Positions 1-64,000 of a DNA stretch of 64,000 bases are shown here, piece by piece; the first letter of the stretch is position 1, and every line of letters starts with the position of its first letter. The notes under the pieces are model-generated. The model saw nothing but the letters and a program-made list of their open reading frames with translations, had not been told where the DNA came from and did not search any database. The position numbers were made by a program, and so were the translations under genes. This DNA is from Antedon mediterranea (taxonomy: Eukaryota > Echinodermata > Crinoidea > Comatulida > Antedonidae): assembly GCF_964355755.1 (NCBI RefSeq), contig NC_092673.1, positions 4,035,001-4,099,000 on the forward strand. The letters are read 5' to 3'.

Positions 1-398
1 AAAAGTTTTCATACGAGAATTATAGAATCTTTGATGAAAATGATCATTTTAGATAATCATTGTAGGGGGTATTATTACCTCAGTGAACTGGGTCACAAAA
101 TAGCCCCAGTGTTCTGTGGATAAGAAAGGACAGTGATTAATTTGCTGATTAAGTTGCTGATTAATTTGCTGTTTGTCATCCTTGGCCACATGTGCCTAAA
201 TACATAAAATTAAAATTGTAGTATTAGTAGTTAATTATTCAGCTTAATGACTGGCATCGACTTTTCTCTTTTCTGACACATTTAACATTTCTCAACTCTA
301 CATTTGAATTGTACAATCCTATTTAGAATTGTTATCCTCTTTCAAATGGAAGCATGCTCTGAAATGTTCCTGTATCTCTCTTTTCTTTTTTTTTAAAG

Positions 399-3300
399 GC
401 CAATGAATCCCGTTCCTATTGTTATCAGTGATAAGCACGTCATCTTACTGTTCAACACTTTCCCGGAGGATAAGGAGGAAAATAAAGTAAGAAACAGTGC
501 CACCCGCGTATGGAATTTATTGATCACACAGAGTCATGATGGTGGAAAAACGTGGGAACCTTCCCGTGAACTACCAGTTGACGAGATCTTTTTTAATTAC
601 GCAAATGGGATACCATCTTGTTGCGCTATTGGTATGTTTATTTATTTTCCAATCCAATCAAAGAATTGTCAATCATGGTTATCTATTAGAATGTAAATAA
701 AGTTGTGTTTTGTCCAGATAAAAACGAGCAGTTGAGTAGATAATAGTATCCTATAAATAATCGCAGAATTTGGCCTGATACTTCGACTACGCCCCTTTTG
801 GTTAACTAAAGCTGAAAATATCCACAATGCACATCAGCATATTTGGAAAGTGCCTGGCTTTAACTATGTTTACAGTACGATAGTGTACTTTAGATGCTGA
901 TGCCCAGTATTGTTTAAATTGAAAGTGATTTTTAAAAATGCAAATGCCCTCTATGTTTTTTTGCTTAACCCTTTGAAGCGTATCCGGATATTCACCCCCT
1001 GGACATTTACCCCCCGGACAACTACCCCCCGGACAACCACCACCTGGACCACTACCCCCTTAGGACAACTACCCCTTTAGGACAACTACCCCCCGGACAA
1101 ATACCCCCCGGACAACTACCCCCTTAGGACAACAACCCCCTTAGGACAACTACCCCCTGGACAACTACCCCCCGGACAATTACCCCCTAGGAACAATTAC
1201 CCCCCGGACAATTACCTCCCGGACAATTACCCCCCGGACAATTTTACCACCCAGAAAACTATCCCTTTAGAACACCCTAACCACCCAGACCATTCAACAA
1301 CCTGACTCTGCAACTATTAATTAATAACTATATTTTAATTCGTTACTTTGACGAATTACTATTCATTATTGTAAACAAAAGTAAAAGATTGAACATAAAT
1401 ATAGCCTGGTGGTATAAACTGAAGATTGTCACACATGATCATAGGATAGTCGAACGTATTATATAGTACTCCATGTATTTACTGTAAAGACTGGGTTCGC
1501 TAATAATAATAATAATTTTTGCGTCAGGACAATGCTTCGATAACCACTGGTCTTAAAAGAATTAATTTTTGTCTCAAATTTGTCATATATGTATTTTTGT
1601 ACACTTGAAGAATAATATCACTTTTGATATTTGACCTCAATGTTCACTCACCGAATAAACGTCGATCTTTAAATAAATTCCCCTCAAATAAACGGTGACC
1701 ATGTCACTCCCATGAAACATCATATGGAATAATCGGCGTCTATTTCCATTAGATTATACCCCCTCCCATTGAATAAACAACTTTCTTCCAATAAATGTCC
1801 ACCTAAAAACCACATAAACAATAAACAGCCCAGGCCGTTTTTTCAATAAATACGGTACTTTAAATCTAGCACATCTAGGGTCTAGCGTGCTGTTAAACAA
1901 AACAGAATAATCGGTTAAAAACGGGTGTTTCGAAACTAGAGACCCGAGACCAGAGACCAGAGACCCGAGACCCAATACGAAAAGGGAGACCTAAATATAC
2001 GAAAAGGGAGACCCACGTACGAAAAGGGAGACCCCACTATACCAAAAGGGAGACCCCACTATACGAAAAGGGAGACCCTAATATACGAAAAGGGAGACCT
2101 AAATATACGAAAAGGGAGACCAAATATACGAAAAGGGAGACCCAAATATACGAAATGGGAGACCTAAATATACGAAAAGGGAGACCCACTATAAGAAAAG
2201 GGAGACCCCACTATACGAAAAGAGAGACCACACTATACGAAAAGGGAGACCCTAATATACGAAAAGGGAGACCCAAATATAGATCTCCCTTTTCGTATTG
2301 GGTCTCGTGTCAGGTCTCTGGTCTCCGGTCTCTAGTTTCGAAACACCCGTTAAAAACAGATGATTTCATTTTTACAGAAACCGGTCCTATATATTTGTCT
2401 ACTTTTGGATTGGGGGGGGGGGGGGGGTAGTTGACCGGGGGGTAGTTGACCGGGGGGTAGTTGTCCTAAGGGGGTAGTTGTCCTAAGGGGGTGGTTGTCC
2501 GGGGGGTAGTTGTCCGGGGGGTTGTTATCCTAAGGGGGTAGTTGTCCTAAGGGGGTAGTTGTCCGGGGGGTAGTTGTCCGGGGGGTAGTTGTCCTAAGGG
2601 GGTAGTTGTCCGGGTGGTAAACATCCGGGGGGTAACTGTCTAGGGGGTAGGTGTCCTAGAACCCTTTGAAGACGTGGCCCGTATATATACGAGGTAATTT
2701 TTTGGTCACTGAATTGCGCTTTTTGAGCATTTGACCTTTGACCTAGGTCAAAAAATAAAAATGCAATTTTTCGAAAGGCCAAAACATTTCACATAGCAAT
2801 AAAACCAACAATTGCAGAAAGTTACAGTCATAAAAATGTATTTTGCATTTTTCCTAAAACTATTAGAAATACCATATTAGCCAGAGTCACTTGGGGTAGA
2901 AACCTCCTGTTTCAAAACATAAATGTACAGTACCAGCTAATTTTTAAACTACGTACACAATTATATTGTATTATACAGGACCTGGTCATGCTATCAAGCT
3001 AGATTCAGGAAAGTTAATTGTGTCTGGAAATGTTAGATGGCCAGAATCAAAATCGAAACTTACACGTAAGTGGTGTGCTAAAAATAGAATGTCAAAATCC
3101 CCATACAGTTGACCCCGAAATTGACCTCTTTCTGTGTGTACTGTATTTCCAAATGGCATATATATTACAATATACCTTCATTGTAATTTACAGTACATTG
3201 TACAGTATGCAACAAAGCCGTAGCGAGAGGTTAAAGCGTGGTTCCCACTAGCGACGCAACGCAAGGACGTAACGCAACGCAAGTGAATTGACCAATCACA

Positions 3301-5521
3301 AGCGATGGCTTATTCGCTTGTGATTGCTAACTGTGTATAACTTCGCTTGTCATTGGTTAAAACGCTTAATTGCGTTGCGTTTACGTCCTTGCGTTACATT
3401 CTAGTGGGAACCAAGCATTAAAAACAGTTGGTTGGTAGGTCATTTTGATCATTCCATTATTAATCAGGAGGTAGGTCATTTGAAATACTAGAGTATTATT
3501 AAAACTGATTACTGTGTACTAATATTGTAACATGTAGAAGCGGCCTACGACTTAAATCATAAAGAAAATATACATCGCGATAGCGCCCACACGTTGAGCC
3601 TTGAATTGAGTTTGCTTAGCTTGGCTAGGCCTAAATGCTAAGCCTACATTTTAAAAGGTGTATACTGTATTACTTTATGATTTAAGTCGTAGGCTGCTAC
3701 TACAAGTTACAATAATAATTATTATTAGTAAGAAAACGTATAATACTGTAGTATTTCAAACAAGCTACTCTCTATTAATAATGGAACGATCCATTTGATG
3801 ATCTGGGTTTTCTAGTTCCATTTTGGAACTAGAAAAGTCAGATCTTGATATCTGAGTTTTCTAGATCTAGAAAAGTCAGATATAGATCTAGATATATCCC
3901 AATTTTATCTTTTTACTTATATTAACTTTCTTTTTGTTCTTTCTCTTTGTTGTGTGTTCCTTGTTTTCATCGTTTATCAAATTTGTTTTGATGTATTAAC
4001 GAATTTGAATTTGTAAATCCAAAATGGATCAATATATTAAAAAGTGTAGTTCTCATTTTCGCTTGGTTTCTTAATTCACAGGTCAATTTGCTATTATAAG
4101 TGACGATACTGGAAAAACCTGGCATATGGGAGGTTTCATTCCGTTGCCTGAATCTACAAATTGTTGTAAAAAAGGAAACAAAATCTCAGGAGGTGAATGT
4201 CAGGTAGGCCTACCAAAGATATAATTAATTTTCAATGATTATTGTAGAAAGTTATGTCATTTATTGTTTACGAGAAAGTCCGACATATTTGAAATACTTA
4301 TTTCTTTTTTTCAATTAAAATTTAAATTATACTTATCACTTATGTCTACAGAAAAACGAGTTAGATTTCTAAATATGTTCATATATTTTTTCTTTGCCCC
4401 ATTATTAATAAATGATTGTTTTTATTGATGCATAAAGTTCTGTCTTCACTATCAAACTTTATGTGACAAAAAAATGTGATGTGCCCATATATAGACATGA
4501 TGATGTCATATCACTACCATCTTTGGGCATATCACTACCATAGTATTTGGGCACACTTTTTTTGTCAAACTAGTTTGATAGTCTAGACAGAGCTTTAGTT
4601 AAAAACTGTAATTATTTATACAAATAATTTGTTATTATTTGTAGCCAGCTGACATGGGATCAGACAATGTTGTGATAAACTGTAGGACTGGAGACCGCAA
4701 TCCACGTTTCCAGTGCTATAGCTATGATGCATGTAAAACATTTAGTGACTCAGAGATGATGCCAACATTAATTGAACCAAAAAATGGTTGCCAGGTTAGT
4801 TTTTTTTTTCACCCATTTCAGGATTCCACTTTCTATAGTAAAATGCATTCAACACACAGATTCTGCTGTGCCTGATTGTTGTCAGTCAACTAGCTGGGGC
4901 CAAATAAAATAACAATTTATTGAGCGATCCCATTTTTGGAGTTTTGTAATGACTTGCGGCAAGTCTACCTTGCACCCTGCATAGCTGTGAGCTATGTCCA
5001 TGTTCAACAAGTTTGTAGTACGGTATTTGATTTGGTCACTACCAGTGACCAGTTTTCGCAATAAAAGGAAACAATCTCTGTTGAAGCCACTGGGTTGTCA
5101 AAGGCCTCTGTGAAAAAGTGGTCAGGTTGAAACCTTACCAACCATACTGGTGGCTACGGCCCTGACTACTGCTTAATTTCCCAAGTTACATAGGGCCTAG
5201 TTATTAAAATAATGTATGTATTATTTGTAGGGGAGCATTATTGGTTTTAAAGCAAACGATTCGGAACGCTTGGCACTGTTTAGTAATCCAGCTACCAGCT
5301 GTGTATGTAGGAAAAACCTTTCAGTGCGTTTAAGCAAAGACCAATCATGCAAGACTTATGATCCTCCAAACATAGTCATCGAACCTGATGATTCTGCTTA
5401 CTCGGATTTGGCAGCATTCATTCAAGACGGTGGGCAAACGTTTGCGTGTCTTTTTGAACGTAATAAGAAAACACGAAATATTGCGTTTACGACCTTTACA
5501 CTTGATGCACTTTTACACTAG
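399..5521 (+). CDS. Sialidase (neuraminidase, NEU-type) copy A, 3' five exons
   Basis: Exo-alpha-sialidase, which removes terminal sialic acids from glycoconjugates; the 5' exons lie left of the window. Exons by phase-consistent GT-AG joining, numbered as in the complete copies: 5 at 399-631, 6 at 2979-3065, 7 at 4082-4203, 8 at 4645-4794, 9 at 5231-5521 (stop TAG). Seen: an Asp-box SHDGGKTW in exon 5, PGHAIKLDSGKL in exon 6, a second clean Asp-box SDDTGKTW in exon 7, GGECQ (catalytic Glu) across exons 7-8, INCRT (triad Arg) in exon 8, and SAYSDL with the nucleophilic Tyr in exon 9. Compared with copies B and C, exon 7 is four codons shorter and lacks their Asn/Asp-rich insertion, and exon 9 is five codons shorter with a different tail (TLDALLH). 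No stops or frameshifts are seen in these exons, so the visible part could be functional. SIRT5 pseudogene A lies tail to tail downstream. Confidence 0.88.
995..1260. repeat. C-rich satellite array, left arm
   Basis: Tandem units of about 14-16 bp of the type CCCCCCGGACAACTA, alternating with variants containing CCCTTAGGACAACTA. They are the reverse complement of the array at 2408-2668, so the two form a large interrupted inverted repeat. No coding potential. Confidence 0.85.
1923..2348. mobile_element. Foldback/MITE element with GGGTGT ends and 9-bp target duplication
   Basis: Terminal inverted repeats start GGGTGTTTCGAAACTAGAG and extend through several GAGACC motifs. The element is flanked by a perfect 9-bp direct repeat GTTAAAAAC (1914-1922 and 2349-2357). 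The interior (about 1976-2282) is a tandem array of about 20-22 bp units, ACGAAAAGGGAGACC plus a short A/T spacer. No transposase. A 9-bp duplication is typical of Mutator-like elements and of Drosophila FB elements; that assignment is inferred. It shares ends with the element at 20355-21227. Confidence 0.75.
2408..2668. repeat. G-rich satellite array, right arm
   Basis: Tandem units of the type GGGGGGTAGTTGTCC and GGGGGTAGTTGTCCTAA, preceded by a long G run (2411-2427). Reverse complement of the array at 995-1260. The G runs could form quadruplexes on this strand (inference). Confidence 0.85.
3231..3421. mobile_element. TTAA-flanked MITE, GGTTCCCACTAG family (copy A only)
   Basis: TTAA at 3231-3234 and 3418-3421 flank a 183-bp element. 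Its terminal inverted repeats share TGGTTCCCACTAG and continue into GCAACGCAAGGACGTAA and its complement, about 40 bp with gaps. It is absent from the same intron in copies B and C, where different sequence follows the shared GAGAGGTTAAA. TTAA duplication fits piggyBac- or Kolobok-type mobilisation (known for those superfamilies). Confidence 0.75.
3426..3900. mobile_element. Shortened foldback element in sialidase intron 6, copy A
   Basis: Inverted arms: TACGACTTAAATCA (about 3547) pairs with TGATTTAAGTCGTAGG (about 3677), and the flanking blocks continue the pairing outward. The right arm ends in short palindromes (TTTCTAGTTCC...GGAACTAGAAA; GATCTAGAAAA modules) at 3810-3900. The outer left arm present in B (19884-20030) is missing here, where the TTAA MITE sits. 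This appears to be the un-nested state of the 3.7-kb structures in copies B and C. Confidence 0.55.
4434..4597. mobile_element. MITE, AGCTCTGTCTACACTATC family
   Basis: About 160 bp with inverted ends (AAGTTCTGTCTTCACTATCAAAC on the left, the complement GATAGTCTAGACAGAGCTTT on the right). Inside are TGTGATGTGCCCATAT, a TGATGATGTCATA palindrome and repeated ATATCACTACCAT motifs. One of about a dozen copies in this window; this one lies in sialidase intron 7. Confidence 0.8.
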
Positions 5522-5574
5522 CCAACACTTGCTCTTCTTTCTTGACCTCATTTACCTACATAAATAGGTCATTA

Positions 5575-6236
5575 ACTTACCAAGTTAATCTTTAGCTGAC
5601 CTAGTTACTCTTTAACTTACCAAGTTACTCTTTAGCTGACCCAGATACTCTTTAGCTGACCCAGATACTCTTTAGCTGACCCAGATACTCTTTAGCTGAC
5701 CAAGAATGCCCCAGTGCATTTACCCATGAAAGGCTAAACTATTTAAGCCTGGAAGTTAACATTCTTGGATGGTTGTTATATGACAATCTCAGCATTGATT
5801 CTTTGTTATGTTATATATTAATTATACAATTATTTTAGCCGACCTAGTCAATCTTTAGCCGACCCAATTACTCTTTAGCTGACCAAGAATGCCTTCTTGC
5901 CCCAGTGCATTTACCCATGAAAGGCTAAACTATTTAAGCCTGGAAGTTAACATTCTTGGATGGTTGTTATATGACAATCTCAGCATTGATTCTTTGTTAT
6001 GTTATGTTATGTTATATATTAATTATACAATTATTTTAGCCGACCTAGTCAATCTTTAGCCGACCCAATTACTCTTTAGCTGACCAAGAATGCCTTCTTG
6101 CCCCAGTGCATTTACCCATGAAAGGCTAAACTATTTAAGCCTGGAAGTTAACATTCTTGGATGGTCGTTATATTACAATCTCAGCATTGATTCTTTGTTA
6201 TGTTATGTTATATATTAATTATACAATTATTTTAGC
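5575..6236. repeat. Two-level tandem repeat after sialidase A stop
   Basis: First a run of about 20-bp units (TTAGCTGACCCAGATACTCT), then three copies of a unit of roughly 170-185 bp (starting near 5698, 5880 and 6082). Each contains GACCAAGAATGCC, CCCATGAAAGGCTAAAC and ACATTCTTGGATGG, the first and last being partly self-complementary. Copies B and C carry only one large unit but a longer 20-bp run, so the array expands differently by copy. It may lie in the 3' UTR. Confidence 0.8.
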
Positions 6237-6857
6237 ATTTAAAAGGACAGAACTGGAATGACATATATTTATAATTGCTGGACGGTTTAAAGTTATATAA
6301 ATATACAATAGTTTTATGCTGTGTAATTGTACTTATCTTGCAATTGAATTAAAGTTGATATACTGTAACTACCTTAAATTGGACATCATGTATCGCATTG
6401 TTGTTTGACTATTAAAATACACTTTAATTACTAGTACTTATTTTTGTTGAAACTAAATTATGCAGTAAGTAAATTACAGTATGACAAGCAGAAATCATGA
6501 AATTAAAAATTCACTTATTAAAGATGATGAAATAAAGATTAATTATGAACATGGTTAGTGTTTTGTATCTTATTCATATTTTATTCCAGTTGAGCTTTCT
6601 CATTTCAATTGAATCTTGTTTTATTTTCCACTATATTGGTGGACTTGTTTGATGTTTGTGTACTTAATTTATCTTAACGGCAAATAGAATTTGCAATACA
6701 GAATATAGCTTTATTATTTACTTTTATAGTACTGTATTATACAGGTATTAAAATTATTTAAAAATAAATTACAAAACATTATTGTTCAATTTTTACTGAA
6801 CACCAAAAAGTGTTTATATTATTTCTAAAAAATATAATACATATTCCTTTGCACTTT
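6237..6857. other. AT-rich intergenic stretch, no gene seen
   Basis: Between the convergent sialidase and SIRT5 units. Conserved in B and C (about 25660-26277 and 46388-47005), with a possible polyadenylation signal ATTAAA near 6349. No plausible coding exon. Confidence 0.5.
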
Positions 6858-7276
6858 GAGAGTTTGGTGTAATGGTTATGTATCCACAGTCACAGTTGAG
6901 ATCGCTGGTTCAAGTCCCGCTGAGATTTTTTTAAATTATTATTAGGTCTATTATTTTTTTATTTCTTTTTTCTGACCCTTCAAAATTTAACCACAATTAT
7001 ATGATGAGTCATTGTATGATGAGTCATTGTTCATTGTGGCTAAGTTTGGTGAGAATCGGATAAAAAATAGTTTTTTGTTAGTTGTGACCTTAACCTATGA
7101 CCTTTTCCCCATAAATTTGAACTCGTCCGAGTTTTTGGGGTATAGATCACTGTTTCCAAATTTGGTGAAAATCGGATGAAAACTGTGGCCTCCAGGCTTT
7201 TCACAGACACACACACACACCCACCCACACAAACATACAGGGGTGAAAACATAACCTCCTTGGCGGAGGTAATAAT
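6858..7276 (+). mobile_element. tRNA-derived SINE-like composite
   Basis: The head looks like a tRNA: an A-box-like TTTGGTGTAATGGTT at 6863-6877 and a B-box GGTTCAAGTCCCGC at 6907-6920. The tail contains duplicated AAATCGGATGAAAACTG-type blocks, a CA repeat and the ending CCTCCTTGGCGGAGGTAAT. Present in copies B and C too. It is unlikely to be a functional tRNA because no convincing acceptor stem pairs. Confidence 0.6.
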
Positions 7277-7744
7277 ATAAAAAACAGTACTATGATGTCT
7301 TAGTGATCATAATAGGAAATACAAAGTTAGTATATTTAACTTGCACTGGCTTTTAAAAGCTGCACTATATACTGTATTTCAAAGCATTTTTTGTCTTGAT
7401 TGTTGCTTTAGAGCCTGTCCTGAATATATTTATTGCTATGCATGTCAATTTGACTTTTATAACTCCATGCGTTTGCTTTTATAGGATATACAGTATTATG
7501 TATATTCTTTTTTAAAGACATCTTTACACTAATAAATGTCGATTACTGTTGTACTTCTTTTTGAATCTGATTATTCTAATGGCAAGTTGACATGATTACT
7601 ACCACTACAATATTAATGTACTGTAAAGGTTCCGTATTAAATTCTGAACATGGGGTAATGAGCTGTTGTAGGGTGGCAAGTTCCTTTCCACAGCACCTTG
7701 TCCTCCCTAGCATTTTCAACCAACTACTCATTTACAGCTGAGTA

Positions 7745-7811
7745 GACTGGGAGTTGTCAGGAATGGAACCCAGGTCTCTGTATGACAGTCAAGTGTCCTA
7801 ACCACTCAAAT
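7745..7811 (-). mobile_element. tRNA-derived SINE head
   Basis: On the minus strand, GAGTGGTTAGGACACTTGAC (A-box region) is followed by a B-box-like CTGGGTTCCATTCC. Retained in copies B and C. A short head without a clear tail. Confidence 0.5.
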
Positions 7812-8349
7812 ACAGTACCTAACTGTACTTTATAATAGCTAGAAACCATAGTATTACAAGATTTAAAGTGTGTCCACATATCAATTGGATATAAATTATT
7901 AGTACTGATGTATATATGCGACCTGAGTATTGAATCTCCCACTCCCTTATAATACCACAACCTCTTGAAGATCCATGATCCTGTGCAATACAAGGAATGC
8001 AACTTAAGTACTGTAAGTACCCACATATTCTAAATATGCATTATTTATATACTCTGTTGATATTCTGTATATCTCTGGATTGATTTGAATGGTTGTCTTG
8101 AATTCCTTGTACTAATTTGGTTCCGATGGATGTCTCTCAATTGCTTTTGGCAAGGTTTCTCCAGCAGGCCCTTTGAAGTGAAAACTGCAATACACATAGA
8201 TAAACATTCCAATAAACCAGAGACCACTATTAACATCTATTTTTATCTCCAGTATCAAGCCATGGCTGTTCAAAAGACAAACATATACACAAGATGCTCT
8301 ACATAAACAAAGTCTTATTACAAGTCTTTGTCAGTGGAGTTGTAATTTG

Positions 8350-8431
8350 TCATTAGAAAAAATCCAGGACTTGAACCCAGAACCCTTGGATTGGTAGCTA
8401 AGCATCATAACCACCAATCCACAACTCCACT
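8350..8431 (-). mobile_element. tRNA-derived SINE head, copy A only
   Basis: The minus strand reads AGTGGAGTTGTGGATTGGTG...GGTTCAAGTCCTGG, a B-box with an A-box-like block about 45 bp upstream. B and C have only a shrunken remnant between SIRT5 exons 7 and 8 (around 27720-27755). Confidence 0.5.
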
Positions 8432-8649
8432 CAACTTATTGACTCAGTACTTACTGAAATCGGCTTGTTGCCGGAGTATCTTCTAAGTTAAACTCGGCAG
8501 TTGGTACCTTGCTATTGTAAGGCCTAAAAGCAGCAGCAGGGTACACAACAGATGAGGTACCCACCTAGGGAAATGATAAATACGTCAATAATTTCATATG
8601 TCTTATACTGTAGGATGTTCACAGATCAAATGTTCTCACTTCAGCTCTC

Positions 8650-8795
8650 AACCTTAAAGCTAAAGACAAAAAATGTGTGATGTGCCAAAATGGTACTGTA
8701 GTTATATGCCTAAATATGGTAGTAATATGACATCATCATGTACATAGGCACATCACATTTTGTGTCATAAAGTTCGATAATGTACAACAGTGCTG
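8650..8795. mobile_element. Hybrid AGCTCTGTC-family MITE at the deletion junction
   Basis: The left side matches the flank of the MITE at 27961 (shared 'cttcagct.tcaacc.taaagct'). The right side matches the flank of the MITE at 30032 (shared 'gctgtgtttat.atacc'). Exactly the sequence between these two B elements, including SIRT5 exons 3-6, is missing here. The ends are degenerate. Confidence 0.65.
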
Positions 8796-9428
8796 TGTTT
8801 ATAATACCTTAATGCACAGTTATAAAAACCTTTATGCCCAAATTTGTTTCTAATCATTTTGAAATTTATCATGGTATTACACTTACAATGTGTGCCTTGT
8901 TTGGCTCCTTCAATGCAGCTACTTCACGACGATGGCTATAAAACTCCCACACAAGTGATGGATTATCCGCAAAGGCATTAGGACTGACTAAATCCTGTTT
9001 TAAAAAAAAAAGAAGTAATCAAGATTTGTATTGTGACTGTGTCACATGATGATGAAGTATCTTATTGTGATTTTGAAATCTGAAATTATTGTGAAACAAT
9101 AATTAAATCTATATATTATTACTTCACGGGTAATAGCACTTAATTATCCTTGTTCATTGCGCATAACATGTGTCACTTGCCTGAGCACGGTAGGTTCTCC
9201 AGCTCCTCTAAAAGTCGGAATGCCACTCTCTGCACTATCACCCTGCTCCTGTCATTACAACAATGTGTTTTGCTTTCTGGAAATATTCACGAAAAGTAGC
9301 ATAGTCTGAACTTAGACGAGGAGATACCATTTTTACTTGTATCGCTGTTCTGAGGATATATCTCGAATGGCCGAGAATGTTAAAGAGTCGCTATCCAATC
9401 GAGTTTGAACAATACCATGAAAGCCCCC

Positions 9429-9484
9429 AGTGGTCTGATTGTTAGGACATCTGCATATCAAGCAGGCGGTCCGAGTTCGACTTT
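9429..9484 (+). mobile_element. tRNA-like SINE fragment
   Basis: A-box-like CAGTGGTCTGATTGTTAGG and B-box-like GGTCCGAGTTCGACT are spaced as in a tRNA. There is no good acceptor stem, so it is a SINE head or pseudo-tRNA. It sits just past the truncated SIRT5 exon 1; the matching copy is at about 30789-30844. Confidence 0.4.
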
Positions 9485-9586
9485 TACTCATTCTCACAGA
9501 TTTCCTCATCTTTATCGTTTAAAATGAATTAATTAAATTTCAGTATATCACCGGGCGGTTTAGAATTACTGTTCTTTGCCTGATTT

Positions 9587-9592
<6 letters not shown>

Positions 9593-9620
<28 letters not shown>

Positions 9621-11180
9621 CCAACTGAAAAAATGACAATGCTGTGGGTATCAGTGACTGGATCTCAATAGAGATACAAAAAAAAAGCGAAAAGCTAAAT
9701 CAAAATGATAAAGTAAAATAGCCAGAAAAGTTAGCAGAGCTTTCTGGCAACACTAGCCCTTCATCAGTGCAAGTGCAGGAATTTGGATAACGTCATAGTA
9801 TAAGAGCTGGCAAGTGCTGCCTGGGTGGACAGAGAATAAAAGAAAAACAACAAAAGGAGACAGGGTGGAGTCTGAATAAGAGTAGAAGACAAAGAAGTTA
9901 GCTTGGTAGAGATATAAACAATTTTGGAACGAAATTAAAAATTAAAATAGTGGCTAATATTGAAACTTAAATTTTGGTAGTCAATGGAATACTTTTACCG
10001 ATCTGGGAGTATGTTCCTAATATGCTAAGTCCAAAAAGTTTTGTGGTTTTAAGTTGTAATTCCCAGTGGTTTTCTTTGTCTCTGCGAGTTTTGTCGCTCC
10101 ATTTGACATCGTGGTCTATTTGCAATAAACTCTGAAATTTGCAATCGAGTGACCAGCTGAATTAAAATGTTCGGCTACAGGTTGATCAAGCTTTAATGTT
10201 TTGATAGCTGATCTGTATTGTGTCATTCTCATACGGAGAGTGTTTTTTGTTTTTCCGACGTACTGTTTTCCACAAATATTACAGTATATGAGATAAATGA
10301 CGTCTTTGGTTAGACAATTAATTGATTGTCTTATCCGAAAAATGCGGCCAGTTTGGTTACTCTTAAATTTTTCAGTAGAATCAACCAATGAACAAGTTTT
10401 GCAAGATTTGCCACAAAGGTGACTGTCCAAATTTTGGCTGTCATGAGAGTTAATTACACTCTTAAATTTGGATCTGACTAAAATATCACGAAGGTCGGGA
10501 GGTCTACGAAATGCAATATAATGGGTGGTTCCGGAAAAATAGTCCTGAGACGTTCTGTGGACTGTAATGGGCATATGTTTCTCAATAACAGCCCGTAATG
10601 GGTGATAGGTTGTGACGAATGGATCTGGTCAAATATTTTGGCTGACGTGGTTTTTGTACGTCAGTGTTTGACATCGAGCAATATCTTTTGCTTTCTTTAT
10701 AGCAGTTTCAATGTATTCCTTCTTGTAATTTCTATTTCGGAGATGTCCGGTTAGTTCTTCGGTACGATTCTGAAAATCTAAATCTGAAGAACAGATACGT
10801 CTGATATGTAATGCTTGACTGTACGGTGTTTTTAGTACAGTGTTGGGGATGACAACTGCTAGGGAGCAGGTACATATTTTTATCCGTGGTTTACAGAATA
10901 GGTCAGTTTTGAGTCGATTTTCTATGGTCACTATAGTGTCCGTCCAAAAAATCAACGCTACTAGTGGATTTGGTAGCTGTAAATTTTATTGTTGGGTACG
11001 TGGGCTGAATTAATATTGAGAAGAAAAGATTCCAAATTATCTTCACCATGGGTCCAGATCATGAAGATTTCGTCAATGTATAACCAAACAAGTGGTTTTT
11101 TAGGTTGGAAGGACAGAAAATTGGAGCAACGGCAGCTTAATTTAGTATACACTGTTGATAACTCTTCCAATAGTTAGTAA
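9593..11180 (-). mobile_element. Penelope-like retroelement fragment, linker A
   Basis: Minus-strand pieces of one Penelope-like polyprotein. Reverse transcriptase piece at 11170-10961 with the active-site-like YIDEIFMIW (the second Asp of the usual DD is Glu). RT C-terminal piece at 10955-10629 with the family-typical SQALHIRRICSS and FQNRTEEL. GIY-YIG endonuclease region at 10574-10116 with YLIYCNICGKQYVGKT. The pieces are out of frame and 5' truncated, so the element is dead. The 3' part contains a candidate hammerhead motif and ends next to an (AT)n tract at 9587-9616, a typical insertion context. It lies between SIRT5 pseudogene A and sialidase exon 1. Confidence 0.85.
9735..9770 (-). 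ncRNA. Candidate hammerhead ribozyme core of the Penelope-like element
   Basis: The minus strand reads CTGATGA (9761-9767), a short GGC/GCC stem with its loop, then GAAA (9741-9744). These are the two conserved boxes of the hammerhead fold. Penelope-like elements are known to carry minimal hammerheads in their terminal repeats. Stem III and the cleavage site are not convincing by eye. Confidence 0.4.
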
Positions 11181-11289
11181 GTTAAAACTGCTTGGTGTAA
11201 TAATCCAAAATGACCTCAAATGGGGTTCAAATGTTCAAATGATATAACATCAAGACCCTCACGTAGACCAGTTAACAATACTAGAAACC

Positions 11290-12000
11290 ATAGAGATTAT
11301 GTTCATTATTATCTCTATGTGAGTAAACTTACGCCCACCAGACTATTATTTGATTATGAACTTCGAACTGTACTTAACTACATAAGAGTCTAGACTAGCA
11401 TTATCTCATGCATTGTGTGTTTTGAAACAGCTCAAACAAAGTATAAAGATTTAATATTTTATTTTAATTTTGTTTTTCGTATTGTATTTCTAAGCTTTGT
11501 ATTTTACTGCATTTTACAAGGTGCATTAAAAGTGTACAATGGGAGGATGCTGCCTCAAGTCTAAAGTAGGTAAGGTTTCAACGATTTAACGTGAATTACA
11601 GTAGAAAAGAGCGCTACGGTCACACATAACGCGGCCCTTAAAACAAGTTGGGAGAAAAATGGGACTCAACAGGCTAGAAACATGCACCAGGGAGTTGGGT
11701 CTAACAACAACTCCCTGCATGCACCACCCATTTTACAGCTACAGTGAAATATTTGAACTACTTTTTGATCTATTTTATTACTATACAGATGGTAGTATTA
11801 ATATTACTGTATGTTAGCACTTTCTCATTTTCTCGATATGCCTCTTGCCAATTGTAATTGTACCAAACATAATCAATCACCCTAAATGCTTAAAATCACA
11901 TGCATGCACTGGATATAGGTTTTATTATTATAATTGTGTATAAAATAGTTTATTTCAATTTTTAATTTAAATACAGTAATTTTATATTTTGTTTTCAGCA
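11290..12000 (+). repeat. Duplicated 5' segment of the sialidase gene, first copy
   Basis: Closely matches 16700-17300, including the polypyrimidine and acceptor region, the donor GTAAGG, and the following intron up to a TTTTCAG acceptor. Here the core is exon 1 with the ATG; there it is a 21-nt microexon. The sequence after the acceptor at 11999 does not match exon 3. Confidence 0.8.
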
Positions 12001-15000
12001 ATATATAAATTAACAATGACTGACCGTGATCGACAATCTATCACGTGCACAATCACGAGATCTTTGCTCACGTCACTATCTATTTTGTCACCATTTAAGC
12101 GCTTATCGTGGGGGTGAATCGGTTAAAAAAAGAATTGAATTACCTAATTTGACGCACACAAGAGCGGGCCGTGGCCAAATTTATATCGCGCGCGTATAGT
12201 GTGACGCAAACTCGCGCGCGTATAGTGTGACGCAAACCTATTATACAAATCAATAATATAGGCCCTATCCCCCAGCCCAAAATGATCAAAGGTGCTTAAA
12301 TTATTGTACCCAATTCTCAACAATTAGATTTTTCAATTTTAAATTGGTGAATGTTTGACAAAAGTTGGAGCTCCAAAAGGCATTTCATCAACAACATACC
12401 GGCTGTTAATATCACTCAGATACGAAAGCCCATTAATACGAAAGCCCATTAATGCCATTTTAAGTGTATGTTTTTCGAACGTAATCCGTTCTAACGAATT
12501 AGTAATTCGTTTGAACGGATTAATAATCTGTTCAAACGAATTAGTAATCCGTTCAAACGAATTGCAACATATACAACAAGTGCCATTTAAAGTATATGTT
12601 GTAATTCGTTTGAACGGATTACTAATCCGTTCAAACAAATTACTAATTTGTTTAAACGGATTACTAATTTGTTCAAACGGATTACTAATCCGTTCAAACG
12701 AATTACTAATTTGTTTAAACGGATTACTAATTCGTTCAAACGAATTACTAATTTGTTTAAACGGATTAGTAATCCGTTCAAACGAATTACTAATTCGTTC
12801 AAACGAATTAGTAATCCGTTTAAACGAATTAGTAATTTGTTTAAACAAATTAATAATTTGTTTAAACGGATTATTAATCTGTTTGAACAAATTAGTAATT
12901 CGTTTGAACGAATTAGTAATCCGTTTAAACAAATTATTAATTTGTTTAAACAAATTAATAATTTGTTCAAACGGATTACTAATTCGTTAGAACGAATTAG
13001 TAATTCGTTTGAACAAATTAGTAATCCGTTTAAACAAATTACTAATCCGTTTGAACGGATTCCTAATTCGTTTTAACAGATTAGTAATCTGTTTAAACAA
13101 ATTAGTAATTCGTTTGAACAGATTAGTAATCCGTTCAAACGAATTACAACATATTCTTTAAATGGCACTTGTTGTATATGTTGCAATTGGTTTGAACGGA
13201 TTACTAATTCGTTTGAACAGATTACTAAATCCGTTCAAACGAATTACTAATTTGTTTAAACAGATTAATAATCTGTTCAAACGAATTAGGAATCCGTCCA
13301 AACGGATTAGTAATTTGTTTAAACGGATTACTAATCTGTTTAAACGAATTACTAATTCGTTTAAACGAATTAGTAATCCGTTTAAACAAATTATTAATTT
13401 GTTTAAACAAATTACTAATTTGTTTAAACGGATTACTAATTCGTTCAAACGAATTACTAATTCGTTCAAACAGATTAGTAATCCGTTTAAACAAATTATT
13501 AATTTGTTTAAACAAATTATTAATTTGTTTAAACAAATTATTAATTTGTTTAAACAAATTACTAATTTGTTTAAACGGATTACTAATTCGTTTGAACGAA
13601 TTAGTAATCCGTTTAAACAAATTATTAATTCGTTTGAACGAATTAGTAATTCGTTTGAACAAATTAGTAATCCGTTTAAACAAATTAGTAATTCGTTTGA
13701 ACAGATTAGTAATCCGTTTAAACGAATTACAACATATACTTTAAATGGCACTTGTTGTATATGTTGCAATTCGTTTGAACGGATTACTAATTCGTTTGAA
13801 CAGATTATTAATCCGTTCAAACGAATTACTAATTCGTTAGAACGGATTACGTTCGAAAAACATATACTTAAAATGGCATTAATGGGCTTTCCATATACCG
13901 AAGACCAAGACAAAACTATTTCTAGATTTCATGTACTAAAAACACCTCATTTTTTGGCCTATAGATCAACTTTTTTGTATTTCTACTAAAAACGGTATGT
14001 ATGCTTATCCTTGTGGTTTACAAAAGAGAAATTTATGTTATAATGTAGTTAAATATCAGTGCTAAACAAATACAATGTACAAGTAAAGTATGGTCGCTTG
14101 TTTACCACGGATTTTGTGTAACGAGTGGGTTTTCTATAAAATATGGTAGTGGGGCAAGTTGTCACAACCTGTGACAACTTTATACTGTCATATAAATAAA
14201 TAAACTGCTAGATAGGCTTATTCTTGCTTTGTAGGCCTTAAAGCCCCATTCCCTACGTTTTTTAGATCTAATTTAAGATCACAAACTATATTTAATGTAA
14301 AAATAATACTATATGGTCCTATTGCGATAACTTTTTTCGTCTTTAAACGGTTAAAAATGTGAAAAATAAGTCGATTTTAATAATTATAGCGGCCCGCTAT
14401 AAATCCCAAAATGCATTGCGCGCGGATTGATATTTTTGTTTTTCACCTGTAATTCGCCCACTTTTCGATCGATCGTGAGGCCAAAACAAATGGAAGACTC
14501 CCAACTTTTCAGCGAAAATATCGGGTTTTCCCCAATTTGTATCAACGGAGTCTGGCAAAAATAGAAAGACAATTAATGCAGCAACTATACAACGTCAGGC
14601 TAGGTATATAGCTAGCGTACGATGTTCGTACGTTACCGATGTTTACCAGCTAGGCCTAAAAAACTAAGCCTAGCCAGGCTAGGCCTAAGACCGTCCACGA
14701 GAGGTCGATCGCCGCGAGCTACTTAGGTAGTGCATTGTTTCTCACTTTTTATCATAATTTACCATAAAACGTACATTTAAGACAAGGAATGACATGGTTT
14801 AATGTTTTTAAAGTGATATACATGTATTATTTTCCAAAAAACGTCCAAAATTGCAGGGAAGGGGTCTTTAACCATTTTGTTTTCTTGTCAATTGGATATA
14901 GGGACCCCTAATAATCGAGAAAACACAATGTTTATATTATTTTTTCTATTTTATTCATATGGTACGCAATTAAAAGCGTTAAAAAAAAGTGTTAGATGAA

Positions 15001-18000
15001 CATCAGAACCAAAAAAGAAGAAGAATAAACCTAGCTCAAAAGATAAAGTGCACAAGAAAGAAATTGGATGTGTTTGTACTGCAAAGAAGATTATTCCGTG
15101 TCAGTTTCAGGAGAAATCTGTATCATGTTCTCTGTCTGTGAAGAATAGGCTCATGAAGATTGTGCTGGTATCAATGAATCAGATGCAGACTTCACATGTG
15201 AATTATGTTGCTAGCTAGATTTTATTTAAAGTGACATTGTAGATAAATGTATTGCGGACTCTCTACAACAGGACTATAAATAGACCTATATCGATTACAA
15301 CATACTTTAATACTTATTATTATTGTTTTTAATACATTATTCATCATCTAAACTCACTAACTTATGTATAAACACACTTTCTATAAATAAATAAGTTTTA
15401 AGCAGATCTTTCATGCATATTGTCTTATTTTTAACGATGTGACAAAGTGCCCCACTGCATGTGACAACTTGCCCCATGTACGGGGCAAGTTGTCACATCT
15501 GACCCATTGGGGAAAAAGTGCTCCCCTGGGTCACGGTCAAGAGTATTTTCACAATCAATGGTCCCCTTATATAGACCATACCCTAGGCTATATTTGAAGG
15601 TACAAACTAAGTTAATTTAGGCTAAAACTTAATATTTATAGGAGATTAGAATGAATTTGTGACTTTTAGCCCCTATCTCCCCTAATCGTATAGTTGAAAT
15701 TAATAGGTTTTGTTTTGAGGGTGCAAGAGAGTACCTTACATTTCTCAGACTTCAGCGACATTTTTCAATTGGTCATCCATTGTCCGAGTCATGCTTGGAG
15801 TGCATGTGAGTCGTCTATGGTCGAAATTATTTTATTTATTTTGAAGTCATCAGCAAACATAAGGCATCTGGAATTTTCGAAGAGACTTTTACAAAAATGT
15901 TAAACAATAGGGGCCCTAAAATTGAACCCTGTGGCACTCCAGAGAGGAAAGGGAGGGGGTTAGATGTTTCGCCTTCAAGTGTCACTATCTGGAATCGACC
16001 ACTAAGGTAGCTGTCAAACCAAGAATATAGAATTCCATTTACGCCAAATTTATTAAGTTTAAAGAGCAATAATTTATGCGACAGTTTATCAAATGCTTTA
16101 CTAAAATCTGTGTATATAATATCACATTGCTTTTTTGATTCGATGGCTTCATACACGGTAGTCATGAGAGTTTCGAGGTTTGTTTCACATGATCTACCGG
16201 GAAAGAAGCCATACTGTTGTTCAGAAATTAAGGGGAAAATATGGTTTATCAGTTGTTTACTTACAATCTTTTCAAATATTTTGGATATTGTTGGGAGTAG
16301 AAATATGGGTCTATAATTTTGAACGTTAGTCTTAGAACCACTACTACTATGGGGTAGTATGGGATTACTGATACTCTGCTTGGTTCAATCAAGTAATTAT
16401 AATATACCGGTATGCAACAGAAACATGAATAAGTTTTTATACTGGCATTATTAAACTTTAGACTTTCATACCAGATCCACCTTATTTTTCATTTACTCTA
16501 ATGTGAAAGATAATCATAATCATGATCTTTACTCCATTGAATGAATTTCCAACATTCCGTATTTACTGTATGCTCGCAGTTGATGCCCCGTTGGAAATTT
16601 ATGTGATGTGTCATTTTTGTATTTTTTCTATTATATTGTTTGTGGATGCCGTATGTTCCTATTATTATTGTTATATAGCCTAATTCATAGGCCAGAAACC
16701 ATAAATATTCATTATCTCTAAGCCCACCAGACTATTATTTGATTATATGAACCTCGAACTGTCCTTACATAAGAGTCTAGACTAGCATTACTGTATCTCA
16801 TGCATTGTGTGTTTTGAAACAGCTCAAACAAAGTATAAAGATTTAATATTTTATATTAATTTTGTTTTTCGTATTGTATTTCTAAGTTTGTATTTTACTG
16901 CATTTTACAGGTCCAGTATGCACGCCTAAAGGTAAGGCTTCAACGATTTAACATAAATTACAGTAGAAAAGAGCGCTGCGGTCAATAAACGCCCTTAAAC
17001 AAGTAGAGGGAAGATTCAGGGGACAGGGTAGAAACATGCACCACCCATGAACTACTTTTTGATCTATTTTTTTACTATACACTCGGTAGTATTAATTAAT
17101 ATTACTGTATGTTAGCACTTTCTCATTTTCTCGATATGCCTCTTGCCAATTGTAATTGTACCAAATATAATCAATCACCCTAAATGCTTAAAATCACATG
17201 CATGCACTGGATATAGGTTTTATTATTATAATTGTGTATAAAAGAGTTTATTTCAATTTTTAATTTACATACAGTAATTTTATATTTTGTTTTTCAGTAA
17301 CTGTGTTTGAATCCAGCCGCAAGAAAAAAAAAACAAAATATCGGTAATTTTAAAGATTTAATTGGATTTATTAGAGATCATGTCTAAATTATTCTACTGC
17401 AGTATGCAGTAATTATAGCATATTTTGGATAATCATACACATTGTTTTTTCAGTGACTAACTTTGAAACAAAGTGAATTGCAGTAAAAATGTAGATACTG
17501 CAGTAAAAATGTAGACACACTATAATGCTTGGTCTCAAATTGTTTGTGGTCTAAAGGTTTAAAACTTTATTTATTTACAATTTTGTTAATTTCTTGTTGA
17601 TTTCTCCAAATCTGGTGTTTCAGGAATACAATAATGCTTGGTCTCAAATTGTTTGTGACAAAACTTTCAAACTTTATTTACAATTTTGTTGATTTTTCCC
17701 AATTAGCATTCCAGCTTTGGTGTTCCAGCATAACCATTTCTTGGCGTTTTCTGAAAAGCGACTAACTGGAAAGCAAGACTATGGACCAATGGAAATTGTA
17801 GTTAAAAGAAGGCCCTTAGAAGGTGGCAACTGGAGTGATGAGACATGCATATATCCTGTAACAGAAACTGGAAAAAGGTTTGGGATTTTTATTTTACTCT
17901 TTTTACTATTTTTAAGTCATTTTATACATTTTGGAAACACGCCGAACATTTCTTAAGTAGTTTATATCAGCTGCTGCTTTTACAGATTTTACAGAGCTTT

Positions 18001-21000
18001 CCCAACTTTCGTAAGTCCTTGATTGACACCGAAGTGTTAATATACAGTCTACATTTGTTTAACATTTGTGTTTACTCCACCCTTAGCTTAGGGTGGAGTA
18101 AACACAAATGTTAAATTAAAATAATGGAGATGAAAATTCACAATACAAAGATATTAGACGTCCATGTCAACAACAACGATAAATATACATTTTTTCTACA
18201 GAAAACAAAAGAATTATAAAAGTTTTCATACGAGAATTATAGAATCTTTGATGAAAATAATCATTTTAGATAATCATTGTAGGGGGTATTATTACCTCAG
18301 TGAACTGGGTCACAAAATAGCCCCAGTGTTCTGGGGATAAGAAAGGACAGTGATTAATTAATTTGCTGTTGGTCATCCTTGGCCACATGTGCCTAAATAC
18401 ATAAAATTAAAATAAAATTGTAGTATTAGTAGTTAATTATTCAGCTTAATGACTGGCATCGACTTTTCTCTTTTCTGACACATTTAACATTTCTCAACTC
18501 TACATTTGAATTGTACATTCCTATTTAGAATTGTTATCCTCTTTCAAATGGAAGCATGCTCTGAAATGTGGTCCCTGTATCTCTCTTATCTTTTTTTTTA
18601 AAGGCCAATGAATCCCGTTCCTATTGTTATCGATGAAACTCACATCATCTTACTGTTTAACACTTTCCCGGAGAAAAAGCCGGAAAACGATATAGTAGAA
18701 AGTGACAGACGCTTATGGAATTTATTGATCACACACAGTTATGATGGTGGAAAAACGTGGGGACCTTCCGTTGAACTACCAGTTGACGAGATCTTTTCTA
18801 ATTTCGAAAATGGGATACCATCTTGTTGCGCTATTGGTATGTTTATTTCTTTTCCAATCCAATCAAAGAATTGTCAATCATGGCTATCTGTTAGAATGTA
18901 AATAAAGTTGTGTTTTGTCAAGATAAAAACGAGCAGTTGAGTTGATAATATAGTATCCTATAAATAATCGCAGAATTTGGCCTGATACTTCGACTACGCC
19001 CCTTTTGGTTAACTAAAGCTGAAAATATCCACAATGCACATCAGCATATTTGGAAAGTGCCTGGCTTTAACTATGTTTACAGTACGATACTTTAGATGCT
19101 GATGCCCAGTATTGTTTAAATTGGAAGTGATTTTTAAAATGCCCTCTATGTTTTTTTGCAAAGTTACAGTCATAAAAATGTGTTTTAAATTTTTCTTAAA
19201 AATATTAAAAATACCATATTAGCCACAGTCACTTGGGGTAGAAACCTCCTGTTTCAAAACATAAATGTACAGTACCAGCTAATTTTTTTAAACTACGTAC
19301 ACAATGATATTGTATTATACAGGACCTGGTCATGCTATCAAGCTGGATTCAGGAAAGTTAATTGTGTCTGGAAATGTTAGATGGCCAAAATCAAAATCGA
19401 AACTTACACGTAAGTGGTGTGCTAAAAATAGAATGTCAAAATCCCCATACAGTTGACCCCAAAATTGACCTCTTTCTGTGTGTACTGTATTTCCAAATGG
19501 CATATATATTACAATATACCTTCATTGTAATTTACAGTACATTGTACAGTATGCAACAAAGCCGTAGCGAGAGGTTAAAACCAGCAAGGCACAGATGGTT
19601 CAACAGTTACGGGGAAATGGCAAAATTAGCACTGTGTGGTCATGTTACAAGAGTTGTCAAAACAATATAGATTATCTGATAAAAAGCCTTTTGCCATTTT
19701 CCCCTGACTGTTAAATATAATTATTAATATACAATATGACGATCTCTGATGGGGAATTGTGGTGGGTAGTGAAAATTGAAAATTTAGGACGAGGAGAGCG
19801 CTCATCTGCCTCATGCTGGCCACAGCCCTGGTATTCATAAGCCCTTGATACTCAATCCCCAATTTTAACAAGGCCGTAGCGAGGGGTGTCTAGAAAACTC
19901 AGATCTCAGATATATCTGACTTTTCTAGATCTAGAAAACTCAGATATCTGACTTTTCTAGATCTAGAAAACTCAGATATCAATATCTGACGTTTCTAGTT
20001 CCAGAATGAAACTAGAAAACTCAGATCATCAAATGATTGGTTGGTAGGTCATTTGGATCATTCCATTATTAATCAGAAGGTAGGTCATTTGAAATACTAG
20101 AGTATTATTAAAACTGATTACTGTGTAGGCCTACTAATATTGTAACATGTAAAAGCGTCCTACGACTTAAATCATAAAGAAAATACAGTGCATGTTACAG
20201 TTAAAATGTAGGCTTAAAAATTAGGTATGTACGAGTTGGTGTGGGTACGAGCTGGTTGAGGTACGAGTTAGCCAAGATAGGAATAGGTACGAGTTATTTT
20301 AGGTACGAGTTGACCACTTCTAGCCTTGTAGGGCCAGGCCTACTCTTCGCGATAGGGTGTCTCGAAAACAGAGACCTCGAAAACAGAGACCAGCTGAGAC
20401 CCGAGACCCAGGGTCTCTGTTTTCGAGGAAATCTCGAAAACAGAGACCCCACTAAAACGTCTCAATATTACGTATTATAGGGGTCTCTGTTTCGAGTTCT
20501 CGAAAACAGAGACCCCCACTAAAACGTCTAAATAATACGTTATTATGGGGTCTCTGTTTTCGAGATTTTATCGAAAACAGAGACCCCCACTAAAGCGTCT
20601 CAATATTACATTATATAGGGGGTCTCTGTTTTCGAGAAAAACTCGAAAACAGAGACCCCCCACTAAAACGTCTCAATATTAAGTCATTAAATTACCTTAT
20701 ATAGGGGGTCTCTGTTTTCGAGAAAAACTCGAAAACAGAGACCCCCACTAAAACGTCTCAATATTAAGTCAATATTACGTTATATAGGGGGTCTCTGTTT
20801 TCGAGAAAAACTCGAAAACAGATACCCCCATTAAAACTTCTTAATATTAAGTCAATGTTACGTTATATATGGGGTCTCTGTTTTCGAGTTTTTCTAGAAA
20901 ACAGAGACCCCCACTAAAACGTCTCAATATTACGTCAATATTATGTTATATAGCGGTCCCCACTAAAACGTCTCAAAATCACAGAATGACGTATCAGTAA

Positions 21001-24000
21001 TAAACGGTAACTGATATGCCGATCAAAGAACATGCCGCAACGATAAGAAGAGATTGATGAATTCTTGAACGCGTGTGAAAAGACTGTCATTTTGTAATAC
21101 AAGGTCGACGTCCTAGGAGTAAGATGTATAAATGCATGCTGTGCCTTTTAGAAGCTAAAAAGCTGGAGATTATTTCAAAAGCTGACACTAGTTTCTCGGG
21201 TCTCTGGTCTCTGTTTTCGAGACACCCCTTCGCGATACATCGCGAGATAGCGCCCACACGTTGAGCCTTGAATTGCTTAGCTTGGCTAGTAGAATGAATG
21301 AGGTAGAAGCCAGCCGGAGAGGTAGAAATTCTCATATGACTTTTCTAGACCAGTTTTTTCTGGGGAATCCAAATATATTGGGTAAACAGGCTGTAACCTG
21401 AGAACTTTCGCGTGAGGGCGCTTTTTTCAAAATGGCTGCCAGTTACAATAGACTATGATATCTTGGCAACCACTGGTGATACAGAGTTGATTTTGGTGTC
21501 AAATTGGTCGGAATGTACATGTTCCTATTTGATGTAATAGAACATTTTGTCCGAAAATGGCCGGAAATACCTCTATTGACCTTTGACCCAATATCTAACA
21601 GATACCATATCTCCGTAACTACTTGACACAGAAAGTTGTAATTGGTGTCAAACTATCCAGAATATAGATGTTTATATTCAAACTAATAGAACATTATCTG
21701 TAAAAATGACCGGAAATAACTTTAGTGACCTTTGACCCAAAATGCAAGACATTTCTCCTATCTGATCACGTTTAGTAGTATCTTGTCAATTAATTCATTT
21801 TGTGCCGATTGGAGGTTGACATTCTCATATTATTTTCTGGACCAGTTTTTCATGTGTAATCCTAATATATGAGATGAATAAGCCATAACAAGGCCAAGAA
21901 TTTAATTCTTTTACTACATACATACATGCTTCCCTTTAGTGTTTAAGTCTGTATGTCGTGTATTAATCTTCAAGATCGCTCACATCACTGCCATCTGAAA
22001 AGTCTTCATATTCATAACTGGAAGCTTCTGGAATCAAAAGCAAAATTTGTTGACACATTCTGCAACCTTGGAGTGTCAGCTGTTCCATCAAAAGAGTTGT
22101 ATGAGGAACTTGAAGAGTATGTTTCACTATTGTATGGAGTGAAGGGGAAAAGTGTAAATCAAGCAAGATATGATATCTTCATCAGAAAGTTTTCCAGACA
22201 CAAGATTACTGATATATCATTACTGCCACCATGTCAGCAGACCCCTTGAGTTTCATATACTTAGAGCAAACTTCATTGCAAAAGAATGGCAATCAGCAGA
22301 CGTCAATGATTTTGTCAACAACAGTACACACAATGGATGGAATGAACAAATGGAGCCTAAATGGATTGAGACAGTGATGCCCACTGATGTCCAGGAACTG
22401 TTTACACATAATGAATATGAAGACTTTTCAGATTGCAGTGATGTGAGTGATCTTGAAGATTAATACACGACATACAGACTGAAACACTAAAGGGAAGCAT
22501 GTATGTATGTAGTAAAAGAATTAAATTCTTGGCCTTGTTATGGCTTATTAATCTCATATATTCGGATTGCACATGACAAACTGGTTCAGAAAATAATATG
22601 AGAATGTCAACCTCCAATTGGCACAAAATAAATTAATTGACAAGATATTACTAAATGTGATCAGATAGGAGAAATGTCTTGCATTTTGGGTCAAAGGTCA
22701 GTAACGTTATTTCCGGTCATTTTTACAGATAATGTTCTATTAGTTTGAATATAAACATCTTTATTCTGGACAGTTTGACACCAATTACAACTTTCTGTGT
22801 CGAGTAGTTACGGAGATATGATATCTGTTGGATATTGGGTCAAAGGTCAATAGAGGTATTTCCGGCCATTTTCGGACAAAATGTGCTATTACATCAAATA
22901 GGAACATGTACATTCCAAACATTTTGACACCAAAATCAACTCTCTATGACCAGTGGTTGCCAAGATATCATAGTCTACTGTAACTGGTGGCCATTTTGAA
23001 AAAAGCGCCCTCACGCGAAAGTTCTCAGGTTACAGCCCGTTTACCCAATATATTTGGATTCCCCAGAAAAAACTGGTCTAGAAAAGTCATATGAGAATTT
23101 CTACCTCTCCGGCTGACACCTACCTCATTCATAGCCTAGTCTATAGGCCTAAATGCTAAGCCTACATTTTATAAACAAAAGGTGTATACTGTATTTCTTT
23201 TTTAAGTCGTAGGCTGCTACTACAAGTAGTCTGGGTTCCAGACGGAGTTTTGTCTTAATATTAGTTAAAAGATAAATATTTTGGCACATATGGCGTTTCA
23301 TACGTATACTACTTGATTTTGAAATCGCGGTTGAAATAAAAACAAATAAATAAAAAAAAAAGATAATACAGACTTGGGGCAAGTCTACTACTACAAGTTA
23401 CAATAATAATTATTAATTATTAGTAAGAAAACGTATAATACTGTAGTCTTTCAAACAAGCTACTCTCTACTAATAATGGAACGATCCATTTGATGATCTG
23501 GGTTTTCTAGTTCCATTTTGGAACTAAAAAACTCAGATCTTGATATCTGAGTTTTCTAGATCTAGAAAAGTCAGATATAGATCTAGATATATCCCAATTT
23601 TTTCTTTTTACTTATATTAACTTTCTTTTTGTTCTTTCTCTTTGTTGTATGTTCCTTGTTTTCATCGTTTATCAAATTTGTTTTGATGTATTAAAGAATT
23701 TGAATTTATATTTGTAAATCCAATATGGAACAATATATTAAAAAGTGTAGTTCTCATTTTCACTGGGTCTCTTAATTCACAGGTCAATTTGCTATCATAA
23801 GTGACATTAACAATAATGACAATAATGGAGCAACCTGGCATATGGGAGGTTTAATTTCGTTGCCTGAATCTAAAAATTGTAAAAAAATAAAGAAAATCTC
23901 AGGAGGTGAATGTCAGGTAGGCCCACCAAAGATAATTAATATTCAATGATTATTGTAGAAAGTTATGTCATTTATTGTTTACGAGAAAGTCCGACATATT

Positions 24001-25259
24001 TGAAATACTTATTTCTTTTTTTCAATTAAAATTTAAATTACTTATCACTTATGTCTACAGAAAAACGAGTTAGATTTCTAAATATGTTCATATATTTTTT
24101 CTTTGCCCCATTATTAATAAATGATTTTTTTTATTGATGCATAAAGTTCTGTCTTCACTATCAAACGTTATGTGACAAAAAAATGTGATGTGCCCATATA
24201 TAGACATGATGATGTCATATCACTGCCATCTTTGGGCATATCACTACCATTATTTGGGCACACTTTTTTTGTCAAACTAGTTTGATAGTCTAGACAGAGC
24301 TTTAGTTAAAAACTGTAATTATTTATACAAATAATTTGTTATTATTTGTAGCCAGCTGACATGGGATCAGACAATGTTGTGATAAACTGTAGGACTGGAG
24401 ACAGCAATCCACGTTTCCAGTGCCATAGCTCTGATGCATGTGAAACATTTAGTGACTCACAGTTGATGCCAACATTAATTGAACCAAAAGGTGGTTGCCA
24501 GGTTAGTTTTTTTTTTCACCCATTTCAGGATTCCACTTACTAATATAGTAAAATGCATTCAACATACAGATTCTGTGCCTGATTGTTGTCAGTCAACTAG
24601 CTGGGGCTAAATCAAATAAAAATTTATCGAGCGATCCCATTTTTGGAGTTTTGTAATGACTTGCGGCAAGTCTACCTTGCACCCTGCATAGCTGTGAACT
24701 ATGTCCATGTTCAACAAGTTTGTATTATTTGATTTGGTCACTACCAGTGATGTAGTCACAATATAAGTGGTCCGGTTTTCGCAATAAAAGGAAACAATCT
24801 CTGTTGAAGCCACTGGGTTGTCAAAGGCCTCTGTGAAAAAGAGGTCAGGTTGAAACCTTACCCGCCATACTGGTGGCTACGGCCCTGACTACTGCTTAAT
24901 TTCCCAAGTTACATAGGGCCTAGTTATTAAAATAATGTATGTATTATTTGTAGGGGAGCATTATTGGTTTTAAAGCAAACGATTCGAAGCTTCCTGAAGA
25001 CCCTGAACGCTGGGCACTGTTTAGTAATCCAGCGAACAGCAAATCGAGGAAGAACCTTTCAGTGCGTTTAAGCAAGGGCCAATGCCAGAATTGGTATGAC
25101 CCTCCAAACATAGTCATCGAACGTCATGGTTCTGCTTACTCAGATTTGGCAGCATTCATTCAAGACGGTGAGCAAAAGTTTGCGTGTCTTTTTGAACGTA
25201 ATAAGACATCGAGACGACGATATATTGAGTTTACGACCTTTACACTTGGTAAAGTGTAA
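11539..25259 (+). CDS. Sialidase (neuraminidase, NEU-type) copy B, complete, 9 exons
   Basis: Exons: 1 11539-11569 (ATG), 2 16911-16931, 3 17298-17343, 4 17707-17877, 5 18604-18836, 6 19323-19409, 7 23783-23916, 8 24352-24501, 9 24954-25259. All junctions are GT-AG and in phase, giving 392 residues, the usual length for animal sialidases. Seen: YRIP with triad Arg33, FLAFSEKR (44-51) and Asp57, Asp-box SYDGGKTW (135-142), catalytic Glu239 in GGECQ, Arg255 in INCR, a probable third Arg near 323, and Tyr353 in SAYSDL. The second Asp-box is interrupted by an Asn/Asp-rich insertion (about 204-210). The N-terminus MGGCCLKSK resembles acylated membrane anchors; there is no signal peptide or TM segment. 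The 21-nt exon 2 is phase-symmetric and could be skipped without a frameshift. Exons 1-3 are inferred from phase and motif fit. Introns hold foldback elements and a dead LINE. Confidence 0.85.
12001..12440. other. Intronic stretch with CGCG-rich direct repeat
   Basis: No exon seen. Contains a direct repeat of CGCGCGTATAGTGTGACGCA (about 12188-12236) in an otherwise AT-rich intron 1. Its copy in linker B is at about 33359-33798. Confidence 0.5.
12441..13890. mobile_element. Foldback element of 21-bp palindromic repeats, linker A
   Basis: Outer inverted repeats of at least 170 bp begin AAAGCCCATTAATGCCATTT on both ends. Between and within them run several dozen 21-bp units: an 18-bp palindrome of type AATTCGTTTGAACGAATT plus a spacer AGT or ACT. 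Arms occur in four variants (TTCG, TCCG, TTTG, TCTG). An inner module, AACATATACAACAAGTGCC and its complement, occurs three times (about 12566, 13147, 13730). Because 21 is a multiple of three and the repeat is palindromic, long open frames of heptapeptides appear on both strands; they are artefacts. Intronic in sialidase B. Confidence 0.85.
14148..15457 (+). mobile_element. Pogo/Tc1-like DNA transposon remnant with PHD-finger tail
   Basis: Ends are GTGGGGCAAGTTGTCACA (left) and the complement of GTGGGGCACTTTGTCAC (right), flanked by TA on the left and a CA on the right. Near the right end (about 15075-15225) a broken frame reads CLYCKEDYSVSVSGEIC, then HEDCAG and FTCELCC, the Cys/His pattern of the PHD-type finger at the C-terminus of pogo-like transposases. 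A TAG replaces the usual Trp before HEDC. The catalytic DDE part is gone, and a TTAA MITE is inserted at 14242-14867. Further GGGGCAAGTTGTCACA repeats lie just outside (15467-15497). Confidence 0.55.
14242..14867. mobile_element. 626-bp TTAA-flanked nonautonomous element (piggyBac-like)
   Basis: Flanked by TTAA at 14238-14241 and 14868-14871. Imperfect terminal inverted repeats: AGCCCCATTCCCTACG on the left and AGACCCCTTCCCTGCA on the complement of the right. No coding frame of note. The duplicated linker B has a single TTAA at the same point (35596-35599) with flanks intact, so exactly 630 bp differ. Precise TTAA-to-TTAA presence/absence is the signature of piggyBac-type transposition. Confidence 0.82.
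15740..16335 (-). pseudogene. Non-LTR (LINE) reverse transcriptase fragment, linker A
   Basis: The minus strand encodes fingers/palm blocks: YRPIFLLPTISKIFEKI, EQQYGFFPGRSCETNL, DFSKAFDKLSHKLLLFKL and SGVPQGSILGPLLF. The FADDFK active-site box follows in another frame after a frameshift near 15900, and further stops come after it. The order and spelling fit Jockey/CR1-group elements. It is truncated at both ends and inactive, and lies in intron 1 of sialidase B. Confidence 0.85.
16700..17300 (+). repeat. Duplicated 5' segment of the sialidase gene, second copy
   Basis: Partner of 11290-12000. Here the exon core is reduced to 21 nt (16911-16931), with intact acceptor TTTTACAG and donor GTAAGG, and leads into exon 3. 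Confidence 0.75.
17515..17730 (+). repeat. Local tandem duplication before sialidase exon 4
   Basis: ATAATGCTTGGTCTCAAATT occurs at about 17522 and 17631, followed by matching T-rich tracts. The first copy ends in CTGGTGTTTCAGGAATA, a decayed version of the exon 4 start CTTTGGTGTTCCAGCATA. So the intron end and exon 4 start were duplicated and one copy decayed. Confidence 0.6.
18058..18115. repeat. Perfect 26-bp hairpin in sialidase B intron 4
   Basis: Arms 18058-18083 and 18090-18115 are perfectly complementary (core TGTGTTTACTCCACCCT) around the 6-nt loop TAGCTT. Identical copy at 38786-38843. Confidence 0.85.
20228..20322. repeat. GGTACGAGTT short repeats
   Basis: Five to six irregularly spaced copies of (G)GTACGAGTT or GTACGAGCTGG in under 100 bp. 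No function inferred. Confidence 0.6.
20355..21227. mobile_element. Foldback element of tandem hairpin modules, GGGTGT ends, 10-bp target duplication
   Basis: Ends GGGTGTCTCGAAAACAGAG and its complement; perfect 10-bp direct repeat CTTCGCGATA at 20345-20354 and 21228-21237. The left two thirds is a tandem array of about seven modules of about 65-90 bp. Each is a hairpin: CTCGAAAACAGAGACCCCC, a loop containing ACTAAAACGTCTCAATATTA and ending in a TATA stretch, then GGGGGTCTCTGTTTTCGAG. No transposase. Absent from copy A; identical in copy C. Confidence 0.8.
21294..23132. mobile_element. 1.8-kb element with 723-bp inverted repeats
   Basis: Left arm 21294-22016 and right arm 22410-23132 are inverted copies, diverged by a few percent by eye, starting ATGAATGAGGTAG. 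The unique centre of about 390 bp holds a broken ORF whose acidic C-terminal tail is encoded by the right arm. Each arm repeats TTGACCTTTGACCCAA-type blocks. No clear target duplication. It lies inside the intron 6 foldback structure and is absent from copy A. Confidence 0.8.
22020..22462 (+). pseudogene. Broken transposon-associated ORF between long inverted repeats
   Basis: The frame reading FVDTFCNLGVSAVPSKELYE, then LEEYVSLLYGVKG, then DISLLPPCQ stops at TGA near 22247. A second frame picks up LEFHILRANFIAKEWQS and continues to an acidic tail, YEDFSDCSDVSDLED. From memory, the order (LYG, then LPPx, then RANYxAxxW) matches the C-terminal part of large uncharacterised transposon-associated proteins common in marine invertebrates. 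The one-base frameshift near 22240 makes it a pseudogene; no start domain is present. Confidence 0.55.
24142..24303. mobile_element. MITE, AGCTCTGTC family (sialidase B intron 7)
   Basis: Orthologous position to 4434-4597 in copy A, so the insertion predates the A/B duplication. Same inverted ends and inner TGATGATGTCATA palindrome. Confidence 0.8.
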
Positions 25260-25329
25260 AGGACTAGCCAACACTTGCTCTTCTTTCTTGACCTCATTTA
25301 CCTACAAATATAATAGGTCATTAACTTAC

Positions 25330-25640
25330 CAAGTTACTCTTTAACTGACCTAGTTACTCTTTAGCTGACCTAGTTACTCTTTAGCTGACCCAGATACTCT
25401 TTAGCTGACCTAGTTACTCATTAGCTGACCTAGTTACTCTTTAGCTGACCTAGTTATTCATTAGCTGACCTAGTTACTCATTAGCTGACCTAGTTACTCT
25501 TTAGCTGACCAAGAATGCCTTCTTGCCCCAGGGCATTTACCCATGAAAGGCTAAACTATTTAAGCCTGGAAGTTAACATTCTTGGATGGTTGTTATATGA
25601 CAATCACAGCATTGATTCTATGTTATTCTATGTATATTAA
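25330..25640. repeat. 20-bp tandem array plus one large unit after sialidase B stop
   Basis: About nine units of TTAGCTGACCTAGTTACTCT (variants ACTCATTAG, CCAGATACT), then a single unit with GACCAAGAATGCC and ACATTCTTGGATGG. Compare three large units in copy A. Confidence 0.8.
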
Positions 25641-26277
25641 TTATATAATTATTTTAGCGTTTTAAAAGGACAGAACTGGAATGACATATATTTATAATTG
25701 CTGGACGGTTTAAAATTATATAAATATACAGTAGATTTATGCTGTGTAATTGTACTTATCTTGCAATTGAATTAAAGTTGATATACTGTAACTACCTCAA
25801 ATTGGACATCATGTATCGTATTGTTGTTTGACTATTAAAATACACTTTAATTACTAGTACTTATTTTTGTTGAAACTAAATTATGCAGTAAGTAAATTAC
25901 AGTATGACAAGCATAAATCATGAAATTAAAAATTCACTTATTAAACATGATGAAATAAAGATCAATTATGAACATGGTTAGTGTTTTTGTATCTTATTCA
26001 TATTTTATTCCAGTTGAGCTTTCTCATTTCAATTGAATCTTGTTTTATTTTCCACTATATTGGTGGACTTTTTTGATGTTTGTGTACTTAATTTATCTTA
26101 ACAGCAAATAGAATTTGCAATACAGAATATAGCTTTATTATTTACTTTTATAGTACTGTATTATACAGGTATTAAAATTATTTAAAAATAAATTACAAAA
26201 CATTATTTTTCAATTTTTACTGAACACCAAAAAGTGTTTATATTATTTCTAAAAAATATAATACATATTCCTTTGCA
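25641..26277. other. AT-rich intergenic stretch, no gene seen
   Basis: Counterpart of 6237-6857; possible 3' end region of sialidase B. Confidence 0.45.
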
Positions 26278-26640
26278 CTTTGAGAGTTTGGTGTAATGGT
26301 TATGTATCCACAGTCACAGTTGAGATCGCTGGTTCAAGTCCCGCTGAGATTTTTTAAAATTATTATTAGGTCTATTATTTTTTTATTTCTTTTTTCTGAC
26401 CCTTCAAAATTTAACCACAATTATATGATGAGTCATTGTTCATTGTGGCTAAGTTTGGTGAGAATCGGATAAAATTTGAACTCGTCCGAGCTTTTGGGGT
26501 ATAGATCACTGTTTCCAAATTTGGTGAGAATCGGATGAAAACTGTGGCCTCCAGGCTGTTCACAGACACACACACACACACACCCACCCACACAAACATA
26601 CAGGGGTGAAAACATAACCTCCTTGGCGGAGGTAATAATA
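26278..26640 (+). mobile_element. tRNA-derived SINE-like composite, copy B
   Basis: Same element and site as 6858-7276, about 50 bp shorter internally, with a longer CA run. Confidence 0.6.
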
Positions 26641-27109
26641 TAAAAAACAGTACTATGATGTCTTAGTGATCATAATAGGAAATACAAAGTTAGTATATTT
26701 AACTTGCACTGGCTTTTAAAAGCTGCACTATATACTGTATTTCAAAGCATTTTTTGTCTTGATTGTTGCTTTAGAGCCTGTCCTGAATATATTTATTGCT
26801 ATGCATGTCAATTTGACTTTTATAACTCCATGCGTTTGCTTTTATAGGATATACAGTATTATGTATATTCTTTTTTAAAGACATCTTTACACTAATAAAT
26901 GTCGATTACTGTTGTACTTCTTTTTGAATCTGATTATTCTAATGGCAAGTTGACATGATTACTACCATTACAATAATGTACTGTAAAGGTAAAGGTCCTG
27001 TATTAAATTCTGAACATAAGCCTCGGCATTATGTGGTAGGGTGGCCAGTTTCTTTCCACAGCACCTTGTCCTCCCTAGTATTTTCAACCAAGTACTCATT
27101 TACAGCTGA

Positions 27110-27181
27110 GTAGACTGGGAGTTGTCAAGAATGGAACCCAAGTCTATCTGTATGACAGTCAAGTGTCCTAACCACTCAAAT
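27110..27181 (-). mobile_element. tRNA-derived SINE head, copy B
   Basis: Same site as 7745-7811; minus-strand A-box and B-box blocks retained. Confidence 0.45.
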
Positions 27182-27960
27182 ACAGTACCTAACTGTACTG
27201 TGTAATAGCTAGAAACCATAGTATTACAAGATTTAAAGTCAATTTCAAATCAATTGGATATAAATTATTAGTACTGATGTATATATGCGACCTGAGTATT
27301 GAATCTCCCCGTCCCTTATAATACCACAACCACAACCCTCTTGAAGATCCATGATCCTGTGCAATACAAGGACTGCAACATGAGTACTGCAAGTACCCAC
27401 AAATTCTAAATATGCATTATTTATATACTCTGTTGATATTCTGTATATCTCTGGATTAATTTGAATGGTTGTCTTGAATTCCTTGTACTAATTTGGTTCC
27501 GATGGATGTCTCTCAATTGCTTTTGGCAAGGTTTCTCCAGCAGGCCCTTTGAAGTGGAAACTGCAATAAACGTAATTTACATAAATAAACATTCTAATAA
27601 ACCAGAGACCACTATTAACATCTATTTTTATCTCCATTATCAAGCCATGGCTGTTCACAAGACAAACATATACAGAAGATGCTCTACATATATAGCCTTC
27701 AGGCTAACATAATGTATGCCAGAGCCCTTCGATTGGTAGCGAAGCCACAACTCAACTTGATTGACTCAGTACTTACTGAAATCGGCTTGTTGCCGGAGTA
27801 TCTTCCAAGTTAAACTCGGCAGTTGGCACCTTGCTATCGTACGGCCTAAAGGCAGCAGCAGGGTACACAACAGATGAGGTGCCCACCTAGAGAAATGATA
27901 AATACATTTCATAAACATATTGTAGGCATGATCGAATGTTGTCACTTCAGCTATCAACCC

Positions 27961-28124
27961 TAAAGCTCTGTCTACACTATCAAACTAGTTGGGCAAAAAA
28001 AGTGTGATGTGCCCAAATATGGTAGTGATATGCTAAAATATGGTAGTGATATGACATCATCGCCCTATATGGGCACATCACATTGTTTTGTCACATAAAG
28101 TTTGATAGTGTAGACAGAGCTTAA
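27961..28124. mobile_element. MITE, AGCTCTGTC family (SIRT5 B intron 6)
   Basis: Good terminal inverted repeats AGCTCTGTCTACACTATCAA; right flank TTAA. Copy C counterpart at 48689-48852. Confidence 0.85.
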
Positions 28125-28549
28125 TATGAATACGTAGACTTGTGATTTCTCTCACCCATCTTTGAAGAAAGAGCTGTGCCATTGTTTAAGAGGAATTGGT
28201 AAAATGAAGAAACGAATAGAAGGCTCCAAAATGTAATTATATAATAACTTAAGTTTCTTTTTTTTTGCTAAAACCTTTTCTTCTATTGAAATGATTAAAA
28301 TAATCTGTTTTGATTACTATAAATAGTAAATAAGAGGCGTTTTACTACAAATGATTGAAAATCACCTACCACCAAATAAAGATCGCATTTTTCAAGATGT
28401 TTCTCAATTTCCATTAGTGTGTCTGGACAAAGTGGTTCACCAAACCAGACAACGTCGGGCCTGGTGAGTGCTGAACATTCACCGCACCTGAAGAGAAAAA
28501 TATTCATGCCATCTATATTAAAATTATGCAGGGAACAATGATTCTGAAA

Positions 28550-28684
28550 ACTAGTTGGACAAAAAATGTGTGATGCACCCAAATATGGTAGTGATATGCT
28601 TCAATATGGTAGTGATATGACATCATCACATCTACACATCACATTTTTTTGTCACATAAAGTTTGATAGTGTAGACAGAGCTTT
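28550..28684. mobile_element. MITE, AGCTCTGTC family, 5' truncated (SIRT5 B intron 5)
   Basis: The left end is missing (starts at the inner AACTAGTTGGACAAAA block); the right end GATAGTGTAGACAGAGCTTT is intact. Copy C counterpart at 49278-49412. Confidence 0.8.
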
Positions 28685-29633
28685 ACATTAGTAAGTCATT
28701 TGTACCTGAGGCTTATAATGTTGATATTCGCAAAGGCACCCCCCAATCACCTTCCCACTTGCATTATATCAGTCTCATGACCCCTCTTTTGAAGTTTGTG
28801 TATAATTTGTGTTGTCTGGCACTACATACAGTATATTACCACTATCAGTAGGAATGTTTACCTTGGTAAATCTTCTACAGGTATTCTGTCACCTTTTGCA
28901 TTTGGATCTGGTGAACTTTTAAAAAAGATAAAGAACAAGATTAGCAAAATATACTACTGATAAATAGATCATTTATTAAGAACAGTGTGAAATCTATTGG
29001 CAGCCATGACAAAAATACATAGAAATTTATACAGGTTTAACAACATAGGATTCTTTGTAAAGTAATATTATTATTGAAATATAATATACTACTTACCCTC
29101 TACCAGCAAGAGCAGGAACTATGGGATTGTTGTAATTGCTGAGAATAATACCACATTTTGTACATCTGGTCTTGTATAGAGATCCTACAAAAATAGCAAA
29201 AGTAAATAAAAATATATTTAGTTAGCACATTTATTTATTCACCAATAGCAAATGAATTAGAGCAAACAAAAATAGCTTTTTGCCCCATACTAACAAATAC
29301 ATTGTATACAGTATGAACAATAGCAATGAAATAGATATAACAATATATAGTATATATAAATATACTAAGTGAAAAAATATGATTGCTTTCCATTAAATGT
29401 GTTCAATGCCAAACAAATAAAAGAGTTCCTATTTATTCTGAAAATCACTATCGGCATGGTTATCTGTGCAAATAGCACAATCATGCATGATATTTACTAT
29501 TTTCTATGCAGTGGACTGTACTGGATAGAACGGGGATAAAAAAACAGAATTAAGAAGAATGGTGGAACTTGCCAATAGAAAACTATTACAATTTTGCTGG
29601 TGATAGTCTCAAGTTATTCTAAATAGCGGAGCT

Positions 29634-29790
29634 GTAGCTTGGTGATTAACATGCTTGCCTTCTAATCCCAAGGTCTATGGTTCAATCCTTACCTATGTGC
29701 CAGGGTTGTAACTCATGACTCTTTCAACTCCGTTCGCTAAGCCTCAAATGAGACATACAGAGTTTATAAGCGCGATAAATTAAAAAATAG
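29634..29790 (+). mobile_element. tRNA-derived SINE (SIRT5 B intron 3)
   Basis: Head GGAGCTGTAGCTTGGTGATT (A-box) and GGTCTATGGTTCAATCC (B-box), followed by a body with AACTCATGACTCTTTCAACT and GCCTCAAATGAGAC and an A-rich tail near 29826. Counterpart 50362-50518; lost with the deletion in A. Confidence 0.7.
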
Positions 29791-30031
29791 TTCATCCATT
29801 CTGTAACTGCTTGCTGATGGATGAAAAAAAAAATAAATAGGAACAAATTAAATGGACTACTGTACCAACCATGAATCTCTAAGACTTTTAAAGATCCAGC
29901 ACGGCGATGAAGTTCATCAATGTTCTGTGTGATAACAACAACTGTTCGTCCTTGTCTTGCAAGTCGTGCCTCACATTCTGCAATAGCCTGAGAAAGATAA
30001 AGAAAAATAAAAAAAGAAAAGAAAGAGAAGA

Positions 30032-30128
30032 TAAAGCTCTGTCTACACTATCAAACTAGTTTGACAAAAAATGTGTGATATGCCCAAATATGGTAGTAAT
30101 ATGAAATCATCATGTAGTAGACAGAGCT
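30032..30128. mobile_element. MITE, AGCTCTGTC family, short copy (SIRT5 B intron 2)
   Basis: Left end AAGCTCTGTCTACACTATC and a reduced right end TAGTAGACAGAGCT; internal deletion. Absent at the corresponding place in copy C (about 50730), but its right flank matches copy A. Confidence 0.75.
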
Positions 30129-30954
30129 GTGTTTATCATACCTTAATGCACAGTTAAAAACCTTTATGCCCAAATGTTTGTTTCTAATCGTTTATAGCCA
30201 GTATTTGGCAATTTATTATGATATTGCACTTACAATGTGTGCCTTGTTTGGCTCCTTCGATGCAGCTACTTCACGACGATGGCTCCCGCGATGGCTATAA
30301 AACTCCCACACAAGTGATGGATTATCCGCAAAGGCATTAGGACTGACTAAATCCTGTTTTAAAAAAAAGGAGTGATAGTGATAGACACTGTATTGTAACT
30401 GTCACATGATGATAAAGTATCTTATTGTGATTTTGAATTCTAAAATTATTGTGAAACAATAATTAAATCTATATATTATTACTTCACGGGTAATAGCACT
30501 TAATTATCCTTGTTCATTGCGCATAACATGTGTCACTTGCCTGAGCACGGTAGGTTCTCCAGCTCCTCTAAAAGTCGGAATGCCACTCTCTGCACTATCA
30601 CCCTGCTCCTGTCATTACAACAATGTGTTTTGCTTTCTGGAAATATTCACGAAAAGTAGCATAGTCTGAACTTGGACGAGGAGATACCATTTTTACTTGT
30701 ATCGCTGTTCTGAGGATATATCTCGAATGGCCGAGAATGTTAAAGAGTCGCTATCCAATCGAGTTTGAACAATACCATGAAAGCCCCCAGTGGTCTGATT
30801 GTTAGGACATCTGCATATCAAGCAGGCGGTCCGAGTTCGACTTTTACTCATTCTCACAGATTTCCTCATCTTTATCGTTTAAAATGAATTAATTAAATTT
30901 CAGTATATCACCGGGCGGTTTAGAATTACTGTTCTTTGCCTGATTTGTTTATAT

Positions 30955-32538
30955 ATATATATATATATATATATAAATCCAACTGAAAAAATGACAATGC
31001 TGTGGGTATCAGTGACTGGATCTCAATAGAGATACAAAAAAAAAGCGAAAAGCTAAATCAAAATGATAAAGTAAAATAGCCAGAAAAGTTAGCAGAGCTT
31101 TCTGGCAACACTAGCCCTTCATCAGTGCAAGTGCAGGAATTTGGATAACGTCATAGTATAAGAGCTGGCAAGTGCTGCCTGGGTGGACAGAGAATAAAAG
31201 AAAAACAACAAAAGGAGACAGGGTGGAGTCTGAATAAGAGTAGAAGACAAAGAAGTTAGCTTGGTAGAGATATAAACAATTTTGGAACGAAATTAAAAAT
31301 TAAAATAGTGGCTAATATTGAAACTTAAATTTTGGTAGTCAATGGAATACTTTTACCGATCTGGGAGTATGTTCCTAATATGCTAAGTCCAAAAAGTTTT
31401 GTGGTTTTAAGTTGTAATTCCCAGTGGTTTTCTTTGTCTCTGCGAGTTTTGTCGCTCCATTTGACATCGTGGTCTATTTGCAATAAACTCTGAAATTTGC
31501 AATCGAGTGACCAGCTGAATTAAAATGTTCGGCTACAGGTTGATCAAGCTTTAATGTTTTGATAGCTGATCTGTATTGTGTCATTCTCATACGGAGAGTG
31601 TTTTTTGTTTTTCCGACGTACTGTTTTCCACAAATATTACAGTATATGAGATAAATGACGTCTTTGGTTAGACAATTAATTGATTGTCTTATCCGAAAAA
31701 TGCGGCCAGTTTGGTTACTCTTAAATTTTTCAGTAGAATCAACCAATGAACAAGTTTTGCAAGATTTGCCACAAAGGTGACTGTCCAAATTTTGGCTGTC
31801 ATGAGAGTTAATTACACTCTTAAATTTGGATCTGACTAAAATATCACGAAGGTCGGGAGGTCTACGAAATGCAATATAATGGGTGGTTCCGGAAAAATAG
31901 TCCTGAGACGTTCTGTGGACTGTAATGGGCATATGTTTCTCAATAACAGCCCGTAATGGGTGATAGGTTGTGACGAATGGATCTGGTCAAATATTTTGGC
32001 TGACGTGGTTTTTGTACGTCAGTGTTTGACATCGAGCAATATCTTTTGCTTTCTTTATAGCAGTTTCAATGTATTCCTTCTTGTAATTTCTATTTCGGAG
32101 ATGTCCGGTTAGTTCTTCGGTACGATTCTGAAAATCTAAATCTGAAGAACAGATACGTCTGATATGTAATGCTTGACTGTACGGTGTTTTTAGTACAGTG
32201 TTGGGGATGACAACTGCTAGGGAGCAGGTACATATTTTTATCCGTGGTTTACAGAATAGGTCAGTTTTGAGTCGATTTTCTATGGTCACTATAGTGTCCG
32301 TCCAAAAAATCAACGCTACTAGTGGATTTGGTAGCTGTAAATTTTATTGTTGGGTACGTGGGCTGAATTAATATTGAGAAGAAAAGATTCCAAATTATCT
32401 TCACCATGGGTCCAGATCATGAAGATTTCGTCAATGTATAACCAAACAAGTGGTTTTTTAGGTTGGAAGGACAGAAAATTGGAGCAACGGCAGCTTAATT
32501 TAGTATACACTGTTGATAACTCTTCCAATAGTTAGTAA
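30955..32538 (-). mobile_element. Penelope-like retroelement fragment, linker B
   Basis: Nearly identical to 9593-11180. RT piece 32528-32319, RT C-terminal piece 32313-31987, GIY-YIG piece 31932-31474, with the same frame breaks. It is a passenger of the tandem duplication, not an independent insertion. Confidence 0.85.
31093..31128 (-). ncRNA. Candidate hammerhead ribozyme core, linker B
   Basis: Same CTGATGA...GAAA arrangement as at 9735-9770. Confidence 0.4.
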
Positions 32539-32896
32539 GTTAAAACTGCTTGGTGTAATAATCCAAAATGACCTCAAATGGGGTTCAAATGTTCAAATGA
32601 TATAACATCAAGACCCTCACGTAGACCAGTTAACAATACTAGAAACCATAGAGATTATGTTCATTATTATCTCTATGTGAGTAAACTTACGCCCACCAGA
32701 CTATTATTTGATTATGAACTTCGAACTGTACTTAACTACATAAGAGTCTAGACTAGCATTATCTCATGCATTGTGTGTTTTGAAACAGCTCAAACAAAGT
32801 ATAAAGATTTAATATTTTATTTTAATTTTGTTTTTCGTATTGTATTTCTAAGCTTTGTATTTTACTGCATTTTACAAGGTGCATTAAAAGTGTACA

Positions 32897-35800
32897 ATGG
32901 GAGGATGCTGCCTCAAGTCTAAAGTAGGTAAGGTTTCAACGATTTAACGTGAATTACAGTAGAAAAGAGCGCTACGGTCACACATAACGCGGCCCTTAAA
33001 ACAAGTTGGGAGAAAAATGGGACTCAACAGGCTAGAAACATGCACCAGGGAGTTGGGTCTAACAACAACTCCCTGCATGCACCACCCATTTTACAGCTAC
33101 AGTGAAATATTTGAACTACTTTTTGATCTATTTTATTACTATACAGATGGTAGTATTAATATTACTGTATGTTAGCACTTTCTCATTTTCTCGATATGCC
33201 TCTTGCCAATTGTAATTGTACCAAACATAATCAATCACCCTAAATGCTTAAAATCACATGCATGCACTGGATATAGGTTTTATTATTATAATTGTGTATA
33301 AAATAGTTTATTTCAATTTTTAATTTAAATACAGTAATTTTATATTTTGTTTTCAGCAATATATAAATTAACAATGACTGACCGTGATCGACAATCTATC
33401 ACGTGCACAATCACGAGATCTTTGCTCACGTCACTATCTATTTTGTCACCATTTAAGCGCTTATCGTGGGGGTGAATCGGTTAAAAAAAGAATTGAATTA
33501 CCTAATTTGACGCACACAAGAGCGGGCCGTGGCCAAATTTATATCGCGCGCGTATAGTGTGACGCAAACTCGCGCGCGTATAGTGTGACGCAAACCTATT
33601 ATACAAATCAATAATATAGGCCCTATCCCCCAGCCCAAAATGATCAAAGGTGCTTAAATTATTGTACCCAATTCTCAACAATTAGATTTTTCAATTTTAA
33701 ATTGGTGAATGTTTGACAAAAGTTGGAGCTCCAAAAGGCATTTCATCAACAACATACCGGCTGTTAATATCACTCAGATACGAAAGCCCATTAATACGAA
33801 AGCCCATTAATGCCATTTTAAGTGTATGTTTTTCGAACGTAATCCGTTCTAACGAATTAGTAATTCGTTTGAACGGATTAATAATCTGTTCAAACGAATT
33901 AGTAATCCGTTCAAACGAATTGCAACATATACAACAAGTGCCATTTAAAGTATATGTTGTAATTCGTTTGAACGGATTACTAATCCGTTCAAACAAATTA
34001 CTAATTTGTTTAAACGGATTACTAATTTGTTCAAACGGATTACTAATCCGTTCAAACGAATTACTAATTTGTTTAAACGGATTACTAATTCGTTCAAACG
34101 AATTACTAATTTGTTTAAACGGATTAGTAATCCGTTCAAACGAATTACTAATTCGTTCAAACGAATTAGTAATCCGTTTAAACGAATTAGTAATTTGTTT
34201 AAACAAATTAATAATTTGTTTAAACGGATTATTAATCTGTTTGAACAAATTAGTAATTCGTTTGAACGAATTAGTAATCCGTTTAAACAAATTATTAATT
34301 TGTTTAAACAAATTAATAATTTGTTCAAACGGATTACTAATTCGTTAGAACGAATTAGTAATTCGTTTGAACAAATTAGTAATCCGTTTAAACAAATTAC
34401 TAATCCGTTTGAACGGATTCCTAATTCGTTTTAACAGATTAGTAATCTGTTTAAACAAATTAGTAATTCGTTTGAACAGATTAGTAATCCGTTCAAACGA
34501 ATTACAACATATTCTTTAAATGGCACTTGTTGTATATGTTGCAATTGGTTTGAACGGATTACTAATTCGTTTGAACAGATTACTAAATCCGTTCAAACGA
34601 ATTACTAATTTGTTTAAACAGATTAATAATCTGTTCAAACGAATTAGGAATCCGTCCAAACGGATTAGTAATTTGTTTAAACGGATTACTAATCTGTTTA
34701 AACGAATTACTAATTCGTTTAAACGAATTAGTAATCCGTTTAAACAAATTATTAATTTGTTTAAACAAATTACTAATTTGTTTAAACGGATTACTAATTC
34801 GTTCAAACGAATTACTAATTCGTTCAAACAGATTAGTAATCCGTTTAAACAAATTATTAATTTGTTTAAACAAATTATTAATTTGTTTAAACAAATTATT
34901 AATTTGTTTAAACAAATTAGTAATTCGTTTAAACGGATTACTAATTCGTTTGAACGAATTAGTAATCCGTTTAAACAAATTATTAATTCGTTTGAACGAA
35001 TTAGTAATTCGTTTGAACAAATTAGTAATCCGTTTAAACAAATTAGTAATTCGTTTGAACAGATTAGTAATCCGTTTAAACGAATTACAACATATACTTT
35101 AAATGGCACTTGTTGTATATGTTGCAATTCGTTTGAACGGATTACTAATTCGTTTGAACAGATTATTAATCCGTTCAAACGAATTACTAATTCGTTAGAA
35201 CGGATTACGTTCGAAAAACATATACTTAAAATGGCATTAATGGGCTTTCCATATACCGAAGACCAAGACAAAACTATTTCTAGATTTCATGTACTAAAAA
35301 CACCTCATTTTTTGGCCTATAGATCAACTTTTTTGTATTTCTACTAAAAACGGTATGTATGCTTATCCTTGTGGTTTACAAAAGAGAAATTTATGTTATA
35401 ATGTAGTTAAATATCAGTGCTAAACAAATACAATGTACAAGTAAAGTATGGTCGCTTGTTTACCACGGATTTTGTGTAACGAGTGGGTTTTCTATAAAAT
35501 ATGGTAGTGGGGCAAGTTGTCACAACCTGTGACAACTTTATACTGTCATATAAATAAATAAACTGCTAGATAGGCTTATTCTTGCTTTGTAGGCCTTAAC
35601 CATTTTGTTTTCTTGTCAATTGGATATAGGGACCCCTAATAATCGAGAAAACACAATGTTTATATTATTTTTTCTATTTTATTCATATGGTACGCAATTA
35701 AAAGCGTTAAAAAAAAGTGTTAGATGAACATCAGAACCAAAAAAGAAGAAGAATAAACCTAGCTCAAAAGATAAAGTGCACAAGAAAGAAATTGGATGTG

Positions 35801-38800
35801 TTTGTACTGCAAAGAAGATTATTCCGTGTCAGTTTCAGGAGAAATCTGTATCATGTTCTCTGTCTGTGAAGAATAGGCTCATGAAGATTGTGCTGGTATC
35901 AATGAATCAGATGCAGACTTCACATGTGAATTATGTTGCTAGCTAGATTTTATTTAAAGTGACATTGTAGATAAATGTATTGCGGACTCTCTACAACAGG
36001 ACTATAAATAGACCTATATCGATTACAACATACTTTAATACTTATTATTATTGTTTTTAATACATTATTCATCATCTAAACTCACTAACTTATGTATAAA
36101 CACACTTTCTATAAATAAATAAGTTTTAAGCAGATCTTTCATGCATATTGTCTTATTTTTAACGATGTGACAAAGTGCCCCACTGCATGTGACAACTTGC
36201 CCCATGTACGGGGCAAGTTGTCACATCTGACCCATTGGGGAAAAAGTGCTCCCCTGGGTCACGGTCAAGAGTATTTTCACAATCAATGGTCCCCTTATAT
36301 AGACCATACCCTAGGCTATATTTGAAGGTACAAACTAAGTTAATTTAGGCTAAAACTTAATATTTATAGGAGATTAGAATGAATTTGTGACTTTTAGCCC
36401 CTATCTCCCCTAATCGTATAGTTGAAATTAATAGGTTTTGTTTTGAGGGTGCAAGAGAGTACCTTACATTTCTCAGACTTCAGCGACATTTTTCAATTGG
36501 TCATCCATTGTCCGAGTCATGCTTGGAGTGCATGTGAGTCGTCTATGGTCGAAATTATTTTATTTATTTTGAAGTCATCAGCAAACATAAGGCATCTGGA
36601 ATTTTCGAAGAGACTTTTACAAAAATGTTAAACAATAGGGGCCCTAAAATTGAACCCTGTGGCACTCCAGAGAGGAAAGGGAGGGGGTTAGATGTTTCGC
36701 CTTCAAGTGTCACTATCTGGAATCGACCACTAAGGTAGCTGTCAAACCAAGAATATAGAATTCCATTTACGCCAAATTTATTAAGTTTAAAGAGCAATAA
36801 TTTATGCGACAGTTTATCAAATGCTTTACTAAAATCTGTGTATATAATATCACATTGCTTTTTTGATTCGATGGCTTCATACACGGTAGTCATGAGAGTT
36901 TCGAGGTTTGTTTCACATGATCTACCGGGAAAGAAGCCATACTGTTGTTCAGAAATTAAGGGGAAAATATGGTTTATCAGTTGTTTACTTACAATCTTTT
37001 CAAATATTTTGGATATTGTTGGGAGTAGAAATATGGGTCTATAATTTTGAACGTTAGTCTTAGAACCACTACTACTATGGGGTAGTATGGGATTACTGAT
37101 ACTCTGCTTGGTTCAATCAAGTAATTATAATATACCGGTATGCAACAGAAACATGAATAAGTTTTTATACTGGCATTATTAAACTTTAGACTTTCATACC
37201 AGATCCACCTTATTTTTCATTTACTCTAATGTGAAAGATAATCATAATCATGATCTTTACTCCATTGAATGAATTTCCAACATTCCGTATTTACTGTATG
37301 CTCGCAGTTGATGCCCCGTTGGAAATTTATGTGATGTGTCATTTTTGTATTTTTTCTATTATATTGTTTGTGGATGCCGTATGTTCCTATTATTATTGTT
37401 ATATAGCCTAATTCATAGGCCAGAAACCATAAATATTCATTATCTCTAAGCCCACCAGACTATTATTTGATTATATGAACCTCGAACTGTCCTTACATAA
37501 GAGTCTAGACTAGCATTACTGTATCTCATGCATTGTGTGTTTTGAAACAGCTCAAACAAAGTATAAAGATTTAATATTTTATATTAATTTTGTTTTTCGT
37601 ATTGTATTTCTAAGTTTGTATTTTACTGCATTTTACAGGTCCAGTATGCACGCCTAAAGGTAAGGCTTCAACGATTTAACATAAATTACAGTAGAAAAGA
37701 GCGCTGCGGTCAATAAACGCCCTTAAACAAGTAGAGGGAAGATTCAGGGGACAGGGTAGAAACATGCACCACCCATGAACTACTTTTTGATCTATTTTTT
37801 TACTATACACTCGGTAGTATTAATTAATATTACTGTATGTTAGCACTTTCTCATTTTCTCGATATGCCTCTTGCCAATTGTAATTGTACCAAATATAATC
37901 AATCACCCTAAATGCTTAAAATCACATGCATGCACTGGATATAGGTTTTATTATTATAATTGTGTATAAAAGAGTTTATTTCAATTTTTAATTTACATAC
38001 AGTAATTTTATATTTTGTTTTTCAGTAACTGTGTTTGAATCCAGCCGCAAGAAAAAAAAAACAAAATATCGGTAATTTTAAAGATTTAATTGGATTTATT
38101 AGAGATCATGTCTAAATTATTCTACTGCAGTATGCAGTAATTATAGCATATTTTGGATAATCATACACATTGTTTTTTCAGTGACTAACTTTGAAACAAA
38201 GTGAATTGCAGTAAAAATGTAGATACTGCAGTAAAAATGTAGACACACTATAATGCTTGGTCTCAAATTGTTTGTGGTCTAAAGGTTTAAAACTTTATTT
38301 ATTTACAATTTTGTTAATTTCTTGTTGATTTCTCCAAATCTGGTGTTTCAGGAATACAATAATGCTTGGTCTCAAATTGTTTGTGACAAAACTTTCAAAC
38401 TTTATTTACAATTTTGTTGATTTTTCCCAATTAGCATTCCAGCTTTGGTGTTCCAGCATAACCATTTCTTGGCGTTTTCTGAAAAGCGACTAACTGGAAA
38501 GCAAGACTATGGACCAATGGAAATTGTAGTTAAAAGAAGGCCCTTAGAAGGTGGCAACTGGAGTGATGAGACATGCATATATCCTGTAACAGAAACTGGA
38601 AAAAGGTTTGGGATTTTTATTTTACTCTTTTTACTATTTTTAAGTCATTTTATACATTTTGGAAACACGCCGAACATTTCTTAAGTAGTTTATATCAGCT
38701 GCTGCTTTTACAGATTTTACAGAGCTTTCCCAACTTTCGTAAGTCCTTGATTGACACCGAAGTGTTAATATACAGTCTACATTTGTTTAACATTTGTGTT

Positions 38801-41800
38801 TACTCCACCCTTAGCTTAGGGTGGAGTAAACACAAATGTTAAATTAAAATAATGGAGATGAAAATTCACAATACAAAGATATTAGACGTCCATGTCAACA
38901 ACAACGATAAATATACATTTTTTCTACAGAAAACAAAAGAATTATAAAAGTTTTCATACGAGAATTATAGAATCTTTGATGAAAATAATCATTTTAGATA
39001 ATCATTGTAGGGGGTATTATTACCTCAGTGAACTGGGTCACAAAATAGCCCCAGTGTTCTGGGGATAAGAAAGGACAGTGATTAATTAATTTGCTGTTGG
39101 TCATCCTTGGCCACATGTGCCTAAATACATAAAATTAAAATAAAATTGTAGTATTAGTAGTTAATTATTCAGCTTAATGACTGGCATCGACTTTTCTCTT
39201 TTCTGACACATTTAACATTTCTCAACTCTACATTTGAATTGTACATTCCTATTTAGAATTGTTATCCTCTTTCAAATGGAAGCATGCTCTGAAATGTGGT
39301 CCCTGTATCTCTCTTTTCTTTTTTTTTAAAGGCCAATGAATCCCGTTCCTATTGTTATCGATGAAACTCACATCATCTTACTGTTTAACACTTTCCCGGA
39401 GAAAAAGCCGGAAAACGATATAGTAGAAAGTGACAGACGCTTATGGAATTTATTGATCACACACAGTTATGATGGTGGAAAAACGTGGGGACCTTCCGTT
39501 GAACTACCAGTTGACGAGATCTTTTCTAATTTCGAAAATGGGATACCATCTTGTTGCGCTATTGGTATGTTTATTTCTTTTCCAATCCAATCAAAGAATT
39601 GTCAATCATGGCTATCTGTTAGAATGTAAATAAAGTTGTGTTTTGTCAAGATAAAAACGAGCAGTTGAGTTGATAATATAGTATCCTATAAATAATCGCA
39701 GAATTTGGCCTGATACTTCGACTACGCCCCTTTTGGTTAACTAAAGCTGAAAATATCCACAATGCACATCAGCATATTTGGAAAGTGCCTGGCTTTAACT
39801 ATGTTTACAGTACGATACTTTAGATGCTGATGCCCAGTATTGTTTAAATTGGAAGTGATTTTTAAAATGCCCTCTATGTTTTTTTGCAAAGTTACAGTCA
39901 TAAAAATGTGTTTTAAATTTTTCTTAAAAATATTAAAAATACCATATTAGCCACAGTCACTTGGGGTAGAAACCTCCTGTTTCAAAACATAAATGTACAG
40001 TACCAGCTAATTTTTTTAAACTACGTACACAATGATATTGTATTATACAGGACCTGGTCATGCTATCAAGCTGGATTCAGGAAAGTTAATTGTGTCTGGA
40101 AATGTTAGATGGCCAAAATCAAAATCGAAACTTACACGTAAGTGGTGTGCTAAAAATAGAATGTCAAAATCCCCATACAGTTGACCCCAAAATTGACCTC
40201 TTTCTGTGTGTACTGTATTTCCAAATGGCATATATATTACAATATACCTTCATTGTAATTTACAGTACATTGTACAGTATGCAACAAAGCCGTAGCGAGA
40301 GGTTAAAACCAGCAAGGCACAGATGGTTCAACAGTTACGGGGAAATGGCAAAATTAGCACTGTGTGGTCATGTTACAAGAGTTGTCAAAACAATATAGAT
40401 TATCTGATAAAAAGCCTTTTGCCATTTTCCCCTGACTGTTAAATATAATTATTAATATACAATATGACGATCTCTGATGGGGAATTGTGGTGGGTAGTGA
40501 AAATTGAAAATTTAGGACGAGGAGAGCGCTCATCTGCCTCATGCTGGCCACAGCCCTGGTATTCATAAGCCCTTGATACTCAATCCCCAATTTTAACAAG
40601 GCCGTAGCGAGGGGTGTCTAGAAAACTCAGATCTCAGATATATCTGACTTTTCTAGATCTAGAAAACTCAGATATCTGACTTTTCTAGATCTAGAAAACT
40701 CAGATATCAATATCTGACGTTTCTAGTTCCAGAATGAAACTAGAAAACTCAGATCATCAAATGATTGGTTGGTAGGTCATTTGGATCATTCCATTATTAA
40801 TCAGAAGGTAGGTCATTTGAAATACTAGAGTATTATTAAAACTGATTACTGTGTAGGCCTACTAATATTGTAACATGTAAAAGCGTCCTACGACTTAAAT
40901 CATAAAGAAAATACAGTGCATGTTACAGTTAAAATGTAGGCTTAAAAATTAGGTATGTACGAGTTGGTGTGGGTACGAGCTGGTTGAGGTACGAGTTAGC
41001 CAAGATAGGAATAGGTACGAGTTATTTTAGGTACGAGTTGACCACTTCTAGCCTTGTAGGGCCAGGCCTACTCTTCGCGATAGGGTGTCTCGAAAACAGA
41101 GACCTCGAAAACAGAGACCAGCTGAGACCCGAGACCCAGGGTCTCTGTTTTCGAGGAAATCTCGAAAACAGAGACCCCACTAAAACGTCTCAATATTACG
41201 TATTATAGGGGTCTCTGTTTCGAGTTCTCGAAAACAGAGACCCCCACTAAAACGTCTAAATAATACGTTATTATGGGGTCTCTGTTTTCGAGATTTTATC
41301 GAAAACAGAGACCCCCACTAAAGCGTCTCAATATTACATTATATAGGGGGTCTCTGTTTTCGAGAAAAACTCGAAAACAGAGACCCCCCACTAAAACGTC
41401 TCAATATTAAGTCATTAAATTACCTTATATAGGGGGTCTCTGTTTTCGAGAAAAACTCGAAAACAGAGACCCCCACTAAAACGTCTCAATATTAAGTCAA
41501 TATTACGTTATATAGGGGGTCTCTGTTTTCGAGAAAAACTCGAAAACAGATACCCCCATTAAAACTTCTTAATATTAAGTCAATGTTACGTTATATATGG
41601 GGTCTCTGTTTTCGAGTTTTTCTAGAAAACAGAGACCCCCACTAAAACGTCTCAATATTACGTCAATATTATGTTATATAGCGGTCCCCACTAAAACGTC
41701 TCAAAATCACAGAATGACGTATCAGTAATAAACGGTAACTGATATGCCGATCAAAGAACATGCCGCAACGATAAGAAGAGATTGATGAATTCTTGAACGC

Positions 41801-44800
41801 GTGTGAAAAGACTGTCATTTTGTAATACAAGGTCGACGTCCTAGGAGTAAGATGTATAAATGCATGCTGTGCCTTTTAGAAGCTAAAAAGCTGGAGATTA
41901 TTTCAAAAGCTGACACTAGTTTCTCGGGTCTCTGGTCTCTGTTTTCGAGACACCCCTTCGCGATACATCGCGAGATAGCGCCCACACGTTGAGCCTTGAA
42001 TTGCTTAGCTTGGCTAGTAGAATGAATGAGGTAGAAGCCAGCCGGAGAGGTAGAAATTCTCATATGACTTTTCTAGACCAGTTTTTTCTGGGGAATCCAA
42101 ATATATTGGGTAAACAGGCTGTAACCTGAGAACTTTCGCGTGAGGGCGCTTTTTTCAAAATGGCTGCCAGTTACAATAGACTATGATATCTTGGCAACCA
42201 CTGGTGATACAGAGTTGATTTTGGTGTCAAATTGGTCGGAATGTACATGTTCCTATTTGATGTAATAGAACATTTTGTCCGAAAATGGCCGGAAATACCT
42301 CTATTGACCTTTGACCCAATATCTAACAGATACCATATCTCCGTAACTACTTGACACAGAAAGTTGTAATTGGTGTCAAACTATCCAGAATATAGATGTT
42401 TATATTCAAACTAATAGAACATTATCTGTAAAAATGACCGGAAATAACTTTAGTGACCTTTGACCCAAAATGCAAGACATTTCTCCTATCTGATCACGTT
42501 TAGTAGTATCTTGTCAATTAATTCATTTTGTGCCGATTGGAGGTTGACATTCTCATATTATTTTCTGGACCAGTTTTTCATGTGTAATCCTAATATATGA
42601 GATGAATAAGCCATAACAAGGCCAAGAATTTAATTCTTTTACTACATACATACATGCTTCCCTTTAGTGTTTAAGTCTGTATGTCGTGTATTAATCTTCA
42701 AGATCGCTCACATCACTGCCATCTGAAAAGTCTTCATATTCATAACTGGAAGCTTCTGGAATCAAAAGCAAAATTTGTTGACACATTCTGCAACCTTGGA
42801 GTGTCAGCTGTTCCATCAAAAGAGTTGTATGAGGAACTTGAAGAGTATGTTTCACTATTGTATGGAGTGAAGGGGAAAAGTGTAAATCAAGCAAGATATG
42901 ATATCTTCATCAGAAAGTTTTCCAGACACAAGATTACTGATATATCATTACTGCCACCATGTCAGCAGACCCCTTGAGTTTCATATACTTAGAGCAAACT
43001 TCATTGCAAAAGAATGGCAATCAGCAGACGTCAATGATTTTGTCAACAACAGTACACACAATGGATGGAATGAACAAATGGAGCCTAAATGGATTGAGAC
43101 AGTGATGCCCACTGATGTCCAGGAACTGTTTACACATAATGAATATGAAGACTTTTCAGATTGCAGTGATGTGAGTGATCTTGAAGATTAATACACGACA
43201 TACAGACTGAAACACTAAAGGGAAGCATGTATGTATGTAGTAAAAGAATTAAATTCTTGGCCTTGTTATGGCTTATTAATCTCATATATTCGGATTGCAC
43301 ATGACAAACTGGTTCAGAAAATAATATGAGAATGTCAACCTCCAATTGGCACAAAATAAATTAATTGACAAGATATTACTAAATGTGATCAGATAGGAGA
43401 AATGTCTTGCATTTTGGGTCAAAGGTCAGTAACGTTATTTCCGGTCATTTTTACAGATAATGTTCTATTAGTTTGAATATAAACATCTTTATTCTGGACA
43501 GTTTGACACCAATTACAACTTTCTGTGTCGAGTAGTTACGGAGATATGATATCTGTTGGATATTGGGTCAAAGGTCAATAGAGGTATTTCCGGCCATTTT
43601 CGGACAAAATGTGCTATTACATCAAATAGGAACATGTACATTCCAAACATTTTGACACCAAAATCAACTCTCTATGACCAGTGGTTGCCAAGATATCATA
43701 GTCTACTGTAACTGGTGGCCATTTTGAAAAAAGCGCCCTCACGCGAAAGTTCTCAGGTTACAGCCCGTTTACCCAATATATTTGGATTCCCCAGAAAAAA
43801 CTGGTCTAGAAAAGTCATATGAGAATTTCTACCTCTCCGGCTGACACCTACCTCATTCATAGCCTAGTCTATAGGCCTAAATGCTAAGCCTACATTTTAT
43901 AAACAAAAGGTGTATACTGTATTTCTTTTTTAAGTCGTAGGCTGCTACTACAAGTAGTCTGGGTTCCAGACGGAGTTTTGTCTTAATATTAGTTAAAAGA
44001 TAAATATTTTGGCACATATGGCGTTTCATACGTATACTACTTGATTTTGAAATCGCGGTTGAAATAAAAACAAATAAATAAAAAAAAAAGATAATACAGA
44101 CTTGGGGCAAGTCTACTACTACAAGTTACAATAATAATTATTAATTATTAGTAAGAAAACGTATAATACTGTAGTCTTTCAAACAAGCTACTCTCTACTA
44201 ATAATGGAACGATCCATTTGATGATCTGGGTTTTCTAGTTCCATTTTGGAACTAAAAAACTCAGATCTTGATATCTGAGTTTTCTAGATCTAGAAAAGTC
44301 AGATATAGATCTAGATATATCCCAATTTTTTCTTTTTACTTATATTAACTTTCTTTTTGTTCTTTCTCTTTGTTGTATGTTCCTTGTTTTCATCGTTTAT
44401 CAAATTTGTTTTGATGTATTAAAGAATTTGAATTTATATTTGTAAATCCAATATGGAACAATATATTAAAAAGTGTAGTTCTCATTTTCACTGGGTCTCT
44501 TAATTCACAGGTCAATTTGCTATCATAAGTGACATTAACAATAATGACAATAATGGAGCAACCTGGCATATGGGAGGTTTAATTTCGTTGCCTGAATCTA
44601 AAAATTGTAAAAAAATAAAGAAAATCTCAGGAGGTGAATGTCAGGTAGGCCCACCAAAGATAATTAATATTCAATGATTATTGTAGAAAGTTATGTCATT
44701 TATTGTTTACGAGAAAGTCCGACATATTTGAAATACTTATTTCTTTTTTTCAATTAAAATTTAAATTACTTATCACTTATGTCTACAGAAAAACGAGTTA

Positions 44801-45987
44801 GATTTCTAAATATGTTCATATATTTTTTCTTTGCCCCATTATTAATAAATGATTTTTTTTATTGATGCATAAAGTTCTGTCTTCACTATCAAACGTTATG
44901 TGACAAAAAAATGTGATGTGCCCATATATAGACATGATGATGTCATATCACTGCCATCTTTGGGCATATCACTACCATTATTTGGGCACACTTTTTTTGT
45001 CAAACTAGTTTGATAGTCTAGACAGAGCTTTAGTTAAAAACTGTAATTATTTATACAAATAATTTGTTATTATTTGTAGCCAGCTGACATGGGATCAGAC
45101 AATGTTGTGATAAACTGTAGGACTGGAGACAGCAATCCACGTTTCCAGTGCCATAGCTCTGATGCATGTGAAACATTTAGTGACTCACAGTTGATGCCAA
45201 CATTAATTGAACCAAAAGGTGGTTGCCAGGTTAGTTTTTTTTTTCACCCATTTCAGGATTCCACTTACTAATATAGTAAAATGCATTCAACATACAGATT
45301 CTGTGCCTGATTGTTGTCAGTCAACTAGCTGGGGCTAAATCAAATAAAAATTTATCGAGCGATCCCATTTTTGGAGTTTTGTAATGACTTGCGGCAAGTC
45401 TACCTTGCACCCTGCATAGCTGTGAACTATGTCCATGTTCAACAAGTTTGTATTATTTGATTTGGTCACTACCAGTGATGTAGTCACAATATAAGTGGTC
45501 CGGTTTTCGCAATAAAAGGAAACAATCTCTGTTGAAGCCACTGGGTTGTCAAAGGCCTCTGTGAAAAAGAGGTCAGGTTGAAACCTTACCCGCCATACTG
45601 GTGGCTACGGCCCTGACTACTGCTTAATTTCCCAAGTTACATAGGGCCTAGTTATTAAAATAATGTATGTATTATTTGTAGGGGAGCATTATTGGTTTTA
45701 AAGCAAACGATTCGAAGCTTCCTGAAGACCCTGAACGCTGGGCACTGTTTAGTAATCCAGCGAACAGCAAATCGAGGAAGAACCTTTCAGTGCGTTTAAG
45801 CAAGGGCCAATGCCAGAATTGGTATGACCCTCCAAACATAGTCATCGAACGTCATGGTTCTGCTTACTCAGATTTGGCAGCATTCATTCAAGACGGTGAG
45901 CAAAAGTTTGCGTGTCTTTTTGAACGTAATAAGACATCGAGACGACGATATATTGAGTTTACGACCTTTACACTTGGTAAAGTGTAA
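32897..45987 (+). CDS. Sialidase (neuraminidase, NEU-type) copy C, complete, 9 exons
   Basis: Exons: 1 32897-32927 (ATG), 2 37639-37659, 3 38026-38071, 4 38435-38605, 5 39332-39564, 6 40051-40137, 7 44511-44644, 8 45080-45229, 9 45682-45987. By eye the protein is identical to copy B (392 residues, same YRIP, Asp-box SYDGGKTW, GGECQ, INCR and SAYSDL elements and the MGGCC start). Differences seen are intronic: loss of the 630-bp TTAA insertion in intron 1, two nearby substitutions in the palindrome array, and a few bases in the polypyrimidine tract before exon 5. SIRT5-C follows tail to tail. Either a very recent duplication with doubled dosage, or two alleles placed in series by the assembly. 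Confidence 0.85.
33799..35248. mobile_element. Foldback element of 21-bp palindromic repeats, linker B
   Basis: Copy of 12441-13890 at offset 21358. One adjacent pair of palindrome arms (about 34918-34928) differs from linker A (ACTAATTTG against AGTAATTCG), a switch between repeat variants rather than scattered point changes. Confidence 0.85.
35506..36185 (+). mobile_element. Pogo-like transposon remnant, linker B, without MITE
   Basis: Same ends and PHD-like Cys/His remnant as 14148-15457, but with an empty TTAA site at 35596-35599. Confidence 0.55.
35596..35599. other. Empty TTAA site (no 626-bp element)
   Basis: Flanks GTAGGCC and CCATTTTG meet at a single TTAA, exactly the pre-insertion or precise-excision form of the site at 14238-14871. 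Confidence 0.85.
36468..37063 (-). pseudogene. Non-LTR (LINE) reverse transcriptase fragment, linker B
   Basis: Identical in layout to 15740-16335 (offset 20728), with the same frameshift before FADD. Duplicated passenger. Confidence 0.85.
38786..38843. repeat. Perfect 26-bp hairpin in sialidase C intron 4
   Basis: Copy of 18058-18115. Confidence 0.85.
41083..41955. mobile_element. Foldback element of tandem hairpin modules, copy C
   Basis: Copy of 20355-21227, including the CTTCGCGATA flanking duplication. Confidence 0.8.
42022..43860. mobile_element. 1.8-kb element with 723-bp inverted repeats, copy C
   Basis: Copy of 21294-23132; arms 42022-42744 and 43138-43860. Confidence 0.8.
42748..43190 (+). 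pseudogene. Broken transposon-associated ORF, copy C
   Basis: Same two frames and frameshift as 22020-22462, with the same acidic tail. Confidence 0.55.
44870..45031. mobile_element. MITE, AGCTCTGTC family (sialidase C intron 7)
   Basis: Copy of 24142-24303. Confidence 0.8.
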
Positions 45988-46057
45988 AGGACTAGCCAAC
46001 ACTTGCTCTTCTTTCTTGACCTCATTTACCTACAAATATAATAGGTCATTAACTTAC

Positions 46058-46370
46058 CAAGTTACTCTTTAACTGACCTAGTTACTCTTTAGCTGACCTA
46101 GTTACTCTTTAGCTGACCCAGATACTCTTTAGCTGACCTAGTTACTCATTAGCTGACCTAGTTACTCTTTAGCTGACCTAGTTATTCATTAGCTGACCTA
46201 GTTACTCATTAGCTGACCTAGTTACTCTTTAGCTGACCAAGAATGCCTTCTTGCCCCAGGGCATTTACCCATGAAAGGCTAAACTATTTAAGCCTGGAAG
46301 TTAACATTCTTGGATGGTTGTTATATGACAATCACAGCATTGATTCTATGTTATTCTATGTATATTAATT
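46058..46370. repeat. 20-bp tandem array plus one large unit after sialidase C stop
   Basis: Copy of 25330-25640. Confidence 0.8.
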
Positions 46371-47005
46371 ATATAATTATTTTAGCGTTTTAAAAGGACA
46401 GAACTGGAATGACATATATTTATAATTGCTGGACGGTTTAAAATTATATAAATATACAGTAGATTTATGCTGTGTAATTGTACTTATCTTGCAATTGAAT
46501 TAAAGTTGATATACTGTAACTACCTCAAATTGGACATCATGTATCGTATTGTTGTTTGACTATTAAAATACACTTTAATTACTAGTACTTATTTTTGTTG
46601 AAACTAAATTATGCAGTAAGTAAATTACAGTATGACAAGCATAAATCATGAAATTAAAAATTCACTTATTAAACATGATGAAATAAAGATCAATTATGAA
46701 CATGGTTAGTGTTTTTGTATCTTATTCATATTTTATTCCAGTTGAGCTTTCTCATTTCAATTGAATCTTGTTTTATTTTCCACTATATTGGTGGACTTTT
46801 TTGATGTTTGTGTACTTAATTTATCTTAACAGCAAATAGAATTTGCAATACAGAATATAGCTTTATTATTTACTTTTATAGTACTGTATTATACAGGTAT
46901 TAAAATTATTTAAAAATAAATTACAAAACATTATTTTTCAATTTTTACTGAACACCAAAAAGTGTTTATATTATTTCTAAAAAATATAATACATATTCCT
47001 TTGCA

Positions 47006-47368
47006 CTTTGAGAGTTTGGTGTAATGGTTATGTATCCACAGTCACAGTTGAGATCGCTGGTTCAAGTCCCGCTGAGATTTTTTAAAATTATTATTAGGTC
47101 TATTATTTTTTTATTTCTTTTTTCTGACCCTTCAAAATTTAACCACAATTATATGATGAGTCATTGTTCATTGTGGCTAAGTTTGGTGAGAATCGGATAA
47201 AATTTGAACTCGTCCGAGCTTTTGGGGTATAGATCACTGTTTCCAAATTTGGTGAGAATCGGATGAAAACTGTGGCCTCCAGGCTGTTCACAGACACACA
47301 CACACACACACCCACCCACACAAACATACAGGGGTGAAAACATAACCTCCTTGGCGGAGGTAATAATA
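47006..47368 (+). mobile_element. tRNA-derived SINE-like composite, copy C
   Basis: Copy of 26278-26640. Confidence 0.6.
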
Positions 47369-47837
47369 TAAAAAACAGTACTATGATGTCTTAGTGATCA
47401 TAATAGGAAATACAAAGTTAGTATATTTAACTTGCACTGGCTTTTAAAAGCTGCACTATATACTGTATTTCAAAGCATTTTTTGTCTTGATTGTTGCTTT
47501 AGAGCCTGTCCTGAATATATTTATTGCTATGCATGTCAATTTGACTTTTATAACTCCATGCGTTTGCTTTTATAGGATATACAGTATTATGTATATTCTT
47601 TTTTAAAGACATCTTTACACTAATAAATGTCGATTACTGTTGTACTTCTTTTTGAATCTGATTATTCTAATGGCAAGTTGACATGATTACTACCATTACA
47701 ATAATGTACTGTAAAGGTAAAGGTCCTGTATTAAATTCTGAACATAAGCCTCGGCATTATGTGGTAGGGTGGCCAGTTTCTTTCCACAGCACCTTGTCCT
47801 CCCTAGTATTTTCAACCAAGTACTCATTTACAGCTGA

Positions 47838-47909
47838 GTAGACTGGGAGTTGTCAAGAATGGAACCCAAGTCTATCTGTATGACAGTCAAGTGTCCTAAC
47901 CACTCAAAT
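47838..47909 (-). mobile_element. tRNA-derived SINE head, copy C
   Basis: Copy of 27110-27181. Confidence 0.45.
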
Positions 47910-48215
47910 ACAGTACCTAACTGTACTGTGTAATAGCTAGAAACCATAGTATTACAAGATTTAAAGTCAATTTCAAATCAATTGGATATAAATTATTAGT
48001 ACTGATGTATATATGCGACCTGAGTATTGAATCTCCCCGTCCCTTATAATACCACAACCACAACCCTCTTGAAGATCCATGATCCTGTGCAATACAAGGA
48101 CTGCAACATGAGTACTGCAAGTACCCACAAATTCTAAATATGCATTATTTATATACTCTGTTGATATTCTGTATATCTCTGGATTAATTTGAATGGTTGT
48201 CTTGAATTCCTTGTA

Positions 48216-51200
48216 CTAATTTGGTTCCGATGGATGTCTCTCAATTGCTTTTGGCAAGGTTTCTCCAGCAGGCCCTTTGAAGTGGAAACTGCAATAAACG
48301 TAATTTACATAAATAAACATTCTAATAAACCAGAGACCACTATTAACATCTATTTTTATCTCCATTATCAAGCCATGGCTGTTCACAAGACAAACATATA
48401 CAGAAGATGCTCTACATATATAGCCTTCAGGCTAACATAATGTATGCCAGAGCCCTTCGATTGGTAGCGAAGCCACAACTCAACTTGATTGACTCAGTAC
48501 TTACTGAAATCGGCTTGTTGCCGGAGTATCTTCCAAGTTAAACTCGGCAGTTGGCACCTTGCTATCGTACGGCCTAAAGGCAGCAGCAGGGTACACAACA
48601 GATGAGGTGCCCACCTAGAGAAATGATAAATACATTTCATAAACATATTGTAGGCATGATCGAATGTTGTCACTTCAGCTATCAACCCTAAAGCTCTGTC
48701 TACACTATCAAACTAGTTGGGCAAAAAAAGTGTGATGTGCCCAAATATGGTAGTGATATGCTAAAATATGGTAGTGATATGACATCATCGCCCTATATGG
48801 GCACATCACATTGTTTTGTCACATAAAGTTTGATAGTGTAGACAGAGCTTAATATGAATACGTAGACTTGTGATTTCTCTCACCCATCTTTGAAGAAAGA
48901 GCTGTGCCATTGTTTAAGAGGAATTGGTAAAATGAAGAAACGAATAGAAGGCTCCAAAATGTAATTATATAATAACTTAAGTTTCTTTTTTTTTGCTAAA
49001 ACCTTTTCTTCTATTGAAATGATTAAAATAATCTGTTTTGATTACTATAAATAGTAAATAAGAGGCGTTTTACTACAAATGATTGAAAATCACCTACCAC
49101 CAAATAAAGATCGCATTTTTCAAGATGTTTCTCAATTTCCATTAGTGTGTCTGGACAAAGTGGTTCACCAAACCAGACAACGTCGGGCCTGGTGAGTGCT
49201 GAACATTCACCGCACCTGAAGAGAAAAATATTCATGCCATCTATATTAAAATTATGCAGGGAACAATGATTCTGAAAACTAGTTGGACAAAAAATGTGTG
49301 ATGCACCCAAATATGGTAGTGATATGCTTCAATATGGTAGTGATATGACATCATCACATCTACACATCACATTTTTTTGTCACATAAAGTTTGATAGTGT
49401 AGACAGAGCTTTACATTAGTAAGTCATTTGTACCTGAGGCTTATAATGTTGATATTCGCAAAGGCACCCCCCAATCACCTTCCCACTTGCATTATATCAG
49501 TCTCATGACCCCTCTTTTGAAGTTTGTGTATAATTTGTGTTGTCTGGCACTACATACAGTATATTACCACTATCAGTAGGAATGTTTACCTTGGTAAATC
49601 TTCTACAGGTATTCTGTCACCTTTTGCATTTGGATCTGGTGAACTTTTAAAAAAGATAAAGAACAAGATTAGCAAAATATACTACTGATAAATAGATCAT
49701 TTATTAAGAACAGTGTGAAATCTATTGGCAGCCATGACAAAAATACATAGAAATTTATACAGGTTTAACAACATAGGATTCTTTGTAAAGTAATATTATT
49801 ATTGAAATATAATATACTACTTACCCTCTACCAGCAAGAGCAGGAACTATGGGATTGTTGTAATTGCTGAGAATAATACCACATTTTGTACATCTGGTCT
49901 TGTATAGAGATCCTACAAAAATAGCAAAAGTAAATAAAAATATATTTAGTTAGCACATTTATTTATTCACCAATAGCAAATGAATTAGAGCAAACAAAAA
50001 TAGCTTTTTGCCCCATACTAACAAATACATTGTATACAGTATGAACAATAGCAATGAAATAGATATAACAATATATAGTATATATAAATATACTAAGTGA
50101 AAAAATATGATTGCTTTCCATTAAATGTGTTCAATGCCAAACAAATAAAAGAGTTCCTATTTATTCTGAAAATCACTATCGGCATGGTTATCTGTGCAAA
50201 TAGCACAATCATGCATGATATTTACTATTTTCTATGCAGTGGACTGTACTGGATAGAACGGGGATAAAAAAACAGAATTAAGAAGAATGGTGGAACTTGC
50301 CAATAGAAAACTATTACAATTTTGCTGGTGATAGTCTCAAGTTATTCTAAATAGCGGAGCTGTAGCTTGGTGATTAACATGCTTGCCTTCTAATCCCAAG
50401 GTCTATGGTTCAATCCTTACCTATGTGCCAGGGTTGTAACTCATGACTCTTTCAACTCCGTTCGCTAAGCCTCAAATGAGACATACAGAGTTTATAAGCG
50501 CGATAAATTAAAAAATAGTTCATCCATTCTGTAACTGCTTGCTGATGGATGAAAAAAAAAATAAATAGGAACAAATTAAATGGACTACTGTACCAACCAT
50601 GAATCTCTAAGACTTTTAAAGATCCAGCACGGCGATGAAGTTCATCAATGTTCTGTGTGATAACAACAACTGTTCGTCCTTGTCTTGCAAGTCGTGCCTC
50701 ACATTCTGCTATAGCCTTAGAACAAGATTAGTTTATCATACCTTAATGTACAGTTATAAAAATCTTTGTGCCCAAATATTTGTTTCTAATTATTTAGCAG
50801 TATTGGCAATTTATTTTGATATTGCACTTACAATGTGTGCCTTGTTTGGCTCCTTCGATGCAGCTACTTCACGACGATGGCTATAAAACTCCCACACAAG
50901 TGATGGATTATCCGCAAAGGCAGTAGGACTGACTAAATCCTGTTTTTAAAAAAAGGAAGTAATCAAGATTTGTATTGTGACTGTCACATGATGATGAAGT
51001 ATCTTATTGTGATTTTGAAATTTGAAATTATTGTGAAACATTAATTAAATCTATAATTTATACAAGAAACATTGATATTACTGATTTACAACTTCAGAGG
51101 TATTAGCACTTAATTTATACCGTTTAAATTTGTGTGTTATGCGCAATTCTGAATATGAACAATTCTGGAAAAATCCTTGCCTGAGCACGGTAGGTTCTCC

Positions 51201-51444
51201 AGAGTCCTCCAGCTCCTCTAAAAGTTGGGATGCCACTCTCTGCACTACACCCTGCTCCTGTCATTACAACAATGTGTTTTGCTTTCTGGAAATATTCACG
51301 AAAAGTAGCATAGTCTGAACTTGGACGAGGAGATACCATTTTTACTTGTATTGCTGTTGTCAGGAGATATCTCGAATGGAAGTTAGATAGGCCTATCAAT
51401 TTACACAAATATTTCATTTTCCGGGTTACGTATTGGAAGTTCAT
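48216..51444 (-). CDS. SIRT5: SIRT5, NAD-dependent protein desuccinylase/demalonylase, intact copy
   Basis: Class III sirtuin that removes succinyl, malonyl and glutaryl groups from lysines, chiefly in mitochondria (family knowledge). Exons on the minus strand: 1 51181-51444, 2 50832-50939, 3 50598-50715, 4 49825-49912, 5 49590-49643, 6 49098-49215, 7 48505-48614, 8 48216-48288. All phases agree, giving 310 residues, the length of human SIRT5. Seen: NAD loop GAGCSAESG (63-71), acyl-pocket YxxR motif Tyr107/Arg110 in [15 protein letters not shown] (144-151), catalytic His163, zinc ligands Cys171/174 and Cys212/215, [10 protein letters not shown] near the end. The second Cys pair is closer than in vertebrates. 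The first 35 residues are basic and hydrophobic and suit a mitochondrial leader; Met36 is an alternative start. Intron 1 uses a GC donor (CAG/GCAAGG). Head to head with TMEM230. Confidence 0.93.
48689..48852. mobile_element. MITE, AGCTCTGTC family (SIRT5 C intron 6)
   Basis: Copy of 27961-28124. Confidence 0.85.
49278..49412. mobile_element. MITE, AGCTCTGTC family, truncated (SIRT5 C intron 5)
   Basis: Copy of 28550-28684. Confidence 0.8.
50362..50518 (+). mobile_element. tRNA-derived SINE (SIRT5 C intron 3)
   Basis: Copy of 29634-29790. Confidence 0.7.
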
Positions 51445-52222
51445 TCATCGATAGTTGATATCAATCGATTTTTCATATCGCGATCGCTGAGGGCGTCATC
51501 AATGTTGTTATTGATCTTTTTTGTGGTTGCTGGTGGCGTGTAATTTGTGAAATCGTGGGTATTTTTATCATGTTTTTGACAAATTTCAATTAACTTTATT
51601 GTAATAATAGTCGGTTAGTTATGTACTTATGTACATTCATTATATATGGTAGGAAAATTTGAATAAAAACGTGGTTAGTAGTGCAAATTTACAACAAAAA
51701 TAGTCTAGCCTAGGCCTAGCCTAGTTAGGCCCTAGTTTAGTAGGCTATCTATCTATCTACTACGCTATAGTGCCGGCCGTGAGCTTTTACCTAAACCAGT
51801 TTAAGCATTGTCAATAGGTCAAAGGCCACGGATATGATATATATTGGAACTTGTTATTATTGAAGGTTTTAGACCTGTAATAATATTAGGCTTAGCCTAA
51901 AATATGTGACATTCTAATTTAACTTTTGTTAAATAATTCTCAAAGAACAAAAAAATCATTGAAAATGAAGATGACCAGAAAGTGAAACAACTAAATTAAT
52001 ATATAATAATAGTATGGTCAGTTTAACATTATTTTTATTTTATAGTTTACAGTATTTAGTTTTTTCAGGATTAGGCCTGTTATTAATACTAGGAACTATT
52101 TTGTTTATTTTAAAAATTTATCCAAATTGTATTTTCATTTTTCTACCTCTATGGACAGGTCTTGTAACGCAACAGCTTTGTAAATTTTCATTCTGGATTC
52201 ATTTAAGAAAAAAGAAGTAGAG
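51445..52222. promoter_or_regulatory. Shared 5' region of SIRT5 and TMEM230 (putative bidirectional promoter)
   Basis: 778 bp separate the SIRT5 start (-) from the TMEM230 start (+). Contains short TAGGCC/GCCTAG repeats (51700-51760) and a (TATC)n run. No TATA box stands out. The T-rich tract and CAG near 52070 could be an acceptor for a 5' UTR exon of TMEM230. A 68-codon open frame at 52014-52220 ends three bases before the TMEM230 ATG and looks like leader or intron. This region is not present upstream of SIRT5 copies A and B. Confidence 0.5.
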
Positions 52223-52977
52223 ATGACGAAGAAGAATGCCAACGATAGCAGCTTGAAATATGTGCGTATGAAGAATGAGAGTGAGTTCTCTGATCTCCAA
52301 GTAAGTTATTAACGTAGTGGGTAAGAAAAACAATCTTTCAAACTAACATTATTTTGCTTAAAGCTCTGTCTACACTATCAACCTTTATGTGGAAGAATGT
52401 TGTGATGTGCCCATATTTGGACATGATGATGTCATATCACTACCATATTTAAGCATATCACTACCATATTTGGACACATCACACTTTTTTTGTCAAACTA
52501 GTTTGATAGTGTAGACAGAGCTTAAGAGCAATTTTACTGACAGAGTATTGTCAAATAAGTGCAGTAATATTCTATGTTAATGAGCTTGAGTATCACCCAT
52601 ATATATTATATGAACATGTATTGATATTGATTGATTGATTGATTGATTGACTATATATTGATTCCACTTTACTTACTTTGAATTTTCTTTTATATTGTTT
52701 GTAGTGGAAGACTCTTGATGAACCAAAGATCCCTAAAAGGTCCATTCTCATTGCCTTCCTTCTGTTTGTGATGGGAACCATTTTGTTAACAGTCGGAGTC
52801 CTTCTGTTTACCAACACATGGTTTGACGTCAAATACCACGATCGTACTTGGCCAGTGATAGTCATCGGATGTATCCTGTTCATTCCTGGTGCTTACCACG
52901 TCCGTCTAGCTTACTACGCTTACAAGGGATATAAAGGTTACAAGTTTGATGACATACCAGATTATGATGATGAGTGA
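52223..52977 (+). CDS. TMEM230: TMEM230 family transmembrane protein
   Basis: Two exons, 52223-52300 and 52705-52977 (GT-AG, phase 0), 116 residues, close to the 120 of the human protein. The short N-terminal exon reads SLKYVRMKN then FSDLQ, matching the KYSRLSS...DLQ pattern. Exon 2 has WKTLDEPKIPKRSI, a first membrane segment (about 40-61), a short loop with TWPV, a second membrane segment (about 75-93) and the family tail YYAYKGYKGYKFDDIPDYDD. TMEM230 sits in secretory, recycling and synaptic vesicle membranes (established for vertebrates). The ATG is the first after an in-frame TAG three bases upstream. A TTAA MITE lies in the intron. Single copy here, unlike its duplicated neighbours. 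Confidence 0.93.
52358..52525. mobile_element. MITE, AGCTCTGTC family, best-preserved copy (TMEM230 intron)
   Basis: Flanked by TTAA at 52358-52361 and 52522-52525. The 160-bp element has near-perfect ends AGCTCTGTCTACACTATCAA and the complement. Useful as the family reference. Confidence 0.88.
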
Positions 52978-53444
52978 TGGTGAACCAGTGACTGCATCTA
53001 CTTCAACATCTATATTAAGTCTAAGCCCATAGCCAGGATTGGGAAGGAGGGTTCAAGTGGTCACACAAACCCCTTTTTTCTGAAGTGCCCTTTTCAAAAT
53101 GGAGACCAGAAGCAAGAATGCTAGTAAACAGCTTAAAGGTCAAGATGATTTTTCCCCCTTTTGTAAAAACATAACCTTCCTGTAATAATCCTGGCTACAG
53201 TCCTGAAGTCTACTGTAACGTATATCATTATTAAAAGTAGAATACATTTCAGTTTATTATAGGAAAAGATGCAGATTAATTAAATTTAAAGGGAAGTGGT
53301 TCACCTGTGCTCGGCATTATGCAAATTTTACACACACATTTTAAATACAGTGCTATCAGCCTGTAGTAAAGTAATACATTCCATGCAATAAACTTGCTTA
53401 CAATGTTAATTCATTTTGTCAGTAACAGTTAAACCACTTTTCAT

Positions 53445-53597
53445 TTAAAGCTCTGTCTGTCTACACTATCAAACTTTATGTGACAAAATGTAATGTGCCC
53501 ATATATAGACATGATGTCATATCACTACCATATTTGGACATATCGCTACCATATTTGGGCACATTAACACTTTTTTTTATAGTGTTGTCAGAGCTTA
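53445..53597. mobile_element. MITE, AGCTCTGTC family
   Basis: TTAA start at 53445; left end AGCTCTGTCTGTCTACACTATC carries an extra TGTC step. The right end is degraded (GTTGTCAGAGCTTA). Confidence 0.8.
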
Positions 53598-54537
53598 CAC
53601 AAGGTTTAGTATACATAAACCAAAAGATTTTATCTATCATACTTTGTTATCAGTGAGTGCCTTATGTTTATTTATTAAGTGCAATTTTAACATTTTGTAA
53701 GCATCATTGTTTTTCCAATATTTTATCGATATTTAAGTCTGGTATAATGTGTTTAGTCAATTGTGATGATTATTCTAACTGTAATTTTTTATACAAGGTA
53801 TTGCGTAAAAATACTAGTGTTTTACTTATTTCAGGTCAAGAGTCCTATCACATTAGGTCATTTCCAACAATTATTACGTAATTAGGTATTGAAGAAATTA
53901 GTCAAACATGAATTTGCGAATTTGATGATTTTCATAGATATTTTTTTTTAATTGTTATTGTTTATTTGTCATCTCATATGAGTGATATATAGTCTCTCTG
54001 AAACATGAGCTTGTAAAAAGTGTCCAGTTTTTCTGGATAGTACAGTTTTAAAAATGCATTTGGCTACTGGATTTGTCTTTGCAGCACTCACAGTTTGAAA
54101 AGAGGTGACTAATCTGATAAAAACAAAAGTCAGGAAATTTATCTTTAAGATTTTTATTAATATCAACACAATTATAGAGATATAAATTAATACAAAATGG
54201 AACTACAGTACTCAAGCAATGACTTAAGAAAAAGTATATAACGTTTATAATCAGGAAGGAATGAATAAATGTGATAATGTTTATAAAATTAGGAATAGCT
54301 TATGTTTTGAGAGCAGAGCTCACTGTTTGCATATTGTGGCTCCTACATGGGTGGGCCTACAGTAGTTGGTTGTGAAGCCTCTCATTTCGATTTTTAAAAT
54401 CTACTTCACTACAAATCGGCCTAATTCTTAATATTCACTAATAATAGGTATTAATTATAGATTGTAGAATTTATTGGATTTGAAACGTTTTACTATGGTT
54501 TGTACATATTGAATACATAAAGAATTGGAAATTTACC

Positions 54538-54634
54538 ATTAGTACAGTAAGTGTACTGTTAAGTACAGTAATTTTACTGCTTAGTACATAGTAATTGTAC
54601 TGTTTAGTACAGTAATTGTACTGTTTAGTACAGG
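54538..54634. repeat. Palindromic array of about 20-25 bp units (TAGTACAGTAATTGTACTGTT)
   Basis: About four units of AGTACAGTAATTGTACTGTT, each nearly self-complementary. It shares the tandem-palindrome design of the large foldback elements, but without recognisable ends. Confidence 0.7.
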
Positions 54635-56023
54635 CATGGCTTATTTCTCCATGGTACATTTTTCTTTAGAATGTGACGGACGTTTAAAATAGTCATGCTA
54701 CATTAGTAGTAAAATAAAATAAATCCCTTTAAACAAAATGTGTAAATTATATTGTAAATTATATATATTTTATATTCAAACTTTCATAAGGATTTCTGAA
54801 TACATATTGTAATTATTGTACGGTATATTATAATTACTAGTTTTACAACTATGTCAATATTTGTGTAACACATCGTGTGCGAAATAGATCAATATTATTG
54901 TGAAAATCAATACCTATGGTCAAATGTCAATTTATCTGTTTTTACAGAATACCTCAATGTCTTTGTCTCTGAATTAATAAACTTGGTGGGCTAATATCAC
55001 TTTGGGTGGGCTTATATAAAGGCCAGTATCATAATATCAAAGGTTATAAACACTAAAATCAAATTAACACATGTTTAAATATACATTTTAATAATGTGAA
55101 TAACTGAAAATAAAAAGTCTACACTATTTCAATAATTGTAATTCTGACGTAATTATGTGCCAATAAATATAACTGCTAACGTAATTGTATTTATTTATTT
55201 ACATTATTTTATATACTGTATCAAGGTATAAGTAAAATATTTTGAGTTAAATGGATAAAGATGGAAGATACATTTGCTGCATAATTGAATACAGTAATAC
55301 TGTTTTATTTTTACGTTGATATTTCAATCTTCTGTACCATATTTCACTTTCCATAATATGTTCCAATTTTTTTCCAGTTTGGCCTGGAAATGTTTCCCTG
55401 TATTTAATTTTTTTAGTACTTTATTTGAAATAACATACTTTATTTTTAATATATATTATTTTTCGTATAGGTATATGTAGAAAATCACTGGTATTTTATC
55501 ATTATGGTTCAAAATGGTTATTCTATAAAAATAGAATAGGAATTACTGTGTTACAACAATTTCAGGTAAGAACTTATGTACTTTATTTTTCAATTCAGTT
55601 TCCAATTTTTAATTAGTTATTTAAAACGTCAAATGTTAACATTCAACTTATGTAAGGAGAAGTTATTTTTATATCTCCATGTATAAGGTGCCAGTTTTAA
55701 ATCTATTAACCCTAGCCTTACCAAATATTGTTGGCACAATATGTGTTCCTCATTTCCCAGACACAAATTGTCATGGCAATAAATTATACATTGTAATCAT
55801 TACATTATTATGTTATAAACACGCTTTATATCTTATAAGTCCTTACAAATTAAAAATTTATATTTTAATCTTAAACAAATGTATAATATTTTTTTAAAAA
55901 ACCAAAAGAAAATAATTACATAAATTACTGTTTACTGTCTCCCACAAGATTCACATTATAACAAAAATTGTTGCATGTGAGTATTTCCTATAAATGTCAA
56001 CTTGCAGTAAAATATTGTATCTA

Positions 56024-56166
56024 TAGCCCTGTCTACACTATTAAACTTTATGTGACAAAAAAATGTGCCCATATATGGACATGATATGTCATATCACTAC
56101 CATATTTGAGCATATCACATCACACTTTTTTTGTCAAACAAGTTTGATTGTGTAGACAGAGCTTAA
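56024..56166. mobile_element. MITE, AGCTCTGTC family
   Basis: Left end TAGCCCTGTCTACACTATTAA, right end GATTGTGTAGACAGAGC followed by TTAA; slightly shortened inside. Confidence 0.8.
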
Positions 56167-56425
56167 TAGATTAATTAAAGTCGTTTATCTATTGTTATCC
56201 TATATATATTCTATTTCTTGGTCAATAGGCATTACCTGTCTCCTGAGTGTATCATGGGACTACACCTGGTCCTTTAAGGATAATCTATTGTTTTGGTAAT
56301 TAACAGAATTGTACAAAATTTAAATTCTATTTATATAAGATAATGTACAAGTTATTGATTTTATTAAAATATTTGATAAAAATACTTATTCTTATACTGA
56401 TAAAAAAAAATTTCTAAAATCTCTT

Positions 56426-59013
56426 TTAATTTACATTTTCTTCAAAGTCTATGTTTACTTTGACACAGTGACCAGTAAGAACGTCCAACGCGCTAACTTT
56501 AATCTCGGTGTCGCCATACTGCATTGTAAGCCGAATTTCTCGTCGTTGCAAATCATTCAATTGTTCTATCATTGACAAATCAATTTTTAATGTTCCAAAC
56601 TTTTTAACGCCTGCATCTGTGATAAATTTAACGTTCTTCTTCTCGCTACAATAAATACTGATTAAAATCTCTTTTTGATCTGGTTTTGCAGGCGTGTAAC
56701 TCCGACATACTTTTTCGCCAGTTTGGACTGCCTGATCAACCTCAACCAACTTGTCAAAAACATCTAAGCACCATTCTACATTATCTTTGACAACTTTCTT
56801 TTTCTGCGGGTGCTTTTGTGAATCAAACTTGTTCAGCACGCCGACACCGTACGTCAACTTCGATTTACGTACTCTAATAACCGTAGGATCCATACCGTAC
56901 ATTACCGCGCCTTTCAAGACCGCCATCGTAACGTCCGGAGGAATGATCACCTGTAGGCGATCTTGGAATTGGTTGCGTATTGTGTTTTTAACAAAAGGCG
57001 ATTCAGCAAAGCCTCCGACTATGAAAAGGTGAGAAATGTTTCCAATGTTTGGTTCATTCAATACTTGTTCGATGCATTCTGTGATGTTATTTATAGATGG
57101 TTGGAAAAGGGACTGCATTCCTTCTAACGAGAAACGTATCATTCCTGTAATTCAAGAAAAAAAAAGTTAATTTGCATTAAGTATTACCAGGGAGTAGGAC
57201 TCGGGGCGGCGCATTTCTTTCATTGGACACCTAAAATAAATTGTGAACTAATTTATGATATCTATTTTTGACAGACTATTGATATTATACGTTAGCGCTC
57301 AACCGTGACAAATCCGCACCTGAATATGAAAAGGTAAGATAAAAACAAATATGGTATAGAATCCAAAAATCGTTTGTTTAAATCAATCAATCAATCAATG
57401 TCTTTATTCATGAAATACATACACATCAATTAAAAAAAACATGAAAGTTTGATGATGTAATATATTACAAAACAAATCTTAAAATTGGTAGTCAACGCGA
57501 TACTATGAATCAAAAAAATATATAATATACCTTGAGGAGACCATTTCACATCTTCACTGTTGTAATCTTTCAATGCATTTTCAACTGTTGACGTCTTTGT
57601 AAACTTTTTGTAATAGTCAATGAATGAGAATGGGAGCGACACATTCAATGGGTTGCTTTTCCATGGCTGTATGTTTCGTTTTCTTGCTTCAAATGCTATC
57701 ATTAGATCCACCCATCCAGCTGGCCGTTTTACCTATGGAAAGTAAAAGAGGCATGTCAAAGGTTAAACTTTGTTAAACTTCTTAGGACTAGACATTTACT
57801 GATTCTGTAGTTAGATAGAGTTGTGTATGCATTTGTCCATACAGCAATTAAACAATATACAAGCAGCTTTCCAAGGTTTATTTTTACATTCACACTGACT
57901 AAATACAGCCCCCCTATCACTCCTGACTATCTCTTAAAGCAATGTGAAAGAGATAATATAAATTTTTAATTACTAAATAAATGAGCATTTACTTTGAACT
58001 CATCAATAAAATCTTGTCCACAGATCTCAACCAGAAGTTTTTGAAACTGCCTATCAACACTGATCGAACCAAACGTTCCTCCTGATGCCCTATGAACTTC
58101 CACTAGACCATTATGATCTTCAATTTGATGGACAGTGATGTCGACAGTTCCTCCACCGCAGTCTACAACAATGTATCTACAACCTAATTGTGAGAACAAA
58201 ACAAAAACATGTTGTTTCTGCTAAATTTAAAGGTATTGTTTTTTTCTATCCTGGTGGAAATTAAGAATCTGTCCCATACCAATGGGCAGGGATATTAGCT
58301 TTGAGAATACCTCTTTACACTATTTGATAGTGTGCAGTAATATACATTATTTAATAATCCATAAAATGCTAAAAAGTTGATCCATTCAAATGCTCAAGAT
58401 CTATTAGTCCTCTCCATCGCCATAAAACAAATATGTATTTCTCATAACCTTTGAACAAAATACTATATGGCATTTTTATCTCTATGGAGTTTTCCTCAAT
58501 GACCAAAGGTACCTTTTGTGAGATTCTCTGGAACAGTATACAGTGATGCATTCATATTTTCCACTTCAATAATGCTTTTTCTTTTACTTTTATCAGGCAC
58601 AAATTCTGTTTTCTTAAGCTGACGAATATAGATAGATGCAGCTTCTGGCTCCAGGGCAATTGTCAACTGATCTGGGTTAGACGGAGAACCAATACCAGCC
58701 TAAAAAACAAGGATAAATAAAGTAACAATATATATATTTTATAACAAAATGATTTCATAGTTTAGTACAGTGGAAGCATATATTCATTTACCAAATAAGT
58801 TGCTTTCCTTATGAACTGTTTAGCTTGCTGTTTCCAAATTGCTGGCACGGTCAGAACCCAGCGAATGTCCTGCTGGTCCACGTGATGGTCACTGCGGTCA
58901 GACACATCTTTTAATGCACGGTCCTTAAAGAATGCAAGGGCTAATTCAAACAGCTTGATGGCTGGTACATGAATGCCATTGCCTGCCTCTATCTCCGTAT
59001 CGAGATCTAAATT
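56426..59013 (-). CDS. HSPA12A/B-like Hsp70-family protein, 3' five exons
   Basis: Divergent Hsp70 ATPase-fold protein. Exons on the minus strand: 58792-59013, 58513-58699, 57993-58183, 57531-57732, 56426-57144 (stop TAA at 56426-56428). Phases agree, giving 506 codons without the 5' part. Seen in order: RWVLTVPAIWKQQAKQFIR, IALEPEAASIY, the phosphate-binding motif VDCGGGTVDITVHQ, RPAGWVDLMIAFEARKR, LPFSFIDYYKKF, the adenosine-binding motif FIVGGFAESPFV, LTYGVGVLNKF, and a C-terminus with MQYGDTEIKVSALDV. These are the landmarks of HSPA12A/B, a family expanded in many marine invertebrates. The nucleotide-binding N-terminus (the FGTT-type motif) is not in these exons. A or B assignment is not possible because invertebrate members predate that split. 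Confidence 0.93.
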
Positions 59014-62000
59014 CTACAAGAACAAATATTTTATACAGTAATATAAAGTAAGATAAAAATATTTCTTTCTTAATCTTACCATATCTTTAATATAAAAATA
59101 GGTAACGTCAACCATATATTGAGTATAAAACAGGTTGGAGACCATTAGAAGACAAAAAAAGAAGCAAGGGAAGGGAGATGTCAGAAAGCAAGAGATTGAG
59201 GCCTGGAAGCAACACTCTAAAGCTATCAGTCCAGAAGACCATGGCTGATTGAGATAAGTATGAAAAAAGGTCATTGTATTTCTTGTACAATATATCATCT
59301 TGTTGCATGTTGTTAAAGTGGAGAATATGTAAATCAGTATTATCAGTTATCATAATTCAACTACCTCCTCACACCCCGCTCCCTTTTCCCCACACCAGAT
59401 AGATTTTGCACAACTTCCCGTAATTCTTCCCTTTAAAAAGATTTATCAACACTACCACCTGTGTAGTAAATAATAATCAATCTATCCACATTGTATTTAA
59501 CAAGCCAATTTGAACCTGTGATAATTGCAATAAATTGAACTCCATTTATCAGCTTATACTGTACATGTAGTTCAATAGTGACTGATCATAACATAACTAC
59601 AGGCCTATCAACAAGACTTCAGATTTCTCTTCTCATGTACTGTACAGTATTGTATATGGACAAATATGCAGTTATGCAGGTGTTAAGTGACTTCTCCCAT
59701 CGGCAAGGTTAAAGGTCGCCTATGGATCAAACTTAATACATCTTCAATTTCATATCCTCAAAATAATGAGCACACTATGTTATCATTGGTGACAGATTAT
59801 ATTTCCAGAAATTGGAAGATTAGAATAGCACTATTGAATACATGATGATTTCGTAAATTAAATTATTAACTTGTTGATTACATACAATCGTTTCTTTTAT
59901 CAATTTAACATGCCAGTTTAATGTCAAAAAACTTTCGGTTTTCTTTGTGTAGCAGAAAGTTAAAATATAAACACAGATCAGCAATGGTATTGCCCCTTTA
60001 AGGTCTTTCGTGGAACGTTCTGTTCAGAAAGTGTTGCACTAATTTGCCTCAACTATGGTGGTATGCCCTAACACCAAGAATATTCTGCTGGACTAAAACG
60101 ACGTCACTCATGCAGTACTAGATAACTAAAGTACTAATAAGTGATTTAGTGATTAAGATTATTAAATTAAATTATAAATGTACGTTTTAATACAACAGGT
60201 TTTGTCAAACTACAGGTTGATCATTAAGGAAAATTAATATGAAGAAAAACAGAAATGGAAGATGATAGCTCATTTAATGGCATCATAAAAGCCTCGGGCA
60301 ATAGTGTTCCATCTCTTAATTCCATTACAAAATATTATTGTAAACATACATTATTCATTGACATACAGTATTATAATTACTGACCCAGGAACAAATGCTT
60401 AAATAAATCATTTCAATATTCAATCAAATACACAATGTTTGATGTGCAGATATTCAATATATTAATTGTTACGCAAAGATCATTAAAGATAGTTTGCTAT
60501 TCATGTATTCAAGACTTTCCAAACACTGTAAAATATTTGATTTATTCAATTATGCTGTTTTATATACATGTAGACTTTTTATTTTGTGTGGAAAAATATA
60601 ACTGCTGGGCACCAGCACATTTTGATGTTTTGTGAGCAGTGCTTGACAAAAAATAGTTTATAACAAACCTTTTGTTTATTTTTGTAAGCAATTGGTTTTA
60701 AAGAGATGAAAAGAGAAAAGAAAGGTTTGAGCAATACTGACGTACCTCTATGCTAATTATATGGTATCTTTTTGGCAACAAAAATAGGCGTTGTCTCTTC
60801 ACATAGATATCATGCATAGGTACCATCATGGAGAAATAAGTTTTCCAATTCTCCATGATGGCATGAATAGGTATCATGATACGCTGGGAGTGGGAGTGAC
60901 CAAGATTGACAATTCAGAGTCAGACAAGGATTAATTGATAATCTGCTGTAATAATGGATTAAGTATTAGATTAATGACCTTACAGGATCTTTATCCAATA
61001 AATATTTTATAATGAAAGATTACTTGCTAATCCATAATAACTCTATGCTAATCCCCAGAAAAATAGATTTAAATGCCTATTAAAAATGCTAAAAATGTTG
61101 CAGAATGATTAAAAATGATAGTTTTTAAATAAATAAATGTTCAATTTTATTTCTTTAATATGACCCTGTAAATTTGGTATATTTTCGGCTTGCAATTGAT
61201 TTTATTTGCCTGGTTGCAGCCTTCAAATATTGAAACACGAAAGACGCCCAATTCTAAATATTCTATTGGTTGTTAATTTCAAATATTTCTCAATTTGTTC
61301 AGAAGAATTTAAAAAAAAAAACAGTTGAAACTGGAATTTTAAAAACTAAAACACATTCTCTCACATCCTATAAACAAACCCTTCAGAATGTAAACATCTT
61401 TAAGGCATTTGTCTATCTTTTATTACTACTAACATTTGACAATTTTTTTTAAATTTTGCTCTGTTAGAGTTTATGAAACATGTAATGTTCTTCAAGGGGG
61501 GCCCAGCCGGCCCGGGGCCCCTCTAAATTTCACAAATTGTAATGCAAAAGGACATCAAATTAAGTTCAGCACCCTATTTAAAAATCCTGGATCCGCAACT
61601 GTTGGCGAACCATATGACTAGGGTTGACTTTGTTTATCGTTTATAAAAACTAATATTATAATATCTTTTTAATAATCATTAAGAAATAAATAATCCTCAT
61701 TTGCAACGTAAAGCTAACAAACATGGCCTTTGAATATTGGAAGTTAAGAAAAATGGCCTTTGAATGTGCCTCCCTCTGGTCAATATCTAAAGATAAACAT
61801 TAAGATACCTTGGCTTCTGCAATCCATTAAGTCTACCTCTTAAGCATAAAACACCTCTGGAAAGCCTTACAAGAGTGTTCATGATTTGAGCCCTGGGACA
61901 GGGTTTATACAAATCCTTCGATGAGCCTACCGGGAACCAAATTGAGTCACAAGATTTTTTTTTACCTGCTGCTGAGTTCACTGACTGGTCAAATTAAGAA

Positions 62001-63985
62001 ATGTTATTATTATTAATAAATTATAACTGACATCAAGGAATAAGATTTATTTTTATGTGGCTTTTTAAGTTTTGCTTTATTTTATTCTGTTTGTTGGTTT
62101 GTTACATTTATTTTCCACACATTCAACAAAAGAGAACAGATATTTATACTTTAAAGAAAAAATAGATACAAAGAAGACAATGTGTGAAAGGAGATCAAAA
62201 TAAGTAATAATTACTATAAGCATTGACCATCTAAGCAGTTGTCGACATGACAAGGAAACTAAAAAGAAGATGTCTGTATACAATTATGGAACTGTCAATT
62301 GATTCTATGTATTGTTTTACATTTTTTCTCTTGAAGTGGCAACCACTTGTGTTTCATTATCTGCATTTAAATATATGTAACTGTCTTCATTTGGTTATGT
62401 AGAACCTGTCTATTGTATAAAATAAATAATTTTTTACACAAAATGCTTCAGAATAAAAGAATGAAATAAACAATTTAATTACGGTATTATATATACTGTA
62501 GTACAGTATCAAAAATTGATACAATAAATTAAATGTAATATGAGTAGAAACCCCTCCTTTATTAAGGAGATATTTCTCAATAAAACAAGGGGAAATATAT
62601 GTTTTAACACTACAGCCAATTCAATAGACACCTCTATTTAAGGGACACTTTTGTTGGAAGAACTTCCAAAAAGAAAGAGATGTGTATAGTATCTGGTAGG
62701 ACTTTTTTATAGTAGTGAAGAGAATTACATTATAGTACAACCCATAATGTGCCTCATCTTAAATAATACTCCAAGGTGTTTATATTGACCCCAGCATGAC
62801 CTTGATATGTACGCTACCTACCTACCGCAATCTAATAATAAACTACCACAAAACTGTAACCCAAACCAAATTTACATATATATTGTAGGTCGAAAAATTA
62901 TTAACATTTTAAAACTAAATCAGAAGTTTGGTGTATTTAAAAAAAGTTTTTTACAATTTTTATGGTTTAATAAATTGTGTACGTACTTGACCTTAATTTT
63001 CTTTTGCATAAGATTTTTTTTAAAGATGATAAAAAAAAAGCTTCATTATATCACTTTACTGTTTGGTTGTGATGTTGGTGTTAGTTTCCATGGTGACAAT
63101 GTTATAACATGATATTTTGGTTTGGATTATAGCCAAATATTTTTTGGTGATATGATTTTATTGAATAGAGTTAAATTTATTAATATATTTGTTTACCCTC
63201 TATGTTACAGTTCATACTCTTATGTATAGCATGTGAATCCAATGAACCCACTGCTTAGTAAAACTATGTGACTGTTATGTAGATTTTATGCAAATCAAAA
63301 TTCTTGCATAATTAATTAGGTGTGGCTTTCAGTGTGTTGCTTCCTGTGAAAGGTATACACTTTACAACTATTTGTTGCATTTGGATGTCACATTACCCAA
63401 ACCACTTATACTAACATGCCCTTCCCCTCCCAAACAAAATTTGTAAATGCAAGCATTATTAAAGTTTAGCACTCCATTTTCAATTTCTAAACCCTGGTTC
63501 CCCTCCGTTCCCAAGCCCCCACCCCCACTTAAATCCCTGTATCCAACACTGCAATGACATATACAATGACACCATTTTGTTGTTAATATGACCTCTATCA
63601 ATAACACAAAATTAACATTTCCAGAAATATCTGCATGAAATCACAAATTTAATAGTAGTTTATCAATACCCTGACTCCAAGCCTTAGGATACTTCTGTAT
63701 TCATTTTCAGGGGAATAAAGATGGTCTACCTGCATTTCTTTAGTTACACAGTGCATGAACATTCTTATTGCTTGTATTATTCTCTAGTGTATCAGATTTA
63801 TCAAATAACACAAGCTTCAATAGATACCTTATCAACAACTTCAACAGATTGGAATGTGAGAAATCAACAACTTCATCTATTAAAACTATTTAGGCATTAT
63901 ATACTATATATTGTATATAATGCCTCAGAAGTCAAGTCGGTGACAAAAACCTTGTGATGAACAGATGAATATATTTTGTACTTAC
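59014..63985. other. Long AT-rich stretch, probably HSPA12-like intron
   Basis: About 5 kb with no exon I can defend on either strand. I looked for the missing HSPA12 segment (F-G-Y/F...F-K-M pattern) on the minus strand and did not find it. A dispersed-repeat fragment with GGCCCGGGGCCCCTCTAAAT and AAAATCCTGGATCCGCAACT lies at about 61495-61602. Confidence 0.5.
60790..60880. repeat. Inverted repeat CATCATGGAGAA / TTCTCCATGATG
   Basis: A 12-bp perfect stem within a longer imperfect one (ATGCATAGGTACCATCATGG against CCATGATGGCATGAATAGG). Inside the HSPA12-like intron; no ends typical of a MITE. Confidence 0.5.
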
Positions 63986-64000
63986 ACTCAACAGTAGTGC
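63986..64000 (-). CDS. Possible upstream HSPA12-like exon (edge of window)
   Basis: The minus strand at the window edge reads GCACTACTGTTGAGT (ALLLS), followed by the donor GTAAGTAC. HSPA12 proteins have a T-x-L-L-L-type stretch after the first nucleotide-binding motif, so this could be that exon's end. Only five codons are visible. Confidence 0.3.

Follow-up and report, generated by a model that had tools for sequence, protein, structure and literature searches.

In the primate L/M opsins, introns are gene-converted whereas exons are held apart by selection (PMC3213168, PMC3924837). Divergence of exons above that of introns is seen in the L/M opsins of gibbons (PMC3213168), and the divergence-peak model has been reviewed (PMC3924837). 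Accelerated exons are also described for NPIP/morpheus and other primate segmental duplications, where selection on exons has been discussed (PMC7419210, PMC3906575).

Here we describe an array of sialidase genes in the crinoid Antedon mediterranea, located in a stretch of 64,000 nucleotides hereafter called the window. Like the L/M opsins, the array sialidases are tandem paralogs in which exon divergence is significantly above that of introns, and synonymous sites, which exceed introns in the opsins, may do so here too (p=1e-7 for dS, but p=0.05 at strict four-fold sites). Unlike in the opsins, the gene is a sialidase and divergence is raised in most exons, not in a few. The array shares with NPIP/morpheus coding exons that evolve faster than the flanking introns inside a duplicated block of ~20 kb; however, NPIP copies are mostly interspersed whereas the sialidase copies are tandem, and the present gene belongs to a known enzyme family, retains its main catalytic residues and has a dN/dS not clearly above 1. 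The exon-only divergence of these sialidases adds a further case to a mode of evolution already known. Literature searches for duplicated sialidases of invertebrates returned no account of such a case.

Layout of the array and its newest step

The window sits on C4, a chromosome-scale contig of 36.2 Mb within an animal genome of 354 Mb. Window positions are written as w, negative values denoting the upstream stretch, of which 40 kb was read too, for 104 kb in all; N bases are absent from the entire 104 kb. This ungapped sequence holds four tandem units, namely the decayed relic Z (about w-9000 to w-2100), A, B and C (Table 1). The array is a tandem segmental duplication, and the duplicated block comprises a complete NEU2-like sialidase, including the start exon and the region upstream of the gene, together with a leader-truncated SIRT5. 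Because the sialidase start exons of B (w11539) and C (w32897) fall inside spacers, the working unit is spacer plus gene. No sialidase coding exons were detectable in relic Z.

Table 1. Features of the sialidase/SIRT5 array, in window positions (E0 to E8, sialidase exons)
Feature	Position	Strand	Details
Sialidase A, E0-E3	w-2214, -1432, -1047, -527	+	upstream of window
Sialidase A	399..5521	+	E4-E8 at 399-631, 2979-3065, 4082-4203, 4645-4794, 5231-5518 + TAG
SIRT5 remnant, unit A	8121..9370	-	exon 1 (1-bp insertion, immediate TGA stop, 10-bp deletion), exon 2 and last two exons; middle exons missing
Spacer X1	9371..14867	.	reverse-strand ORF with weak GIY-YIG match; sialidase B E0 (11539-11569); 21-bp satellite (12481-13850); 623-bp insertion
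Sialidase B	11539..25259	+	392 aa; exons 11539-11569, 16911-16931, 17298-17343, 17707-17877, 18604-18836, 19323-19409, 23783-23916, 24352-24501, 24954-25259
SIRT5, unit B	27497..30730	-	non-functional chimera; middle and last exons C-type, exons 1-2 A-type with the stop of A
B/C duplication junction interval	29982..30442	.	inside SIRT5, exon 3 edge to intron 1; close to neither parent
Spacer X2	30443..35598	.	near-identical to X1, without the 623-bp insertion; sialidase C E0 (32897-32927)
Sialidase C	32897..45987	+	coding sequence same as B, 392 aa
SIRT5, unit C	48222..51444	-	intact; start codon 51444; apparent GC-AG first intron
TMEM230	52705..52974	+	open frame with Pfam match; right-hand end of array

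Self comparison places C one period of 20.7 kb after B, and the offsets from A to B range from 16.3 to 21.3 kb because of unit-specific insertions; between unit A and the newer units, divergence is several to ten percent. Units A and B are homologous to C as far as w51379, within the SIRT5 leader exon, and relic Z as far as w51439. TMEM230, beyond this border, has only one match genome-wide.

An earlier note on this DNA had described a sialidase (+) and SIRT5 (-) pair repeated in three units from base 1 with a period of 20.7-21.4 kb, ending inside the SIRT5 leader next to single-copy TMEM230, with B and C almost identical over 20.7 kb and A older. The repeated pair, the step from B to C, the near-identity of these two units and the right-hand border all stand. 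The array does not begin at base 1, since w-2214 to w-345 hold four exons of sialidase A, its start codon among them, and Z, a fourth unit, lies beyond, and the wider spread of A-to-B offsets replaces the single period. Unit A is older but not uniformly so: it differs from B by 6-12% towards SIRT5 and by 10% in the sialidase exons, but mostly by 1-3% in the sialidase introns and 3' flank.

The match of w14868-29994 to w35596-50722 is gapless over 15,127 aligned bp at 99.98% identity, with substitutions at 18588, 29982 and 29990 only, and the spacers (from w9083/w30443) differ by 3 substitutions and one TA-repeat step over 5.16 kb. In total, the two versions of the ~20-kb block, B and C, are set apart by 6 substitutions, a single TA-repeat step and a TTAA-flanked insertion of 623 bp. 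A divergence of about 0.03% indicates a young copy; the array itself is genuine, and its latest enlargement is recent. The 623-bp insertion (about 14242-14864), found in the X1 spacer only, has a TTAA target duplication and imperfect terminal repeats, and would be piggyBac-like judging by its target.

Unit B is C-type up to the edge of SIRT5 exon 3 and A-type from intron 1 onward, which is the order expected if the SIRT5 copies of A and C had crossed over unequally, and the newest copy may well have arisen by such an exchange. Because the 460 bp of w29982-30442 are close to neither parent, a third SIRT5 sequence or a later conversion would also have taken part; on these alignments, a simple two-parent crossover is an incomplete account of the B/X2 junction. 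The same 460 bp led us to reject a crossover placed precisely at the edge of exon 3. A haplotype switch, considered from an apparently spread-out 1% divergence between X1 and X2, was likewise rejected, the differences mapping to about 300 bp of SIRT5.

Identical coding sequences and a 99.98% match over 15 kb could also be produced by an unpurged haplotype or assembly duplication, in which case B and C would be one unit and the chromosome would carry two functional units. We consider this unlikely. The 104 kb are gapless and free of N, neither TMEM230 nor unit A is duplicated, one of the two copies carries its own 623-bp insertion, and SIRT5 in B has C-type exons continuing into A-type exons 1-2, an arrangement that neither A nor C shows. 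A falsely kept haplotype would moreover bring its own flank or a gap, and the B/C joint has neither a duplicated unique flank nor a gap, making an artefact less likely.

Several repeats and mobile elements were observed in and around the units. A 21-bp palindromic satellite (AATTCGTTTAAACGAATT-type) occupies 12481-13850 and 33839-35208, with about 60 copies per spacer, and creates long spurious open frames on both strands. Each spacer also contains one reverse-strand open frame with a weak GIY-YIG match (10119-10985 and 31474-32343), possibly a Penelope-like element, and related DNA occurs in Z. A fragment of an RVT_1 reverse transcriptase (E=2e-25) lies at 15839-16384 between E0 and E1 of sialidase B and is repeated in C. 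Downstream of TMEM230, HSP70-like exons with weak Pfam HSP70 matches (56429-59013, minus strand) possibly belong to an HSPA12-type gene. The window yielded no tRNA genes.

Sialidase and SIRT5 genes of the units

The sialidase gene consists of nine exons, of which the start exon codes MGGCC... and is separated from the next exon by 5.4 kb in B and 4.7 kb in C. Sialidase A has an open frame of 386 aa, and its internal exons are bordered by AG acceptors and GT donors. A fourth intact relative of 376 aa, paralog D, is found on another contig, C1 (C1:38667-38676k), without SIRT5, and contigs C2 and C5 carry more distant sialidase-like genes. In intron 5, sialidases B and C have an insertion (21294-23132, 42022-43860), absent from A, that contains a 722-bp inverted repeat (95.6%); sialidase A has an insertion of its own at 964-2818, flanked by inverted GGACAACTACCCCC arrays. 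Both sialidase loci have a ~181-bp satellite, which lies at w-40000 to w-32892 on C4, some 30 kb upstream of unit A, and directly upstream of D on C1. Weak matches to BNR_2, about nine in number (E 0.015-0.19) and with short exons that resemble one another, are spread on both strands over ~1 Mb of C8 (C8:4779495-5742444); this cluster looks like a separate expanded Asp-box family.

Pfam BNR_2 matches the array sialidases with E=5e-28 (A) and 6e-21 (B), and NEU2 ranks first among solved structures (phmmer E about 1e-28); by sequence family, these genes are GH33 NEU2-like sialidases. Residue numbers are those of NEU2 and were verified by counting along its sequence; of the two probes, NEU2 and SIRT5, the NEU2 probe agrees with database alignments. 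Alignment to NEU2 finds R21, R41, E218, R304 and Y334 at their expected positions; D46 and R237 also occur, shifted by one residue at neighbouring gaps. The arginine triad (R21, R237, R304), the acid Asp D46, Glu E218 and the nucleophile Tyr Y334 are all kept in the aligned A, B and D, such that the array sialidases share these active-site residues with human NEU2. They differ from it by V/W at the positions of Y179/Y181, by loop lengths and by an N-terminus of MGGCC or MGGST; this Met-Gly-Gly start would fit N-myristoylation or an acyl anchor. An apparent Asp in place of the catalytic Glu (ECQPADM) did not hold up, as E218 is, by count along NEU2, the conserved Glu of ECQ. Differences between A and B are mostly located between conserved motifs, for instance around the E111 position and beside R304 and Y334, a placement that suggests a possible change of substrate preference.

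All SIRT5 exons are present and open in C only. The exons of C match residues 24-307 of human SIRT5 and give a complete catalytic domain in one open model, and the genome search returned SIR2-family matches at this locus. The copies in A and B have in common a 1-bp insertion that leads to a stop after ...MTGAG, plus a 10-bp deletion, and the parts of SIRT5 A join at a short repeat element that also occurs in the introns of B. At w51175-51190, GCAAGG follows the final CAG of SIRT5 C exon 1, and the intron appears to be of the GC-AG type; A and B read GCAAGT. A short repeat (CATATCACTACCATATTTGG-type), often intronic, was observed at 4434-4595, 24143-24302, 27960-28122, 28548-28685, 52357-52523, 53456-53577 and 56029-56178, and the deletion of the SIRT5 A middle exons coincides with such copies.

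The duplicated SIRT5 copies are without the leader start and presumably without a promoter. Being cut inside the leader exon, they were probably non-functional from birth, whatever selection did. Their decay follows from the position of the duplication border and is therefore no evidence on selection for SIRT5 dosage: the loss of SIRT5 is a by-product of the block border, and its decay needs no selection.

Divergence of sialidase exons and introns

Between sialidases A and B, exons differ at 110/1091 positions (10.1%) and introns at 72/3348 (2.15%; p=8e-26). The nine coding indels are all multiples of three (6, 6, 6, 15, 3, 18, 6 and 3, plus 3 in the start exon), a 15-bp length difference at the very end of the coding sequence reflects different stop codons, and of the intron gap lengths listed, roughly one in three is a multiple of three. 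With paralog D as outgroup, both sialidase lineages are fast in exons, with 62 and 40 changes per 1086 positions, and slow in introns, with 16 and 15 changes per 1860. The opposite order is found in SIRT5, used as a control: between A and C, exons differ at 15/439 positions (3.4%) and introns, where their alignment is clean, at 29/207 and 28/180 (13-16%), which is the ordinary pattern of exons below introns and the reverse of the sialidase.

Polarised codon changes amount to 30 nonsynonymous and 3 synonymous on the A branch and to 20 and 4 on the B branch. The whole-gene dN/dS is 1.2-1.3 (dN 0.124) with a bootstrap range of 0.83-2.1, so codon counts alone are no proof of adaptive change. Synonymous sites are themselves diverged, as dS is about 0.10 compared to 0.0215 for introns (p=1e-7), the excess at strict four-fold sites (6/121, 5%) being marginal versus introns (p=0.05).

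Intron sequence within 50 bp of an exon (<=50 bp) is 3.2% divergent versus 1.9% deeper in the introns (p=0.04). The exon edges of A/B divergence are sharp, which requires either many small conversion tracts or strong selection. Per 250 bp, A and B have 0-3 mismatches just before w7598 and 14-31 beyond, so that a homogenised block of 1-2% divergence ends abruptly near w7.6 kb. This jump implies that the sialidase block was homogenised after the units first split, with the exons kept at roughly the older level.

Explanations and significance

From these comparisons, which cover one assembly of one species, we consider it rather probable that selection against gene conversion keeps the A and B/C sialidases different while the noncoding block around their exons is homogenised. 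More specifically, the noncoding parts of the sialidase block would have been made alike in A and B/C by fairly recent gene conversion or unequal exchange, and conversions reaching coding exons would have been removed by selection, since the two enzymes would have different roles, probably on different sialylated substrates.

A serious rival, which we regard as possible if rather doubtful, is that A and B/C are a young duplication in which strong positive selection confined to exons acted without any gene conversion. The sharp exon edges, a dN of 0.124 against an intron divergence of 0.0215 and the predominance of nonsynonymous changes on both branches are all compatible with it. Two observations speak against it: synonymous divergence (about 0.10; 5% at four-fold sites) is also above that of introns, and the adjoining SIRT5 part of the unit is 6-16% divergent, which makes the A/B unit pair old. 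A dN/dS near 1 might instead point to lost constraint, the exons decaying neutrally next to introns that are constrained or converted; this we find very improbable, as frames remain intact (386, 392 and 376 aa), coding indels preserve the frame, splice sites and main catalytic residues are kept, and low divergence runs on into the 3' intergenic DNA, so that the introns are not specially constrained.

The earlier note had found the sialidase intact in A, B and C, which the open frames of 386, 392 and 392 aa bear out, and SIRT5 surviving once, which agrees with a complete gene in C only and the stop and deletion in A and B. From three intact sialidases versus one SIRT5, it had proposed that selection, if acting, favours more sialidase. 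That sialidase copy number, or dosage, is itself selected seems unlikely to us, though, given that the SIRT5 copies were probably dead at birth through loss of the leader start and probably of the promoter. In addition, Z has lost its sialidase exons, meaning that copies are not always kept, and B and C separated too recently to bear on the question. The far greater divergence of exons than of introns between A and B/C points to selection for different sialidases, not for more of one.

Beyond selection against conversion, we tentatively raise a broader scenario, less likely to hold than not to, in which these are actively expanding and possibly membrane-anchored sialidases whose coding loops would be diversified by selection, acting through microbe, gamete or self-recognition glycans, while conversion erases differences outside the exons.

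The duplication border within the neighbouring SIRT5 illustrates how one gene multiplies and the other decays without selection for copy number. Tandem copies with distinct exons and homogenised introns mark those sequence differences that matter for function. In Antedon mediterranea, the gene carrying this signal encodes a sialidase, a member of an enzyme family involved in cell-surface recognition, and it lies in a very recently enlarged array.
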